Origin: Agaricus subrufescens
Taxonomy: Eukaryota > Basidiomycota > Agaricomycetes > Agaricales > Agaricaceae
Length of the DNA: 64,000 bases
Direction: 5' to 3'
NCBI GenBank assembly: GCA_029945375.1
Contig: CM057067.1
Coordinates: forward strand, 2,046,001-2,110,000
In this document: positions 1 through 64,000 of the stretch, piece by piece
Layout: every line of letters begins with the position of its first letter
Numbering within the stretch: position 1 is the first letter of the stretch
Position numbers and translations under genes: made by a program
Notes under the pieces: model-generated
What the model was told of the DNA's origin: nothing
Seen by the model: only the letters and a program-made list of their open reading frames with translations
The model's database searches: none

Positions 1-3000
1 GACTATCTGGGTCAAGAGTCAACAAACACTTGTAGGCAGCATGATATGTTGCCACTGCTGCTTGAATCCGGTTTTGGTAACGTTCAAAAACTTCACGACC
101 TCGTGTGACTGGAGCATTGCCTGACCCAGAAATGTTGTGTTTCTTGAACTCATTGACACTTGTTATGTGGCGTCGTGCAAGTCGAATCTTGTCCAGGGCT
201 TCATCAGCTTGAGCTATACGGAGCCTAAACTCCTTTTTGGCCAGGGGAATAATTGATGGCAAGGCAAGCATTTCAGGTGAAAGAAAAGAGGGAAGGAATA
301 ATGGGAGTGATTCAACTTGCATCAACTCTGAGAAGTCATCTTCAGGATTGGGCAGTAAAGAAGCAATGGCAGGCATATACACTCGTTGAACAGCTCGCCA
401 GTTTGCAATCCGTCGGTATAATGAAGTACGCCGCTCTTGAAGCTTTATTTGTTGATTTACTGGAATTGTACGCCCAAGAAGAGATGCTTGACGTAATAAC
501 TTGCGTCTACCAACAATAAGTCATAATTAAGAAATTAATCTTAGGAAATACATACTGTTGTTCCTCAAGTTCAATTCCTTTTGATATGAACTCTGAGGGT
601 GTTGTAGAATGAGGAAGAATAACTCCTTTGATAGCATCTGCAGCATCTTCCTTTGCAAGCTCAAGCCTAACATCATCCAATGTTGTTTCTATAAACTTAG
701 AATTAGGGAATCTGATATATGTAATCAGCATAAAGTACTCACGGATCTCAACTTCTTCAAATGGATTAGTGTTGGAATGATCACTCTCCCATTTCTCTAC
801 CATACGGGTCCATTTCCTTACTGATGATGATGTGAATGTTGAAGAAAGAGCAACAAAAATATCATGATGCTTCTTTCTCATTGATGCTGCTTCCACAAAT
901 CGTCTAGCAAAAAGAGTGCCTTAAACAAATTTATAAGTCACAAAACACCAACAAGATTGGATGAACTCACGAAAATGAACAATCTTCTGAAAGTTCCAAC
1001 CATTCCAATGGTCATTCAATACTTCGCGTCGGGTAGCAGGCCCCATCTCACGTATACTTGGAGCCAGTGAATTAGTATGAGACCATGTTGTCTCAATGTC
1101 TTCACCACAAGTACGGCCAACACCATGAAAATAATGGAGTGAAAAATTATTACGACAGACAGCACCATGACCATTGGCATGCCAGCTAGGAATAGCTGTC
1201 TGTATATCAAGGTCGGGTGGTACTTGCATTGTGGAAGGGTAGCTCGCAACACGTTCGTCAAATTTCTTCGACCACTGGCAGCCAATGTCATACGAAATGA
1301 CCACATGAAGCAGTGTGATACCCATTAGTGCTGAGAGCACCATGTAATCAATTGACCGATACCTACACACCACAATAAGCATATAAATGAAAATCTATAA
1401 TCGTAAACTTACTTTTCACCCTTCTCTAGATCCACAGCACCATTTCTACGCACCAAGGAGTGTCGAGAACATATTGCGAGAGCAACACCATTAACCTGGT
1501 ATCCAGGAACAGAGTTGTTTGCTTTTGCAATAGCATTATGCTCCGACAAGCAAGTATTAACCTACAGAGAATAACGTATGAGAGACTGAAGCGGGTTAGT
1601 AAGAATGGTAAACAGACACACCTCTGGTTCATCATAACTTGAACGAAGATGATCCTGGTAGCGCGAGTTCTCGACATAGGCACCTAGTCCCGGATCCAAC
1701 TCGAAATCGTTGATACCTCGGTCCTTATTCTTCAGTTTGAAATTCGCATCCACAGCAAGGAAAAGGGTAAATAAGAACCTGTATTAGATTGTGTGTCAGC
1801 ATTAGAATAACTCCTTGGGTCTTTCTTACTTACCGAAGATGGCTCGGGTACTCATCCCAGTCCTCAGGCAGGTTTTTTCCCGGGTGAGGGCAGGCCGGAC
1901 ACTCAAGAATCAGATGTCCCTCAGGCGTCGATGCCACCCCTCCAGGATCGTGACCCCGCCCTGACCGTTTGAGGTTCTTCAGATGACGCCATACTCGAAA
2001 GGAGTGCTGGAACTCGGGGTAGAGGTACTAGACTGGAATGAGTTTTATGGTTGTAATATAAGCGGATGTCACCAACCACTGCTTTACCAAGCTCCAGGGG
2101 ATCACTTCTATTGCAAAGTGCGTGATAGTAATCATAAAGAGATATCTTGCTTTGAAGTGTGAGCTTATGGAACGTATCAAGCATGTCGAAGGTGAATGCA
2201 GTTTGAGGGCGGTCTGATGAAGCAGGGAACCAACCTGCACGAAGTATCTGAACATGCGCAGGTATCGTGGACCGTGATACACAATCACAAAAATCGACGA
2301 TGATCCGAACGTAACCATTGCTTGTGAAGACCAGAAATTCGGGTGGACCAGCTCGAGGACATGGACACGGGAGGCCAGCATGCCCCAGCTGGTAACGGAG
2401 TCCAAGATCCTTGAGAGCAGTAGTTTCAAAGAAGACCCCGTTGAATACCTATGTCATCGTGACAATGTTCAGAGTATACTCAATGACTCAGACGAAATTT
2501 AAAACATACCTGGACGCGGTGGAGCGGTAAGATGGCATGGACCTTGACAAGGCAAGTCTTGCAATGCAAAGAACCGCGATCACAGCAGTCGATGCACCTA
2601 TATTTGCCTATACCACTCTTACAGTCGACACACTTGAGACCCCCATTCTCATCCCCTCCGCGCTCACCAGACTCGATGCCTTCGAGACGCAGGAGTTCAT
2701 CGAGAAACGAGTCTCGAAATTGCAACCACTGCAGCAGTTTAGACTGGAACTTCGCTAAGTATATGAATTCAGAACAAATAATATTCTAGGCTCACGGTAG
2801 TTGTGTTCGTCTGCTTTCGCTTCTTGGAGGTCGTGTCTGGAGTAACAATGGGAGCGGGCAGGGGGGTAGGGCTCGCATTATCGATTCCAGGTTCAGGAGC
2901 GGCGTCTGAAGTCGGGTCAACGGAAGGTGGAATGCAACCGGTAGACGACGAGGGCTGATTGGGCGGAAGAGGACGTTTTTCATCGTGTCGACGTGCAGTC

Positions 3001-3179
3001 TTCACCTTATAAGCTGTCAATTGGCGGGAGGTGCTCTTCACATTCAAGGATGCGACGCGGATACTGCTGGCAACGTCTGAGGGAATGACACGTCGCCGGC
3101 GGTTGACTCGTTCCTTTTTTGATGGTCGTGCATGGGCCGACTCCGCAGATTCGAGAGTTCGCTTGGGGGGTTGAGACAT
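1..3179 (-). CDS. KDZ-superfamily transposase 1 with CxC2-like cysteine cluster (3' end beyond the window)
   Basis: Multi-exon gene of the Kyakuja-Dileera-Zisupton (KDZ) DNA-transposase superfamily. The start is the ATG at 3177-3179 (MSQPPKRTLE), followed by a basic N-terminal region. A CxC2-type cluster lies at 2480-2725 (CVDC, CIDC, CKTC, then H residues). The family block NGYVRIIVDFCDC and TFDMLDTFHKLTLQ lies at about 2090-2330, and PACPHPGKNLPEDW at about 1860-1915. Probable acidic catalytic positions sit in AVDANF (about 1740), SYDIGCQW (about 1290) and GEDIETTWS (about 1100). The C-terminal helical region reads openly through 1-500 to the edge. Small introns separate the blocks (for example about 2030-2080). 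I see no stop or frameshift in the blocks I followed, so it could encode active transposase. It is less likely to be a domesticated copy; no flanking terminal repeats were found for it. Confidence 0.85.
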
Positions 3180-3600
3180 GCTACTCTGACATATATAGAG
3201 TAAGAAAGGGAGAAGGTCACAACTGTTCAACCTTACTGTTCGTGTCAGAAAACGTTCAAGCGAGGGATGTGCTGGCAGAAAGGCACGCGTGACACGGGAG
3301 TGAAACACTGTGCATTGAAAGTCAACAAATGGCGGAGTGAGATTCAAGGGAACGAGAATACTCACATGTGAGCTTGCGAAGGACGTCGGCAGTTTGTTTG
3401 CTTCAGTCAGAGGACAGTGAGGAAGACGCGCGTTGCGCTCGCCGAACACGTAGAACACGTGACTGTCACTCTATGAATTGGTGCTGAAGGTGTACAACGA
3501 AAATCGGTATCTAAGTGACTCACGCGATCTGTTTGGTTCAGGTTTTGAGAGAGAGAAAGGGCTCGATTGACTGATAAGTGCGTAGGTTGTTTCACGAGAG
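3180..3600. other. 5' flank of KDZ transposase 1
   Basis: No convincing gene. The minus-strand open frame that runs upstream of the transposase start to about 3458 lacks family similarity and is probably untranslated leader or promoter. Confidence 0.4.
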
Positions 3601-4900
3601 TGTAGCAGGATGTACGTCGTATGAAACTGGCCGGAAACACGTGTTCACCCACCCGCCTCCACTGAGTTTGGAACTTTTGACATTATCTTCCATCCTCCGC
3701 TACCAGGGCTACGTAGAGGTGTGGCCGTTAAATAAGACTCTATATCCGAAAGAATCTAGAAAGTCTGTTGAGAAAAGAGGACGCTAAGGAGAAAAGCCCG
3801 CCCTTGTGTCAATGCACACTGAGCGTGCTAGTTTCGACGATATTATCCGCCCTGCTCTGTTATTAGAACTATGTAGGAGTGTGATCGTTAAATAAAAGTT
3901 TCTATATTCGAAAGAATCTCAAATATCTATAGGGAGAAGGGGACGCTAGGAAGAACGGCCCGTCCTTGTGTTATGCACCCTGAATTTGCAACTTTTGACG
4001 ATAATGCCTGCCCTCCTCTGTTACCAAAATTACGTGAGAGTGTACTCGTTAAATAGGGCTTTCTATATCCAAAGAAATCTCGAAAATCCATCCAGAAAAG
4101 GCGACGCTAGATAGAAAAGCGTGCCCTTGCATCAATGGAAAGTTGATTTGATCTAAAGCACTCAACATCCAACAACCGAATATGTGCTTCTCTTACCATA
4201 ACTCTATCATTCACCTATTGACTTGCGAGATTTTTTTTGAAGCAGAAAGCATGGAGTAGCAGTAAAAACAGTGGACAGCTTGGATACCAAATTCCAAAAT
4301 GGAAAGTTGTCGAGAAACAAATTTATGCTATGATCTATATCATGCATGTACCTCGCCCTCACTGAGTTTGGTGGATTTGACTACCTTGCATTTCATTCTC
4401 CTCTACCAATCTATACAGAGGCATAGCTATTGGAAAACAGTTTCTATAACAAAAATAATCTCGAAAATCGATAGAGAAGTGAGGATGTTAGGAAGACGAG
4501 TTTGCCCTTTTGTCAACACAAACTTGAACTTGGATTTGATGTAACGCACTCGACATCAACAGCCGCGTACGTGCTTCTTTTGCTGTGAGTGCCTCAATGC
4601 CCTACCGATTTGCGAGGTTCTTTTTGGAATAGGAAGCGTACTTTACCCTTTGCATCATTGTAAAGCCTTAAGATGCGACGTTCTCAAAATGATAGTGTAT
4701 TCAACAAGTTGTACCATCAATATATCACGCAACCGCACACGCGTTTATTTTACCGTAACTGCCTCACTGTCCTATTGATTGGCGAGATTTTCCTTCGAAT
4801 AGAAAGTTTAACTTACCTTTCACATTCTTGTATCGGCCTTAAGATGCGACATTGTCAAAGTGAGAATGTATTTCACAGTTTCCACGATCAGTCTATCTTG
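3600..4900 (+). repeat. Decayed composite tandem repeat (about 155-bp and about 110-bp units)
   Basis: Four diverged copies of a unit of about 150-170 bp start near 3665, 3832, 3978 and 4365. They share a core of GTTAAATA (or a variant), TTTCTATAT, AAAGAATCTCGAAA, GACGCTAGGAAGA and GCCCTTGTGTCAA. Interleaved are three copies of a second unit near 4144-4250, 4533-4640 and 4690-4810 (CACTCAACATC, GCGTACGTGCTTCTTTT, CTATTGACTTGCGAGA and variants). A third short block (CCTTAAGATGCGAC) occurs at about 4665 and 4840. There is no open frame. This is old non-coding repeat DNA upstream of the KDZ gene. Confidence 0.65.
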
Positions 4901-5431
4901 GAACGAAGTTAAGAAATTATTCGGCAATTATTCTCTGCTTGAGTCCGTGAGTTTCTCTTTTAGAAACATGACGTCTACAAATCATGATGTAGGAGTCTAT
5001 GCACCTGGCCTTGGAGTATTGACTCTTGGGTTATCTACTGGCTCATCCACCTAAGTTATAAGCGCAAGGACCGGTAAGTAAAAGCCCCTCATGACCTCCT
5101 TGGGGAAAGATACATACGATCGATACAACGATCTCAGATAGATCTAACGATCTGAACAACGATCTAATACAGTTTCTCTCTATCAGGGTCGTAACGGCAA
5201 GAGTACAAGTCCCCGAACGTATTTGTTCATTGAATATTTTTTGTTTTTGTTTTTGTTTTGTTTATTTGTACCACGCTAAATAACGAAGAGGCGAATAACA
5301 ATAACCAATGGAGTTATATACCGCTGAAAGGGAACCGTGGGGTAAATAACTAAGCAATAAACAGCTAAGTTAGAAAACTTCATATACTCTTCATAACTTC
5401 CCCATCAATTGTTGAAGCTTGCAGACGAAAC
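4901..5431. other. Intergenic, no gene seen
   Basis: AT-rich and non-coding. It includes a short simple-sequence patch of ACGATCT/GATAGATC variants at about 5108-5170 and a TTTTTGTTTTTG run near 5240. It probably holds the promoter of the gene starting at 5432. Confidence 0.4.
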
Positions 5432-8400
5432 ATGACCCGCAGACGTTGGACAACTGTAAAGCAACGGACTTGGCTCCAAGGACGTCAAACGGCTTGGGTC
5501 GACGCCCAGGCTGGGGGGTCTACGAAGGCTTTCTGGGCCCTGCTTGAGAAGGAGTGGTTCGAAGAATTCCCTGTAGAGGCCCCAGGCGAAGAGGAACTGA
5601 AGGCGGCTGAAGGAAATGTTGAGGTGGCTCTGCGAGCGATCAAAAAAGCTACATTCAAGGTAACGAAGACCCACCGAATACATCCAAGCATTCCACTAAC
5701 CCTCGCATACAGCGCGTCTCTCAATGGTTCTATAACATAGGGAGGTTGGGGCTTAGTGAAATGAGCACCATTGACTTCCAGAAGAAGAAAAAAGCGCCAG
5801 CCGTATGGCAAGCGTACCAGAATTTGTTCTGGGAGGAGAAACTCAAGCCACTCGTCGAAATAGCATACGAAAAGGAAGTCTCGTCAGATCTTGATGCCCT
5901 TTCAAGGAAGGGGGCTAGGTTGAGGATTCGTAATCGCGTTGTAAGGGAAGAGTTTGCGAAGGAGTCAGAAGAGATCAGGCAGGCGGCATTACTCCATAGA
6001 GAGAGGATGACCACCACCTCAAAAAGTAGTCGACTCGAAGCTGAGAAAATGCAGCGGTAAGCCTGCTGCGTTGGGAAAATGTAACGTTGCTCACCTTAGT
6101 GTTTCATAGGAACATAAACATCTTGCCAAATACTCTCAAGGAGTTCATCAAGAGGCTGTCCTATGAGACCGGCTGGACCTTCAGCATTTTTGCAGGTGGG
6201 CCGGAGCCGCGTTTTGAGGGACGCCTGAGTGCGTTCATGTGAGTGTCTAAGCTCCTTGTCCATATACTGTATTTTGTGACTCACCCCTTCCCTAGCGTCA
6301 ACGGAGAAGTTGAAGCGTCAGAGATGACGTTTCAGGACTTTCTCTGTGCTGACTACAAGGCGTTGGCACAGCAGTGGGATGGGTTTTTGTGCAAAGCTTA
6401 CGGTAAGTTCATTGTTTTCTGAACCTCGTCTATTTCGGGAATTGATCAACGTGATCAGAAACATCTTCTCATCCTACTTCCACCACCTTTACCGCTGGCC
6501 ATGCCTACGACACCGCTGGCGATGAAGACGATATTGACGGAGACCCTGCCTCCGGCGATGAAGGCGACGCAAGCGACGATGGAGACAGCGCCGGAGATGA
6601 CGTCGACAAAGACAATGTAGCAGGAGAGAACCTATCTGAATACGAACGCACGAGGGAGACGAACATTGCGCGCAATGCTGCTCTCCTCGCCGAAGTTATG
6701 GGGAAATTCAATATCCGCAGTCCTGATAAGCCCTCGCGAGGAGGAAAAAGAGGCCGGGGAGCTCGAGGGCGTGGTCGAGGTAGAGGTCAAGGCGCCGCAC
6801 TACCGCAGCCTCGAATGACGAGGTTGCGACAGGCAATAGGGTAAGTCATTGCATCTTGGAGATGCGTCCTCTTACCTTTGGTGTAGTGCAAATGAACCAT
6901 CAACGAGCGACGAAGGCGCGACCCCCCCATCTGTTCAGGCTGGTGAAATAGAGACTGTAGTCGGTAACAAGGGCGAGGCTTCCCAGCCTCACCAGACCAC
7001 AGGGTTAGTCTCATCATATATTATTCTACTACTCACAGATTGTCGACTATTAGGGCCGAGTCATCTCCTAACGATAACGTGCAACCGACCGCATTGGGAA
7101 CTTCTGCCATCGAAGTGGGTCAAGTCCCTCAAGTGTAGGTCTTCATTCTATGAATTGGTTTCCCTTTCTAATACTCTGGTCACAACCAGGCCGACAGAGT
7201 CGTCTCCCAATGATGACACGCAATCCAACGAAAATCCTGCATCGGGAATCTCTGTCATCAAACTGAGTCAAGTCTCTCAAGCGTACGAACATGCCGCATC
7301 AGGAACCTCTGCCATCGAACTGGGTCAAGTCTCTCAAGCGTGAGTCTCTACTTTACGAATCAGTATCACTTTCTAATTGTCTAGCTCAACCAGACCAATC
7401 ATGCAACCGAATGAGAACGTCGCATCGGGTACTTCCGCCCCGGATACTTCCGCCCTCGAATTGGATCAAGTCTCTCAAGCGTAAATCTCTATTTTATGAC
7501 TTGGTATACTTTCTAATTGTCTAGCTCAACCAGACCAATCATGCAACCGAATGAGAACGTCGCATCGGGTACTTCCGCCCCGGGTACTTCCGCTCTCGAA
7601 TTGGGTGAAGTCCCCCAAGCGTAAGTCTCTACTTCTATGGATTGGTGCCAATTTTTGATACTCTAGCTACAACCAGCCCGACGGAGTCACATTCCAATGA
7701 TGTTGTAGAATTGAAGAAGAATGCTGCACTGGGAACTGCTGCTGTTGAATCGAGTCAGGACCCTCAAGTGTAAGTCTCTATTTCTATGAATTCGCAGCAT
7801 TTCTAATACTTTAATTCAGATTGACAGAAACTTCGGTCGCAGCATCCCAGTCTGCTATTAATGATGACATGCAACCAAATGAGAACGCCGGCAATGGAGG
7901 GGAGCCACAGGCCCCTGAAGTCACTGAGCAGGTCGATGAGCGGTTAGTCGAAACTGCGGGCGCACGTATACCAGTGGCTAAGAACTCTGAGCGAGAGCAG
8001 CACCCGTATGTGCCTCTCTTGATCGTGTGTAGTACATGGCTGATACTATGACCAACTAGACCATCTCGATCTTCGGAGCCTGCCAACAACAACGAGCAAG
8101 CAACGAAGAACACTGACAGTGAACAACGAGCTCTCGAACTCTCTTTAATCAATAGGGTGACTAACCCCCGAGCCGACACATCCTCAGGAGGCCAGGATGA
8201 CCCTTCCTTCGATGATCTCGTGTTGCCGCCGATTTCTCATGATCTCCCTGAGTTCGTGAATTCCGCTGATAGATATTTCCGGGCCATTGCACAGTCTTCA
8301 AAAGTTTGGAAGAAACTTGTGCCCAACTGGCTGCGTTTTGAGAGTGCTTGTTCGACAAAAGGTGTACGTTCTTTAAATCCCCCTCTTGTGCTGGTTAACA

Positions 8401-8917
8401 TTCCTGTTTTGATAGAATTTATCCACGAAAAATCGCCCGCTCGAGCTCAAGACATGGATGAAATATGGTCGCAAGTTGACGTCAACTCCTGAGGTAACGA
8501 TTAGTGAGTTCTCGGGTACGTTCAGCGAATGGTGGAAGTTTTTGCAGCCGAAAGAGCGGTGTCAACCAGACGGGTCATTGTCTAGATCCATCCCCGAAGA
8601 TGTTGATTGGTCGTCCTTGATGCATGCAGGCCCCACTGGTGTTTTCCTGGTCATTATGGCCCTGGCTTGGTGGGCTCACCGTGCTGAAAGGGATGACAAA
8701 AAGACATCTACAGATCATATGATGTCTGAATTTGATGTCGTTGCAGATGATGTAAATTGGACCCTCCTGATGATGCTGAAGACACTTTCTCCGAGATCAA
8801 ATAAACGTGATATTGCTAATGTTGACACAATTGTTGATAATTACCCATATACAAAGAGAAAGTGAGTATATACTAATATTTTTAGAAACTTTCTTATATT
8901 TTGCCAGATTGGTTTGA
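5432..8917 (+). CDS. Agaricomycete-family protein of unknown function, RGG-like box, many exons
   Basis: Start ATG 5432 (MTRRRWTTVKQR). Introns I could place: 5660-5712, 6057-6109, 6239-6295, 6403-6458, one at 6841-6886, several in the repeated region 7004-7820, then about 8007-8059, about 8363-8415 and 8862-8907. The stop is TGA 8915-8917 after the last splice. The N-terminal part is helical and charged (FWALLEKEWFEEFP; AYQNLFWEEKLKP). The middle has an acidic Ser/Asp run, then SEYERTRETNIARN, then a Gly-Arg box (GRGARGRGRGRGQG) at about 6745-6795. The C-terminal part carries LVPNWLRFE, WWKFLQPKER and GPTGVFLVIMALAWW. I recognise the layout as a large unnamed family in mushroom genomes, and no enzymatic motif is visible. 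An RGG-like box suggests nucleic-acid binding, which is inference. All frames join without stops, so the gene appears intact. Confidence 0.75.
7053..7770 (+). repeat. Tandemly duplicated exon-intron units inside the 5432-8917 gene
   Basis: Five related exons, each followed by a short intron, encode variants of QPNENVASGTSA and ALELGQVSQA. The best-preserved pair is exact in length: exons 7385-7480 and 7525-7620 are both 96 nt and their unit period is 140 bp. Exons end in phase 2 (CAAGC or CAAGT before GTRAGT) and are multiples of three, so units can be gained or lost without breaking the frame. Two nearby acceptors (CTAG and CCAG, nine bases apart) are both in frame. Confidence 0.75.
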
Positions 8918-9239
8918 AGAAAAGAAAGTTTCCGTTGTCTCTATCTTACATCTGCTGTCCTTAGTACTAGTAAAAATGTTAGCAGATATTAATTCAAGTA
9001 TATGTCAGTACTGATGATTGAAATACTGAAATGAAAATGTGTGTAAAGGTCATGCCAGTCATCACTTTATGGAAAAAGGTATTTGTATATCCACTATACA
9101 ACCTAATGTAGTTATAAAAAAAGAAAATTATTAGTTTGGAACTGAATGAGGAAGAATAGGTTAACAATGAAGATACAGTAGTAGGATCAATGATAAGATT
9201 ATGTGACCCCATGGATTTATGAGAAAATGAAGATATGGT
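8918..9239. other. AT-rich intergenic, no gene seen
   Basis: Low-complexity AT-rich DNA between the stop of the preceding gene and the satellite array. ATGAAGA-like words already appear towards its right end, so it may be decayed satellite. Confidence 0.4.
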
Positions 9240-11760
9240 AGATTATGATTGGGGATGAAATGAAGAAATACCTATTAGTAGTGAAGATGTGGTTGGGATT
9301 AATGAAGATCTATATGAAGATTATGCAACTCAGTGCATTTATGAAGAAATGGAAAATTATGCTCTGGGAAAGAATGAAAAAATGCTCTGTATTGAGTTGC
9401 AGAATCTTCATAACACCCTTCATTGATACTAGATATATCTTCATTAATAACAGACACTTCTTCATTTTGTCCCAAACTCTAATTTAGCATGTATCTTCAT
9501 TCCTTCATAAGTGTATCTGGCTGCAGAATCTTCATAACACTCATTGATACTTGATATATCTTCATTAATAGCAGACAAGTCTTCATTCTGTCCCAAACTA
9601 CAATTTACCATAGATCCTCACTTCATAAATGCATTGGGTTGCATAATCTTTATTATGATAACAACTTTTTCATCATTTTTCAAAGCACTGGTAAACATAT
9701 AACTTCATTTCTTCATAAAAACACTTGGTCTTGTAATCTTTAATGAAGCTCATCATTAAGCAATGCTACATCTGCATTACTACTGTATTAATCCCTGTAG
9801 CATATTCATTACTAATAAACAATTCTTCATTTTATACCAAAGCATGATCTAGTCTATGTTTCCAATTTAGCATATACTAATTAGATGGCATAATCTTCAC
9901 TCTTCATTAATCTATACTATTAACAATGAAGGTATATCAAGTATTAATGAAGAGTGACATGAAGGTTCTACAACCAAATGCACTTATGAAGGAATGAAGA
10001 TACATGGTAAATTAGAGTTTGGGACAGAATGAAGAAATGTGTTTTATTAATGATAATATATTAAGCATTAATGAAGACTGTTATGAAGAATCTACAACCC
10101 AATGCACTTATGAAGGAATGAAGATACATGTTAAATTAGAGTTTGGGACAGAATGAAGAAATGTGTTTTATTAATGAAGATATGTCAAGTATTAATGAAG
10201 AATATTATGAAGATTCTACAATCCAATGAAGGAATGAAGATACATGGTAAATTAGAGTTTGGGACAGAATGAAGAAATGTGCTTTATTAATGAAGATATA
10301 TCAAGTATTAATGAAGAGTGTTATGAAGAATCTACAACCCAATATACTTATGAAGAAATGAAGATACATGGTAAATTAGAGTTTGGGACAGAATGAAGAA
10401 ATGTGTTTTATTAATGATAATATATCAAGTATTAATGAAGAGTGTTATGAAGATTCTACAACCCAATATACTTATGAAGAAATGAAGATACATGTTAAAT
10501 TAGAGTTTGGGATAGAATGAAGAAATGTTTTTTATTAATGAAGATATGTCAAGTATCAATGAAGACTGTTATGAAGAATGTACAACCCAATGCACTTATG
10601 AAGGAATGAAGATACATGGTAAATTAGAGTTTGGGATAGAATGAAGAAATGTGTTTTATTAATGATGATATATCAAGTATCAATGAAGACTGTTATGAAG
10701 AATCTACAACCCAATGCACTTATGAAGGAATGAAGATACATGGTAAATTAGAGTTTGGGATAGAATGAAGAAATGTGTTTTATTAATGATGATATATCAA
10801 GTATTAATGAAGACTGTTATGAAGAATCTACAACCCAATGTACTTATGAAGGAATGAAGATACATGGTAAATTAGAGTTTGGGACAGAATGAAGAAATGT
10901 GTTTTATTAATGATAATATATCAAGTATTAATGAAGACTGTTATGAAGATTCTACAACCCAATGCACTTATGAAGGAATGAAGATACATGTTAAATTAGA
11001 GTTTGGAATAGAATGAAGAAATGTGTTTTATTAATGATAATATATCAAGTATCAATGAAGACTGTTATGAAGAATCTACAACCCAATGCACTTATGAAGG
11101 AATGAAGATACATGGTAAATTAGAGTTTGGGACAGAATGAAGAAATGTGTTTTATTAATGATGATATATCAAGTATTAATGAAGACTGTTATGAAGATTC
11201 TACAACCCAATGCACTTATGAAGGAATGAAGATACATGGTAAATTAGAGTTTGGGATAGAATGAAGAAATGTGTTTTATTAATGATGATATATCAAGTAT
11301 CAATGAAGACTGTTATGAAGAATCTGCAACCCAATGCACTTATGAAGGAATGAAGATACATGGTAAATTAGAGTTTGGGACAGAATGAAGAAATGTGCTT
11401 TATTAATGAAGGTATGTCAAGTATCAATGAAGAATGTTATGAAGAGTCTGCAACCCAATGCACTTATGAAGGAATGAAGATACATGTTAAATTAAAGATT
11501 GGGACAGAATGAAGAAATGTGTTTTATTAATGATAATATATCAAGTATTAATGAAGACTGTTATGAGGATTCTGCAAACCAATGCATTTATGAAAGAATG
11601 AAAATCTATACAATGAAGATATGTCTAAAGATAGTACTGGGATTAATGAAAATTTTATACAAAGAATATGTCACCCAATGCATTTATGAAAGATTGTTCA
11701 TCAATCTTTGGCTCACAATGAAAACATCCATGTGGTTAATGAAGATGTAGAACTAGTAAT
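9240..11760 (+). repeat. 124-bp satellite array with internal orientation switch
   Basis: From about 9900 to 11,760 the unit (containing GTTTGGGACAGAATGAAG and GAATGAAGATACATGG) repeats head to tail. The word GTTTGGGA or a variant recurs at 10017, 10141, 10257, 10381, 10505, 10629, 10753, 10877, 11001, 11125, 11249, 11373 and 11497. That is a period of 124 bp, with one 116-bp unit (10141 to 10257). From about 9400 to 9720 the same unit is inverted (TTCATAACAC at 9407 and 9531, again 124 bp apart). A single forward degenerate copy precedes it at 9240-9400. The unit length is not a multiple of three and stops occur in all frames. The array is AT-rich and decays at both ends. Confidence 0.9.
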
Positions 11761-11877
11761 TCTATGAAGATCACTTACTTACCCATGAGTTATGAAATGA
11801 AAGGTTATCAGGAATTATGAAGATGGCATCTTTGGATAGTCCCAATGAATTATGAATAAATTGCTAGCTACTAGTGA

Positions 11878-13594
11878 TCCAATCCATCGACGATAACTCC
11901 ACCCGCTGTCGCATCAGATGGCAGTCATCCAAAGGAACGCATACGGATCAATCAACACGGTGATCCCATATGGGACTATGGTTCCAGATGGTCTGTCTGG
12001 GAACCCTTCTTCAAAAAGCAGGAAGAGAGACACCAGAGAAGGCTTCAGAAGGAGAGCGACAAAGCGAAGCAAGCACGGGAATCCCGGATGAGGCAGCCGC
12101 CAAGGACCTCATGTCCTGTATTCGTCTGGGATTGGGACGATGCTGATCCTCCAAAGTTCGTGCAAACACGTGTACGAAACAACGAACGAGAAGAGACATT
12201 GAATGGCTATAGCGACAACCAGAAAAAATATAATGCCTTCGAAAACGAGTGGGATTGTTGCCGAGAGTGGGGTGAAGATGCCGATGAAGAGGACTATGTA
12301 GAACCACTGCCCCCTCACGTTTTGCCTCCAAAGACCGCCTCTGAGCTCTTGTCTGAACGATTGAGCTCTGAGGCTGGTCGCTTGCTTTACGAATGTTATG
12401 GATGGGTGGTCCCGCTACCTCTCCCGCTTCCTGAAAATCATATTTCTTGGATTCCAGAAGAGGGTAGGAAAACCTTGAAGGCAGTCCTGGGGCTTCTGTC
12501 TGCACCACTAGACAGCACCTTCTTTTATTCTCCATTGGCAAAGGCCGCCTTTCCATTCATCCAGCTTCTCGCAGGAAAAGATACCACGCGGCCTTCAAGC
12601 GACTTTTGGGATTTGGCAAAAGAAAACCGATTGAGCTTGGCATACACTAGCACACTAAAATGCCTGCGAACTCTAAAGCGAAAGGAGGATACTTGGTATA
12701 TGTTTGACTTTGGCACGCAGAGAACGGTGCCGTGGAATATTGCTGTGCCCACTGCGACAAGTGCGTTGTTGGTATGTCGTCTCAAAGAGAGGTTAGATGA
12801 TGCTGCGAAAAATAGGCTGGACGAGGTAGCTGTGGTGCGAGAGTTATTGATGGATGGGGTTCGCTTCCACACTGTCCGGCGTCGTGATATCCTGGGTGCT
12901 GCCGATGCAGAGGAACCTCTGTCTACCTATCTGCCTATGTGTTTATCGGACCACATTTTTTCCATCGAAGATCTCAATTTATATCAACGGCAATGCGGTC
13001 AAATCATGTCTTCTCCTAGGGCTCGTGCGGCCCTGATGCGCGGAGGCTTCACACGTTGCCGAGCTCTGGAGTTCATGCAGCCCTCTGAGGCTCTGCGAGG
13101 TCCTTGTGGTACTTATGAAGATCCACGCATGATGTTCATTGCAGTGGACGTAAATGGCATTGAATATGTAGATGACGAACTGACAGATGATGAATATGAT
13201 CTGCTCTCAGGGGTGTATATTAAGTTTACTGGTAAGTTGGCATAACGCAATATATTAAGTTATGCGGGCTGATTTTCACACAGGGGATAACTTGCACACA
13301 GCTAAGGTGTCCTGGCTCCCCCAATGCTGGGTGTTCGAGGGCTCAGGCCTTGATCTAGGTCGCTGGACAGAGCATGCAGAAAGGTATTGGGAAAAGCGTA
13401 CAGAGGCCGTCTTTCGCGACAAGTTAGCGAACTTGGAGGTGCCTCTAAATTGGCAAAAGCGTATAGAGGCTGCCAATACAAAGACGACGAACAATGGGGG
13501 CCATGGAAATGTACCGAGTGCTGGTAAATTAGGTCTACCTCTCAACGTAACCGAATGGAGATCCAAACTTCGGGGTCTTGGGGATGCCAGGTGA
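11878..13594 (+). CDS. Agaricomycete-family hypothetical protein, 5' end uncertain at satellite border
   Basis: The frame opens at about 11,878, just after two stops, and reads without an ATG until 12088. Protein-like sequence (INQHGDPIWDYGSRW) already precedes that ATG, so the true start is either in an unseen upstream exon or was lost to the satellite. The body has SELLSERLSSEAGRLLYECY and YQRQCGQIMSSPRARAALMRGG, an arrangement I recognise from unnamed mushroom proteins. One intron, 13232-13283, joins FTG to DNLHTAKVSWLP; the stop is at 13592-13594. No catalytic motif is visible. It may be a complete gene with a missed first exon, or a 5'-truncated copy. Confidence 0.65.
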
Positions 13595-14371
13595 GCATGG
13601 TCAAAAGTGGAGTTGTGGTCGAAGGAGTATATATCTCATCATGTAGTGAATATGTAACATGCGTTTTCTTGGCTGTTGTAGTGTTTGTATCCCGTCTTGC
13701 TGTAATTGATTGTGTTTATATGGCATTGTGAGGCGATTCCGCGCCTTGCGTGCGACAATGGAACGTTGGTCCGCGTATAATACTCGCGTGTCCGCGTGCC
13801 ATTGCCAACTCCATCGTCTCTCCGCGCCTTGCCCGTGCCTGTCCGCGTGACTTACTCGGCTTTCCACGTGTAGTCTGCGTGGGTTACTCGCCTTTCCGCG
13901 TACAACCTTGAAATCTTAAAGATCTCTTTATGGTGAGTGAAGAGACTCCTCCAGCTCCGCTAATCGCCTTGACAGACACTCTCACGATGTATATCTACCA
14001 TCCAGTACTAACAGATCATAAAATTTCTTAGGTTTATGCTCCTCATTAGTTTGGTGATCCCGCGTCTAGTCTGCGTCGAACCCGCACCTTTCCACGTCAA
14101 TGCCTTGTCTCTGCGCGTATTCCTCGTATTTACTGTAGCCCCTCTTGGACGGCTCGATGTTCTGTATCGGTTCTGACATTCTGACATGAAACGACAATTT
14201 CTACACCCCACTAGTACAAGAGATTAATTTTGCTTGATACGACTCACCGAACCTTCATCGGTTTCAAACAAGCTCCGGACTACCTTTCAAAAGCCTGCAT
14301 CTTGGCTGCAGGATTTGATACCACACTCTCCTCGCACCCTTCGAGTTGTAATTCTTCAAAGAAGATCCACC
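13595..14371. other. Intergenic with CCGCGT-rich patch
   Basis: No gene seen. About 13,740-13,910 and 14,060-14,130 contain repeated TCCGCGTG/TCCACGTG-like words, possibly regulatory or simple sequence. The last 60 bp before 14372 resemble the DNA before the paralogue at 44434 and probably hold its promoter and leader. Confidence 0.4.
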
Positions 14372-15430
14372 ATGTCTGCTTCATTCGGAATCCGCAATAT
14401 CATAATGCGCCATAGTGCCTCCGTTAGTCATACGGTTGCATTGAAAGTCCAGTCCAAAACTGTTTCTACTGCAACTTTCGTCGACGCAAAAGTATACTCA
14501 AAGCAACCAGCTGTTAAACAAGCCGCCATCCAGGATGTCATTCACTATGCTGCTAAGTGCGGCGCGGATGCTGGTGGTGCTGAAACGGCAGAAATCGCGT
14601 TAGTCCCCTTTCGTCATTTCCCTCTAGCGCTTGCCATTCAATCACTTGAGTTTAGTGGCACTTATCATACTGGTGGCACGGGTATTGACAAATTCGACCG
14701 CTTGATGGTATTGATGAAGAACAAGGATGGCGCACAATTGTACTTTTATCGCCAATCAGACAAGACGTTTTGGGAGCGCTTGCACATTCCGAAGCAAAGT
14801 AACAGTGCAAACAAAGCACTTTGGGAAAGAAATAACGACTACATTGCTATTACCAAAGAGCAATTTGACAAGTGAGTATGACTCGATGAATTGCTGAGAA
14901 CACTAATCGAGGTCTGTGCAGGAAGCAAGCTCCGGTCGATAAAAAATGATCAACCTAGTCCACGGGGCTCCCTTTGTATTATCGGTCCAGTGTACTCTGA
15001 ATCGCATCATTTCTGTTTTTTATGGTGATCTGTTACCTATGCCCCTTACTTGTTTTCTATTGTCGAGTGTTGAATTGACTGTCCGTTGTACCACATTATC
15101 AATGTGTGTGATTGTCTTCACGTCCAGAATGCGCCATGGTGATATCATTGGTGTGAGCAGTTGCCTCAGTACTTTTAGGAAGAGTCTCCAATAAGAAAGC
15201 TGGAATAGCTACTTGCGTGACTGAATGGCAATGCCTGTTCCTCCATTGTTCGTGGCATCTGTTCCCAACCAACCAACTCCTAGCAAATGTACTCAAGATA
15301 AGATAAATCAATTATAGTTGCTGATAGCCGAGTTTCGGCTTTTGTTCTCGACGGCATGACCCTAAGTTATAATTAGACTCTATTAAACATCGCCACAGCA
15401 AGTATGGACTTTCCATCATGTGTTTGACTG
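14330..15430. repeat. Segmental duplication, copy A (partner 44390-45545)
   Basis: Homology to 44390-45545 covers the gene at 14372, its leader and about 480 bp downstream. Shared downstream words include CTCAGTACTTTTAG-like, CTCCATTGTTC and GCATGACCCTAAGTT, in the same order and spacing in both places. Divergence is high in the non-coding part, so the duplication is old. Confidence 0.7.
14372..14949 (+). CDS. Small three-exon protein of unknown function, paralogue A
   Basis: Exons 14372-14598, 14656-14871 and 14922-14949 (introns 57 and 50 bp) give 156 residues beginning MSASFGIRNIIMRHS and ending KQAPVDKK. Gene structure is confirmed by the paralogue at 44434, which has the same two intron positions and near-identical short third exon. 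Conserved segments are AVKQAAIQ, CGADAGGAETAEI, FYRQSDKTFWER and NNDYIAITKEQF. There is no signal peptide or membrane segment and I do not recognise the family; it could be a small soluble cytosolic protein. The start ATG sits in CCACCATGTC, a good fungal context. Confidence 0.75.
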
Positions 15431-15881
15431 AATGCAAAAGTAAAGGATTTTAACGAAATATGATAATTTATCTGAGCTCTGGTTTGGACTAAGGTTTGCC
15501 AATTCGTCTGTGCGATTCTGTGCGATTGCCGAGCCCCGTGGTTATAAGACCAAGGTTTAGCTTGATCACACGTCATTGATCCGAGACTGCCTCAAACTTT
15601 TCTTGGTTCTACCAGAGAATCGGCTACGACTTTCCTTCCCAGAAGTGGTTTTCTTCACTCCGGTGTGGCAAATGTCTATATACATCTAGTCCATTTAGTC
15701 ACGAAATTTGCCTCTTCCAGAATTCCAACTCTGGAAATTACTGAATCTTTCACGTCATCTCGTCAACAACTCAACAAAGCCTCCGTCCCTATCTTTGTGT
15801 TCTAGATTCACTTCCTGTCTACGTTAGTGGTCATTCGTAATTCTGGCTTATAGGAATTGGTGCCCGAGAACTGGTACGGAT
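15431..15881. other. Intergenic, left flank of the large element
   Basis: No gene seen. The last eight bases (15874-15881, GTACGGAT) are repeated at 35137-35144 on the other side of the terminal-inverted-repeat element. Confidence 0.5.
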
Positions 15882-15940
15882 CAGGGATGGCATTAACGGC
15901 GATAATCGCCGATGGAAGTTGTCATGAATCACGATAAACC
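15882..15940 (+). repeat. Left terminal inverted repeat
   Basis: Begins CAGGGATGGCATTAACGG and pairs in inverted orientation with 35079-35137. It is followed inward by AATCACGATTA-type motifs to about 16,075 (for example around 16,027 and 16,062). Confidence 0.7.
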
Positions 15941-16229
15941 CTGAATTAGCACGATTACGCCGATTACAAGACGAAAATCGCGATTATTCGAAAGTCTCTT
16001 TGATATCAATATTCGGTGTGCAAGAATAATCACGATTAAAATGTGATAGATGGAGATGATATCGTGATTATATTTAGCAGTGGTGACGTAGACAAAGAGT
16101 AGTCGTGTTTCGAGATTGCGATGCCGCCAAAAAAATTTGTATGCTAAATTTGCGCTGTAGACTATTGGTGCTCTATGTACATTGCAAAGGAGTTCAATTA
16201 GATTGATATAATATAAGAAGAATAAAGGT

Positions 16230-16688
16230 TTACGCACCGAGGTTGACCCAGAAACCAATTTTCAACCCAGCAAGAACGCCATGCGTCCACGAAACTCTAT
16301 CGAAAAACTTGACTTCGCACTCGTCAACCTCCGTATAGACACTGAGGACGCCGAATTTGCCGTCGGCACCATCGAATATCGCGATTTTGACCTGTGGAGC
16401 GACTATCCTCATCTGTTGACTGCCAGAGTTGACAGCGGCGTCATGGATGCTGGTTCTACGAAAAATAAATACGAAACGTTGTATTGTAGACGAAAAACAA
16501 AAGACTTACCCTATCAGACCTCGTAAAGGACCCTGCATACCGTTCGCGATGGCGTGACCTACAATGCCCGTCCATGCCAATCGAAGCGCGCGGCTGATAA
16601 TCGCCGGGATCGCGTCTTTTTCGAGGTTCCTTTTCTTCAGTGTGTCGTTATACATGTGGACCGGGAAGAGAGTTTGATTGAGAGACAT
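16230..16688 (-). CDS. Small two-exon protein of unknown function inside the large element
   Basis: Exon 1 is 16688-16510 and exon 2 is 16455-16230, with a 54-bp intron (16456-16509) carrying GTAAGT and TAG. About 134 residues from MSLNQTLFPVHM. The first part is helical and slightly hydrophobic (ISRALRLAWTGIVGHAI). The second part reads QVKIAIFDGADGKFGVLSVY and ends in a Gly/Trp-rich tail (GVLAGLKIGFWVNLGA). I do not recognise a family. It lies directly inside the left terminal region and is co-oriented with the KDZ transposase, so it may be cargo or an accessory gene of the element. Confidence 0.6.
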
Positions 16689-17144
16689 GATGGGGTAGTA
16701 TGGTGATGGTATGGTTGTAAGAGTGATGAATGAGGATGACTCTGATATTACTCACACCTTTCTCGCGCAGCACTTTATTCTCGCGCGGTCTTTTATCTCG
16801 CGCGGGACTCTACACATCTGAAATCAATCTAATAGATTAATCTGCGGCTCAAACTCGGAGTGTAAGTTCTTAACATTCTGAGGTCTTCTGATATTGTTCT
16901 CACCTTTGACCGTGACTGCTCCACTAAGCTCGCTACCAATTTATTTGAAACGCTTACGATGGGTAACGATAGACCTTTTCCTGCCTACTCAACTGCTGAA
17001 AAAATGTCAGTCTTGTGCATTCGAGTCCGAGCTCAACTCAGTATTAGTTCAGTGAACAAAAAACTTATATTGATTAGGGAATGATAGCATAAACGTTCTC
17101 TTAATGACATGATCTAGATATGCAGTAAAGTTAGTTGATTCTTC
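16689..17144. other. Intergenic between small gene and KDZ transposase 2
   Basis: Holds TCTCGCGCG-type repeats at about 16,760-16,805 upstream of the 16,688 start, plausibly promoter elements. Nothing else is recognisable. Confidence 0.4.
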
Positions 17145-20100
17145 TTACATATGTAGAGTAATGATCACGTACTGCTTCCATTGCGACAGACATTCGTCGG
17201 CATGTTTGGCGTACATGCTCGCCTGACGCCAAGCGTAGGCAGAATAACCCTTGACGTTGCCATTGAGAGTGGCCAAATTTGTCCAAACCTCGTTCATTCG
17301 CGCAAACGACTTGTGAGTCCGGTGAAATTCCTCTTCTAATATTTCGAGTTCTTCCTCAAGTCTCTCTACAGCCGCCTTTTCACGATACCACCACACACGC
17401 TCCACTAAAAAATTGTATCAATATTGGCATGATCATGATAATAATAAAAAATACATTCTAGTGCCCACTCGTTGGAAGACACACAATTCGGCCGGTAAGT
17501 CGACCAAAACCAAGGGTTTTGTTTACTTGAATCGCCCGTAATGTGGGGAATGAAAATATTCTTCCCCCATAGTTGATCCAATTCTAGCTTTTGAAGTCCT
17601 TCAGTCGCATTAGGACCCAGGCGTTCCAGAACTTCGAAGTGACGGCAATATTCTTGCCTGAGGTCAAGCATCCGAGACCGAATTTCGGAGACAACATATT
17701 GCGAGCGTGTAGCGATACTCTGGCTGCTGGGATTTTTCCGTTTCTCTGACATTGTGTGATTCATTTCGTGAATCACGTCCCTCAGATTAGAGAGGATATC
17801 GAAGACATGGTCCCGTCGGATAGCAACCTCAATTTCACTTGCTTGCGTGAGGTTGTATACCTGGCGCTCGTCTGCAGTGAACAAAGACGGTAACCAAAGT
17901 TTTGCAGTTTGAAGTATATCATCACTAGCGGATAGAAGATGCTTGAGGATGGGGAAAAGGACGAGTTGGTTCGCTCTCCATGATTGGAGGTCTATCAATT
18001 GATCACATTCAAGGTCTTTGTTGGGGACCTCTGCTTGACGATGAGCTACTCTGTGCAAATAGTAATTATATTTAGATTGCACATATTAATGGAATGACGT
18101 ACAGCAAAGATTCTATTTCAATACCACGCCGAATAAAGTTGATTAACTTGGCAGACGTAGTTCCATTATCTTCTTCGGTTAATGCCGGATTTACTTGCCG
18201 TTTCAACGCTGTTAACACCGGCATGAAGACGAAAAGATAAGGTAAGCTAAGAATTACTGACCTTTTCCTTGTACCTGATACAACTCAGATTTGGTGGCAT
18301 TAGCTTCGACTGCTTGCCATGTATCAATTAATTCTGTTGATATAGATGACGTCAGCCTATCAAAAGCGCTTTTTTTTTCCAAATAAGATTTCTGAGTGCG
18401 ACTGCGGCGGAGCGACAAATCAGAAGCTACAAGCCATTTCATCAACAAAAAGTAAAACAGGTGCAAAAAATCTCACATAATTGGCGTAATTTAGTAAAAT
18501 TATAGTGACCGTTAAAGCTGTCCAAGGTCTCCTGGCGGTGACCGGGATTTTGTTCCTTTGTGGATGCTGCGGCGTGATTCTGCTCGGACCAGGCACTTTC
18601 TATTGCCTCCCCATGCGTCATACCGGAGTGTGGTTCATAGACAAAGGAGTGGTTCACCTGACAGTGAGCGTTATGCCCATTGATATGCATCTTAGGTACA
18701 GAACCACGGATGCGATTAAGTAAGGGAACGAAACCAGATAAGTTAGTAGTAATGCGCTTAGGAAGGTTTATGTGATACTGGCACCATATGTCGTAACTGA
18801 GTGATATCCACCGTTGACTGAATCCTTCTGGACCCAGGGTGTGCATTAGAACGTAGTCGGTCTTGATATAACTTTGACTGGTAAGAAGAAAAAGACAGAC
18901 AGTACAGATAAAAGACTCACGCTTCTCCTTTATCAAGGTCAGCCATACCTTGTGGTAGGTAAAATCCGTGGCGGGCGCATTGTATCGCGATGACACCTGA
19001 TACCTCGGCGTCTTTGAACTTTGCCTGATCTTGATGCCTAACGGCCTTCAGCTTGGCGCAAAGAGATGTCTTGTGGTGGTGAGAGTTTGTCAGTGTTGAA
19101 TAACTATGTAGAATACTCACGTCGATATCGTTCTTCAGAGACTTAGTATAGTGCTGGTATTTACTCTCTTCTACAAAATATCCGTTACCAGCATTGAGTG
19201 GCTTGTCTAAGTGATCGTAATTTTTCTTCTTCCTCTGAAGGCGGAAATTGCCATCGGCTGAGAGAAAGAGCGTGTATTTATGTCTGGCGGAGAGTTCATG
19301 TGCTTTAGTAGACATTGTGCAAGGTACGACAGGGCTTACAAATCATCGTCTCGAGCTGTGTCAATTTCCCGCTTTTCGAGATTGAAACCAACTTCAGGAC
19401 ATGCGGGACACCTGAGGGCGAGGCTCCCCGCTCGTCTATGAGGTAGTATAGTGTCGATGTTGAAGTCTTGTCCTGAGCGGCGGCGGAGCATCAAGTAACG
19501 CCAAAGTCGCATTACAATCTTGAATTCTTTATACCGATACTACAGGTGGTCAATAATCGGCTACACATATGACTAAGAACTCACATGTGTTTCCTCGGGA
19601 AATGCTGCATTAGTAAAGTCTCAGAGAGTCTTACAATAATCATAGTTTGACGATTTCGTGTTGAGCGAATGCCGATCAAAATCATCAAGAACAGCAAAGG
19701 TGAATACAGTTTGCGGATGGTCGAGCGACGGAGGAAAAAGTTGATGTCGGATCAGTTGTAGTGCTTTGTCCTGCCGACGATACAAAGGCTTGCAATAGCA
19801 GTACAATATCCTGCATTCGTGAGTCCCGTTCGTGTGTACCACAACAAAAGTTTTGGGATCGTCGGTGTTATTTGGACAACGCCCGCCTTGATGGCCAAGA
19901 AATAAGACATAATCTAGATCGTTTAAGGCGGCCTTCTCGAAGAAATGGCCGGTCCACCTTTGAATGCGATGAAAGGGGTGATCGTGGTGGCGTTCCACTA
20001 TACATTGAGAACAAAGTGGCCTGTGAGTAAAACACTCGAGGCACCGGTAGATGGCCCTCCGTTCCTTGTTGATTTCACCTGATGACGAGGCTATACATGA

Positions 20101-20432
20101 CGGACACGGGTCGCCCACCGCTTCATCAGTCTCGAGAGCTAATATTTCGTTTTGAATTTCCTTTAGAATTTCAGATGAAAACGGTTCCAGTTTTGATGAG
20201 GCTCCCTGAAGTATGAATCAGCCTAGGATGAAACATACTGAAAGGAACTCGCCTGTGTTTTTGTGCGTTCTGACGCTTGAATACTAGGAGCCTCAATCAC
20301 GGGTATAAAACTAGCACTTTCTGTCGTAGGCCTGTATTCTTCATGCAAAATATTTATCGGCAAAGGCTTTGCAACCTTGAGAGGAACGATGCCAGGTATT
20401 GGGTTTCCCCGCTTGCGCTTGTGACCTGGCAT
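17145..20432 (-). CDS. KDZ-superfamily transposase 2 with CxC2-like cysteine cluster
   Basis: Start 20432 (MPGHKRKRGNPIPG, basic). The second coding block at 20118-19621 carries a CxC2-like cluster (CPSC, CLEC, CSQC, then HHDHPFH) and the family segment TFVVVHTNGTHECRILYCYC. Next come LSADGNFRLQRKKK (about 19260), ISLSYDIWCQYH (about 18790), MHINGHNAHCQVNHSF and GEAIESAWSEQN (about 18590), the three blocks that hold the acidic residues of the family. The C-terminal half (18466-17145) is helical and ends in WYREKAAVERLEEELEILEE and AYAWRQASMYAKHADEC, typical of KDZ proteins. Introns are short and all frames join, so it looks intact. It is the only transposase between the terminal inverted repeats at 15,882 and 35,136 and is the natural candidate for moving that element. 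Confidence 0.88.
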
Positions 20433-22252
20433 TGAGTTAGAGAGAAATCAGAAGTGTCGCACCGCCATCACTCAAATTGGGAATAACATCATAGAAAAAA
20501 ATTTTGATAGAGTTGTACACTCCTACATAACTTAGTTAACACGCTAGAGCTATGAAAATCTCACTTGCCATCATCAAATTTCATATCAAAGGTGTCCCTG
20601 TGCTGTAGTCTTATGAACCAAAAGTCGGGTGCTACACGAAACGTGAATCGTTGATAGAATGCACTAAAATGCGCCACTTACGAATGACAAGTGGAGCAAC
20701 CTCCGGGCCGTCTTGAGAGGTTGACCAAACATCGAAGGGATCAGGTTCTCCGACTTGATTGTCAGGGGGGCGGGGGGAGTTGACGATCTCTGACCAATAC
20801 AAACCTCTCGGAGTATCGAGCAATCATCCGCAATACCGTCAACTACATGCAGGGACATATCATTTTTGTCTTTCAATTCATACCACTTACGGACTTCCCT
20901 GAAGACAGATGTCAAAAAAAAAGTGTTGATCGGAAGTAGACTTTACACCCCAGATGCCAAAGCATGAAGATTAAGTTGCTAGCGACGATAGCTATAACGG
21001 TGTGAGCCCCGAAGCTCAACCTAGACCTCGCCGCGGCTGTTCACTGTTTTGATGATGCTGGACGTAGGTGAGGAAGACGCAAGGTCTTTTGATGGCATCT
21101 TCTTTGCCCTCCACTGCAGGTGAGGTCAGATTCTATCACGTGCAATTTCCTCTTCAGTGCCCGCCATCATCAGTGATAATCACCGGACTTCGAATTCTGG
21201 ATCTTGCCATCACGGCACCACTTAATGCCGGTAGTTTTGTCAATATTTGGTCGGCTCATGTGAAGCATTGTAACCGGCCGTGAAGCGGCGAGACTATTCA
21301 TTCAGTCTTGTAAAAATTTCACTTTCTCCTTTACACCTTAGCGCACCGGCTTCTACCGCACCGTGTAGGGTCTAAAATGTAGACAAACACCTTCATTTAA
21401 TATACAAAATCTTAATCCATATGTGCTCTATCCACATGGACTTTGGCGGGTTGAATATGGAAGCCCGAACGTTGATACACCCGCCCTGATGCTAGCCAGA
21501 TACCAGAACATGCCAATGCAAATAGAAAGTAGTAGTCCATCAGTTCGTAACAGAAGTGAGGCCCTGAAAGACAGTCAATAATGAACTGTCACCGAGGACA
21601 ATGTCATTGACAGTTTTCTATTGATTAGAATTGACGATTCAATAAGTCTACTTGTTCGGTAAGTTTTCCCTGCTGATTATAATCAAAAGGGCCCACCCAA
21701 CTCAGCTCGAGAGGTCTAGTAATTTGATTTCGTGGCATGTGGTATAAGGTTCGCTACCATGTCATTGCGTAAACTGACGAAAAATTTTCTTGATAGCAAT
21801 TGAGGCGTCATTGCCCTAAGTTGTTTTGGTAAAAAAGTATCTCAAGCCGATTGGAGCTCGCAAGGTATTGAATTGTTTTCGATATGTCGATGGTTTGACT
21901 TGGTTAATACCATTCAAGAATAAGTATGTTCATTTTTTTTTGGCTCCAACTTATTTTGACAGATTCTATTCCCTGTACACATCATAATGACAAGCAACTG
22001 ATCTGAGCCAACATCTTCACTTTACAAAACCAAAAAAGTTCCGAATATCTGTATCAATTCCCATTTGTATCTTAGGATAACCAGTATTCAATTGTGACAC
22101 TCTTCAAATGGGAAAGCTAAATAACTACTTCCAAAAGTATGGAACAGAGAGCTGAGCAAGTAGCTATAGGTAGATAAAAACATAGACTATGTAGCGTAAA
22201 ATGGAGACAATTCAAAACCGTATAGTAAAAAGAGATATTCATATCGTCACTA
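20433..22252. other. Long intergenic stretch, no gene supported
   Basis: Small open frames at 20632-20915 (minus) and 21068-21283 (plus) show no recognisable motif and no coherent splicing. The rest is AT-rich. It presumably contains the promoter of KDZ transposase 2. Confidence 0.4.
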
Positions 22253-23311
22253 TTAGTCCATAATGACAATCGGGTCATCGAGAGAATCACCACTCCCTCC
22301 CTCCCCGGACAATCTCAAAACCTTACGAAGTGGCTCGGACGCATTGACCTCGATTGTGTCGCATTTCCTCTTCTTCCCCTCAGTTGATTCGATTGTTTGG
22401 ATGCTTTGATCGGCGTACGAGAGTTGTTGCAATTGGGTGAAATCAGGTGAGAGAACTCGAGCCGGTGATGGCGCCTTGACTTTATTTCGGCGCCAGCTAT
22501 CACGACAGACTTCGTCTAGGGACATAATGTCAACGGGGTCTTCCAGATTTTCGATGAGAAAGCTAAGCCCGGGGCAATCAGTATTGGCAATCCTCCTTTC
22601 CTTCACGATAAGGTAATGGTTAGGGGTGTATTGACGCCAGAATGCTGTGGGTGGTAGGTTGACAAAGCCCCCTTTCATTGTATCATATACCTTGAGAGGG
22701 TGGGTAATGATACGGGTCTGGTCAAGAAAAAAGAAGCTGTTGATGGGACAGAAGAATCCATTGCTCGCAGGAATGTCAAAGACGTAGGGATCCTGTCCAG
22801 CCTAGTATAATCAGCGTCTGGAACAGGATATAATCAACGAAGTATGTACCTCGTCAAACAAATAGATTCGACCAGGAACTGGGTCTTGTTCCGGGGACAA
22901 AGAACGTTGTTCAGCAGCAGGAGAAGATGGAAGAGATGAGTCTGGAAGGGATGACAAGCTAGTCCTCCCCGGGGAGGATTGCAACTGCTTGTGGTATGCA
23001 AAAAATTCGTCCATATCAGGGAGGTCAGGGGAAGAACGAAGAGAGGGGGGGAAGGATGTACTGTCATCACTGGGAATCGCAGGTGATTCAGTATCACCCT
23101 CAGCAGCAGCAAGATGAGCGTTCTCGACTGCGACCAAGGTGGCTGAGTCACAACAAACGGGAAGTGCCATCTCGCTTCCAAGGAGGATGTAGTGCATCGT
23201 AAGGGGTAGGCTCTGATTCTCAAAACTTCTATCGAGACCGATAATATAGTACGGCCGAGGAATCTTTTTTGTACGAATAATGTTTATGACTACGCCAACC
23301 TTTCTGACCAA
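22253..23311 (-). CDS. Hypothetical two-exon protein, cargo of the large element
   Basis: Exon 1 is 23311-22850 and exon 2 is 22801-22253, with a 48-bp intron (22802-22849) joining YLFDEV-type sequence to AGQDPYVFDIPASNGFF in frame. About 336 residues from the first ATG; internal ATGs at 23197 and 23170 are alternatives. The N-terminal third has MHYILLGSEMALPV, the middle is Ser/Pro-rich and acidic, and the second exon has an aromatic-rich domain (FFCPINSFFFLDQTRII). The extreme C-terminus, DDPIVIMD, resembles a SUMO-interacting motif, which is only a sequence resemblance. I do not recognise the family. It is divergent from the disrupted gene that starts at 23540. Confidence 0.6.
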
Positions 23312-23566
23312 GCTAACCTTAGAATGATATGACCGTCAACCCTGCACCCAAAACTTTTTTCAGAATGATCAGCGATAAATATGGGCCTCAGCTAGAAATC
23401 TCTTCAGACTGATCGACAGTAAATCTCGGCCTAACTTATAAGTCTCGGACCGTGTATGAGGGAATTGAATCAAAACGAATACAGGTGAGCAGGCTTTAGT
23501 AACTTATATTAATCTGCCATTGCGTGAAGCTGTAACCCCATGCTGCGCTCTAAGTCGACCCAAGAC

Positions 23567-23858
23567 TGTTACGATCTATTTCCGTTATCGTCCCCTGACC
23601 CAGGACCATATGCTACCGCTCCGCATCCATATGCTCGTCTTACCTATCTTGTATACTTGTTCTCACCGTTAGTCAGACACCTCGGGCATACTTACTCAGC
23701 CCGCTTTCTACTTCTATTATTAGGTAGTCGACTCCTCTATAAGTAGCGTAGATATACTCTGTATTTCCTTACGCTTTACCAACTCGCTGTATTCCCTTAT
23801 CGCTCTCAAGTCTTTGCCTTAAGTTGCAACCTGAGCTAATCGCTATAAGGTCGTAACA
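23567..23858 (+). repeat. 5' LTR of the chromovirus
   Basis: 292 bp, TG...CA ends, identical to 30117-30408 except one base. It contains a TATA box (TATAAG, 23738-23743). Confidence 0.95.
23738..23781 (+). promoter_or_regulatory. LTR promoter and predicted transcript 5' end
   Basis: TATAAG at 23738 is 33 bp upstream of 23771, where the 11-mer ACGCTTTACCA begins. That 11-mer is the exact reverse complement of the primer-binding site at 23861-23871. If transcription starts at about 23771, the RNA 5' end could fold back to prime reverse transcription. Confidence 0.6.
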
Positions 23859-23860
23859 TT

Positions 23861-23871
23861 TGGTAAAGCGT
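23861..23871 (+). other. Primer-binding site (probable self-priming)
   Basis: TGGTAAAGCGT lies two bases inside the 5' LTR. It starts with TGG, as tRNA-primed sites do, but it is perfectly complementary to LTR sequence 23771-23781. This favours the self-priming mechanism known for Tf1 of fission yeast. A tRNA with a matching 3' end is the alternative. Confidence 0.6.
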
Positions 23872-23937
23872 CGTAAAAGCTCACCTTGCAGAAAGACCTC
23901 TAGTCATTGAGGCAGGAAACCGCGACAACCCCAGTAT

Positions 23938-25065
23938 ATGAGCACAGACGACACAGAACTATTCGGAATCGATTTTGAAACAGTTTTCTTCGAAGGACAC
24001 AGAAACGGAAACAGATTTGAAACCCTCAGACACGAGGAAGACCAAGAAACAGAACCATCTGAAAACGACGAACAGGAACCAGAAGAACCAGACCCAGAGC
24101 AAATACCGAAGAACACACCACTCGACGAAGACCTAAACCGACTAGCAAAAGAACTCGAAGAACTAGAACTAAGAGAAATGGCGACCAACAACACCGAGAC
24201 CAAATCCACCAACGCAATCAACCACAAGGATGTCATGGAACCAGGATTTTTTCATGGAGATAGGAACAAGTTTAACGACTGGTGGAGAGGAATGGAAATT
24301 TTCCTCAAATTTAGCAAATACGAAGACGCAGATTCGAAGATACTCCTTGTCACCAACCGCCTGAGAGGAGAAATCCCAGGATGGTTCGCCAAACAATGGG
24401 AGGATAAGATCATCAAAGGAGATGATACCGCAGACTGGAAAGTTTTTGCCGAAGAAATCGTGGACGCCTTTTCCCCTGGAAACGAACAGCAGATCGCGAA
24501 AGATAAGATCGAATCCTTTAAACAAGGAAACCTTCACACCAACGATTTCCTTGTCAAATTCACCGCCCTCGTTCATCAATCTAAATCTAGCGAAGATCAC
24601 GCGCTCTACCTCCTGAAACAACACACCAGATCAGATGTAATTCACACCATTTTGGGTTACCCCCCAAACGCCATCCCCACCTCCCTCAAAGGATGGATCG
24701 CCGCCATCGGATCTGTCGGGAAAGGTTGGGAAGACACAGAAAGACGACGAAACGACCACCGCACCGCTACCGGAGTCACTTACGGAGGGAGCGGACAACC
24801 CATGGAAATTGGAGCTAAGAAGTTAGAATGGGATGTCAACGGAAAACCCAAATGCCTCAAATGCGGCAAATTTGGCCACATAAAGAAAGAATGCCGAAAC
24901 CAAGGATTCAGATCCAACATCGAATGCTACAATTGTGGCAAACCGGGTCATATTGCTAAACTCTGCCGAAGCCCCAAGAAGCAAACCAAGATTCGTGCCA
25001 TCACCACTGGAGAAGAAGGAACAGCCGAAGAAACTCAACAGGATTTTCCCAAAGGTTTGGAGTAG
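23938..25065 (+). CDS. gag: Chromovirus Gag polyprotein with two CCHC zinc knuckles
   Basis: 375 residues from MSTDDTELFGID. Residues 1-80 are acidic. The retrotransposon capsid-like region follows at about 100-260 (FNDWWRGMEIFLKF, PGWFAKQWED, FKQGNLHTNDFLVKF). Two zinc knuckles are present, CLKCGKFGHIKKEC at 306-319 and CYNCGKPGHIAKLC at 330-343, which bind genomic RNA. The pol frame is -1 relative to gag and is open from about 24,960, so the two frames overlap by about 105 nt. I see no clear slippery heptamer; pol may be reached by frameshifting or by reinitiation at 25098. Confidence 0.95.
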   Translation: MSTDDTELFGIDFETVFFEGHRNGNRFETLRHEEDQETEPSENDEQEPEEPDPEQIPKNTPLDEDLNRLAKELEELELREMATNNTETKSTNAINHKDVMEPGFFHGDRNKFNDWWRGMEIFLKFSKYEDADSKILLVTNRLRGEIPGWFAKQWEDKIIKGDDTADWKVFAEEIVDAFSPGNEQQIAKDKIESFKQGNLHTNDFLVKFTALVHQSKSSEDHALYLLKQHTRSDVIHTILGYPPNAIPTSLKGWIAAIGSVGKGWEDTERRRNDHRTATGVTYGGSGQPMEIGAKKLEWDVNGKPKCLKCGKFGHIKKECRNQGFRSNIECYNCGKPGHIAKLCRSPKKQTKIRAITTGEEGTAEETQQDFPKGLE

Positions 25066-25097
25066 GCACGAACTCACGAACCAATGTACCTAGCCGT

Positions 25098-28000
25098 ATG
25101 AGAAATCGATATGTTTGTCCTCAGAAACGACTAGGAGTGCAGGAGTTAATACTCAAACCCGAAATCACCAAACCTAATGGAGAAACATTCCAAGCCAAAA
25201 CTATGCTCGACTCTGGATGCACCCATACTTGCATCGACAAACGAACGGTCTATAAACAGAAAATCCCTACTCACAAACTCGACCATCCCATCCAGGCGAC
25301 CAATGCGGACGGAACCCCTAGCGGAAAAGAACCCATCACCAAATTCGTCAATCTGGACCTAAACATAGAAGGACACCAGGAAACCATCGATGCGGTAGTA
25401 GCCGAATTAGACTCAGCAGATATTTTTATAGGACACGATTGGTTAACCAAACATAACCCGGAAATCGATTGGAACCGAGGAACTGTAACCTTCTCGAGAT
25501 GCCCACCCGAGTGCTCGATCAAACACACCAATTTCTCACTACCGGAACACCTACGACGCCTCCAAACCAAATGGGAAGACTTCGAAGAGGAAAAAGAACC
25601 CGACCCGACCAACCCCCTCGACTTACCGGAGTACATGAGACCGTACACCCACCTCTTCAACAAAAAGAATTTTGACAAATTACCAAAACGAACCCAATGG
25701 GATCACGAGGTCAACCTACTGCCAGACGCCCCCAACGAAATCGACGCGAAGGTTTACGAAATGACTCCAAAAGAAGAAATCGAACTCAACAAATTCCTGG
25801 ATGAAAACCTCGCCACTAAACGCATCCGACCGTCCAAAAGTCCCTACGCGGCCCCATGCTTCTTTGTACCCAAAAAAGACGGTTCACTAAGGTTGTGCCA
25901 AGATTATCGCAAACTCAACACGGTTACCATAAAAGACAAAACCCCCCTACCTCTAATCAGCGAAGTCATCGGGAAATTAAAACACGCCAAGTACTTCAAC
26001 AAACTGGACATCATCTGGGGTTACAACAACGTACGAATTAAGGAGGGAGACGAATGGAAAGGCGCCATCCTCACCAACAGAGGACTTTTCGAACCAACGG
26101 TCATGTTCTTCGGAATGTGCAACTCGCCAGCCACCTTCTCTCGCTGGATGACCACCATCTTCAGAGAAATGATCCAAGACGGTTCACTAGTCAACTACAT
26201 TGACGACTTCGCCATTCCTGCCGACTCTATCCCCGAACTGGAAGAACGGACATTACGATTCCTAAAAATAGCAGACGAGAACAACCTATGCTTCAAACGG
26301 ACCAAATGCGAGTTTAATGCAACCAAAATCTCGATGCTTGGAACGGTCATAGGCGACGGTCAAGCAAGCATGGAGACCGAAAAAGTCGAATCAGTTCGAA
26401 ACTGGAAAACGCCGACCTGCGTAAAAGACATCGAACGGTTTATCGGTTTCGCAAATTTCTACCGACGTTTTATTCAGGACTTCAGCACTCTCGCTGCACC
26501 GCTCAATGCCTTGAAAGGGGGTAAAACCCCAAAACCCTGGAAATGGACCACCGAGGAACAAAACGCCTTCGAAGCCATCAAAACTCCCATCACCAATGAA
26601 CCCGTCCTAGCCCTACCAGACAACGAAGGAAAATTCAGACTCGAAACCGATGCATCCAACGTAGGAATCGGAGCAGTCCTATCCCAAGAACAAGAAGGAA
26701 AATGGCACCCGGTCGCCTTCATGTCCAAAGCCCTCACCGACGCAGAAAAGAACTACGAAATCTACGACAAAGAACTTCTTGCCATTGTCAAAGCAATCAA
26801 GAACTGGAGACACTACCTACTTGACGCCAAACATCAATTCAAAATCTGGACCGACCACGAAAATCTCAAATACTTCCGCGAACCACAAAAACTAAATGCC
26901 CGCCAAGCCCGATGGTACCTCATGCTCCAAGAATACGACTACTTACTCCGACACATTCCTGGCAAAACCAATGTCAAGGCCGATATCCTATCCAGACTTT
27001 TCCGACACGAAAACCCCGAGGAAGAAACCCAAATCGAGATGTTCAAAGATCGCATTATCCTACGGACCTTATCCGAAATTCCCACCTCACTAAAAACCAC
27101 CATGTTCCTAAATAGAAATTTCTCGATCTCCGCGAACCCCGACATCCTGAAACAAATTAGTAACTCCAAACATCAAGAAAACCGTGTCATTCAAGAAAAG
27201 AATAAGAGGCCGGACCAATTCTGGGAAGAGAACGGTATAATCTACCGAAACGGGAAGATCTATGTACCGGATGAACCCAAACTTCGAGAATCCATACTTT
27301 CGGACCACCACGACCCACCTGATATTGGACACCCCGGATCTTACCGCATGCTCGAGCTTGTAAAACGAACCTTCTGGTGGCCCACAATCAAGACGGACGT
27401 CAAAAGATTCGTAAAGGGATGTACCGAATGCCAGAAAAACAAGATCAACCGACAACCCGGCCACACACCCCTCAAACCCCTACCCATCCCCGAAGCACCT
27501 TGGCAGGAAATATCCATAGATATGATTGGCCCGCTACCCAGATCCGAGGACCACGACGCCATACTTGTAATCGTCGACCGCTTCTCCAAAATGATCCACC
27601 TCATCCCCACCGAAACTGCTCTCACGTCAAGACAACTGGCCGAGATCTACAAGAAAGACATCTGGCGCATTCACGGAATACCCAAACGCATCATTAGCGA
27701 CAGAGGCCCCCAGTTCGCCTCCAAATTCATGAAAGAATTATGCTCCGCCCTAGGAATAGAACGAAATCTGTCTACTGCCTACCACCCCCAAACCGATGGC
27801 CAAACGGAGAGGATTAATCAAGAAGTCGAATCCTACCTGCGAAACTTCGTTAACTACAAACAAAACGATTGGGCGAAATGGCTCCCCACTGCGGAATTCC
27901 AATATAACGACAAGACCCACGCCGCAACTAAGCAAACCCCATTCTTCCTCACTTACGGTATCCACCCTTGGAAGGGAAACCTGACGGTTAACTCGGATAA

Positions 28001-28553
28001 CCCCCTGGCCAACGACTTCACCGCGGAACTAGAAAAGACCCGAAACGAAGCACGGGCAGCTCTAGAAGAATATAACTCCACCATGTCCAAACACGGTAAC
28101 CTGAAACGGCAAAAAAACCCCTTGTCGAAAGGAGATCTAGTCTTCCTGGAAGCAACTAACATACGATCAAATCGCCCCTCTAGAAAATTCGACAACAAAC
28201 GGTATGGACCCTTTGAAATTCTGGAACCCATTGGAGAAACCTCTTTCCGTCTAAAATTACCTGAAACTTGGGCTATACACGACGTCTTCCACTCTTCTCT
28301 GCTCACCAAATTCAACGAACCCGAGTTCACTTGTCAAAAGACTCCACCTCCACCCCCCCCAGATATTATTAACAACGAAGAGGAATATGAAGTAGAGGAA
28401 ATCCGTGGACATAGGAAGAAAGGCCGAGGAACTCAATACCTGGTACACTGGAAAGGATATGATAACTCCGAGGATACGTGGCAATCCGCAGCCGACCTTG
28501 AGAATGCACAGGAACTCTTATCCGAATATAGAAAACTCAACAACCTCCTATGA
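25098..28553 (+). CDS. pol: Chromovirus Pol polyprotein (PR-RT-RH-IN-chromodomain)
   Basis: 1,151 residues counted from the first ATG. Aspartic protease DSG at 38-40. Reverse transcriptase about 240-420 with YIDD at 367-370 and FFGMCNSPATFSRW before it. RNase H about 510-630 (ETDAS, YDKELLAIVKA, TDHENL). Integrase zinc finger about 737-778 (two His, then CTEC). Integrase catalytic triad D808, D868, E904 (35 residues between the last two). Chromodomain about 1095-1146 (YLVHWKGYDNSEDTW), expected to direct integration to particular chromatin. No stops or frameshifts; it is intact and probably competent. It ends in TGA, which overlaps the ATG of the next ORF. Confidence 0.96.
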   Translation: MRNRYVCPQKRLGVQELILKPEITKPNGETFQAKTMLDSGCTHTCIDKRTVYKQKIPTHKLDHPIQATNADGTPSGKEPITKFVNLDLNIEGHQETIDAVVAELDSADIFIGHDWLTKHNPEIDWNRGTVTFSRCPPECSIKHTNFSLPEHLRRLQTKWEDFEEEKEPDPTNPLDLPEYMRPYTHLFNKKNFDKLPKRTQWDHEVNLLPDAPNEIDAKVYEMTPKEEIELNKFLDENLATKRIRPSKSPYAAPCFFVPKKDGSLRLCQDYRKLNTVTIKDKTPLPLISEVIGKLKHAKYFNKLDIIWGYNNVRIKEGDEWKGAILTNRGLFEPTVMFFGMCNSPATFSRWMTTIFREMIQDGSLVNYIDDFAIPADSIPELEERTLRFLKIADENNLCFKRTKCEFNATKISMLGTVIGDGQASMETEKVESVRNWKTPTCVKDIERFIGFANFYRRFIQDFSTLAAPLNALKGGKTPKPWKWTTEEQNAFEAIKTPITNEPVLALPDNEGKFRLETDASNVGIGAVLSQEQEGKWHPVAFMSKALTDAEKNYEIYDKELLAIVKAIKNWRHYLLDAKHQFKIWTDHENLKYFREPQKLNARQARWYLMLQEYDYLLRHIPGKTNVKADILSRLFRHENPEEETQIEMFKDRIILRTLSEIPTSLKTTMFLNRNFSISANPDILKQISNSKHQENRVIQEKNKRPDQFWEENGIIYRNGKIYVPDEPKLRESILSDHHDPPDIGHPGSYRMLELVKRTFWWPTIKTDVKRFVKGCTECQKNKINRQPGHTPLKPLPIPEAPWQEISIDMIGPLPRSEDHDAILVIVDRFSKMIHLIPTETALTSRQLAEIYKKDIWRIHGIPKRIISDRGPQFASKFMKELCSALGIERNLSTAYHPQTDGQTERINQEVESYLRNFVNYKQNDWAKWLPTAEFQYNDKTHAATKQTPFFLTYGIHPWKGNLTVNSDNPLANDFTAELEKTRNEARAALEEYNSTMSKHGNLKRQKNPLSKGDLVFLEATNIRSNRPSRKFDNKRYGPFEILEPIGETSFRLKLPETWAIHDVFHSSLLTKFNEPEFTCQKTPPPPPPDIINNEEEYEVEEIRGHRKKGRGTQYLVHWKGYDNSEDTWQSAADLENAQELLSEYRKLNNLL

Positions 28554-29023
28554 GTATAAAAGGAAACCTGCCACACTACCACCGGTATAGCATCGTCTAT
28601 TGGTTCGAAGAAGACATCATGAGCACCCAGAACACCGCCGAAACCCTCACCACCCCCGAACAAGAGGCCTACCACAACCTCATCATCGACTCTTTCCGAA
28701 GCTCCGCCAAACGAGAGCTTATCAAAATCTATAGCGCAGTAACGGACGTGGACAACCGTTACGCTCACACCTACGTCCCACTTATCTACGACCAACCAAA
28801 AGGAGTAAACCCAGCGAACGAAGAAGAAAAAGACCACATGGTCAAGGTCATGAGGAAGGAGAGGCAGTTGATCAAGAAGATCATAAGGAAGTTGCAGATG
28901 ATGGAAGACGAGTTGAAAGATCTCACCGAGGAGATAAATCCGAACGCCCATGGATGGGCCGCAAATGGAACATGGGGAGACGGATGGGAAGCACCGGCAG
29001 AAGAAAACAATCAGCAACAGTAG
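28550..29023 (+). CDS. Extra ORF 3 of the chromovirus, function unknown
   Basis: The open frame starts at 28550, where ATG overlaps the pol stop (ATGA), giving 157 residues. A more natural start is M24 at 28619 (MSTQNTAETLTTPEQEAY), giving 134 residues and lying downstream of a TATA box. The protein is helical and highly charged (KVMRKERQLIKKIIRKLQ), perhaps a coiled coil, with a Gly/Trp-rich tail (HGWAANGTWGDGWEAP). It has no signal peptide or membrane segment, so it is not envelope-like. I do not recognise a family. Intact LTRs and clean frames argue that it is maintained. Confidence 0.75.
   Translation: MSIKGNLPHYHRYSIVYWFEEDIMSTQNTAETLTTPEQEAYHNLIIDSFRSSAKRELIKIYSAVTDVDNRYAHTYVPLIYDQPKGVNPANEEEKDHMVKVMRKERQLIKKIIRKLQMMEDELKDLTEEINPNAHGWAANGTWGDGWEAPAEENNQQQ
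28555..28561 (+). promoter_or_regulatory. TATA box upstream of extra ORF 3
   Basis: TATAAAA immediately after the pol stop and 58 bp before the methionine at 28619. The spacing fits an internal promoter for a short subgenomic transcript. Confidence 0.45.
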
Positions 29024-29051
29024 AAGTTGCCTAATAGGGAGGAAGGAATAA

Positions 29052-29058
29052 TATAAAA
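29052..29058 (+). promoter_or_regulatory. TATA box upstream of extra ORF 4
   Basis: TATAAAA followed by a CT-rich stretch and then the ATG at 29153. It is the second TATA-plus-ORF arrangement after pol. Confidence 0.45.
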
Positions 29059-29152
29059 CCAGACCGTTTCTCTCTTTTCCTTTCTCATCCCAAATCTGCC
29101 CAACATTGCGCTCACTGCTAAATACGCCCCTCTGCTTGAACTCTTAGCCAGC

Positions 29153-30076
29153 ATGAACCCCAGCACCAACCCGACCCTACGCACCATCGCCATCCCCGTT
29201 GATCAGGCCATGCACGCCGAATACATCCAACGCAGACACTCCACCCTCTCCCGACGCCGCTACCTCCTTAGAATCTTGCACGCCATGGCACAACTCCGAG
29301 AAATAGGAGCCTCCATCATCCAACTAAACAACAACGCTCAGAACATCGCAGGAACGGTTATCTCCCCCATCAGGCTGTGTGGGGGAGACGAAGGAATCGT
29401 TGCTGAACACTTCAACAAAATCCTCGCCGAATTAAACAAAGTCACCAGCACCCACATCGAGTTCAACGCCCACTCTATTGCCTGTCACTCAGCCAGAATG
29501 CTCGACGTCTTAGATCGAGTTGGATCGGCAGAAGAACTAGCTGCCGCAGATGCAATCTGTAAACTCTACCGACTGGAACCCGAAACCAGACCCAACACTC
29601 CGCCAGCCGAAGTCATACCCATCCCTGACCCCACCCCCCTATTTATCCCTAAGCGGGAAAACGATCCCATGGACGAGGACTCCAACAAAGAAAACAAACC
29701 CCCGGGTTTGGACCGCGTCTCCAACATTCACTCCCCTGAGCTAGCCGAAGAAGCCGATTGCCTTCACCGTTATCTGAACTTCATGCCACCCGCCACCGTA
29801 CCTACCGAAATCAAACCACCCACCACCTATGCTTTCGCCCACAACAATAACCGATACAAAACCCCCGAAGAAAGAACCGCATACTGGAACGTTATCCTCA
29901 CCGTCCTGTTAATGAAGAAAGGAAAGGACGAAACCTTCAAAGGTTTGCCTGCACGCATTATCGTAGGAGGAAGGGACAACGCCCCCCACTTCATTGGTTT
30001 CAACGAGAAAACCGACCGATGGGTTATGGCCGACACCAAGAGGAAACTCTTGAACAATCTCTTTGCGCACGTCTAA
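29153..30076 (+). CDS. Extra ORF 4 of the chromovirus, function unknown
   Basis: 307 residues from MNPSTNPTLRTIAIP. The N-terminal half is helical (YLLRILHAMAQLREIGASII; HIEFNAHSIACHSARML). The middle is a Pro-rich linker (about 145-190), and the C-terminal part has ERTAYWNVILTVLLMKKGKD and ARIIVGGRDNAPHFIGF. No zinc finger, nuclease motif, signal peptide or clear membrane segment is visible. It ends 40 bp before the 3' LTR. Its position matches that of env in retroviruses but the sequence does not. It may be an element-encoded accessory or a captured host gene. Confidence 0.75.
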   Translation: MNPSTNPTLRTIAIPVDQAMHAEYIQRRHSTLSRRRYLLRILHAMAQLREIGASIIQLNNNAQNIAGTVISPIRLCGGDEGIVAEHFNKILAELNKVTSTHIEFNAHSIACHSARMLDVLDRVGSAEELAAADAICKLYRLEPETRPNTPPAEVIPIPDPTPLFIPKRENDPMDEDSNKENKPPGLDRVSNIHSPELAEEADCLHRYLNFMPPATVPTEIKPPTTYAFAHNNNRYKTPEERTAYWNVILTVLLMKKGKDETFKGLPARIIVGGRDNAPHFIGFNEKTDRWVMADTKRKLLNNLFAHV

Positions 30077-30116
30077 TGTTGCTTCGATCGGAATCTGAAG
30101 CCTGAACGGAGGGTGA

Positions 30117-30408
30117 TGTTACGATCTATTTCCGTTATCGTCCCCTGACCCAGGACCATATGCTACCGCTCCGCATCCATATGCTCGTCTTACCTATCTT
30201 GTATACTTGTTCTCACCGTTAGTCAGACACCTCGGGCATACTTACTCAGCCCGCTTTCTACTTCTATTATTAGGTAGTCGACTCCTCTATAAGTAGCGTA
30301 GATATACTCTGTATTTCCTTACGCTTTACCAACTTGCTGTATTCCCTTATCGCTCTCAAGTCTTTGCCTTAAGTTGCAACCTGAGCTAATCGCTATAAGG
30401 TCGTAACA
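30117..30408 (+). repeat. 3' LTR of the chromovirus
   Basis: 292 bp, one mismatch to the 5' LTR. A purine-rich stretch (CGGAGGGTGA) directly upstream is the likely plus-strand primer. Confidence 0.95.
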
Positions 30409-31360
30409 AAGACAGCGTCAGCGTACTTGTACTTCGGAAGGAGAATGAGGAGAAAATCCGCAAGTTTCTGCGCGATCGAGTCCCCCCCCCCTCCGACTGG
30501 CTCTCTCTGCCCGAAACATCCATTAAGATCAAAGAGGCTATGCACTAGCCAAACTGATCCTTCTTTGACCCATGCTGGACGGTGGTTTTCGTTCGTGAGT
30601 TACTTATATTCTGTCCTGTCCTTTGTATAACCTATGTTTCTAGTGCAAGAAGTGTGACCGGGTATATTTCTCTATGCGATCCATAAACGTCCAAGACCTC
30701 ATTGCAAACAATGAGGAGTTCCGCGCTCTGATTGAGAAACATCGGTCTCTGTCGCCAAAGCAGAGGGCAAGCGTGTCAGTCGCGGTACAGGTCGCCGAGA
30801 ATCATCCGACCGTGAAGACTTTTGTCTTTTGGACTAAGGTATGAGCATTGTCTTCCTCCGGTGATAATAATGACTGAATTCAGCTATTATAGTCCGGGCA
30901 ATCCCCAGCTCAGATCCCATTCTTATGCGACCTTGACAAGCCTTTGCGACTTTTTGATTATCGAGTGTTGTTGAAACAAAAAGGCATCAAGTACGGTCAA
31001 GAGGTTGACGTATTCGATCCCTCTGCCAAAATATGGGTGCCCCTCAAGTGGGGCGCAGAATATTCATGTGGTGAACGTAAAGATATATTTCTGAAGTATG
31101 TTGGAGTAGATGTTACCAATTTTGGAATGTATGGGTCCTAGTCAGTAGTAGTTTGAACTTACCTATTCGTTGTTTCATGCAAGCCAAATACGGAGTTCCC
31201 CAAGGTGGCAGGTAGTGTTTTGCGATGGCTACTGTCAATCCTTTGGTAAGACTAGCTGTCAAACGTTTCAAATTTTTCCAATCCACGATAAATCAAGGTT
31301 TTGCCGGCCAGATATGGAGTAAATTTGGGCAACAAAATCAAGCCTATAGATCTCCAAATC

Positions 31361-31738
31361 GATGAGATTTCCGAAGCACGATGCGGGCAACCCACAGAAA
31401 ACTTTTAAAGTCACGGTGGTCTCCGATTTCTACGCGATGTCCGAAGTCAAACGCTAGGAACTATTGGTACCGCCAGGTTTGCCCACAGTCGGATATGGAC
31501 AGGTGAATGAAGATTTAAAGATCTATGGCCGTGTAACGTACGATAATTAGCGATGAGATTTCCGAAGCACGATGCGGGCTGCCCACAGAGAAACTTTGAA
31601 GTCACGGTGGTCTCCGATTTCTACGCGATGTCCGAAGCCAAACGCTAGGAACTATTGGTACCGCCAGGTTCGCCCACAGTCGGATACGGGCAGGTGAATG
31701 AAGATTTAAAGATCTATGGCCGTGTAACGTACGATAAT
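31361..31738 (+). repeat. Two tandem copies of a 191-bp segment
   Basis: 31361-31548 and 31552-31738 differ at only a few positions. Both carry the same in-frame TAG after a protein-like reading (SDFYAMSE), so the lesion predates the duplication. It lies in the degraded cargo gene. Confidence 0.85.
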
Positions 31739-32099
31739 GAAGGATGTGGAATTAGTGACCGTGTTATGGGTGAACTAGATCTAAGATACCAATTTTTGGG
31801 AAGTAGTATACGCAAACTTAATAATTCTGCCAGTTTCATAGTCATCTCTGGTATATGCTAGGGTCCGAAGTGAGAAATTTTGAGTAATTGGTGGCTATAG
31901 TTTCGCACTAATCCCTATAATAGAACACGAACGGCGACTTTCTCTGGACTGACTGTCAAGACTTAAGCCGGAAGTGGATTTCAAGGCCCCCCACTTTCTC
32001 CTTGAACTGCCACCACCCCATTCCTGTGCTTTGACCTTAACTTTTCACAACGTTTCCGTTGAGGCGTTCCTACTTCTCTGAATCTTCCTCTTCTCTACC

Positions 32100-34204
32100 A
32101 TGGGTAGAAAGAACTCTAATGGTTTGGCAGCTCTCAGTCGCGCCGACAAGGACGTGCTCGCGGAGCTTCTAGATGAGTGTCTTGAAACGCGTAAGGCTAT
32201 TGATTCAAATCCAGAGACAACCTCATGGTCTACCATCACTGCATGGGTTGATGGCATTACTATCCCTCATTTTCATAAGACGCGTCGAACAACTCCAAAT
32301 GAAAAAGCTGTAAGTAATATTCAAAACTTGGGTATTATTGTACGCTTACAATTTGGGTAGCAAATTCAAAACTGGTACAAAAACCAATGTACCAAGCATA
32401 ATGTCGCCACTCGACGGAAAAATACGTGGGGGAGCGCCGGAATGCGCCAAGTTAGCTCTGGAGGCAAGCGTCCCTGTGTCAGGGACATGGTTGCCAACCA
32501 ATACAAGGGTGATATTTCTCTCTCAGCGAAGGCAGCCGAAGGCGATGAATCTTCTCCTTATATATCGAGGTGGAATATGGCAGTCACAAACAGAGTACAA
32601 GGGCTATCTGTGGAGGAACATGGAGCTTTTCAAGCCAGAGTCAACGAAGAGATTGTAAGGAGGACCGGCCCTCCTACACAAGCGGAAGTACTTGCGTACG
32701 TTTAATTATTTTTTATCTACTTGTTCAAGCTAAAAGAATCACACAGCGCACAAGGTGATTTGAGCAGTAGGATTAGCGAAACTGTTCGCCACCTTCTGGG
32801 ATGGGACCGAGGGCAATACGGTGATGCCATTGTTTTTATGACGATGGCTTATCGTGATCACTCAAACCAAATAAGGGAAGAAAAGTGAGTCACACTTACT
32901 TCGAAAGGATACTGCTGAGAACATCTCTAGATTTTTTGTCAGCAATGATAACAATTTCATCGCACATTGCAATCTCTTCAATGAGCGCTATGATGCCCAA
33001 TTGAGTGGCTACCTGGCGACTGTGGCCCACATAGCTCTCCCTTGTAAGCTAACGTCTATTCGGGTGATCCGAACCCTACTTCTCACCGTCTTTTGTCCTA
33101 GTGCATGAAGTATCAAATAATGGGCCCCATGTTAATGGCGCTCCTTCAACACAAACGGACAAGTGAGAACCTTTTTTTGCTTCCTTAACGAAGTCGCTAA
33201 TTGTGGTTTTTACAGCACAGGAGCAGCCTCAAACAAGGCTTCTATGCCGACCTCTATCACCAGTCAACAGGCACCTGTCCCTCCTTCCATCTTTTGCCCC
33301 GGGCTGGTTCCCAACCTCGCCTCTCTCCCTAGGGCAGTAGATGTGCCGGGGTCTAACCTTATCTTCGGACCGTCGACTCCTTACATTGATCAACAGGCAC
33401 CTTTCCCTTCTCCCTTCTATCTGCCTGAGCCAGTTCCGGACCCCGAGCCCGAGCCCGAGCCCGCCCCTCTCTCTGAGGCAGTAACCCTGCCGGTGCCTAC
33501 CCTTATCCTCGAACCCAACCCTGAGCGTGTTCTCACCCTTGGGCCAAACCCCGAACCTGCCCCTCCCTCTGAGCTGGAGCCTATACCCATTTTTGAGCAC
33601 GCCCCATCACCTCTGCCCGTACTGACTTTTGAGCGTGCCCCATTACCTCTGCCCATACCTCTACAGGCCTCCAAACCCGCTTTTGTATGTGCCCCCTCCT
33701 CTGCACCAGCACCTCCGCTGGTATCTATCTCCGCTCTCGAGCAAGTCTCCAACCCTGAGCACGTGCGCAGCCCTGCACTTGAAACCACACGGTTCAATGA
33801 CCTGAACCCGAGTTCTAACTCCGATAACAGCAGGGACGGCCCTTCCCTGGCTCTACCAGCCAATCAAGATACCAGCCCAACTTCACCACCAACCTCGTCA
33901 ACTGATGCTCATGCCGACTCACATGAAAGCTTATACCTTTCAAAAGGAACCCAGAAGCTACGTCAAAAGCGTGGAGCATCGACCACCCAGCCGATTCGGG
34001 CCTCAGCACGCTCAAAAAAGCCACCGAAGCAAGCAGGGCCCTTGACAGATAAGAATCAGGTACCTCGTTCAAAGTGAGTCCACACATTATTTTCTGCAAC
34101 TAGTCTCATTGTTTCATTGTAGGGTTCCTGTCAGTAAGCGTTGGGCCTACGTGTCAGATGAAGATGCCACCCCCCCGCCCCAGAAGAAGTCTCGCCGCCG
34201 CTGA
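32100..34204 (+). CDS. Agaricomycete-family protein with long Pro-rich region, cargo of the large element
   Basis: Start ATG 32100 (MGRKNSNGLAALSRADKD). Exon 1 is 32100-32309 and exon 2 starts at 32361 (QIQNWYKNQCTKHNVATRRK). Four further introns, at about 32699-32746, 32887-32930, 33043-33101 and 33161-33216, join in frame to the Pro-rich exon (to about 34073). The last exon ends SKRWAYVSDEDA and KKSRRR, stop 34202-34204. The NWYKNQ segment and the later VEEHGAFQARVNEE stretch resemble unnamed mushroom proteins, the latter faintly HMG-box-like. Residues encoded at 33,280-33,720 are a low-complexity Pro/Glu/Leu region (PDPEPEPEPAP). A basic tail could be a nuclear localisation signal. Function unknown; nuclear DNA-binding is a guess. 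Confidence 0.7.
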
Positions 34205-34229
34205 GCAATATCTACTCTTGTGCCATCCA

Positions 34230-35136
34230 TTAATAATTATCTAAGGTATGATTATTTAATTCAAAGGATTTATTCGTCAGTTGAAGTGTGAAGTAGTCCT
34301 AAAATCACTGATCACTGGATAAATGCGATTATTGAAATCCCACCAATCACATAACTCACGATTATCACTCGTGGTAATCATGATTATCCCGACTGATCAC
34401 TGGAGTTCAGAGTCTGGATAATCACGATTCCTGTAAGGCTATTGACAACACCACCCCCAATAATCGTGATTATCGAGCCTGACTACTAACTTCATAAGTT
34501 CACCAATAATCACGATTATCCAGCCCGACTACTGAGTTCACCAATAATCATGATTATCGCAAGTTTGCTGATACCACAACTTGTGATAATCGTGATTATC
34601 GCAAGTTTGCTGATACCACAACTTACCTGGAGCTACGGTAATCATGATTATCATAAATTTGCTGACACCACAAATTGTGATTATCGTGATTATCGTAAGT
34701 TTGCTGACACCACAACTTACCCGGAGCTAGGATAATCATGATTACCATAAATAAATGCATCGATACAACAACTTACGATAATCGTGATTGTCGTAAATCT
34801 CTCTGCAAAAACACTTTAATCGTGATTATAAAATTGCGAAACAAGAACACCGAAAACCTACCCTGTAGCTCTATAAGCACAATAATCACGATTATTTGCA
34901 TATAGTACAAACTGTGACAAACATGCAATAAACATTGTTGAAATCACGATTACTCCTTGTAGTACATACCCACATACACTATAACAAACTGTCTCAATCA
35001 CGATTATTATAATATATCTTACTTTGTCCCAACCATGACAACCACGTAGCTAATAATCATGATAACACGATTATTTACCATTATCGTGATTCGTGACAAG
35101 TTCCACTACTGATTAATCGCCGTTAATGCCACCGAT
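34230..35136. repeat. Right subterminal repeat array and terminal inverted repeat
   Basis: About 0.9 kb AT-rich DNA in which the near-palindrome AATCRTGATTATC occurs about 20 times. In several places it sits in units of about 40 bp, for example GATTATCGCAAGTTTGCTGA at about 34,551 and 34,593. It ends in the inverted repeat tip (GCCGTTAATGCC, about 35,119-35,130). Such arrays at element ends usually bind transposase, which is inference here. Confidence 0.75.
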
Positions 35137-35144
35137 GTACGGAT

Positions 35145-35477
35145 AGCATAAACATATGGAGTGTCCCCGATGTGTAACCTTCCCTCAGATAAGACTCAAA
35201 TCAAATGTCTCACCGTATTCTCGAGGCTCAGTCCCTTCTACACCAAGGAGCCAAAATATCATTGCCACATCGTGAAGAGTAGGATTATCAAGTTGACTCT
35301 GCTCAATAGTCATACTTTTCCGCCAAAGGTGTTGTGGCAAACAAGCGGGTGACTGACCACGCATGATTTTTGACTCATCTTGATCATGTTCGCTTGAATA
35401 CCGCTGTATTCACGATGTAACTTACACATAAAAGTTATCAACAACCCTCACGATAATAGGGGAATCTTGACGAGTGG
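35145..35477. other. Intergenic, right flank of the large element
   Basis: No gene seen. It contains the 3' region of the kinase gene on the minus strand. Confidence 0.4.
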
Positions 35478-38400
35478 CTACTCCACTCCGTTGAACCATG
35501 GGTCGCTCAGAGGCTCGGTCACAGTCACCCGGTCTGATGCGTCTAGACGCAGGCACCGCTCAAGCAACCTTGCTGTATCCGTAGCTTCTTTGTCTGAGAT
35601 GACTTTCAACTCATCAATACGTGCCTTGATTGGCCACTCGAGAATCTCAGGATCCTTCAGATTCTTAAACGTACCTGAACATGTTAAGATAATAATGATA
35701 TCCTCCAGGGAATCATCATGCTAGCAGCTAACTAGCGTAGTGGCAGGTTGAGTAGTACTTACTAGAAGTAGTAGGAGATAGTTCTAAGGAGTTGAAGTAT
35801 ATGATGGGAGTAGTAGAGATGTAGAAGATGTATCTTCGACGATGTAGATTACAGTGAATACATGGGGTTTATATACTAAACTACTAGTCCATCCACAGGT
35901 AAATCCTTTACTGTGGGTCGCATATTATAAGCATAATTGCTCAGCTTAGAAGAGCATGAGCTACAGGTATCCACATACACGATTAGGCAGAGCTATGAGT
36001 CGCTCAATGCTCGGAGAGATACAAGTATATCTATCTAAATAAAGTACGAGCTTATACAAGCATCTAATACTATTATTATTCTAACACTCCTCCATGCTAA
36101 ATAAGCTACGGAATAATTTAGAAGAACTCAATCCCTAGTAGTGATCGGATGAATTCAAATTTTCGAGTGTCAAGATTTTTTGTAAATATGTCGGCTGGAT
36201 TTTTATTACCAGGGACATATAACAAAGTAATCTTCTTTTCTTCGACATATTCACGGATTACATGGTATCGGATGTCGATATGTTTGGAGCGTCTTTCTTG
36301 AACAGGATTAGATCCCCAAAAAATAGCTCCTTCATTGTCCGCATTCAAATGTGGAATTTGGACTTTAAAACCGATTTCTTTCAGCAATTGATGCATCCAA
36401 ACAAGTTGTTTGGAGCAGTCAGAAATTGCCATATACTCTGCTTCTGTAGAAGAAGAGGCAACGGTTTTTTGTTTGCGACTTAGCCAGCTTATACAGCCTT
36501 GGGCTAGAGTGACATAATTACCGGTAACAGATTTCCGGTCAGTTGGATCTTGTGCCCAATCTGAATCAGAATAGGCAATAATAGCTTCGTTAGAAGCACC
36601 GTTATAATTGAGTCTATATTTGCTTGTAGCATATAGATAGCGAAGAACATGTAGACCTTGATCATAATGTTCTTGTGCCGGATTAGCACATTGCTGGCTC
36701 AATTTGACCGTTGCATAGGCTATGTCAGGCCTAGAACCGATCATAAGGTACATAAGTGATCCAACTAATTGTTGGTACTTCTGTTTAAAGATGGGCGTCG
36801 CAATGCCTTCGAATTTGTTAAAGGTGAATCCTGAAGAGAGAGGCGTCTTGGTAGGCTTAGACGAAATCTCGAATCTTTCAAGGATTTTATTGAGATAATC
36901 AACTTGGTCTATGAATAGTCGTCGATTTCCTCGATCCCTTTGAATTCTCATTCCTAAGAATTCTTTGGTTTCACCTAAATCTCGGCATTCCCATTTTAAC
37001 ATGAATCTGCGTTTTAAGTCTATATAGACTGCAGTTCGTTTCCCTATTATGGCTACGTCATCAACGTAAACTAATGCAATGATGAGTTGCTTCGTTTCTT
37101 TGTCAACGTAATAATATACCCCTGCATCTGATGCACATCGCTTAAAGCCTAGTTCTTTCATAGAGGCAGTTAATTCACGCCACCAGGCTAAGCCAGATTG
37201 CTTCAGGCCATATAATGCACGGTTTAATTTCCAGACTTTTCCTCGATGATCATGGAAACCTTCCGGTTCTTCCATGTAGATCTCTTCTTCGAGTTTTCCA
37301 TATAAGTATGCTGCTTTGACATCGACGCTCTCGATTTCCCAATCTTCTAGTGCTGCAACACTGAAGATGAGGCGAGCAGTTTCATATCGTACAACAGGGG
37401 AAAATAACTCATCGAAGTCGATTCCTTCGATTTGAGAGAATCCTTTAGCGACAAGTCGAGCACGTTTCCGGCCATCAGACTTTACGTTAAAGACCCATCT
37501 ATTTTTGATAGCTTTTCTTCCTTCCGGAAGTTTAACTATTTCATAAACTCCTCGCTTTTTTAAGGCTTGGAGCTCCTCCAGGCATGCTGCAATCCAGTCT
37601 TTCTGTTCGTCCCGAGGTATTTTCTCAAGGTCTCTATAAGTGACTGGAATGATGGCTTTTGCCAATAAAATGGAAATGAATTCCTTTCCCCCCTCACTTG
37701 TAAGACGTTTTAGTTGTTGATCTTCTGTTTCTGGAATTTTAGGTAAGGGTTTATTTTTACCCATTACCATTCCCATTGGATCATCGACATCTTCTCCATC
37801 AGAATGCCAACGTGGTCGGTTGATTCTTTCTGATGGAGGTTCGGAGGGGCCTTGTTGCTCTTTCAAAGCGATTGAGCTTGGCCAGTCTCCGCTACTTTGT
37901 CTTTCAATATCTACAGGATTTGATCTTTCACCATAGATATTTCCTGGTCTTACAGGGGGTTGCCGTTGTCTCGTCGATCTTCTCGGAGGGAATCCCTCTG
38001 GAAGAATGAAGGGAGGTCTATTAGGTAATGACCTTTCTCTCCTTATGACTGGGGGTCGTTCTTTAGGAATCGACCTTGGGCTCGGAGAGGAGCTTGGACT
38101 CGGAGTAGGTACTCTCATTTTTCCTTTCTCTTGCGTAGAGAAGCGGGGAGGAGTACTGGGAGGAGGCTGAACTTCTCCTGGACCTAAGTCAGAAGGGGTA
38201 GACGGCGGCGGTTGCGGATCAAATCTATTTTCATCGTGATAGTCTATTGGTTGACGATGTCCTTCTGCACTTCCGATATCATGACTGAAGGATTCATGGT
38301 CATCATCAGGTGGTGGACTGTTATCACGAGGTGGAGTGGGATTCGATGGCCTTTCCTGATTAGAGGAAGAAGGGTGATGATATTGGCTATGCCGAAAATT

Positions 38401-41400
38401 ATTCATCGGTTTTGGTGTGAAAGAATCTGAGAAATTAGGATCATACTCTAAGGGTCTTAGAGGATCTTCTTCTGAGGATGATGAATCGTCAGTTCCATCG
38501 TCTCGAAGCATTCTTTTCTCTAGTTCACCAGGTTTGTAATCTGGGCAGAACGGAAAGATTCGTTCATCAAAGATTGCAGATCTTGATCTGAACACAGTTC
38601 TATTGGATTTATGTCGGAAGAACAAATAGCTTCCATCCGGAGCATATCCAATGAATGTCATGAATTCAGATCGAGGTGAAAGCTTATTAATTCGCTTTTC
38701 CTCTGGTATGAATGCATATGCACCGCATCCAAATACTCGGAGGTGATTTAAGTCAGTCTTTTCATATCCGAAGTATTGGTGTGGGGTCTGCCAGTTTAGG
38801 CGACGCATTGGTGTATTATTATATACATGAACAGCTGCTGAAATAGCAAATTCCCAATGAGAATCAGGTAAGCAGGCATGTAGTCGCATGGCCTGTTCTT
38901 TTTCGAGCAAGGTGCGATTTAACCTTTCTGCACGACCGTTTTGTTGGTGTGCATAGGGGACTGTTGTTTGGTGGTCCATCGCATTATCAAGGAAGAAGTC
39001 CTTGAGTCCTTGGGAGACATATTCTCCGCCATTGTCTGTCCGAAATTGGAAACAACGAACCTTTTGTGAATGCCACATTTTATGTACGTAAGCTTCTATG
39101 TACCTTGGTACGTCAGCTTTGTTCCTTATTAGGACGATTGTGCAAGCGGATGAATAGTCATCCAAGAATGTCAGTACCCATTTATATTTGGAGTACGACT
39201 TGATCGGCATTTCGAGAAGATCAGAATGTGTCATTTCGCCAATTGCCTTAGCTCGTTTTGGGTTTGGTTGAAAGGGTTTCTGATTTTTTTTGCCTAGCGC
39301 ACAGCCCTTGCATACATGATCAGAAGCTTTCGGGATTTTAATCCGTTCACTGGAGCATTCAGGTACTTTGTTCAGAGCGAAATCTGAACAGTGTCCGAAT
39401 CTTTGATGCCAGACTTCATAAGTGATCTCATTAACACTTATTTTATTGACGTTATAAGCATCGTTTTTAATGATGTGGGATCGAACATAATGGAGGTTTT
39501 GAGCTCCTCCAGGAACCTTTTGGGCCATTAAAGCAGGGTTTCCTTGTCTATCATATAGAATGGTTCGATCTGTTTCGCCAATAGATGTCCAACCCATATT
39601 TAAATATGTGTTGACTGATAGTATCCTTTCTCGTAATTCCTCTGCGTATTCAACCCTGGTTACAGTGTTTCGCATGAGGTATGTATTTCCGTCAGTCGTA
39701 TTATAGACTTCGTACTCTATCATTACGGTTCCAACAGCAGTTATTTTTATATCATTGCTGTTATGCGCGGTTCCCGCATCTCCGTAATCACCAGTTACAT
39801 AATCTAGGAAGTCATCAAGATTATTTGTAAAGTGTCGTGATGCTCCTGAATCTAGTAACCATCTGATCGGAAAGTCGTCGTTTATAGGTGTAACGCCACT
39901 TATACTAGGCAGATTGCCGGTACTATGATTATCTGGTGTTCTGGCTTCTTGAGGTTCGGCAGAATCCTCATTTACTTCCTCAGATATAGAAGCGAAGCAG
40001 CAGGGAGGTGTATTAATACAATATATAGCCGGTGTACTACTAGAGTCTCTTCCTACATCTGAATAGTAGGGGACATCTCCGGCCTGTATAAGGTTAGCTG
40101 TTTGATAATCATTTATAGATCGGATCACATACTTGTAATCATCGATCTTTACGTCCTCAGTTTCGCTTCCCAGGGACACGGTTTCGAGATCGAAGCTCTT
40201 CGGAGCTTCTTCCCTTATTGCCTCGTCGATTGGGTCGACGATTATTGGCTCTTGGGGAAGCTCCTCCTTTTCCAGCTTTTCTTTGAAAGCTTGGTATCGG
40301 AAAGCGCTCCGCATCTCGGTGTACCTTTGCATGTATGGAGACATGGGATTTTCCATGTGCTTCCGCATTGCGGTTGCTTCTTCTTCTTCCCAAAACTTTC
40401 AGAGCATTTCTGTTTTCGAAATTGGTGAGGGGGTAGTAGAAGTTTCTCCACCATTCCTGGATTGCGTCCTGTCCTCGTAGAGTTTGAGGGCGCGTTCCTT
40501 GGCGAGTGCCATTCTGGAAGGGTACGGTCTGGGTCGCGGGTCAAGGGTGATCTGCGAAGTTGAATTATGCTCTACCTTCTTTGGGAGCGTTGATGAGGTT
40601 GCAACTCCAAGAGCGCTAACCTGTGGTTGGCCCGTGGCAGGGGCAAAAAGAGTCGAGGTCTGCGGCGAGTAGTCGTCAAGCTGCAGAACGCCAGTAGAGG
40701 CGATTATTTCATTTACCTGAGGCTGAGGCTTTTTCCTCCCTCGGCGAGTCTTCTTCTGCGGACCAGCAGAATTCCTCTGCTGTGGTTGTTGTTGCTGCTG
40801 TTGCTGCTGGCCATTATTAGGTCGCTGCATAGGCTGCTGTTGTCCTTTATATGGTTGCCATTGGGGCTTTTTAAAGCCTCCTTGTTTGACACCAGAGAAG
40901 CGGTTCACCTGGGGGTGATTGCTGGACAGGCGCTGATTATACTCTTGTAAAATCGCAGCTCTGACAGCTTGGAAGGTTACGTCGGGGACGTCTCCTTTGG
41001 CGGCTAAGAAGGATGATGCGATTTTCCAATGCTCTGGTATGGCACCGAGCAGGGACATCGCCATTACTAATTCTGGAATATCTACTCCAGTGCTTCGGAG
41101 CCTGGAATAGATTAACTCGAGGCTGGCTATTTCGGCCGATGGTTCCTTTGTTCCGGAAATCCGGAAATTAATGGTTTGCCGGTACAGGGCATAGATAGCC
41201 GATGGACCAGTTACACCATAAGTCTTCTCGAGGAAGCTCCAAAGGTCTGCAGCAGAGTCAAATCTCTGCGCAACTAAGCCTCTAGTGATCCTAGAATTTA
41301 TCATTGCTCTTGCAGTATGGGAGAGGCGATTCCTCTCTTCAATAGCTTCATCGATAGTATTATTCTCTTCTTCAAGCTGGGTTATACCTTCAGTATAAGC

Positions 41401-43643
41401 TTCTTGGGTTTGGGTTTCCAACTTGGGTGGAAGTTTGTGTTTAGCCGGGATCGTCCACTTGTTAAGGCAGACGTCGTAGGCATTGAATGAGAACCCATTA
41501 GCGATTTGGAGGATAAGAATATCGGCCATTTCATCCTTCCAGGTGCCGTAATTCTCGGCTCCGGTAAGTTGTTCGACAGAATTGAGCAGAGCGATGACGT
41601 GAGACATATTGCTTGGTTCTAATAAAAGAAATCAGCAATTTATAGCGCAGGGGTAATCAGCCGATGCTGCTAGTAGTCTGATGTCATAGGTCTGTACACC
41701 TATATGGGTGACTCGGAATAGCGGTCAACCGTAGTTTGGGAGATATGGATATCTCACTACTACTCGATTCCAGGTTACATGATCAACCTACTCTGCTAGT
41801 GCAAGTGCCCTTGCACATAGTGAGCTGGCGATGGGGGCCCATAACCTGTTAAGATAATAATGATATCCTCCAGGGAATCATCATGCTAGCAGCTAACTAG
41901 CGTAGTGGCAGGTTGAGTAGTACTTACTAGAAGTAGTAGGAGATAGTTCTAAGGAGTTGAAGTATATGATGGGAGTAGTAGAGATGTAGAAGATGTATCT
42001 TTGACGATGTAGATTACAGTGAATACATGGGGTTTATATACTAAACTACTAGTCCATCCACAGGTAAATCCTTTACTGTGGGTCGCATATTATAAGCATA
42101 ATTGCTCAGCTTAGAAGAGCATGAGCTACAGATATCCACATACACGATTAGGCAGAGCTATGAGTCGCTCAATGCTCGGAGAGATACAAGTATATCTATC
42201 TAAATAAAGTACGAGCTTATACAAGCATCTAATACTATTATTATTCTAACAGAACACATGGATGAATGAGTAACGAGGAGAACTGGGTGATGACAGACGC
42301 TCACAATCCGGGTTGAAGTAATCAGGAGCATTCGGAGAAACTTGTAGTTGTGCCGCGCAGAAGACTTCTCGAGTATGTAGCATCATGAAGTAGAGTATGT
42401 TCTCCGTCTCGTCCATACCAGTGAATTTTGTATTTTGTTGATAGCGGAAGAGGTGTTTTCCAGTAACCAGCTCAAATATCTTTAAAGTGGACTTAAACTA
42501 GCTGACTTTCATCTAAGTAGTAGTGCAGAGCGCACGTACGAGACAGCCAAAGGTCCAGATGCCCGCGGGCTTATCCCATTCCACTCCAAGATATGATTCC
42601 GGTGGTCGTAGAGGAAGCGACGTGATTGTGTGGTGAGTATGAAGGCCCGATGGTTGCGCTGAACGCTGATAAGCTCCTTCAAGAAGAAAAGATTGATACA
42701 CCACCTACCGGAGCCGAAATCGGCCAGCGAATATGTAGCTTGCGCTGCTTCTTCCTCGGTGATCATGGGTAGCGGTTGTGATACCGCAGACTGCAACATG
42801 CCATCATAGCAGTACTCTGGCGCATGTCTCTGTGAGGGGTCTTTTATCATCCACGCTTCAATGTCATCCGTAGTCATATTAGTTGAAAAGAAAATGTTGT
42901 CATGTTTGATATCGGTATGCACGATACCACGTTCATGAGCATGTGCAATACCACGAAGCAAGTGAAGAAGTATCCGCTTAGCAATACAGAACGGAAGTGG
43001 AGTCTTCCTCGATCCAACGAGCGCTTTGATGTCGCCCCCGTATACAGGCATCACGAAACACATGTGGGAGCCAGCAGAGCCTTTTCCAGTGATCGTGAAT
43101 TCGTCCATAATGGACGTGCAGTGAGGAGAAGTGGGTGTGCGTGAAACAAGGCGGAGGGCATCAGCCTCCCAGACGATTCCGCGTTCATGCAAGTCCGTTG
43201 TATGGCCAGTAAGAGCCTTGATAGCAACAAATGTGTTTTTTCTGAAAGCCATGGTGTCAGTCTAATAGTATCCAGTAAAGGTTCCGTAATGGACAGCCAG
43301 GACACACTGACATGCTGTCGCGAGCGAGCCAGGTGCTTGAGTACATCCCCCAGCCCAATTTGTGAGCAATAGTATATCGCTCCTCTGGGCCGATTCGCTC
43401 ACCAAACTCGAATTGAGCCCAACCATAGCCTTCAGAGGCGGCCATTCCAATAGGCTCTGAAGCAAAAACTAGGTCGGTGACTTTATTGCCATCCGCATCG
43501 ACCGAGAAACGCTGATTCGGATACTCTGGCTTAGGCGAAGAAGACATCCGGATGTTAGTGGAAAAACGTGCGATAACAAGAGGGCGAAAGTTTGGGATAG
43601 GAAAGGAATGGATTCGTGCTGTGCGGAGAGCGCACTTGTACAT
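35478..43643 (-). CDS. SRPK-like serine/threonine protein kinase with a retrotransposon in its last intron
   Basis: First ATG 43643; the methionine at 43547 (MSSSPKPEYPNQ) is an alternative start after a possible leader. Exon 3 is 42658-42540, exon 4 is 42479-42305 and exon 5 is 35674-35478, with earlier exons at about 43643-43310 and 43262-42709. Kinase motifs: glycine loop region HKLGWGMYSSTWLA, ATP lysine in FVAIKAL, catalytic loop HTDIKHDN, DFGSAQ, LRPPESYLG (APE equivalent), IWTFGCL, and terminal RCLRLDA and DPWFNG. The HTD loop and PPE motif are typical of the SRPK family, which phosphorylates Ser/Arg-rich splicing factors. The last intron is 6,630 bp because it holds a copia element; the ancestral intron would be 55 bp. 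All coding joins keep frame, so the protein is intact only if this intron is still spliced. Confidence 0.85.
35682..36086 (-). repeat. 3' LTR of the copia element
   Basis: 405 bp. A purine-rich GGAGGAG stretch just inside it (36087-36094 on the complement) is the likely polypurine tract. Confidence 0.93.
36118..40368 (-). CDS. pol: Copia Pol polyprotein (PR-IN-RT-RH)
   Basis: 1,416 residues from the first ATG, but the frame is continuous with gag across one UGA. Aspartic protease DSGASRH at 173-179. Integrase zinc finger H321, H326, C353, C356. Integrase triad D383, D445, E481 (35 residues between the last two). A Pro/Ser-rich spacer of about 200 residues (640-850). Reverse transcriptase about 955-1180 with D1017 and YVDD at 1101-1104. 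RNase H near the C-terminus (SDSDWAQDPTDRKSVTG, SSTEAEYMA). This domain order (integrase before RT) is diagnostic for Ty1/copia. No internal stop or frameshift. Confidence 0.96.
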   Translation of the reverse strand: MRKHMENPMSPYMQRYTEMRSAFRYQAFKEKLEKEELPQEPIIVDPIDEAIREEAPKSFDLETVSLGSETEDVKIDDYKYVIRSINDYQTANLIQAGDVPYYSDVGRDSSSTPAIYCINTPPCCFASISEEVNEDSAEPQEARTPDNHSTGNLPSISGVTPINDDFPIRWLLDSGASRHFTNNLDDFLDYVTGDYGDAGTAHNSNDIKITAVGTVMIEYEVYNTTDGNTYLMRNTVTRVEYAEELRERILSVNTYLNMGWTSIGETDRTILYDRQGNPALMAQKVPGGAQNLHYVRSHIIKNDAYNVNKISVNEITYEVWHQRFGHCSDFALNKVPECSSERIKIPKASDHVCKGCALGKKNQKPFQPNPKRAKAIGEMTHSDLLEMPIKSYSKYKWVLTFLDDYSSACTIVLIRNKADVPRYIEAYVHKMWHSQKVRCFQFRTDNGGEYVSQGLKDFFLDNAMDHQTTVPYAHQQNGRAERLNRTLLEKEQAMRLHACLPDSHWEFAISAAVHVYNNTPMRRLNWQTPHQYFGYEKTDLNHLRVFGCGAYAFIPEEKRINKLSPRSEFMTFIGYAPDGSYLFFRHKSNRTVFRSRSAIFDERIFPFCPDYKPGELEKRMLRDDGTDDSSSSEEDPLRPLEYDPNFSDSFTPKPMNNFRHSQYHHPSSSNQERPSNPTPPRDNSPPPDDDHESFSHDIGSAEGHRQPIDYHDENRFDPQPPPSTPSDLGPGEVQPPPSTPPRFSTQEKGKMRVPTPSPSSSPSPRSIPKERPPVIRRERSLPNRPPFILPEGFPPRRSTRQRQPPVRPGNIYGERSNPVDIERQSSGDWPSSIALKEQQGPSEPPSERINRPRWHSDGEDVDDPMGMVMGKNKPLPKIPETEDQQLKRLTSEGGKEFISILLAKAIIPVTYRDLEKIPRDEQKDWIAACLEELQALKKRGVYEIVKLPEGRKAIKNRWVFNVKSDGRKRARLVAKGFSQIEGIDFDELFSPVVRYETARLIFSVAALEDWEIESVDVKAAYLYGKLEEEIYMEEPEGFHDHRGKVWKLNRALYGLKQSGLAWWRELTASMKELGFKRCASDAGVYYYVDKETKQLIIALVYVDDVAIIGKRTAVYIDLKRRFMLKWECRDLGETKEFLGMRIQRDRGNRRLFIDQVDYLNKILERFEISSKPTKTPLSSGFTFNKFEGIATPIFKQKYQQLVGSLMYLMIGSRPDIAYATVKLSQQCANPAQEHYDQGLHVLRYLYATSKYRLNYNGASNEAIIAYSDSDWAQDPTDRKSVTGNYVTLAQGCISWLSRKQKTVASSSTEAEYMAISDCSKQLVWMHQLLKEIGFKVQIPHLNADNEGAIFWGSNPVQERRSKHIDIRYHVIREYVEEKKITLLYVPGNKNPADIFTKNLDTRKFEFIRSLLGIEFF
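40399..41607 (-). CDS. gag: Copia Gag protein, Gln-rich and without zinc knuckle
   Basis: 402 residues from MSHVIALLNSVEQLTGAENY, with the copia-type Gag fold (GTWKDEMADIL; FDSAADLWSFLEKTYG; LLGAIPEHWKIASSFL). Instead of a CCHC zinc knuckle there is a basic, Gln-rich stretch (WQPYKGQQQPMQ, a run of eight Q, then KKTRRGRKKPQPQ) that could bind RNA. It ends at TGA (40399-40401); the same frame continues as KFWEEEEATA into Pol, so readthrough or a recent nonsense mutation is possible. Confidence 0.93.
   Translation of the reverse strand: MSHVIALLNSVEQLTGAENYGTWKDEMADILILQIANGFSFNAYDVCLNKWTIPAKHKLPPKLETQTQEAYTEGITQLEEENNTIDEAIEERNRLSHTARAMINSRITRGLVAQRFDSAADLWSFLEKTYGVTGPSAIYALYRQTINFRISGTKEPSAEIASLELIYSRLRSTGVDIPELVMAMSLLGAIPEHWKIASSFLAAKGDVPDVTFQAVRAAILQEYNQRLSSNHPQVNRFSGVKQGGFKKPQWQPYKGQQQPMQRPNNGQQQQQQQQPQQRNSAGPQKKTRRGRKKPQPQVNEIIASTGVLQLDDYSPQTSTLFAPATGQPQVSALGVATSSTLPKKVEHNSTSQITLDPRPRPYPSRMALAKERALKLYEDRTQSRNGGETSTTPSPISKTEML
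41835..41846 (-). other. Primer-binding site matching initiator tRNA-Met anticodon region
   Basis: On the coding strand GGTTATGGGCCC directly follows the 5' LTR. It is complementary to the anticodon stem-loop of initiator tRNA-Met, the half-tRNA priming known for Drosophila copia. Confidence 0.7.
41847..42251 (-). repeat. 5' LTR of the copia element
   Basis: 405 bp, near-identical to 35682-36086. Confidence 0.93.
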
Positions 43644-44433
43644 GGACCGTGATTCCGAGAAACAGGGAGCGGAAGAAAGGTGCTGATGTGCTATTAATAG
43701 GCTTAACGCAATGACTGTGACAGGGTCACTCCGCGAACAATAACATTTACAACACTCTTAGGCTCACACCGCGCGGTGCTAGCGCATGTTACGCATCGAT
43801 TCTAATACAGAACAGCGATTTACGGGAGTTACCAAAACCTAATGTTGCTTGAGACGTCAGCCCATCATGAGACTCGAGGCTATGCTATGTATCGGGACAG
43901 AAACTTCCCGAGGCCCTACAAGAGATCTAATCCTTTTTTACACAATTCATTCTTGCATGACTACATATTATATAGTATCGATTCTGATATTCGGATAGGG
44001 ATCAGTGACTCTGAAGCCTTACGAGGGATCTGATCCTGTTGGGTACAGCTCATTCTTGGATGGCTAAATCTTTTGTATTGCTTTTAATATTCCGTTATAG
44101 GCCAGTAGCTTTGTGGCCTTGCAAGAGATCTGATACCGCTTGAAACGGCTTGTTCTTGAACGGTTAAACCTTTTGTTCTGCTTTGAATATTCCATTATGG
44201 GCCAGCAACTCTGCGGCCTTACCAGAGATTTAATAGCGCTTGTTACGGCTCATTCTTGGGTGGCTAAACCTTTTGTATCGTTTTTGATATTCCATGAGGG
44301 GTCAGTAACCTTGCGGCCTTACAACATACCACATGGTACGACACATCTGACCTTACATCGTAAGCAAGTAAAGCGCCCAAATAGCTGTTAAAAGCTCGCT
44401 CTTCGAGCTGTAATTCTTCAGCAAATCCTCACC
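43644..44433. repeat. Intergenic with about 100-bp tandem repeats upstream of paralogue B
   Basis: Four to five diverged copies of a unit of about 100 bp lie between about 43,890 and 44,335. Each has GGCCTTAC, AGAGATCTGAT, GCTCATTCTTG, GGCTAAACCTTTTGT and GATATTCC (or variants). Copies begin near 43,985, 44,087, 44,187 and 44,287. No coding potential. Confidence 0.7.
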
Positions 44434-45545
44434 ATGTCGACTTTGTACGGAATCCGCAATATCATCTTGAAGCGCGCCACCGGCAGTATTTCCAAAACAG
44501 TGGCATTTACAGTCAAATCTCAGCAAGACATTTCTACTGCGACTTTCACCGACACGGAAGCCTACTCAAAGCAAAGTGCCGTCAAGCAAGCCGCTATCCA
44601 GGAGACTATCAAATATTCTGCCTTATGTGGTGTGGATGCTGGTGGTGCTGAAACCGCCGAAATTCAGTTAGTATTTTTCGTCGTGTCTCCTTAGTGCTCA
44701 TCATTCAACCACTTGAGTTTAGAAGCACTTATCACTCTGGGGGCTCCGGTGACAAATTCGAGCGCTTGACAGTATTAATGAAGGACAAAAGTGGTAATCA
44801 ATTACACTTTTATCGTCAATCCGACAAGACCTTTTGGGAGCGCGTACATGTCCCGAGGAACACTACTGACAACAAACAAATTTGGGAAACAAATAACGAT
44901 TACATTGCTATTACTAAGGAGCAATTCGTCAAGTGAGTCTGGCTCGATCATTTGCTAAGAACATTAATCGATGTCTGTGCAGTAAGCAAGCTCCGGGCTC
45001 TTGAGCCAAGTTCAAGCATCCAATTTGAATAACGGGCTTTCTTTGTTACAATCAGCCTAAATGTATTCCGAGCCGTATCACTTCTGAATTTGTTGTCTGG
45101 AAATTTGTATCGTCGATTGCTGAATTAACTATCTGCTGTGCTGTATTTCCAACATGTATCGTCGTCCTCATTCAGTTCGTGCTGTGGTAGTATGATTAGT
45201 GTAAGCAGATGATAACGCAGTCGATTCAGTACTTTTCGTAAAGTCTCTGATGAGAAAGCTAAAGGAAGAATAGCTAGTTGCGTGATTCAATGGTACACGC
45301 CTTCCTCCATTGTTCATAGTATCCCTAATCAACTGACTCCGAGAAATCGGTCTAAAGCACAGGTAGAATGAGCATGCTTGATCGTAAAGGCAGTAAAGAT
45401 AAGATAACCCCACCTATGACTGGTGATAGCCGATTGTCGACCCTTGTTCTCAAAGGTATGACCCTAAGTTGTAATTTGGACTCAATTAAACACTGCCAAA
45501 GTGATTATGAGCTTTCCATTATGCGTTCGACCGACTATCAAGATC
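44390..45545. repeat. Segmental duplication, copy B (partner 14330-15430)
   Basis: Carries the paralogue plus a diverged 3' region matching the order of words in copy A, up to GCGTTCGACCG at about 45,525. Confidence 0.7.
44434..45004 (+). CDS. Small three-exon protein of unknown function, paralogue B
   Basis: Exons 44434-44666, 44723-44932 and 44983-45004 (introns 56 and 50 bp), 154 residues beginning MSTLYGIRNIILKRA and ending NKQAPGS. It shares intron positions, promoter-proximal sequence (CTTCGAGCTGTAATTCTTCA) and about 60-70 percent of residues with the gene at 14372. The change EIQSTYHSGG versus EIAGTYHTGG brackets the first splice junction and supports it. Function unknown; conservation of both copies suggests each is under selection. 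Confidence 0.75.
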
Positions 45546-47247
45546 GTATAACAAACAAAAAAATACATCGAGTACAGTGCAACCAATTCTCATCAGCATA
45601 TGCTCCAAGCCTCTCGCCTTCATTCAATCCCGCCTTCAGGCAAAAGGGGAAGACGTTCAGCGAATGCCACACCCCCGGACCATGTGCCAACGCAACATGG
45701 GCCGCGACCGAAGTCTTTCCGGAACGCAGTGAATCTCAAGGGATTCAGTGGCCATGTAGGGTATCTCCTAGGAAAGACCCCCCGCATTACACGAGGCAAA
45801 TAACCTAGGAGTCTTGTGGTTCAAGCGAGAGAGAGAGGGTACAGCTTCGAGAGTTGAAAGCGAACATAGGTAGAAATGGGTACGAAATACGAGGAAGAAA
45901 AAGAGTAAAGGAAAAGATCTAGATAAAATTAAGCAAACGCTCTTCAAGTGCAGTGGGTGACCTACCACGTATATACACAGGTATGGGCGGTGGTGTCATT
46001 GTTATGCACTGGATGAGGCAACCTTGAGCTAACGTATGTTAGCGTGAGTGGAGGATTTGAACGAGATGCAGTGATTCACCTGAAGCCTGGTGTGAGCTAA
46101 TCGTTACCGTGCCACAATTGTAGATGGATATATGTGCCCATACTAGTGATCATGTGAATGATTGTGGCGGGAAGATTCATGTGGCTGACCTACGTATGAG
46201 CAACGCGACTGGCTGACCAGTGAATATTTACTGTGGATACCATTTCCCGCTACCGCTGGGTGTGTAGAGACCACTAAAGTTACTGCGTCGGCTAGCTGCG
46301 TGAGTGCATGTGTATGAGTGAAGAGAACCGCTGGCTCGCGCTTAGTTACCTAGACCCTCGCAGGAAGCGATTGTAGTGCTGGATAGATAATTAATATATG
46401 ACAAGGGTGACAGTATATCCAAACACACCGATGACTGTCAATGACTAAAGATGGCGGGCACCAGTTCAATAATGTGGGGCGGCTGAATCTTTGGTGAGTG
46501 TGATTGACGTGAGTAAGTGGGAGGGAAGGCTCACGGGATAAGGCAAGTGGCATTGCGGGCAGGTAAGTCATCAGGGGATTTGTACACGAATAAGCCATCG
46601 ATGGTATTAGTTGTAGGTCAAGATGGGTGAAATAAAAAGAGGGTGGTTTGAGGGGTTTATATATGTTTCCTGGCGGGGTCTCATTTCCTGGCGGGGTCTC
46701 ACCTTGTAGGCCAGATCATCTCTGATGTTCTCATCATTTGTGGCAAAAGAAGTGCAATATACATCAACCAGATCTGTCTCTTATAAGTTCATTCGCAGAC
46801 GAAAGACCAGAGAAACGTGATTGCGATCAAACAGGACTCGGTGTTAGAAATCTCATGTTGACCTGGAGGAGCTGACCGCATGTTCTGAAACCGGGTCCCA
46901 GACTGCTTGTCACGAAACGGCTGCGAGTTGGAGTTGATTCTATCTTGTTGGACACAGATAGGTGTGTAGGAGTCATATATGTTCATGTGCTTGGAAGACC
47001 AGTAACCAATGCGCTCTTCAGGATGTCCTCAGCTCGTATTACTAGGACAGTCCGCCTGGACCATTTTGGCTGGCGAAGATGCTGGATTAGCATTTGCAGC
47101 GCGATCGTTGATTGTATAAGGCGAGGCATCAGATCAACCGTACTTGGGCTTGGTGGAGGAAAAAGCCAAGATGGCACCTAAACTGGGGTTAGGGTCTGGC
47201 TACTTTTACGCGATGAGTTTTTTTCATTATTTTCCTTTCTTTCTAAC
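45546..47247. other. Long intergenic stretch, no gene supported
   Basis: Open frames here are short and motif-free. A small duplication (TTTCCTGGCGGGGTCTCA twice at about 46,666-46,700) is the only repeat I noticed. The region may hold an untranslated RNA or an unrecognised gene, but nothing supports one. Confidence 0.35.
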
Positions 47248-48116
47248 ATGAACGTGCAGTACGGACGAGCTGCTGTGGGTCTGGCTCGTGCACTCGCAAC
47301 CGACGCAGTCAAGCCTCTCTATGGCACAGTTGCGTCACACTCCAGCTATATCTTCCTTCGCTCAAATGAACCACCCTCCGCGTTCCCCGTCAAAATTTCG
47401 ACGCGGATTCAACGCGAATTGCTGTTGCGCACAATGAAACTGGGAGCCATTGTGAATTTTGCCTGGACAGGCGAACCCTCGAACCTGCCTGAGGGAGACG
47501 CTTCCGCTACTGTGTTCTCGAGAAGTGGAAGGATGGAGATTCCTCATATAACGTTGGAAAACATGAACGATGTGGAAGCTAGGGTTAAAGCTCATATTGA
47601 AAAAGAGGCTATCGAAAAGGGAACCGATGAGCAGATCAACCTTTACATCTGTACGCATGGTGCCCGAGATTGCCGCTGCGGTGAGCACGGGAGTGGATTT
47701 GCTCGTGCGTTGAGGGAGGAGACAAAACGTCGGAATCTAGGGCATCGGGTCAAAGTCTGCGAGGTTGGTCATGTTGGAGGACATAGGTATACTTATTTCA
47801 ACTACCCCCGATTGTTGGCTCTGAATGGTTTACTGCACAGACATGCAGCAAATTTACTTGTATATCCTCATGGCGAATGGTGAGTACATTGTAGCTATGG
47901 GTTTCGTCGTCTCAATGGCTCAATACTGTTTTACAAATGTGTAGGTTAGGCCAGCTCAGGCCCAACGATGCTCCACGCGTCCTCGACGAAGTATTAGCGT
48001 ACCCAGTTCGGCCGTTCACTTCAAATGATCCGCCAATGGCCCCTAAGCACTGGCGAGGGCGCACAGGACTTTCAAAGGACGAACAAATTTCGCTATTTGA
48101 AAGATACCCCCACTAG
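47248..48116 (+). CDS. Apd1-like sucrase/ferredoxin-domain protein (thioredoxin-like Fe-S protein)
   Basis: Two exons, 47248-47880 and about 47945-48116, joined at HGEW/LGQLRPNDAP; about 268 residues. N-terminal PLYGTVASHSSYIFLRS is typical of the family. The core has CTHGARDCRCGEHG and EVGHVGGHRYTYFNYPRLL, the conserved Cys and HxxxH-type positions that hold a [2Fe-2S] cluster in Apd1-type proteins, followed by LLVYPHGEW and the DAPRVLDEVL helix. The start ATG may be internal; the first residues could be a mitochondrial presequence or a missed exon may precede them. The role is probably redox or metal/ROS tolerance by analogy with yeast Apd1. It is convergent with the next gene, with only 28 bp between stop codons. 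Confidence 0.85.
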
Positions 48117-48144
48117 AAGTCCTAGCGTACATGGAGACAGTTCT

Positions 48145-50558
48145 TCACAATACCTTATTGATGTTCTCCCAAGTCACTTTCCACCCATCTGGAAAACCTG
48201 GAGCATTACCTTCACTACCATCCCATCCTGCTGCCATCATCGCGATTCCAAGTAAAAAGGAACCCGACCCCGGGAAATATGGTGTTGGGACCCGCGTACC
48301 TCCGATCGGCATCCCCACATCATCGAACTGATAGAGCGAGTCGAGTAGCCAGTCAACAGCACGATCCGGTTCACCGTTGCGAGCCGCTGACATTGCGAGC
48401 ATTGGAAAGTCCCACCTATGGACTTTCAGATGACGCGTTGCTGCCTTGTGGAAAACAACACTTACCCCCAGAATCGCGTTACATTCCAATGTGTCCATAC
48501 TTTTTCAGCCGTCGCTTTTGCCATTGCGAGGTCTAGACCGTCTGTTGGTGGTAGCCAGCCATGCAAGCCTACTAATGCCGGATGATCGCTCGTAAATGCA
48601 GGATCGTCCCAGAAATTTTTCTCAATTCCTTCATATACCATATACGTGCCGTTGTCAACCGGTAGCGGTGCTAAGTTATTTTTGACGTCGATCCAGGACT
48701 GTGGCACTTTCTTTCCTAGTCCATTCATCCACTTCTCGGCAATGTCTAATCCAAATCTCCAGTACGCGAGCTCGAATGCGGGGTTTTGCGTCACGTTTGG
48801 GCTTGTATCTTCACTAACTACAAACATCGGTGGTCCCAGGTCATAAACCTTTGTACTCTCGTTAAACCATGCAAATGCGGCCATCCAGTCGGCTGTTTCC
48901 TGGACCACATTTTCCCATTTCTCCAACGTCTCCTTTGTTGGAAAACTGCGATATTCGTATTCAGCGAAAACAAGAGGATGAGGTTGTTGCCAGATAAGAA
49001 GGTTGTTAATCTCGCCCGGAGCTGAGCGACCGGATGGGTCCGTCATTTTGGGCCACCGAGCGCCGGAAGGCCATCCTTGTTGGACCTGTGAACGTGCAAT
49101 CGAAGTTGGCATGGAGCGGTCGTATATTGAACTAGAGCGTCTGAGCAGGTCCCAATTATTCCACAGGGCCCAGTGGGTGGAATGCCAGAAGTACATTTCT
49201 GTCAGGCAAATTCTGTCAATTGTTCGTCGATCGGTCGAGATTCCGTGCTCACCCATATGGAATTTTCTTTGTATGAAAGGAATCGATATCAGTGTTCGAA
49301 CATAATTCGAATCCGACTTACCCATACTGCCAAGAGTGGTTGTGTCAGCATACAATACGTTTTTGTAATATCAGCGAAACAGACGAACCCATCCGTTGTT
49401 CACTAGACCCGACTATACCAGAAAACATCATCAGAACGATCACGGCTACATTCCTTGGGCCCTCACCTCCTGTGGTGGCGTATCGCCTGCCTCGTTTACC
49501 CTCATGAGGTATCTTGACAGAATAATTCTTCGTTGAAGTTCATTTGCCCTTGTATCCGTGGAACCGGTCAACACATCCACAAATCCACCATTCGACCAAA
49601 AATCTTCCCAGACCTTCTCAGATTCTTCGAAAATATCTTTCGCTTGAGAAGTTTGGTTGGTGTCCGATGCTCCAAAAGTCACAGCCAGAGACCAGTTCCG
49701 TTGATTGTTTTTTACTTGGGGGATGACAGTGTAGGTGTGTTTGACGGGGCTGTTTCGTCGGATATCGTGAGCATCACCATTCAACGTCGTCACGAAAGTG
49801 GCTGAGTCGAGAGTGTGATGGATGACGCTGCGAAGTGAAGAAAGAGTCTGAAGTGTCGTAGTATGGTTTTCCGGGAAGTCGTAACTTCCGACGAAAGGAG
49901 CGCTAAACTTGGCGGTGCCGTCGCACCATGGGAAGTCCAGGAAGACACCAAGTCGCCCATTCGCCAGCAAACTGGATTCCAATTGGATGGCAACCGTGTC
50001 AGTTGAATCGGCGGAGGCGACCTTGACCGTTACAGAAGTGTTTTTAAAAGAGAACTTGCTTGTGATAGTACCGCTCCATAAATCCAGAGTCTGTTGTGTA
50101 TCCTTGAGATCACCCTCTGTCACTTTCATCATCGTGCCTTCGTCATCCAGAAATGCTAAACCTATCCTTCCAAGGTTGACTCGATTGGGATTCGCTATCA
50201 ACCATTGCTCTATTGGGTTCCTACCTCCAAAATCGTACTCCACTGGTCGGCCATGATTCAACCAACTGACGCCTCTATATGCTTCGATGTCATCCTGGGT
50301 TACGTTCGGTGGTAGACTGTCATTCTTCCAACCCCAAGTAGAGAGTGTATTGAAAGGGAGAAAAGTTTGTAATCCGGTGATATCGGTCCCGAAAGCGAAA
50401 TTGCCATTGCCGACTTGGATAGGTGTTGTTGGATTGGAAGAGGTACGGACAGGGTTGTAAAGTGATACGAGTCTATGACGATCAATCTTCGAGCCTGAAC
50501 TGGAGATAGCGAGTGATTGGATGGCCAGGGCCAATAGACAAACAAGGGTTCGTTTCAT
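48145..50558 (-). CDS. Secreted six-hairpin glycosidase-like protein with micro-exons
   Basis: 712 residues; exons 50558-49467, 49412-49389 (24 nt), 49326-49322 (5 nt), 49266-49253 (14 nt), 49198-48466 and 48415-48145. All introns are GT-AG, 50-62 bp, and the total is an exact multiple of three. The signal peptide is MKRTLVCLLALAIQSLA. The N-terminal half is a beta-rich domain (TTPIQVGNGNFAFGTDITGLQ). The C-terminal half is an alpha/alpha barrel with GLVNNGW, then WYGKFHMEMYFWH across the tiny exons, and HWALWNNWDLL. Many N-glycosylation sites (NTS, NHT, NWS, NVT) fit secretion. The family belongs to six-hairpin glycosidases related to GH65/GH95; the substrate is not predictable, perhaps a plant or fungal cell-wall oligosaccharide. 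Confidence 0.85.
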
Positions 50559-51917
50559 CAGACGAAAGCTGAGGTGGTAGCCGATCTAGTGTTGGAACAC
50601 TTCATGGTGAAGAAACTGGAGGAGGTTCTTCAGCGTTTACAAGTGACAATGACGGCCCGGTGTGTACCGCATGATGATAGATCAGCGGTCCATTAGGTGG
50701 GCCGCCTTGCGTGGCTGGTGACTTGGTCTGCGTAGATTATTTATGCGTCATATGATAGTCAGATTGACGAAATTTGTTGACATTCAGGCAGGGTGGGAAC
50801 ACCTGCTTCATTGTATTGGACAATCGATCGCTCAACACAGCGTAGTCTGTCGTTAGTCTGATACTAGTTAGTATGTCAAATAATAGAACATCTCAGGTTT
50901 GAGGATTCGACTGCAGATTTTTGGATATTTCCATTTGAGTATGTTTATCTTCTCAGTCCCAAGTGCGAGGGATCTTATTTTTCAGCTAGAATCTTTATTA
51001 GTAGGCAAGGAGTGTTCCGCCGACGACGAGCCCTTGGGCGGTTGATTAGTGTAATACTAACCGACATCAGCACACTTCAGGTCTTTTGCTCTCTCCTGCC
51101 AATCAAGATGGAAGTCAAAAGCTACATCCACCTATGAGAACGTTGGTTATGGTCTGATGCTTGCAAGGATAGTGCTCGAAAATTCTGATAGAATACAGAT
51201 CCCTGGAGTTTGGGGATAGCAATGGTCAAATGGGATTTGAGAAATCGCTTTACTGAATGTGGGTCAGTGATTTATTAGACGTATCTCAATACAATCATGA
51301 TTAATACTCTGCCACCATTCAGACTTCACAAGGAAATGCAGAGGCTCACCTTGGCACCAGCAGATATATTCAAAAAGCTTGTGAACAATTGCGTTTGCAA
51401 TCTTCATCATAACCGAGATGTCCGTGGTTCCGGCTTATCAGCCCGTACCCTGCACTATCACACAGGCTCGATGGCAGAAGCAGTGACACACAATCGATTC
51501 TTGTCACATCTAGGGCGTATGTGATTCGAGTTCTGTTCGAGTTGTTCCGTGTCCAAGCTCCACTAATTGATGTTTGATATCTACTTAAGAGGTAACGCAC
51601 AACCCACGAGGGCTGTGAGCCAGCCTACTGATTTGGGCAATCAAATGCAACTAGAGAGTATTTTTCACCGCACTATCAGAGACAGTATTTCTGTGTTCCA
51701 GACCATAACGAATGAGGGTTCTTCTGGCGAATTTCTTCAGGAGAATGCCGACGGACCATGGTACAGTGAAGGAGCTACTAAGAAAGGGTGTAGTCCACTC
51801 CCGACAGGCGGACTTCGCTCTCGACATGCAAAAGGGGAATGCCAATAATAGACTCGGAGCGATCAAAAGGCCAAACAAGGTATGCAAGAGTACAGCGAAC
51901 TACGGCGTTCTTTCAAT
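50559..51917. other. Intergenic, no gene supported
   Basis: Divergent promoter region between the glycosidase-like gene and the PhzF-like gene. The plus-strand open frames at 51,297-51,850 lack motifs. Confidence 0.4.
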
Positions 51918-52829
51918 ATGTCTTCCCCTAGGAAGCTCAGCTTTCACATCATCGATGTCTTCACAACAACAAGATACCAAGGAAACCCACTTGCTCTTGT
52001 TCATGTTCCTCCTACAGAATCTAAAAGCTTAACGCAAGAACACAAACAAACTATCGCTCGGGAATTCAACCTTTCCGAGACGGTGTTTATACACGATGGT
52101 AGCCCCGATCTTCCTCCGGATGCGCCTATCAAGATTGATATCTTCACGACTGAAGAGGAGCTCCCGTTTGCTGGACATCCTACCGTGGGATCTAGTTGGT
52201 TCTTATTGTCGAGGCCAGGGGAAAGCAGGAGGGAGATCACTCTGCAGATAAAGGCGGGCAATATGCCCGTTGCCTTGTTGGATTCTGGCAGAGTTCGAGT
52301 CAAGGTTCCTACGGATTTCAAAGAACATCATCCAATTGTAGTCCCTCTCATTAAATCTGCTCAAACAAATCTTCGCGACATTGATTATACGAATGGAGCA
52401 GATGGTGCCGAGGCGGTTGCATCTATCGTCAAAGGAGTTACTTATGTCCTACTTCGACTTAATTCGCAAAGCGCCCTAGAGAAACTTCAGGGTACATCAG
52501 GGAGGATTGAATTGCCTGGACTCGGGGAATGGCAGGGATTCGTGGGCCTATATGCCTTCTTTGAGCAAGGGAATGGGATTGTTAGGACGAGAATGTTTGT
52601 GGGTAATTTGGAAGATCCCGCTACCGGATCTGCAGCAGCCACTCTTGGTGGATGGCTTGGAAGGAGAAAGGGTCCGGGAAAATGGAAATTCGAAGTTACA
52701 CAAGGGGTCGAAATGGGGAGAAGGTCAGAGATTGACGTGTTTGTTGAGATCAGGCAGGACGGTGGAGTAGGAGGGATTGATTTGAGTGGAACTGCCGTTG
52801 AAATCGCTGAGGGGTCAATTGTTTTTTGA
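51918..52829 (+). CDS. PhzF-family isomerase/epimerase-like protein
   Basis: 303 residues without introns, starting at [18 protein letters not shown] (an in-frame ATG at 51882 is less likely because it adds a non-conserved tail). Family motifs: [16 protein letters not shown], the catalytic Glu in [25 protein letters not shown], and [16 protein letters not shown]. The duplicated PhzF fold of two half-domains fits the length. PhzF relatives catalyse isomerisations or epimerisations near carboxylates; the substrate is unknown. It is upstream of a P450 and a 2-oxoglutarate-type oxygenase on the same strand. Confidence 0.93.
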
Positions 52830-54361
52830 TGGTTGATATACTACTAAAGGTGGCTTCGCTGGGTATACATAGCGCCATGTCAGAAATTTGTACAGACAGG
52901 GTCTAAGGGTGATGGGGCGCATTTCCGCCGGTATGAGGTAGAAGCTAACATGCTAGGTAGGTTCAATTCTCGTCGAGCGCCATTATCTCTGGTACTGTGT
53001 ATCTGATTGGATATATTTTATCTCTCCCGACTGAGAGGTCTCTGTCTCATCTATTCCTAGAGCTCACTTTCCCGATGGGGTCATTTTACTGATGATCAGT
53101 AATTGATAAAGCATCAAGATTTCTCAGCCTAATTTTAGGTTCCTGCGAAGTAGTTTGCTCACGGAGTTACATACTTCCTTGATTATGGGCCTGTCACCAG
53201 CTCCTGATATGTTATAGAATAAGGGCTCGTGGAATCTAGGGTTGTTATATTATAGCTGCAGACCGCGTGCGTTTTTCTCGCGTTATTCAATCGGTGGCTG
53301 AACTAGTGGGCTTGGCTTGCAACGCATTGGGTATTAGTATGTGAAAAGAAAATGCCGTAAAAGTGGTGGAACGTTGCTTAAACGAGGGCCTACAAGCTCT
53401 ACACTGGCGTTCAAAACGGATAATCAACTGGCAATTCACGCTGTCTATTGCTCTTCTTACCGTATTGGGGTTCAATAAGGCCGCAAAAAATTTCAGATAC
53501 AGGCGATTGCCAGTGACTAAACACCTCAAATAGGAGCGCAAAGTGGTGAAACTGTGGGCGACTAGGTCTCTTACGTTGACAGTTGATAATCAGAGAGATC
53601 TAGGTCCCAGCGCCCTAGTTACTGTAGGGTACGTAATGACTAAACATGCACCGCCAAAGATTTTTTCCACTGATCTTCCTCATTCATGGTGTGTTTCCGC
53701 ATGAAATGCACGATGCTTCAAGTGCTTGTTTTATAGTATACATATACCGGAAATAGTGAAAAGGCACATTGAATGTGAGCGGCGGAGGGGGTACAGGGTT
53801 GACCTGACCGTGTGGTTGCGGGGTATCAAGGACCTAAAAAAAACTCGGGTAGCAAGGGGAGAGGGGAGTGCGGCTGGCCCGCTCCCGCCGGTGAATACAT
53901 TCTGGTCGTGAAGTATTCAACAAATGCGTGCCCGAGTGTCACCGAATTTGGAACCGGCGAAAGAGAAGGCTTCAAGAATGCCTTCAAGTTAATCATCACT
54001 TGTTCAACAGGGGTAGCTACTGGTCGGCTTGGAGCAAAGCAATTTGCCAATGCATCAACTAGTTCCTGTCTTTCGTATCCTCAGTCTACTTGACCAATAA
54101 GTATTTGAAGATGATTATCGGCCCCGGCATGGTATATACTTGGAAGGCAACATAATGCCGGCTATGTCCGGTTCGAGTTCCGATCACTTGGACAGGAAAC
54201 TTGTGTCTGTCAGATCTAACCCCAATTCGTGATAGTGACCATTCGGGTATCAAAATATTGTGAAATATAGCACCCGTTGTGGGTTCTTGGTGAAGATTTG
54301 GTGAATACAAACGAAGAAGACACGTAAAAAGCATGGGCTCGTTCAACCCTATGCCGCGAGA
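52830..54361. other. Intergenic, no gene supported
   Basis: Only short unsupported open frames (for example 53812-54093). The last few hundred bases are presumably the P450 promoter. Confidence 0.4.
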
Positions 54362-56414
54362 ATGGACCTCATCCCTACCTCTCACCCGTATCTGACCTCC
54401 CTCGCCGGCCTTGCTGTTTTACGCCTCCTCTATGCGTATGTCAAGAGCGTCCGTTCGAACCCTCGTCGATTACCGCTTCCGCCTGGTCCAAAAAGATATC
54501 CTTTTATTGGAAGCATCCTCGAGGCCCCTCCGTCGAGGCCGTGGCTCGTGTATGACAAGTGGTTCAAGACTTATGGTACTGTTTTGGTCTTTTCAGCCGT
54601 CAGGGCCGCTCATGTTCTCATACGTTGGTTTACCACAGGCGACTTAGTGTATTTCCAGCTGCCGGGGAAGTCGTTCCTGCTTATCGGGTCACATGAGAGA
54701 GCTGTCGATATTTTCGAGAAACGATCGACCAATTACTCCGACCGTCCACACTTGGTGATGCTCATGGACCTGTATGTGCGTCTATGACAATATACGAACA
54801 CCAGATGCTTACTGCCCATTTTTGTAGAATCGGATGGGACTATAATTTCGCCCTCATCCCATATGGCGCTTGGTGGCGCCGACATCGTAGAGCATTCCAT
54901 GACCACTTTGGCACGAAGAAACTGCCACAGTATTTACCTGTTCAAGTCAGACACGTGAGAGCTTTCTTACGGCGCTTACTTGCCACTCCTGAAGACTTTT
55001 TATCACATACCCGACAGTGAGTCCTTGATTGAACATACGAGAGATAGAGGCTGACTGTTCCAAGTCTTTTTGCTGCATTGATTACTGAAATATCCTATGG
55101 TATCGAGATTCAAGATCACAATGATCCATACATCCAACAGATCGAAACTGTCATGAAAGGTGTTGGCGAAGCTTCGATCCCGGGAAAGTTTCTGGTGGAA
55201 ATGTTTCCTATAATGAAGTGTATACCTAGTTGGTTCCCAGGAGCAGGATGGAAACGAAAGGCTGCATTCTATAAACGACTCAATGAGCGAGTATCAAGAG
55301 AGCCCTATGAGATTGTAAAGGAAAACCTGGTAAAGGAGCTCTAACATTGTCGTCCTTTTTGCTAATACTAAACCATCCATTCTTTAGAGGAAGGGAACAG
55401 CTCCACCGAGCGTTGCGGCTGCCCTGATTGAAGAATTACCTGAAGGAAACACGAAAGAGCGAGCAGATGCGGAAACTGTCGCGATGAATGTTGCTGGAAC
55501 AGCTTTTCTTGGTGAGGCACCCCGTCAATTGGGTTTTGCTGAGCTGATGGTTTGAACCTCAGGTGCTGCCGATACTGTACATCATTTCTTGCCTACTTGA
55601 TCTGCCCATCTCATATAATCCTAGACAGTTGCGACCACTCAGTCTTTCATCTTGGCCATGTGCTTGTATCCTGAAGTTCAAAAACGGGCACAAGAAGAGC
55701 TTGATTCAGTTCTTCAAGGGAAGCGATTGCCAGAGTTAGGTGATCAAGACTCGTTGCCATACATCACTGCGATAGCCAAGGAAGCTACTCGATGGCATCC
55801 TGTTCTGCCCACAGGTTCGTCATACTGTGTCCAAATCCATTCTATTCTTAATCTTATGGATGTCAAGGGGTCACACACATGTCCACTGAAGACGATGAAT
55901 ATAATGGTTATTTTATCCCGAAGGGAACAGCCGTCGTTGGCAGTATTTGGTATGGCTTTTGTCAGTGTCATTCTTATTCCAGAGGTTGACGTATGTTTAA
56001 GGGCTATTCTTCATGATCCTGAGGCGTACGAAGATCCGATGCGCTTCATGCCGGAAAGATTCATAAAGGACGGCCGGCTAAATCCGGACGTTCGCGATCC
56101 GTCGGTCGCTGCCTTCGGGTTTGGGCGAAGAATATGTCCTGGAATGCACATGAGTGATATCTCACTGTTCCTCACTGTCGCATCTACGCTCGCAGTGTAT
56201 GACATTCAAACAGAATTGGACAAAGAAGGGAAGCCAGTCCAAATGAGCGGTGAATACGCAGCCGGAAGTTTCCAGTGAGTAGAGCTATATTTCAATGAGT
56301 GCTCGTTATCTCATACATGGGCGTGTTAGATTCCCTCAACCTTTCAAAGCCTTAATCAGACCACGCTCAGAAGCTGCAGCAGCTTTGATACGGAACTCTG
56401 GTCTGACAGATTGA
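54362..56414 (+). CDS. Cytochrome P450 monooxygenase (microsomal, basidiomycete type)
   Basis: Multi-exon gene from MDLIPTSHPYLTSLAG, with an N-terminal membrane helix (about 10-27) and the Pro hinge LPLPPGPKRYPFIG. The I-helix GAADT-TVATTQ is split by an intron at about 55579-55628. ExxR lies in AKEATRWHP. The region after it (GVTHMSTEDDEYNGYF, then IPKGTAVVGSIW) is recovered by splicing introns at about 55815-55868 and 55952-56009. The PERF motif is MPERF and the heme loop is FGFGRRICPGMH with the ligand Cys. An in-frame first intron (about 54577-54639) could be retained without a stop. Intact. Resembles CYP families used in fungal secondary metabolism; substrate unknown. Confidence 0.92.
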
Positions 56415-56985
56415 TGTTGACGAAGATTCATGATTGAAAATACCCTTGGGGTTGTATTGTAGTTATCCGTCCTTTCATATTTAATTGTCTCCTAGTGGCC
56501 GAACGTTCGTTCTCCGAAGTTTTCAAAGAATCTAATCGGTACCTATACGTGGAATTCATGAACAGGAGTTCTTTTAATTTGTAAGGGGTAGAGGAATGAA
56601 TGCAAATAGAATGCAAATAGATTATGGGATATTGAATATTAAGTGGGGCTTGGAGCGGTGTCTTTGTGCGAAGATTTAAAATCACCTTTAGGCGGAGTTT
56701 GATGACTCATGCTATTCTGGACCCTTTGACTCTGAGATAATTCCGTCGTTTCTCATTGACTCACACCTACGCGAGAATTGCGTATCTTCAAATCTTGGTC
56801 ATTCCATCCACGCATGTCGGGCCGCTGCGGAGATTACCCCTTGTATAATCCGTCGCACTCAATCCTTCGTCATAATTGAAACTTTCATACATTTGATCAT
56901 GCTCCGTCAGCAGGCTTTAGAGTTCGCATATTCGGTATATAAGCAGGCGTAGATGGATGGATTCGAATAAGAACTTGTCACTATA
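56415..56985. other. Short intergenic region between P450 and oxygenase
   Basis: No gene. It includes the promoter of the next gene; GTATATAAGCAGG, with a TATA-like box, occurs at about 56,935, 50 bp before the ATG. Confidence 0.5.
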
Positions 56986-57954
56986 ATGTCTACTACTCTT
57001 ACTGCCACCGAAAACACCGTCGCCGCGAAGATTGTATACTCGCAGCCGCCAAAGGATGGCTCCCGGGCTAGCTCGAAAACCGTTGCTGATCCAGTGACTG
57101 GGGAGATAGAGAAGAACTATGAGCAGAAGAGCCATGAAGGCGTGCTCATCGAGAACATTCGTGGCAAGGAGAACCTATACACTCTGGATACCGCCGGATT
57201 CCAGTTTCATAAGCGACCCACCAAACTCGCCCCCAGTGACTTTCAAGATGAGAACAAAGTCAAGAATGACTACTATGCGGAAAGTATTGAGCTCATAAAA
57301 GAGGTCACTGGCGCGTCGCGTATTGTTCTCTTCGATCACAGTAAGTGTACCGAGTTGTCTGTTATCATCTTATTCGATGCTGATTCCAGATTAATAGCTC
57401 ATCGTCTACGTCGTCCAGAAGAGAAGGAATCGACCATTACCCGTCGACAACCAGTGGCGTTGGCACACGTAGATCAAACGAAGGGCGCTTCTATTACTCG
57501 CGTCCGACGCCACGTTCCTGAAGACGCTGATGCTCTTCTGAAGCACCGCTTCCAAATTATCAATCTTTGGAGACCTATCGGAAATCCAGCGGTTGACTGG
57601 CCACTGGCACTCTGTGATTATAGGAGTGTCAATGCGGAAAATGATGTTTTCCCTGTGGATCTTCATTTTCCGACTTACGTAGGAGAGACAATGTCAGTGA
57701 AGTATAACCCAAACCATCGATGGAAGTATCAGCGCGGGATGACACCGGACGAGACAGTATTGATCAAATGGTCTGCTTCATTCCTTGTAACTCGTCTGAT
57801 GAAGTACTAATACATCCCTACTAGTTTTGATTCAGTACAGGATGGCAGCGTTGCGGTATTTACCCCACACACAGGATTCCAAGACCCGACAACTCCTGAA
57901 GACGCTCCGTTCCGAGAATCGATCGAGTTGCGAGCTTTGGTTTTTTATGATTAA
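56986..57954 (+). CDS. asaB/CmcJ-family oxygenase-like protein (non-heme Fe(II) type)
   Basis: Three exons from MSTTLTATENTVAAK. Intron 1 is at about 57341-57389 (FDHT/HRLRRPEE) and intron 2 at about 57770-57826 (LIKC/FDSVQDG); stop 57952-57954. Family motifs: RQPVALAHVDQT with the HxD metal-binding pair, RFQIINLWRPI, WPLALCDYRSV, KYNPNHRWKY, and FTPHTGFQDPTTP with the second His, then ESIELRALVFYD. It belongs to the hydroxylase/desaturase group of AsaB and CmcJ relatives, often found beside P450s in fungal biosynthetic clusters. It lies 571 bp downstream of the P450 on the same strand. Substrate unknown. Confidence 0.9.
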
Positions 57955-58995
57955 TCCGTGGATGACACCCAGCGGCACTGGTACTTTGTATCATTATAAA
58001 TTCCTACATGTTAATATAACCTTTACGTTGCCATAGCCTACGCAGAAATGATCCATGGTATTGTACTGGAGAATGAATGACCTTGGCTTCTAGATTTCGT
58101 ATCTGATCAGCTCGTCTTACTCTCGTCTCTCGAAATGTCCCCAACGAAGCCAGAATCTGACACAGCGAAATTTTGTTTAAGTGGTCTAAAATAGCAAAAT
58201 ATTACCGGTGCTTTAAAGTTGCTCTATTACTTCTGCGCCTCCTGACTCCGAAAACTCCTATGTCGTTGAACGCCACTTTGTCTTTGATACAGTGATATTA
58301 CGGGAGCCACGATCGTCAACCATGCCTAATTTAGTTAAAATTAGTTAGGCAGCTGACTCAAGACATGGTATATCGACTATGTTGTCTAATATCCTCTGAT
58401 AACTGTGCTTTTATCTAGAGCGATCACGAAAGACCCGAGTGAATCTTACTCAGATATTTCTCCTGAGAGCCATGTAACTGTGCCAGCTTGGCGGCTTCAA
58501 GTTGTCAGTAGCATGCTAATACTGCCAACTACTACAGCACCCCACTTGCGACTTGATTTGGGAGAGGAGGCCCATGTCAGGAGCAAGCCCAATGTTGGTT
58601 GATTGTGAACAAATCTGTAAACCTCTTCTGGTCGAGTTGCCCTCAATTGGTCTCGTTCACGCCGTTCGTTGTTTCCTTTAGGCGCTAACTCCGAAGTTCC
58701 CATTGAATTACCTCCTACAATGTTGAATGTTATAAAAATTTGTGTCATCATGACTACCGATTCCCCATATGTCGAATGGTAGAGCTGCCATACTTTGCTG
58801 ATCTGACTCTCAAACTCTGAACCAATTCGTGGCGCCCCCCTTGACAAATATCAGCGGATCAAAGACTGTTTAGGAATCATGTGGGCGTGGGAAAAATGAA
58901 CGCGGTAAACGTGAGGTGCACTTGGTTTAACGGTGCAACTTGATTCTTCCTACCATGCTCGCTTAGATTTGTATTATCTTTCCTCTGCAGATTTA
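57955..58995. other. Intergenic, no gene supported
   Basis: The minus-strand frame 58497-58847 and small plus frames lack motifs. Nothing else seen. Confidence 0.4.
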
Positions 58996-60677
58996 ATGAT
59001 GCAACGGCCTAAAAATCAGTCGTCTAATGTCGTCATCACGGTCAAATACGGCGGACTGAAGGCCACACAGTTCTTCTCCAAGTATACTGCGGAAGCGTAC
59101 AGACAGTTGCTGGAGGATCTGAGAGTCCTTGGATTTCCATTTCCTAAGAGAAGCAACATTGTTTTCCTCTCGCATGGAACTTTAGAATTCTTTTGGCCCA
59201 TAGCATTACACGAAAAGGTATGTTTGTCGCCGCCTGTAGCATGTATATTCACAAATGTGCACTGTTTCATATAGACCACTTTTGTCATGAACCTTATTTC
59301 GCGGGTCCATCTCCCTAATCCGGGCTTGTTCAAAGATGAACAGATTGCATTGCGCAGGCAGCTATCAATGTACATGTTTCGAGATGAGCTCCTATGTGGT
59401 TGATATTTAACCTACTAACTTTGCGATCCCTCTGTTTCCTCATGCTCCAGCTTCAGCTTGACTATTCGCGAGGATGAGCATTATGATCCGTTTTCTCAAC
59501 CTCAGAGCCTGGGTCCGCAAGTTTCACAAACCTCACCAACACATGTCGCCACACTTCCGAAGAAACCATCCCCTGAAGTAACGAACGCAAGATATCACCC
59601 ATATAATCGCCCTCAGCCACCTACGACTTTAGATCACCACGAAGGCCACCGAGTGTCTCAAGTAAAACCCGACCCCCAAATTGCAAGACAAAGGAACAGT
59701 CAAGTGAAGCAGGTTGTTAGTTTTTTTGAGGTCATCAGAGGTGCTCAACACGTACCACTTTCAGGAAAGCTCTTCTCCCAGACTGTCCTCGCTTTCAGGG
59801 GCGTCGGCACCACCAATCCCGTCTGCTAGTGGACCCGTACGAAACAACCCCTCTCGTGAACTGCCACGGGCAATCATTGAACCACAACGGCCACCTCTTA
59901 ATGCTCCAACAGCACCAACTGCATTAGCGCGATACTCACGAAAGTCTGATATTGGCGCTACCTCGAATTCTAGCCGTTCCGTTCCTCACGAGTCCCTAGA
60001 GTTGTCAGATTCACCAGATGAGATGGAGGCGGAATCTATCCTTTCTACCATTGTTCCGGTGACGGAAATCTTGCAGCAACCTACGGACCAAATTCTATGT
60101 TTCTCGGATAGTCTCAAGAAAATGATGTCTGTCCTAATTGAGAAACACAACCAGGTAGTTGACGGAATGGAGGAGAAGAACGCCGCGGTTCTTCCTCAGA
60201 AATTATTTCTACTTTCTTCCGAAGACGAGGCTGGTGAGGGGAAATTTTAGGCTTGTGTTCTTCGCATTCGCTAACTACCATATATCGCTAGCAACTAAAG
60301 CCAGATTCGTGGAACTGGAAAGAGACTTGAGAGTCGAACAAAGGAAAAATGCGTTATTGAAGAAACAATTGGAAAAGTCTATGGAGAAGGCTCAAGCTAT
60401 GCAGACTGAATTGCAGAATGAGTTTGAAATTGAACGTGATAAGTGGGACGAGATGGGGAAGATGCTTGAAATTGACCGTGCTAGATATGTGGAGATGGAG
60501 ACGGCTCTTGATGCTGAACGTGTTAAGCGGGTGGAATTGGAGAATGTTGTCAAAGACATTGAACGAGAATGTAGAAGTCCATTCATCGTTCCTGCTCTTT
60601 TGGAAACGTTCATCCAGGTTTCGCAAGTGACGACGGCTGCTATGGAGTACCAGGCTTCGTCGAAGATGGATATATAG
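58996..60677 (+). CDS. Hypothetical protein with C-terminal coiled coil
   Basis: Start taken at ATG 58996 (an in-frame ATG at 58933 is possible). Introns: 59218-59274 (EK/TTFVMN), one near 59370-59449, 59711-59763 (VKQ/ESSSPRL), and one or more near 60180-60290. The N-terminal globular part reads NVVITVKYGGLKATQFFSKY and GFPFPKRSNIVFLS. The middle is Pro/Ser-rich and disordered. The C-terminal 120 residues form a heptad-rich coiled coil (RFVELERDLRVEQRKNALLKK). No enzyme motif; I do not recognise the family. It may be a scaffold or chromatin-associated protein, but that is a guess. Confidence 0.65.
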
Positions 60678-61051
60678 ATCAAAAACTTATGGACGTCATG
60701 TTGATAATGTTAATATTAGTCGTATATGGTATGCGAACTAATTTTTGTTTTTGGATGTTATAGGTGACCTCGGCGGATTCGATATCGCTGGATATTGTCA
60801 GTAGATTCCTGGACTGGGTGGATGAATCTCTTCGCCATATTCTCAGCGTCATGCTGGATTGATTAAACTTCCTTGGGTGTGGAGCGGAGCGTTCTTTACA
60901 ACACTTCATCAGTGTTAGACTGACTAAGAATAATGATCGCTTAGATAACGAGTTACATAATGGGCTGTTATCTGGAAATCGCCGAGCCATATATCAGGCT
61001 CCCCTGGTCGATCACTCACATATTCACACTTATCATCTCTATTCACGAATC
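60678..61051. other. Intergenic, promoter of profilin
   Basis: No open frame of note. It lies immediately upstream of the profilin start. Confidence 0.4.
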
Positions 61052-61647
61052 ATGTCATTGGACGGCTGGCGAGGTACCTTGGTTCCTTTGTGCATCATCA
61101 GGGCACGAGCTTGACTTGATCTTATTTCAGCTCACCTTCCTGGACTCCTCGCGGACAGCAGGGGCAATAGGGTCGCTACCAAGGCTGCAATTCTTGTTGT
61201 TCAGGGCGAACATATTTGGTTCGTTGGATCGGAGGGGTATAATGTACGTGGACTGCGAGAATGATTTCGGGTGTTTGTGACGGAGAGTGTCGTTTTGTTT
61301 TGTTAGCTTTCGCTGGAAGAGCAGAAGGCGATTGTTGCGGGGTTGAAGAATCCTGAACAGGCTCAGGGCTCGGGGATTCGTGCGGGTGGACAGAAGTTTT
61401 TGACAATACGTGCAGAGCCGGAAAGAATTTATGGAAAGAAACAGGTGCGTTTAGCGTGTTCTTTGGTTTCTGTACTCAGGAATTGATATCTTGTGTGTGT
61501 GTGCGTAAATAGGCGGATGGGATCATTATAGTCAAAACGGCACAGACTGTGATAGTTGTTGAGTATGCTGCTCCTGTACAGGCGGCGGAGGCTACGGCGC
61601 ATGTGGAGAAGTATGCACAGGATCATCTGATATCGAAGGGCTTTTGA
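61052..61647 (+). CDS. Profilin
   Basis: Four exons, 61052-61073, 61131-61243, 61307-61444 and 61513-61647, give 135 residues starting MSLDGWRAHLPGLL. Diagnostic segments: TKAAILVVQGEHIWFVG, LSLEEQKAIVAGLKNP, GIRAGGQKFLTIRAEPE and RIYGKKQADGIIIVKTAQT, then a C-terminal helix to HLISKGF. Profilin binds G-actin, poly-proline and phosphoinositides and regulates actin assembly in the cytoplasm. Small first exons are usual for this gene. The N-terminus is diverged from the usual SWQ/SWD start (SLDGWR), but length and motifs fit. Confidence 0.9.
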
Positions 61648-61891
61648 TTTTCTGGGGTATAATACATATAATCGCTCTCGTAACCCTACCTTTATGTTGA
61701 GGGTAGACCACTTGTTCGTCGTATAGGCTGGGATCAGGCAAATGCAAGTTGGGGCTGTTCAACTTGGGCATGCAAAATGCCATGGCTCTTCTGCTCCAAA
61801 TGGTCTGCAGAGTGCTGTGCAGAGGGAAGACCGGGCCGGAGTCACGGTGGACGCGGGTTGGTATGGTCGACCCTGCTGCGAGGCTCGTTCG

Positions 61892-64000
61892 ATGTTCCGC
61901 ACTCTTCTCACTCCTCTGCGTGCTCGGTTCGATGCCTCTCCCCGTCTGCAGCCCCAGAACACCCTCGACGTGTCCCACGATGAGCCCACGCCAGAAGATT
62001 TGGCTCGCGGCGTTATGGTCGAGTTGATGCGCAATGCGGTTGAAGAGCTTAAACAGGCCGAGGGATATGGAGAGAAGCTGAGTGTATGTTCTTTCGGCTG
62101 GCTTCTGGTTCGACGTCGCTTTGACGACTGTGGGCTGGTTGTTAGATTCTGGCTGAGATACAGAGAATCATGAATCAGAATGCGGACACTAAGGACGTGT
62201 TTCGCGAACTGGATGGTTTCCTCGTCCTGTACAATGTGCTGTCCACCGTCGGAGACAGCCTGGGAGATGAAGATCGGACTGCCAATAATCTCGAGGGAGT
62301 TCGGTTAATCTTGGGAAATTTGTCGGAAGCCACATTTGAACATGATGTGAATGCTAGGTTCTACAAAGTGTGTATTCTCGTTCTATGTCGAGCAAATGGG
62401 TTGTTCAGGATAATTAGCAAGTGGTTGGTTATGAGCCCTTGAAGCATTCCCTCGAAAGTCTTTCGTCCGAGCCGGAAACCACTGTTCCGTTGTTGGGGTT
62501 GTTGCTCTCGTTCGTACTCCACGAGCCGGCGGTGGAACCTCTCTTCAAGTCATTACAAGCTGCGAGTATTGATGAAGTAGATGATGTACTCGCGGAATAC
62601 GACGCCCATCTTCGGACTATCCACCATCCTGGAGCCCTACCACTTCTTTGGTCTCTACATCAGCGTGTCTGGGCGATTCCCTCTCTTCGGCTTGGCCTCT
62701 CCAAAATCCTTGGGCGCCTTGCAACTGTTTGTCATCGTAATTTTGCTGTGATGAGCAATGCAGGCTTGGTCCTCCCAATTTTACAACATCTCTTATCATC
62801 CAAGGGAGATGGGGATGTCTTTGATAGCGAACGTCACGCATGGCAGAAACTCTTACGTCGGTTATTGGAGTTAGGTGCAGCTCCTCCGCATGCCCGCTTG
62901 ATATTGCAGAGAGTGGTTGATGACGACGAGAATTTGGATGCGGAGATGTTAGATCTTGTACGGTATGGAATGCGGTCACGATGGGTGGACCACTTTTCAA
63001 TGGAGTCATCCTCTGCGTTCGTTACTACGGATGAAGATAGCAAGGGTTTACCTACGACAGGAATTACTTTCATGGTAGTTAACCTCCTTTTGTTCCATGA
63101 TAATATCGCTGAACATTTTTTTAGGCCTGGATATTCCTCTCACAACTACCTTCGCGAACTCCGTTGACTCTATTTGAAGCTTCAGTCGACGAGAAACCAT
63201 TCATCTGCCTGCTTCTCCGTTCTGACGGCAAATTTGAACTTCGTACAACTGCAAGCCGACAGCCTGTTATATTCTCAAAGGCGTCAATTCGCAAATCACG
63301 TTGGACGCATCTTGCACTTGTTCACTATCCTAGCAGATCTTCCAACCCTAGTATTCGTATGTTCTGCATTTTGTGTCGTTATCGCGTGCTTAGTTGTATC
63401 AGGTCTCTTTCTTGATGCTGTCACGCAAGACACTGTCAACCTCAGTTATCCAAAGCCAGAGACTAAATCAAATGGTTTGACGTATAGGATTGGGAACGGA
63501 GCGGTAGGGGGTTCGCCGAGTTGGTGTCTTTCGTCAGCCTACCTAGTCGCTACACCGATTCGTGAGTCATAACCCTTTTGACTTATCTATTATATGCGCT
63601 AATTGTAGGTTCGCAGATGATGACATCGTCCGGTTTATTCACCATATTGGGCCACGATACATTGGCAACTTTCAAGACTCAAATCTCAAAAGGTTCTTGA
63701 CCTATGAAGCCTCGACGTCGGTTAATATGTTCCTTGCATCGCTGAAATCGAAGAGTGGTTTACAGCTTGAAGAATCTCCGATTCTCAAGATCGTGCGCAA
63801 TGGACTAGGTTTCAACAAATCCCAGATTGTGTTTTCCATCAGTGCTGCGAGTATCCCTCTTGCTAGTTTCATAGAGGAGGCACCTTCTTCGGGATTGTTA
63901 ACGCGTTTTATGGTCAAGGGTGACGTGTATCTAGCAAAGGCTGCGTGTTTTGACAATGCGGTTTGGACGATTGGAGGTGCCGCGGTGCTTTTAAGACTTG
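61892..64000 (+). CDS. BEACH-family protein, N-terminal part (continues beyond the window)
   Basis: Start ATG 61892 (MFRTLLTPLRARFDASP). Exons to about 62080, 62161-62367, 62423-63072, 63125-63359, about 63411-63561 and from about 63610 to the edge. The N-terminal armadillo-like helical region includes VRLILGNLSEATFEHD and PLLGLLLSFVLHEPAVEP. A concanavalin-A-like domain follows (PFICLLLRSDGKFELR; RWTHLALVHYPSR; YRIGNGAVGGSPSWCLSSAYL), the usual position ahead of the PH-BEACH-WD40 part, which must lie to the right of the window. These very large proteins act in vesicle trafficking and autophagy-related membrane events; the exact orthologue (Bph1-like or other) cannot be decided from this fragment. 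Confidence 0.85.

Follow-up and report, generated by a model that had tools for sequence, protein, structure and literature searches.

A gene-carrying KDZ transposon in Agaricus subrufescens, its probable accessory gene set and an Spt5-like gene in related copies

Structure and insertion site of the element

The window, a stretch of 64,000 nucleotides from Agaricus subrufescens (GCA_029945375.1, CM057067.1, 2,046,001–2,110,000; all positions below are counted within it), contained a recently inserted KDZ DNA transposon that forms one unit at 15882..35137. The element was 19256 bp long including a later gypsy insertion and approximately 12.4 kb without it. It was flanked by a 7-bp target site duplication (TSD), TACGGAT, at 15875..15881 and 35138..35144, and had CA...TG termini. 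Its terminal inverted repeats (TIRs) lay at 15882..15937 (forward strand, starting CAGGGATGGCATTAACGGCGAT) and 35081..35137 (reverse strand, reading inward CATCGGTGGCATTAACGGCGAT). These ends, of 56 and 57 bp, were imperfect, and their outermost 7 bases differed. Compared as inverted repeats, the 60-base ends scored 35; for 20,000 random pairs of segments separated by 500 bp or more, every score stayed below 25, and an earlier run of 5,000 random pairs, in which overlapping pairs were permitted, had a top score of 38. The inverted ends of about 57 bp proposed in a first-pass annotation of this DNA were thus corroborated.

The same annotation had noted the shared flank and placed the end of the element at 35136. 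The flank is a target duplication, but one of 7 bp rather than 8: the G in front of it belongs to the native sequence on the left, and on the right it is the element's last base, so the eighth base matched by chance. The element actually ended at 35137, a boundary supported by other copies and by an empty site. Subterminal repeats of the AATCRYGATT type occurred at 15927..16071 on the left and as an array at 34375..35094 on the right. All 21 occurrences of the motif lay near an end of the element, in its first 500 bp or its last 1000 bp, with none in 10.9 kb of its interior.

The annotated gypsy insertion was also confirmed: a Ty3/gypsy LTR retrotransposon (23567..30408, forward strand, 6842 bp) lay in gene D. 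Its 292-bp LTRs (23567–23858 and 30117–30408) were 100% identical, and its TSD, AAGAC, was found at 23562..23566 and 30409–30413. The retrotransposon arrived after the KDZ element and broke gene D of the window copy after codon 9. Between D and E lay a tandem duplication of 191 bp (31360..31741), which the gypsy-free copies share.

Gene content

The presence of a KDZ transposase gene was borne out by profile searches. The gene is multi-exonic (17145..20432, reverse strand); two exons spanned positions 1–97 and 93–217 of the PF18758 profile (E = 2e-17 and 6e-31), the KDZ domain lying in 18442–19342, and this was accompanied by a CxC2 cysteine cluster (E = 1.3e-26) in 19621–20217. Candidate catalytic D, D and E residues were picked by eye.

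Four other genes had been annotated inside the element; all four were present, while a fifth, the remnant of gene S, had been overlooked. Gene A (16230..16688, reverse strand) comprised two exons (16510–16688 and 16230–16455) encoding 134 aa, and gene C (22253..23197, reverse strand) comprised two exons (22850–23197 and 22253–22801) encoding 298 aa; both models were protein-guided. Gene D (23540..31141, forward strand) had three exons and encoded 216 aa in the gypsy-free copy on C9, with a Cys/His-rich N-terminal half; the window copy carried a second lesion, one extra C in a C-run. Gene E (32100..34204, forward strand) had seven exons and encoded 598 aa, arranged as a conserved N-terminal region of 300 aa, a Pro-rich middle and a basic C-terminus.

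Among the accessory proteins, only S contained a recognisable domain. Pfam scans with E up to 10 returned no match for C, for D or for the two sister proteins scanned for A, and a weak match for E, below the cut-off (E = 0.13), was dropped. The best PDB profile matches for C (E = 5.1) and D (E = 0.34) were likewise dropped. A homologue search with gene C gave two matches, and a homologue, Agabi119p4_7040, was present in Agaricus bisporus. No homologue of gene E was found among 4499 candidates, nor among 7996 scored, which says little because the collection searched seems poor in fungi. The Cys/His pattern of D may resemble GRF-type zinc fingers, and the hydrophobic-acidic end of C may resemble a SUMO-interacting motif.

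The remnant of gene S (20589..21062, reverse strand) retained the 3' part only and contained two in-frame stops; relative to a second family, approximately 1.8 kb was missing from S in the family of the window element. Gene S was found between KDZ and C in all eight sister elements tested (counting the discovery element, and with one partial). Its protein has an NGN followed by KOW domains. The Spt5-NGN profile of Pfam matched at 30.3 bits, against a cut-off of 22.4, while the KOW matches each fell below their own cut-offs; in a search of PDB chains, the NGN and KOW region of S was colinear with residues 182–498 of human SPT5 (E = 2.7e-15). Predicted structures for C and for the core of S had mean pLDDT values of 36 and 32, too low to be of use. 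Gene S resembles cellular SPT5 in its colinear NGN and KOW region, and differs from it in being transposon-encoded, diverged and under its own selection. A distant host origin of the gene is likely.

Other copies and empty sites

Two gypsy-free copies were found in the same genome, with shared flanks; each was 12380 bp long and 98.6–99.0% identical to the window copy. This agrees with the length of about 12.4 kb that had been suggested for a gene-carrying KDZ transposon before the gypsy insertion. The check that had been proposed, a search for further copies that share these ends and are flanked by exact target duplications, was positive: exact 7-bp TSDs and CA...TG termini were observed in 7/7 independent insertions for which both ends were found. 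In six of six cases tested, the joined flanks matched an uninterrupted homologous stretch. The expected empty site of the window element was found on C10 of the same genome, where 429/440 positions were identical and TACGGAT occurred once. Four of five probes from the flanks of the window copy lay in the same order in this segment, at 96–100% identity, and from this colinearity the C10 segment is read as the other haplotype.

There were several KDZ families in this genome. The gene module was found at 22 loci, at least two pairs of which have their flanks in common and represent one insertion each. Ends were inspected at 10 of these loci, and at one (C6:505501–521500) none was found.

Conservation of the gene module

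At all 22 loci the module A-KDZ-C-[D]-E had a single order and orientation, gene D being detected at 12. Of 80 cargo matches in the genome, 77 lay no more than 40 kb from their KDZ locus (C 24/24, D 12/12, E 22/24, A 19/20), and three cargo-like matches lay away from KDZ. In the genome searches, every locus seen to have at least two module genes also had KDZ. Given this association, and the single order, the genes look like the transposon's own accessory set; the earlier idea that such elements explain the spread of unnamed Agaricomycete gene families calls for revision, since the genes do not look like spreading host families. Conversely, no module gene was detected at 43 of 65 KDZ loci, and the module is therefore unnecessary for KDZ transposition in general.

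Between families, each of the five accessory genes had a dN/dS far lower than 1 (about 0.1–0.4). Comparison of the window and second families gave values of 0.29 for A, 0.21 for C, 0.25 for D and 0.39 for E, while between-family values for S were 0.14–0.25. In the same comparison dS was 0.73–0.89 for the cargo and 0.75 for the transposase (840 codons); since these are similar, the genes and KDZ have long travelled together. In several copies at least one gene had stops or frameshifts; when gene E of C5 and C6b was modelled at full length, frameshifts appeared, but none did when only the first 300 residues were modelled. Close pairs within families gave dN/dS from 0.07 to 0.66, based on few changes. 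Taken together, individual copies may be decaying.

Comparison with known KDZ elements

Kyakuja elements of Agaricomycetes have a KDZ transposase, 7-bp TSDs and 5'-CA...TG-3' termini (Kojima 2025, PMC12730594), and the window element is like them in each respect and in its Agaricomycete host. The two Kyakuja type families, however, are described as lacking TIRs and as encoding a TET/JBP dioxygenase of the AG type (PMC12730594), whereas the window element has imperfect TIRs of 56/57 bp and the accessory set A, S, C, D and E, with no TET/JBP gene near KDZ. Of only three Tet_JBP matches in the genome, not one was next to a KDZ match. Among these sequence features, TSD length and termini agree with Kyakuja, and the inverted ends do not. 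Zisupton and Dileera belong to the same KDZ superfamily but have 8-bp TSDs (PMC12730594), where the window element has 7 bp.

KDZ1-3 of Cryptococcus (9.2–11 kb) also combine KDZ with TIRs; their TIRs are longer (139–241 bp), their TSDs are 4–8 bp, their domain is CxC1 and no accessory set is mentioned in the extracts consulted (PMC12810828). In Pleurotus ostreatus, which like the present host belongs to the Agaricales, CxC2 precedes intact KDZ transposases, as it does here (PMC7641404), and TIR motifs have been described for KDZ elements of Marasmius oreades, another member of that order (PMC8290104); the extracts for these two species name no accessory gene module. Three further extracts (PMC9674265, PMC7473861 and PMC13289920) added nothing decisive for this element. 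Neither a KDZ element with the A/S/C/D/E set nor a transposon-encoded Spt5-like protein appeared among the literature matches listed or in the extracts consulted, and the element may be undescribed, as the first-pass annotation had suggested.

Evaluation of alternative explanations

The best explanation, which we consider very likely, is a cut-and-paste, Kyakuja-like transposon of the KDZ superfamily, belonging to a lineage with a fixed accessory set in the order A-KDZ-S-C-D-E. The ends might instead belong to two separate short non-autonomous elements, paired by accident, and their imperfection and differing outermost bases would fit this. Yet among the end matches listed for the genome, at least eight left and at least nine right, every one was paired within a large element, with its partner 12.4–28.4 kb away in the correct orientation, and no short non-autonomous element with a single end occurred among them. 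Together with the random-pair scores, the exact TSDs and the empty homologous site, this led to the rejection of accidental pairing, which is extremely improbable.

Host genes might also have been picked up by chance and spread by a KDZ element; other transposons are known to carry genes, and the kinship of S with cellular SPT5 is clear. Such passenger capture is nonetheless very unlikely, given that the cargo genes accompany KDZ almost without exception, in one order and orientation, and that their dS is similar to that of the transposase, indicating long joint travel. It is somewhat easier to suppose, although still unlikely, that the accessory genes came from another multi-gene mobile element, which they served, and which fused with KDZ long ago. 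This would accommodate the many KDZ loci without a detected module gene, the 10 of 22 module loci at which D was undetected, and the continued movement of the window family after the loss of S. Against it, gene order was constant across families with dS of about 1, and module genes were never seen in groups without KDZ.

Proposed mechanism and function

Under the preferred explanation, a KDZ transposon with its own accessory set, the transposase would bind the subterminal AATCRYGATT repeats, cut at CA/TG and join with a stagger of 7 bp. The products of the accessory genes would serve the element itself, and S, the most telling of them, would most likely sustain transcription of the element by RNA polymerase II, or counter its silencing. 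In the window family, S is mostly deleted. The deletion is common to two copies at different sites, which places movement of the family after it; S is therefore dispensable or supplied in trans. The gypsy insertion in the window copy came later still.

The Spt5-like gene in related copies suggests that these transposons bring tools to influence their own transcription. More tentatively, this KDZ clade may possess a private gene-expression kit, in which the Spt5-like factor is the counterpart of TET/JBP in other Kyakuja; S would retune RNA polymerase II or silencing partners, not DNA marks, allowing the element to escape silencing, and A, C, D and E would be further parts of the kit.

With these results, four orphan gene families can be viewed as probable accessory genes belonging to a defined transposon that was active recently, which gives them a natural context, and an Spt5-like transcription factor is added to the host-type functions carried by cut-and-paste transposons. 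The way in which transposons of Agaricomycetes deal with transcription and silencing could be tested on this system, which offers natural variants: families with S, a family without it, and one genome that has both the occupied and the empty site.

Boundaries and terminal sequences

The KDZ element was a single mobile unit that generated a 7-bp target-site duplication (TSD), had moved recently and carried a conserved gene module. Both ends were read and compared with other copies, which placed the element at 15882–35137 of the window (C11:2046001–2110000 of the assembly G000; 44.65 Mb, 44 contigs), with termini CA...TG and the flanking TSD TACGGAT. The first-pass annotation had given an 8-bp duplication, GTACGGAT, which proved to be these 7 bp plus a chance G. 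The ends aligned with each other as imperfect inverted repeats (56 bp on the left, 57 bp on the right) with a score of 35; all 20,000 random window pairs separated by 500 bp or more scored below 25, and an earlier run that permitted overlapping pairs had produced a best score of 38 among 5,000. In all six elements compared, the left end started CAGGGA and the right end CATCGGT, so the asymmetry was inherited rather than due to decay.

Motifs of the AATCRYGATT type clustered subterminally. All 21 in the window element fell within the first 500 or last 1000 bp, as did 20/20, 10/11, 13/14, 10/11 and 13/14 in the other five elements; there were none in 10.9 kb of interior tested and one in the rest of the window (44.7 kb). 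These repeats are putative transposase binding sites, and the KDZ protein would carry out cut-and-paste.

Copies and empty sites

There were at least eight genome matches to the left end and at least nine to the right. Each of the eight left ends had a correctly oriented right-end partner, and the ninth right end, on contig C5, had its left end at C5:1597238. Other copies with the same ends and duplications, proposed earlier as a check, were thus found, and the TSDs were exact in 7/7 insertions (TACGGAT, CCAGACA, GGGAGAA, AGGAAGT, ACCTGCT, TAAGGGA and ACAGGAT). Ends were inspected at 10 of the 22 module-bearing loci; at C6:505501–521500 recognisable ends were sought and none found.

Two further members of the window family, each 12380 bp (C9:623333–635712 and C6:902237–914616), differed from one another at 5 positions and were each 98.6–99.0% identical to the window copy. 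Since they had 40 kb of flank in common at 99.87%, they were counted as a single insertion, resembling alleles or a recent segmental duplicate. The second family comprised 14.1-kb copies at C7:2017895–2031983, C7:2987900–3001988, C9:418832–432996 (C9b) and C2:3518292–3532424, with another of ~28.4 kb at ~106.4–134.8 kb on C36; the two C7 copies had the same flanks and were counted once. A third family was represented by C5:1597238–1613161 (15924 bp). The size of the C36 copy apparently reflected inserted DNA between D and E (matches at 124.1 and 108.4 kb). C7:2012001–2032000 and C7:2987883–3007882 formed an inverted 20-kb repeat on one contig (99.86%, transposon included), representing either a real duplication or an assembly joining two haplotypes; the layout of two C8 loci (784–795 and 804–815 kb) looked similar.

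Empty sites, which had been suggested beforehand as a check in related strains, were sought within the same genome for six insertions (C36 being left out), and the joined flanks of all six matched homologous sequence that ran unbroken through the junction. Identities were 429/440 for the window against C10, 416/433 for the C9/C6 insertion against C24, 434/440 for C9b against C6, 427/440 for C7 against C4, 365/432 for C2 and 362/440 for C5, although several of these matches were repeats or gene-family members and not alleles, the C7 flank alone having more than 10. The target occurred once in all six, exactly in three (window, C9b and C7) and with 1 or 2 changes in the others.

The window match went beyond such a repeat, since four window flank probes were colinear on C10: 14400–14700 (C10:1014661–1014962, 99%), 42600–42900 (C10:1012299–1012598, 96%), 47300–47600 (C10:999876–1000176, 100%) and 52000–52300 (C10:995170–995470, 100%). 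Two also matched weaker C10 neighbours, spacing varied in places, and a fifth probe (12000–12300) had no corresponding C10 partner. Judging from this one assembly, the C10 segment is probably the other haplotype, and the window insertion would then be heterozygous.

The accessory gene module

Genome matches numbered at least 94 for KDZ, in 65 loci, and at least 20, 24, 12 and 24 for the accessory genes A, C, D and E. When cargo was assigned to KDZ loci within 40 kb, 22 loci carried it, in the constant order and orientation A−, KDZ−, C−, D+, E+ (A detected in 19, C in 21, D in 12 and E in 22), and no cargo gene was detected at the other 43. These 22 loci accounted for 77 of 80 cargo matches, the remaining three being weak single matches. 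Separate insertions were fewer than 22, because at least two pairs of loci share flanks. Another KDZ transposase, likewise with a CxC2 cluster, lay at 921–2448 (−) of the window and had no module gene assigned to it.

Between the window and second families, dN/dS was 0.29 for A, 0.21 for C, 0.25 for D and 0.39 for E (first 297 codons), with dS of 0.89, 0.86, 0.81 and 0.73 respectively; for the transposase, dN was 0.098 and dS 0.746 (840 codons). Cargo dN/dS was 0.10–0.40 across all between-family pairs computed and 0.07–0.54 within families, where changes were few; alignments were protein-guided, which may lower dN somewhat. The cargo had therefore diverged along with the transposase, mostly under constraint. 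The accessory proteins would act for the element itself.

KDZ and CxC2 exons were clear in the window element. Genes A and C had one intron each, D two and E six, with matching phases and an exon structure conserved across families; five of the six introns in E lay in the first 300 residues, which were modelled in 7/7 copies. Stops or frameshifts affected A of C2, C of the C9 sister copy (C9:623333–635712), C2 and C6b (a further module locus on C6), D of the window and C5, and E of C9b and C2; full-length models of E revealed further shifts, one in C9b and one in the C9 sister copy at the extreme end of the gene. A Pfam scan of A (two sister proteins), C, D and E gave no convincing domain. Gene C was 43% identical to a predicted Agaricus bisporus protein over its whole length, with start and length in agreement, and 66% identical to a metagenome protein. 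At its end (22253–22300), gene C encoded a conserved run of hydrophobic and acidic residues (DPIVIMD and variants) that may resemble a SUMO-interacting motif.

An Spt5-like sixth gene

The second family had ~1.8 kb between KDZ and C that the window family was without. This region and its neighbourhood (gene S) encoded an Spt5-NGN domain that scored 30.3 bits, above its cut-off of 22.4, with KOW motifs each below their own cut-off. The protein aligned colinearly with SPT5 chains in solved structures (E = 8.1e-15 as a single sequence, 2.7e-15 as a profile). Gene S was present in 8/8 sister elements tested, counting its source, C7a (on C7): C7a, C9b, C2, C36, C5, C6b, C8:787900–791900 and, partially, C3:3596300–3599300. 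Its dN/dS was 0.14–0.25 between families and 0.10, 0.45 and 0.66 within the second family, with few changes. In both the window copy and the C9 sister copy, S was reduced to a 3' remnant with in-frame stops; since these occupy different sites with a common remnant structure, the window family moved after losing S.

The plant protein KTF1 is Spt5-like. Spt5 restrains heterochromatin in S. pombe (PMC10659198), and KTF1 takes part in DNA methylation alongside Pol V (PMC10229537). By analogy with these roles, it is plausible that the product of S affects silencing.

Relationship to described KDZ elements

The TSD and termini matched those described for Kyakuja (Kojima 2025, PMC12730594), but its type families are there said to be without TIRs and to carry TET/JBP, whereas the window element had TIRs and no TET/JBP lay near KDZ matches; the three Tet_JBP matches in the genome (C2:3846077, C7:2235142 and C14:163711) had equal scores. 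It was therefore filed under KDZ as Kyakuja-like. In the accessible portions of the literature searched, a scope that excluded the founding KDZ paper and Repbase, there was no description of this gene module or of a transposon-encoded Spt5-like protein.

Other insertions at the locus

A gypsy element (23567–30408; identical 292-bp LTRs, TSD AAGAC) interrupted gene D behind codon 9, counted from the start that gypsy-free copies define; the window copy of D also had an additional C within a C-run. Between D and E lay a 191-bp tandem duplication (31360–31741), which was present in gypsy-free copies too. Outside the KDZ element, a copia-type retrotransposon, identified by a gag match, lay at 36118–41631 (−). 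It seems to be absent from the C10 segment, which has ~0.7 kb there against 7.2 kb in the window, and it apparently interrupts a protein-kinase gene, found at 42509–43261 with an apparent end, recognised by eye, at 35478–35720.
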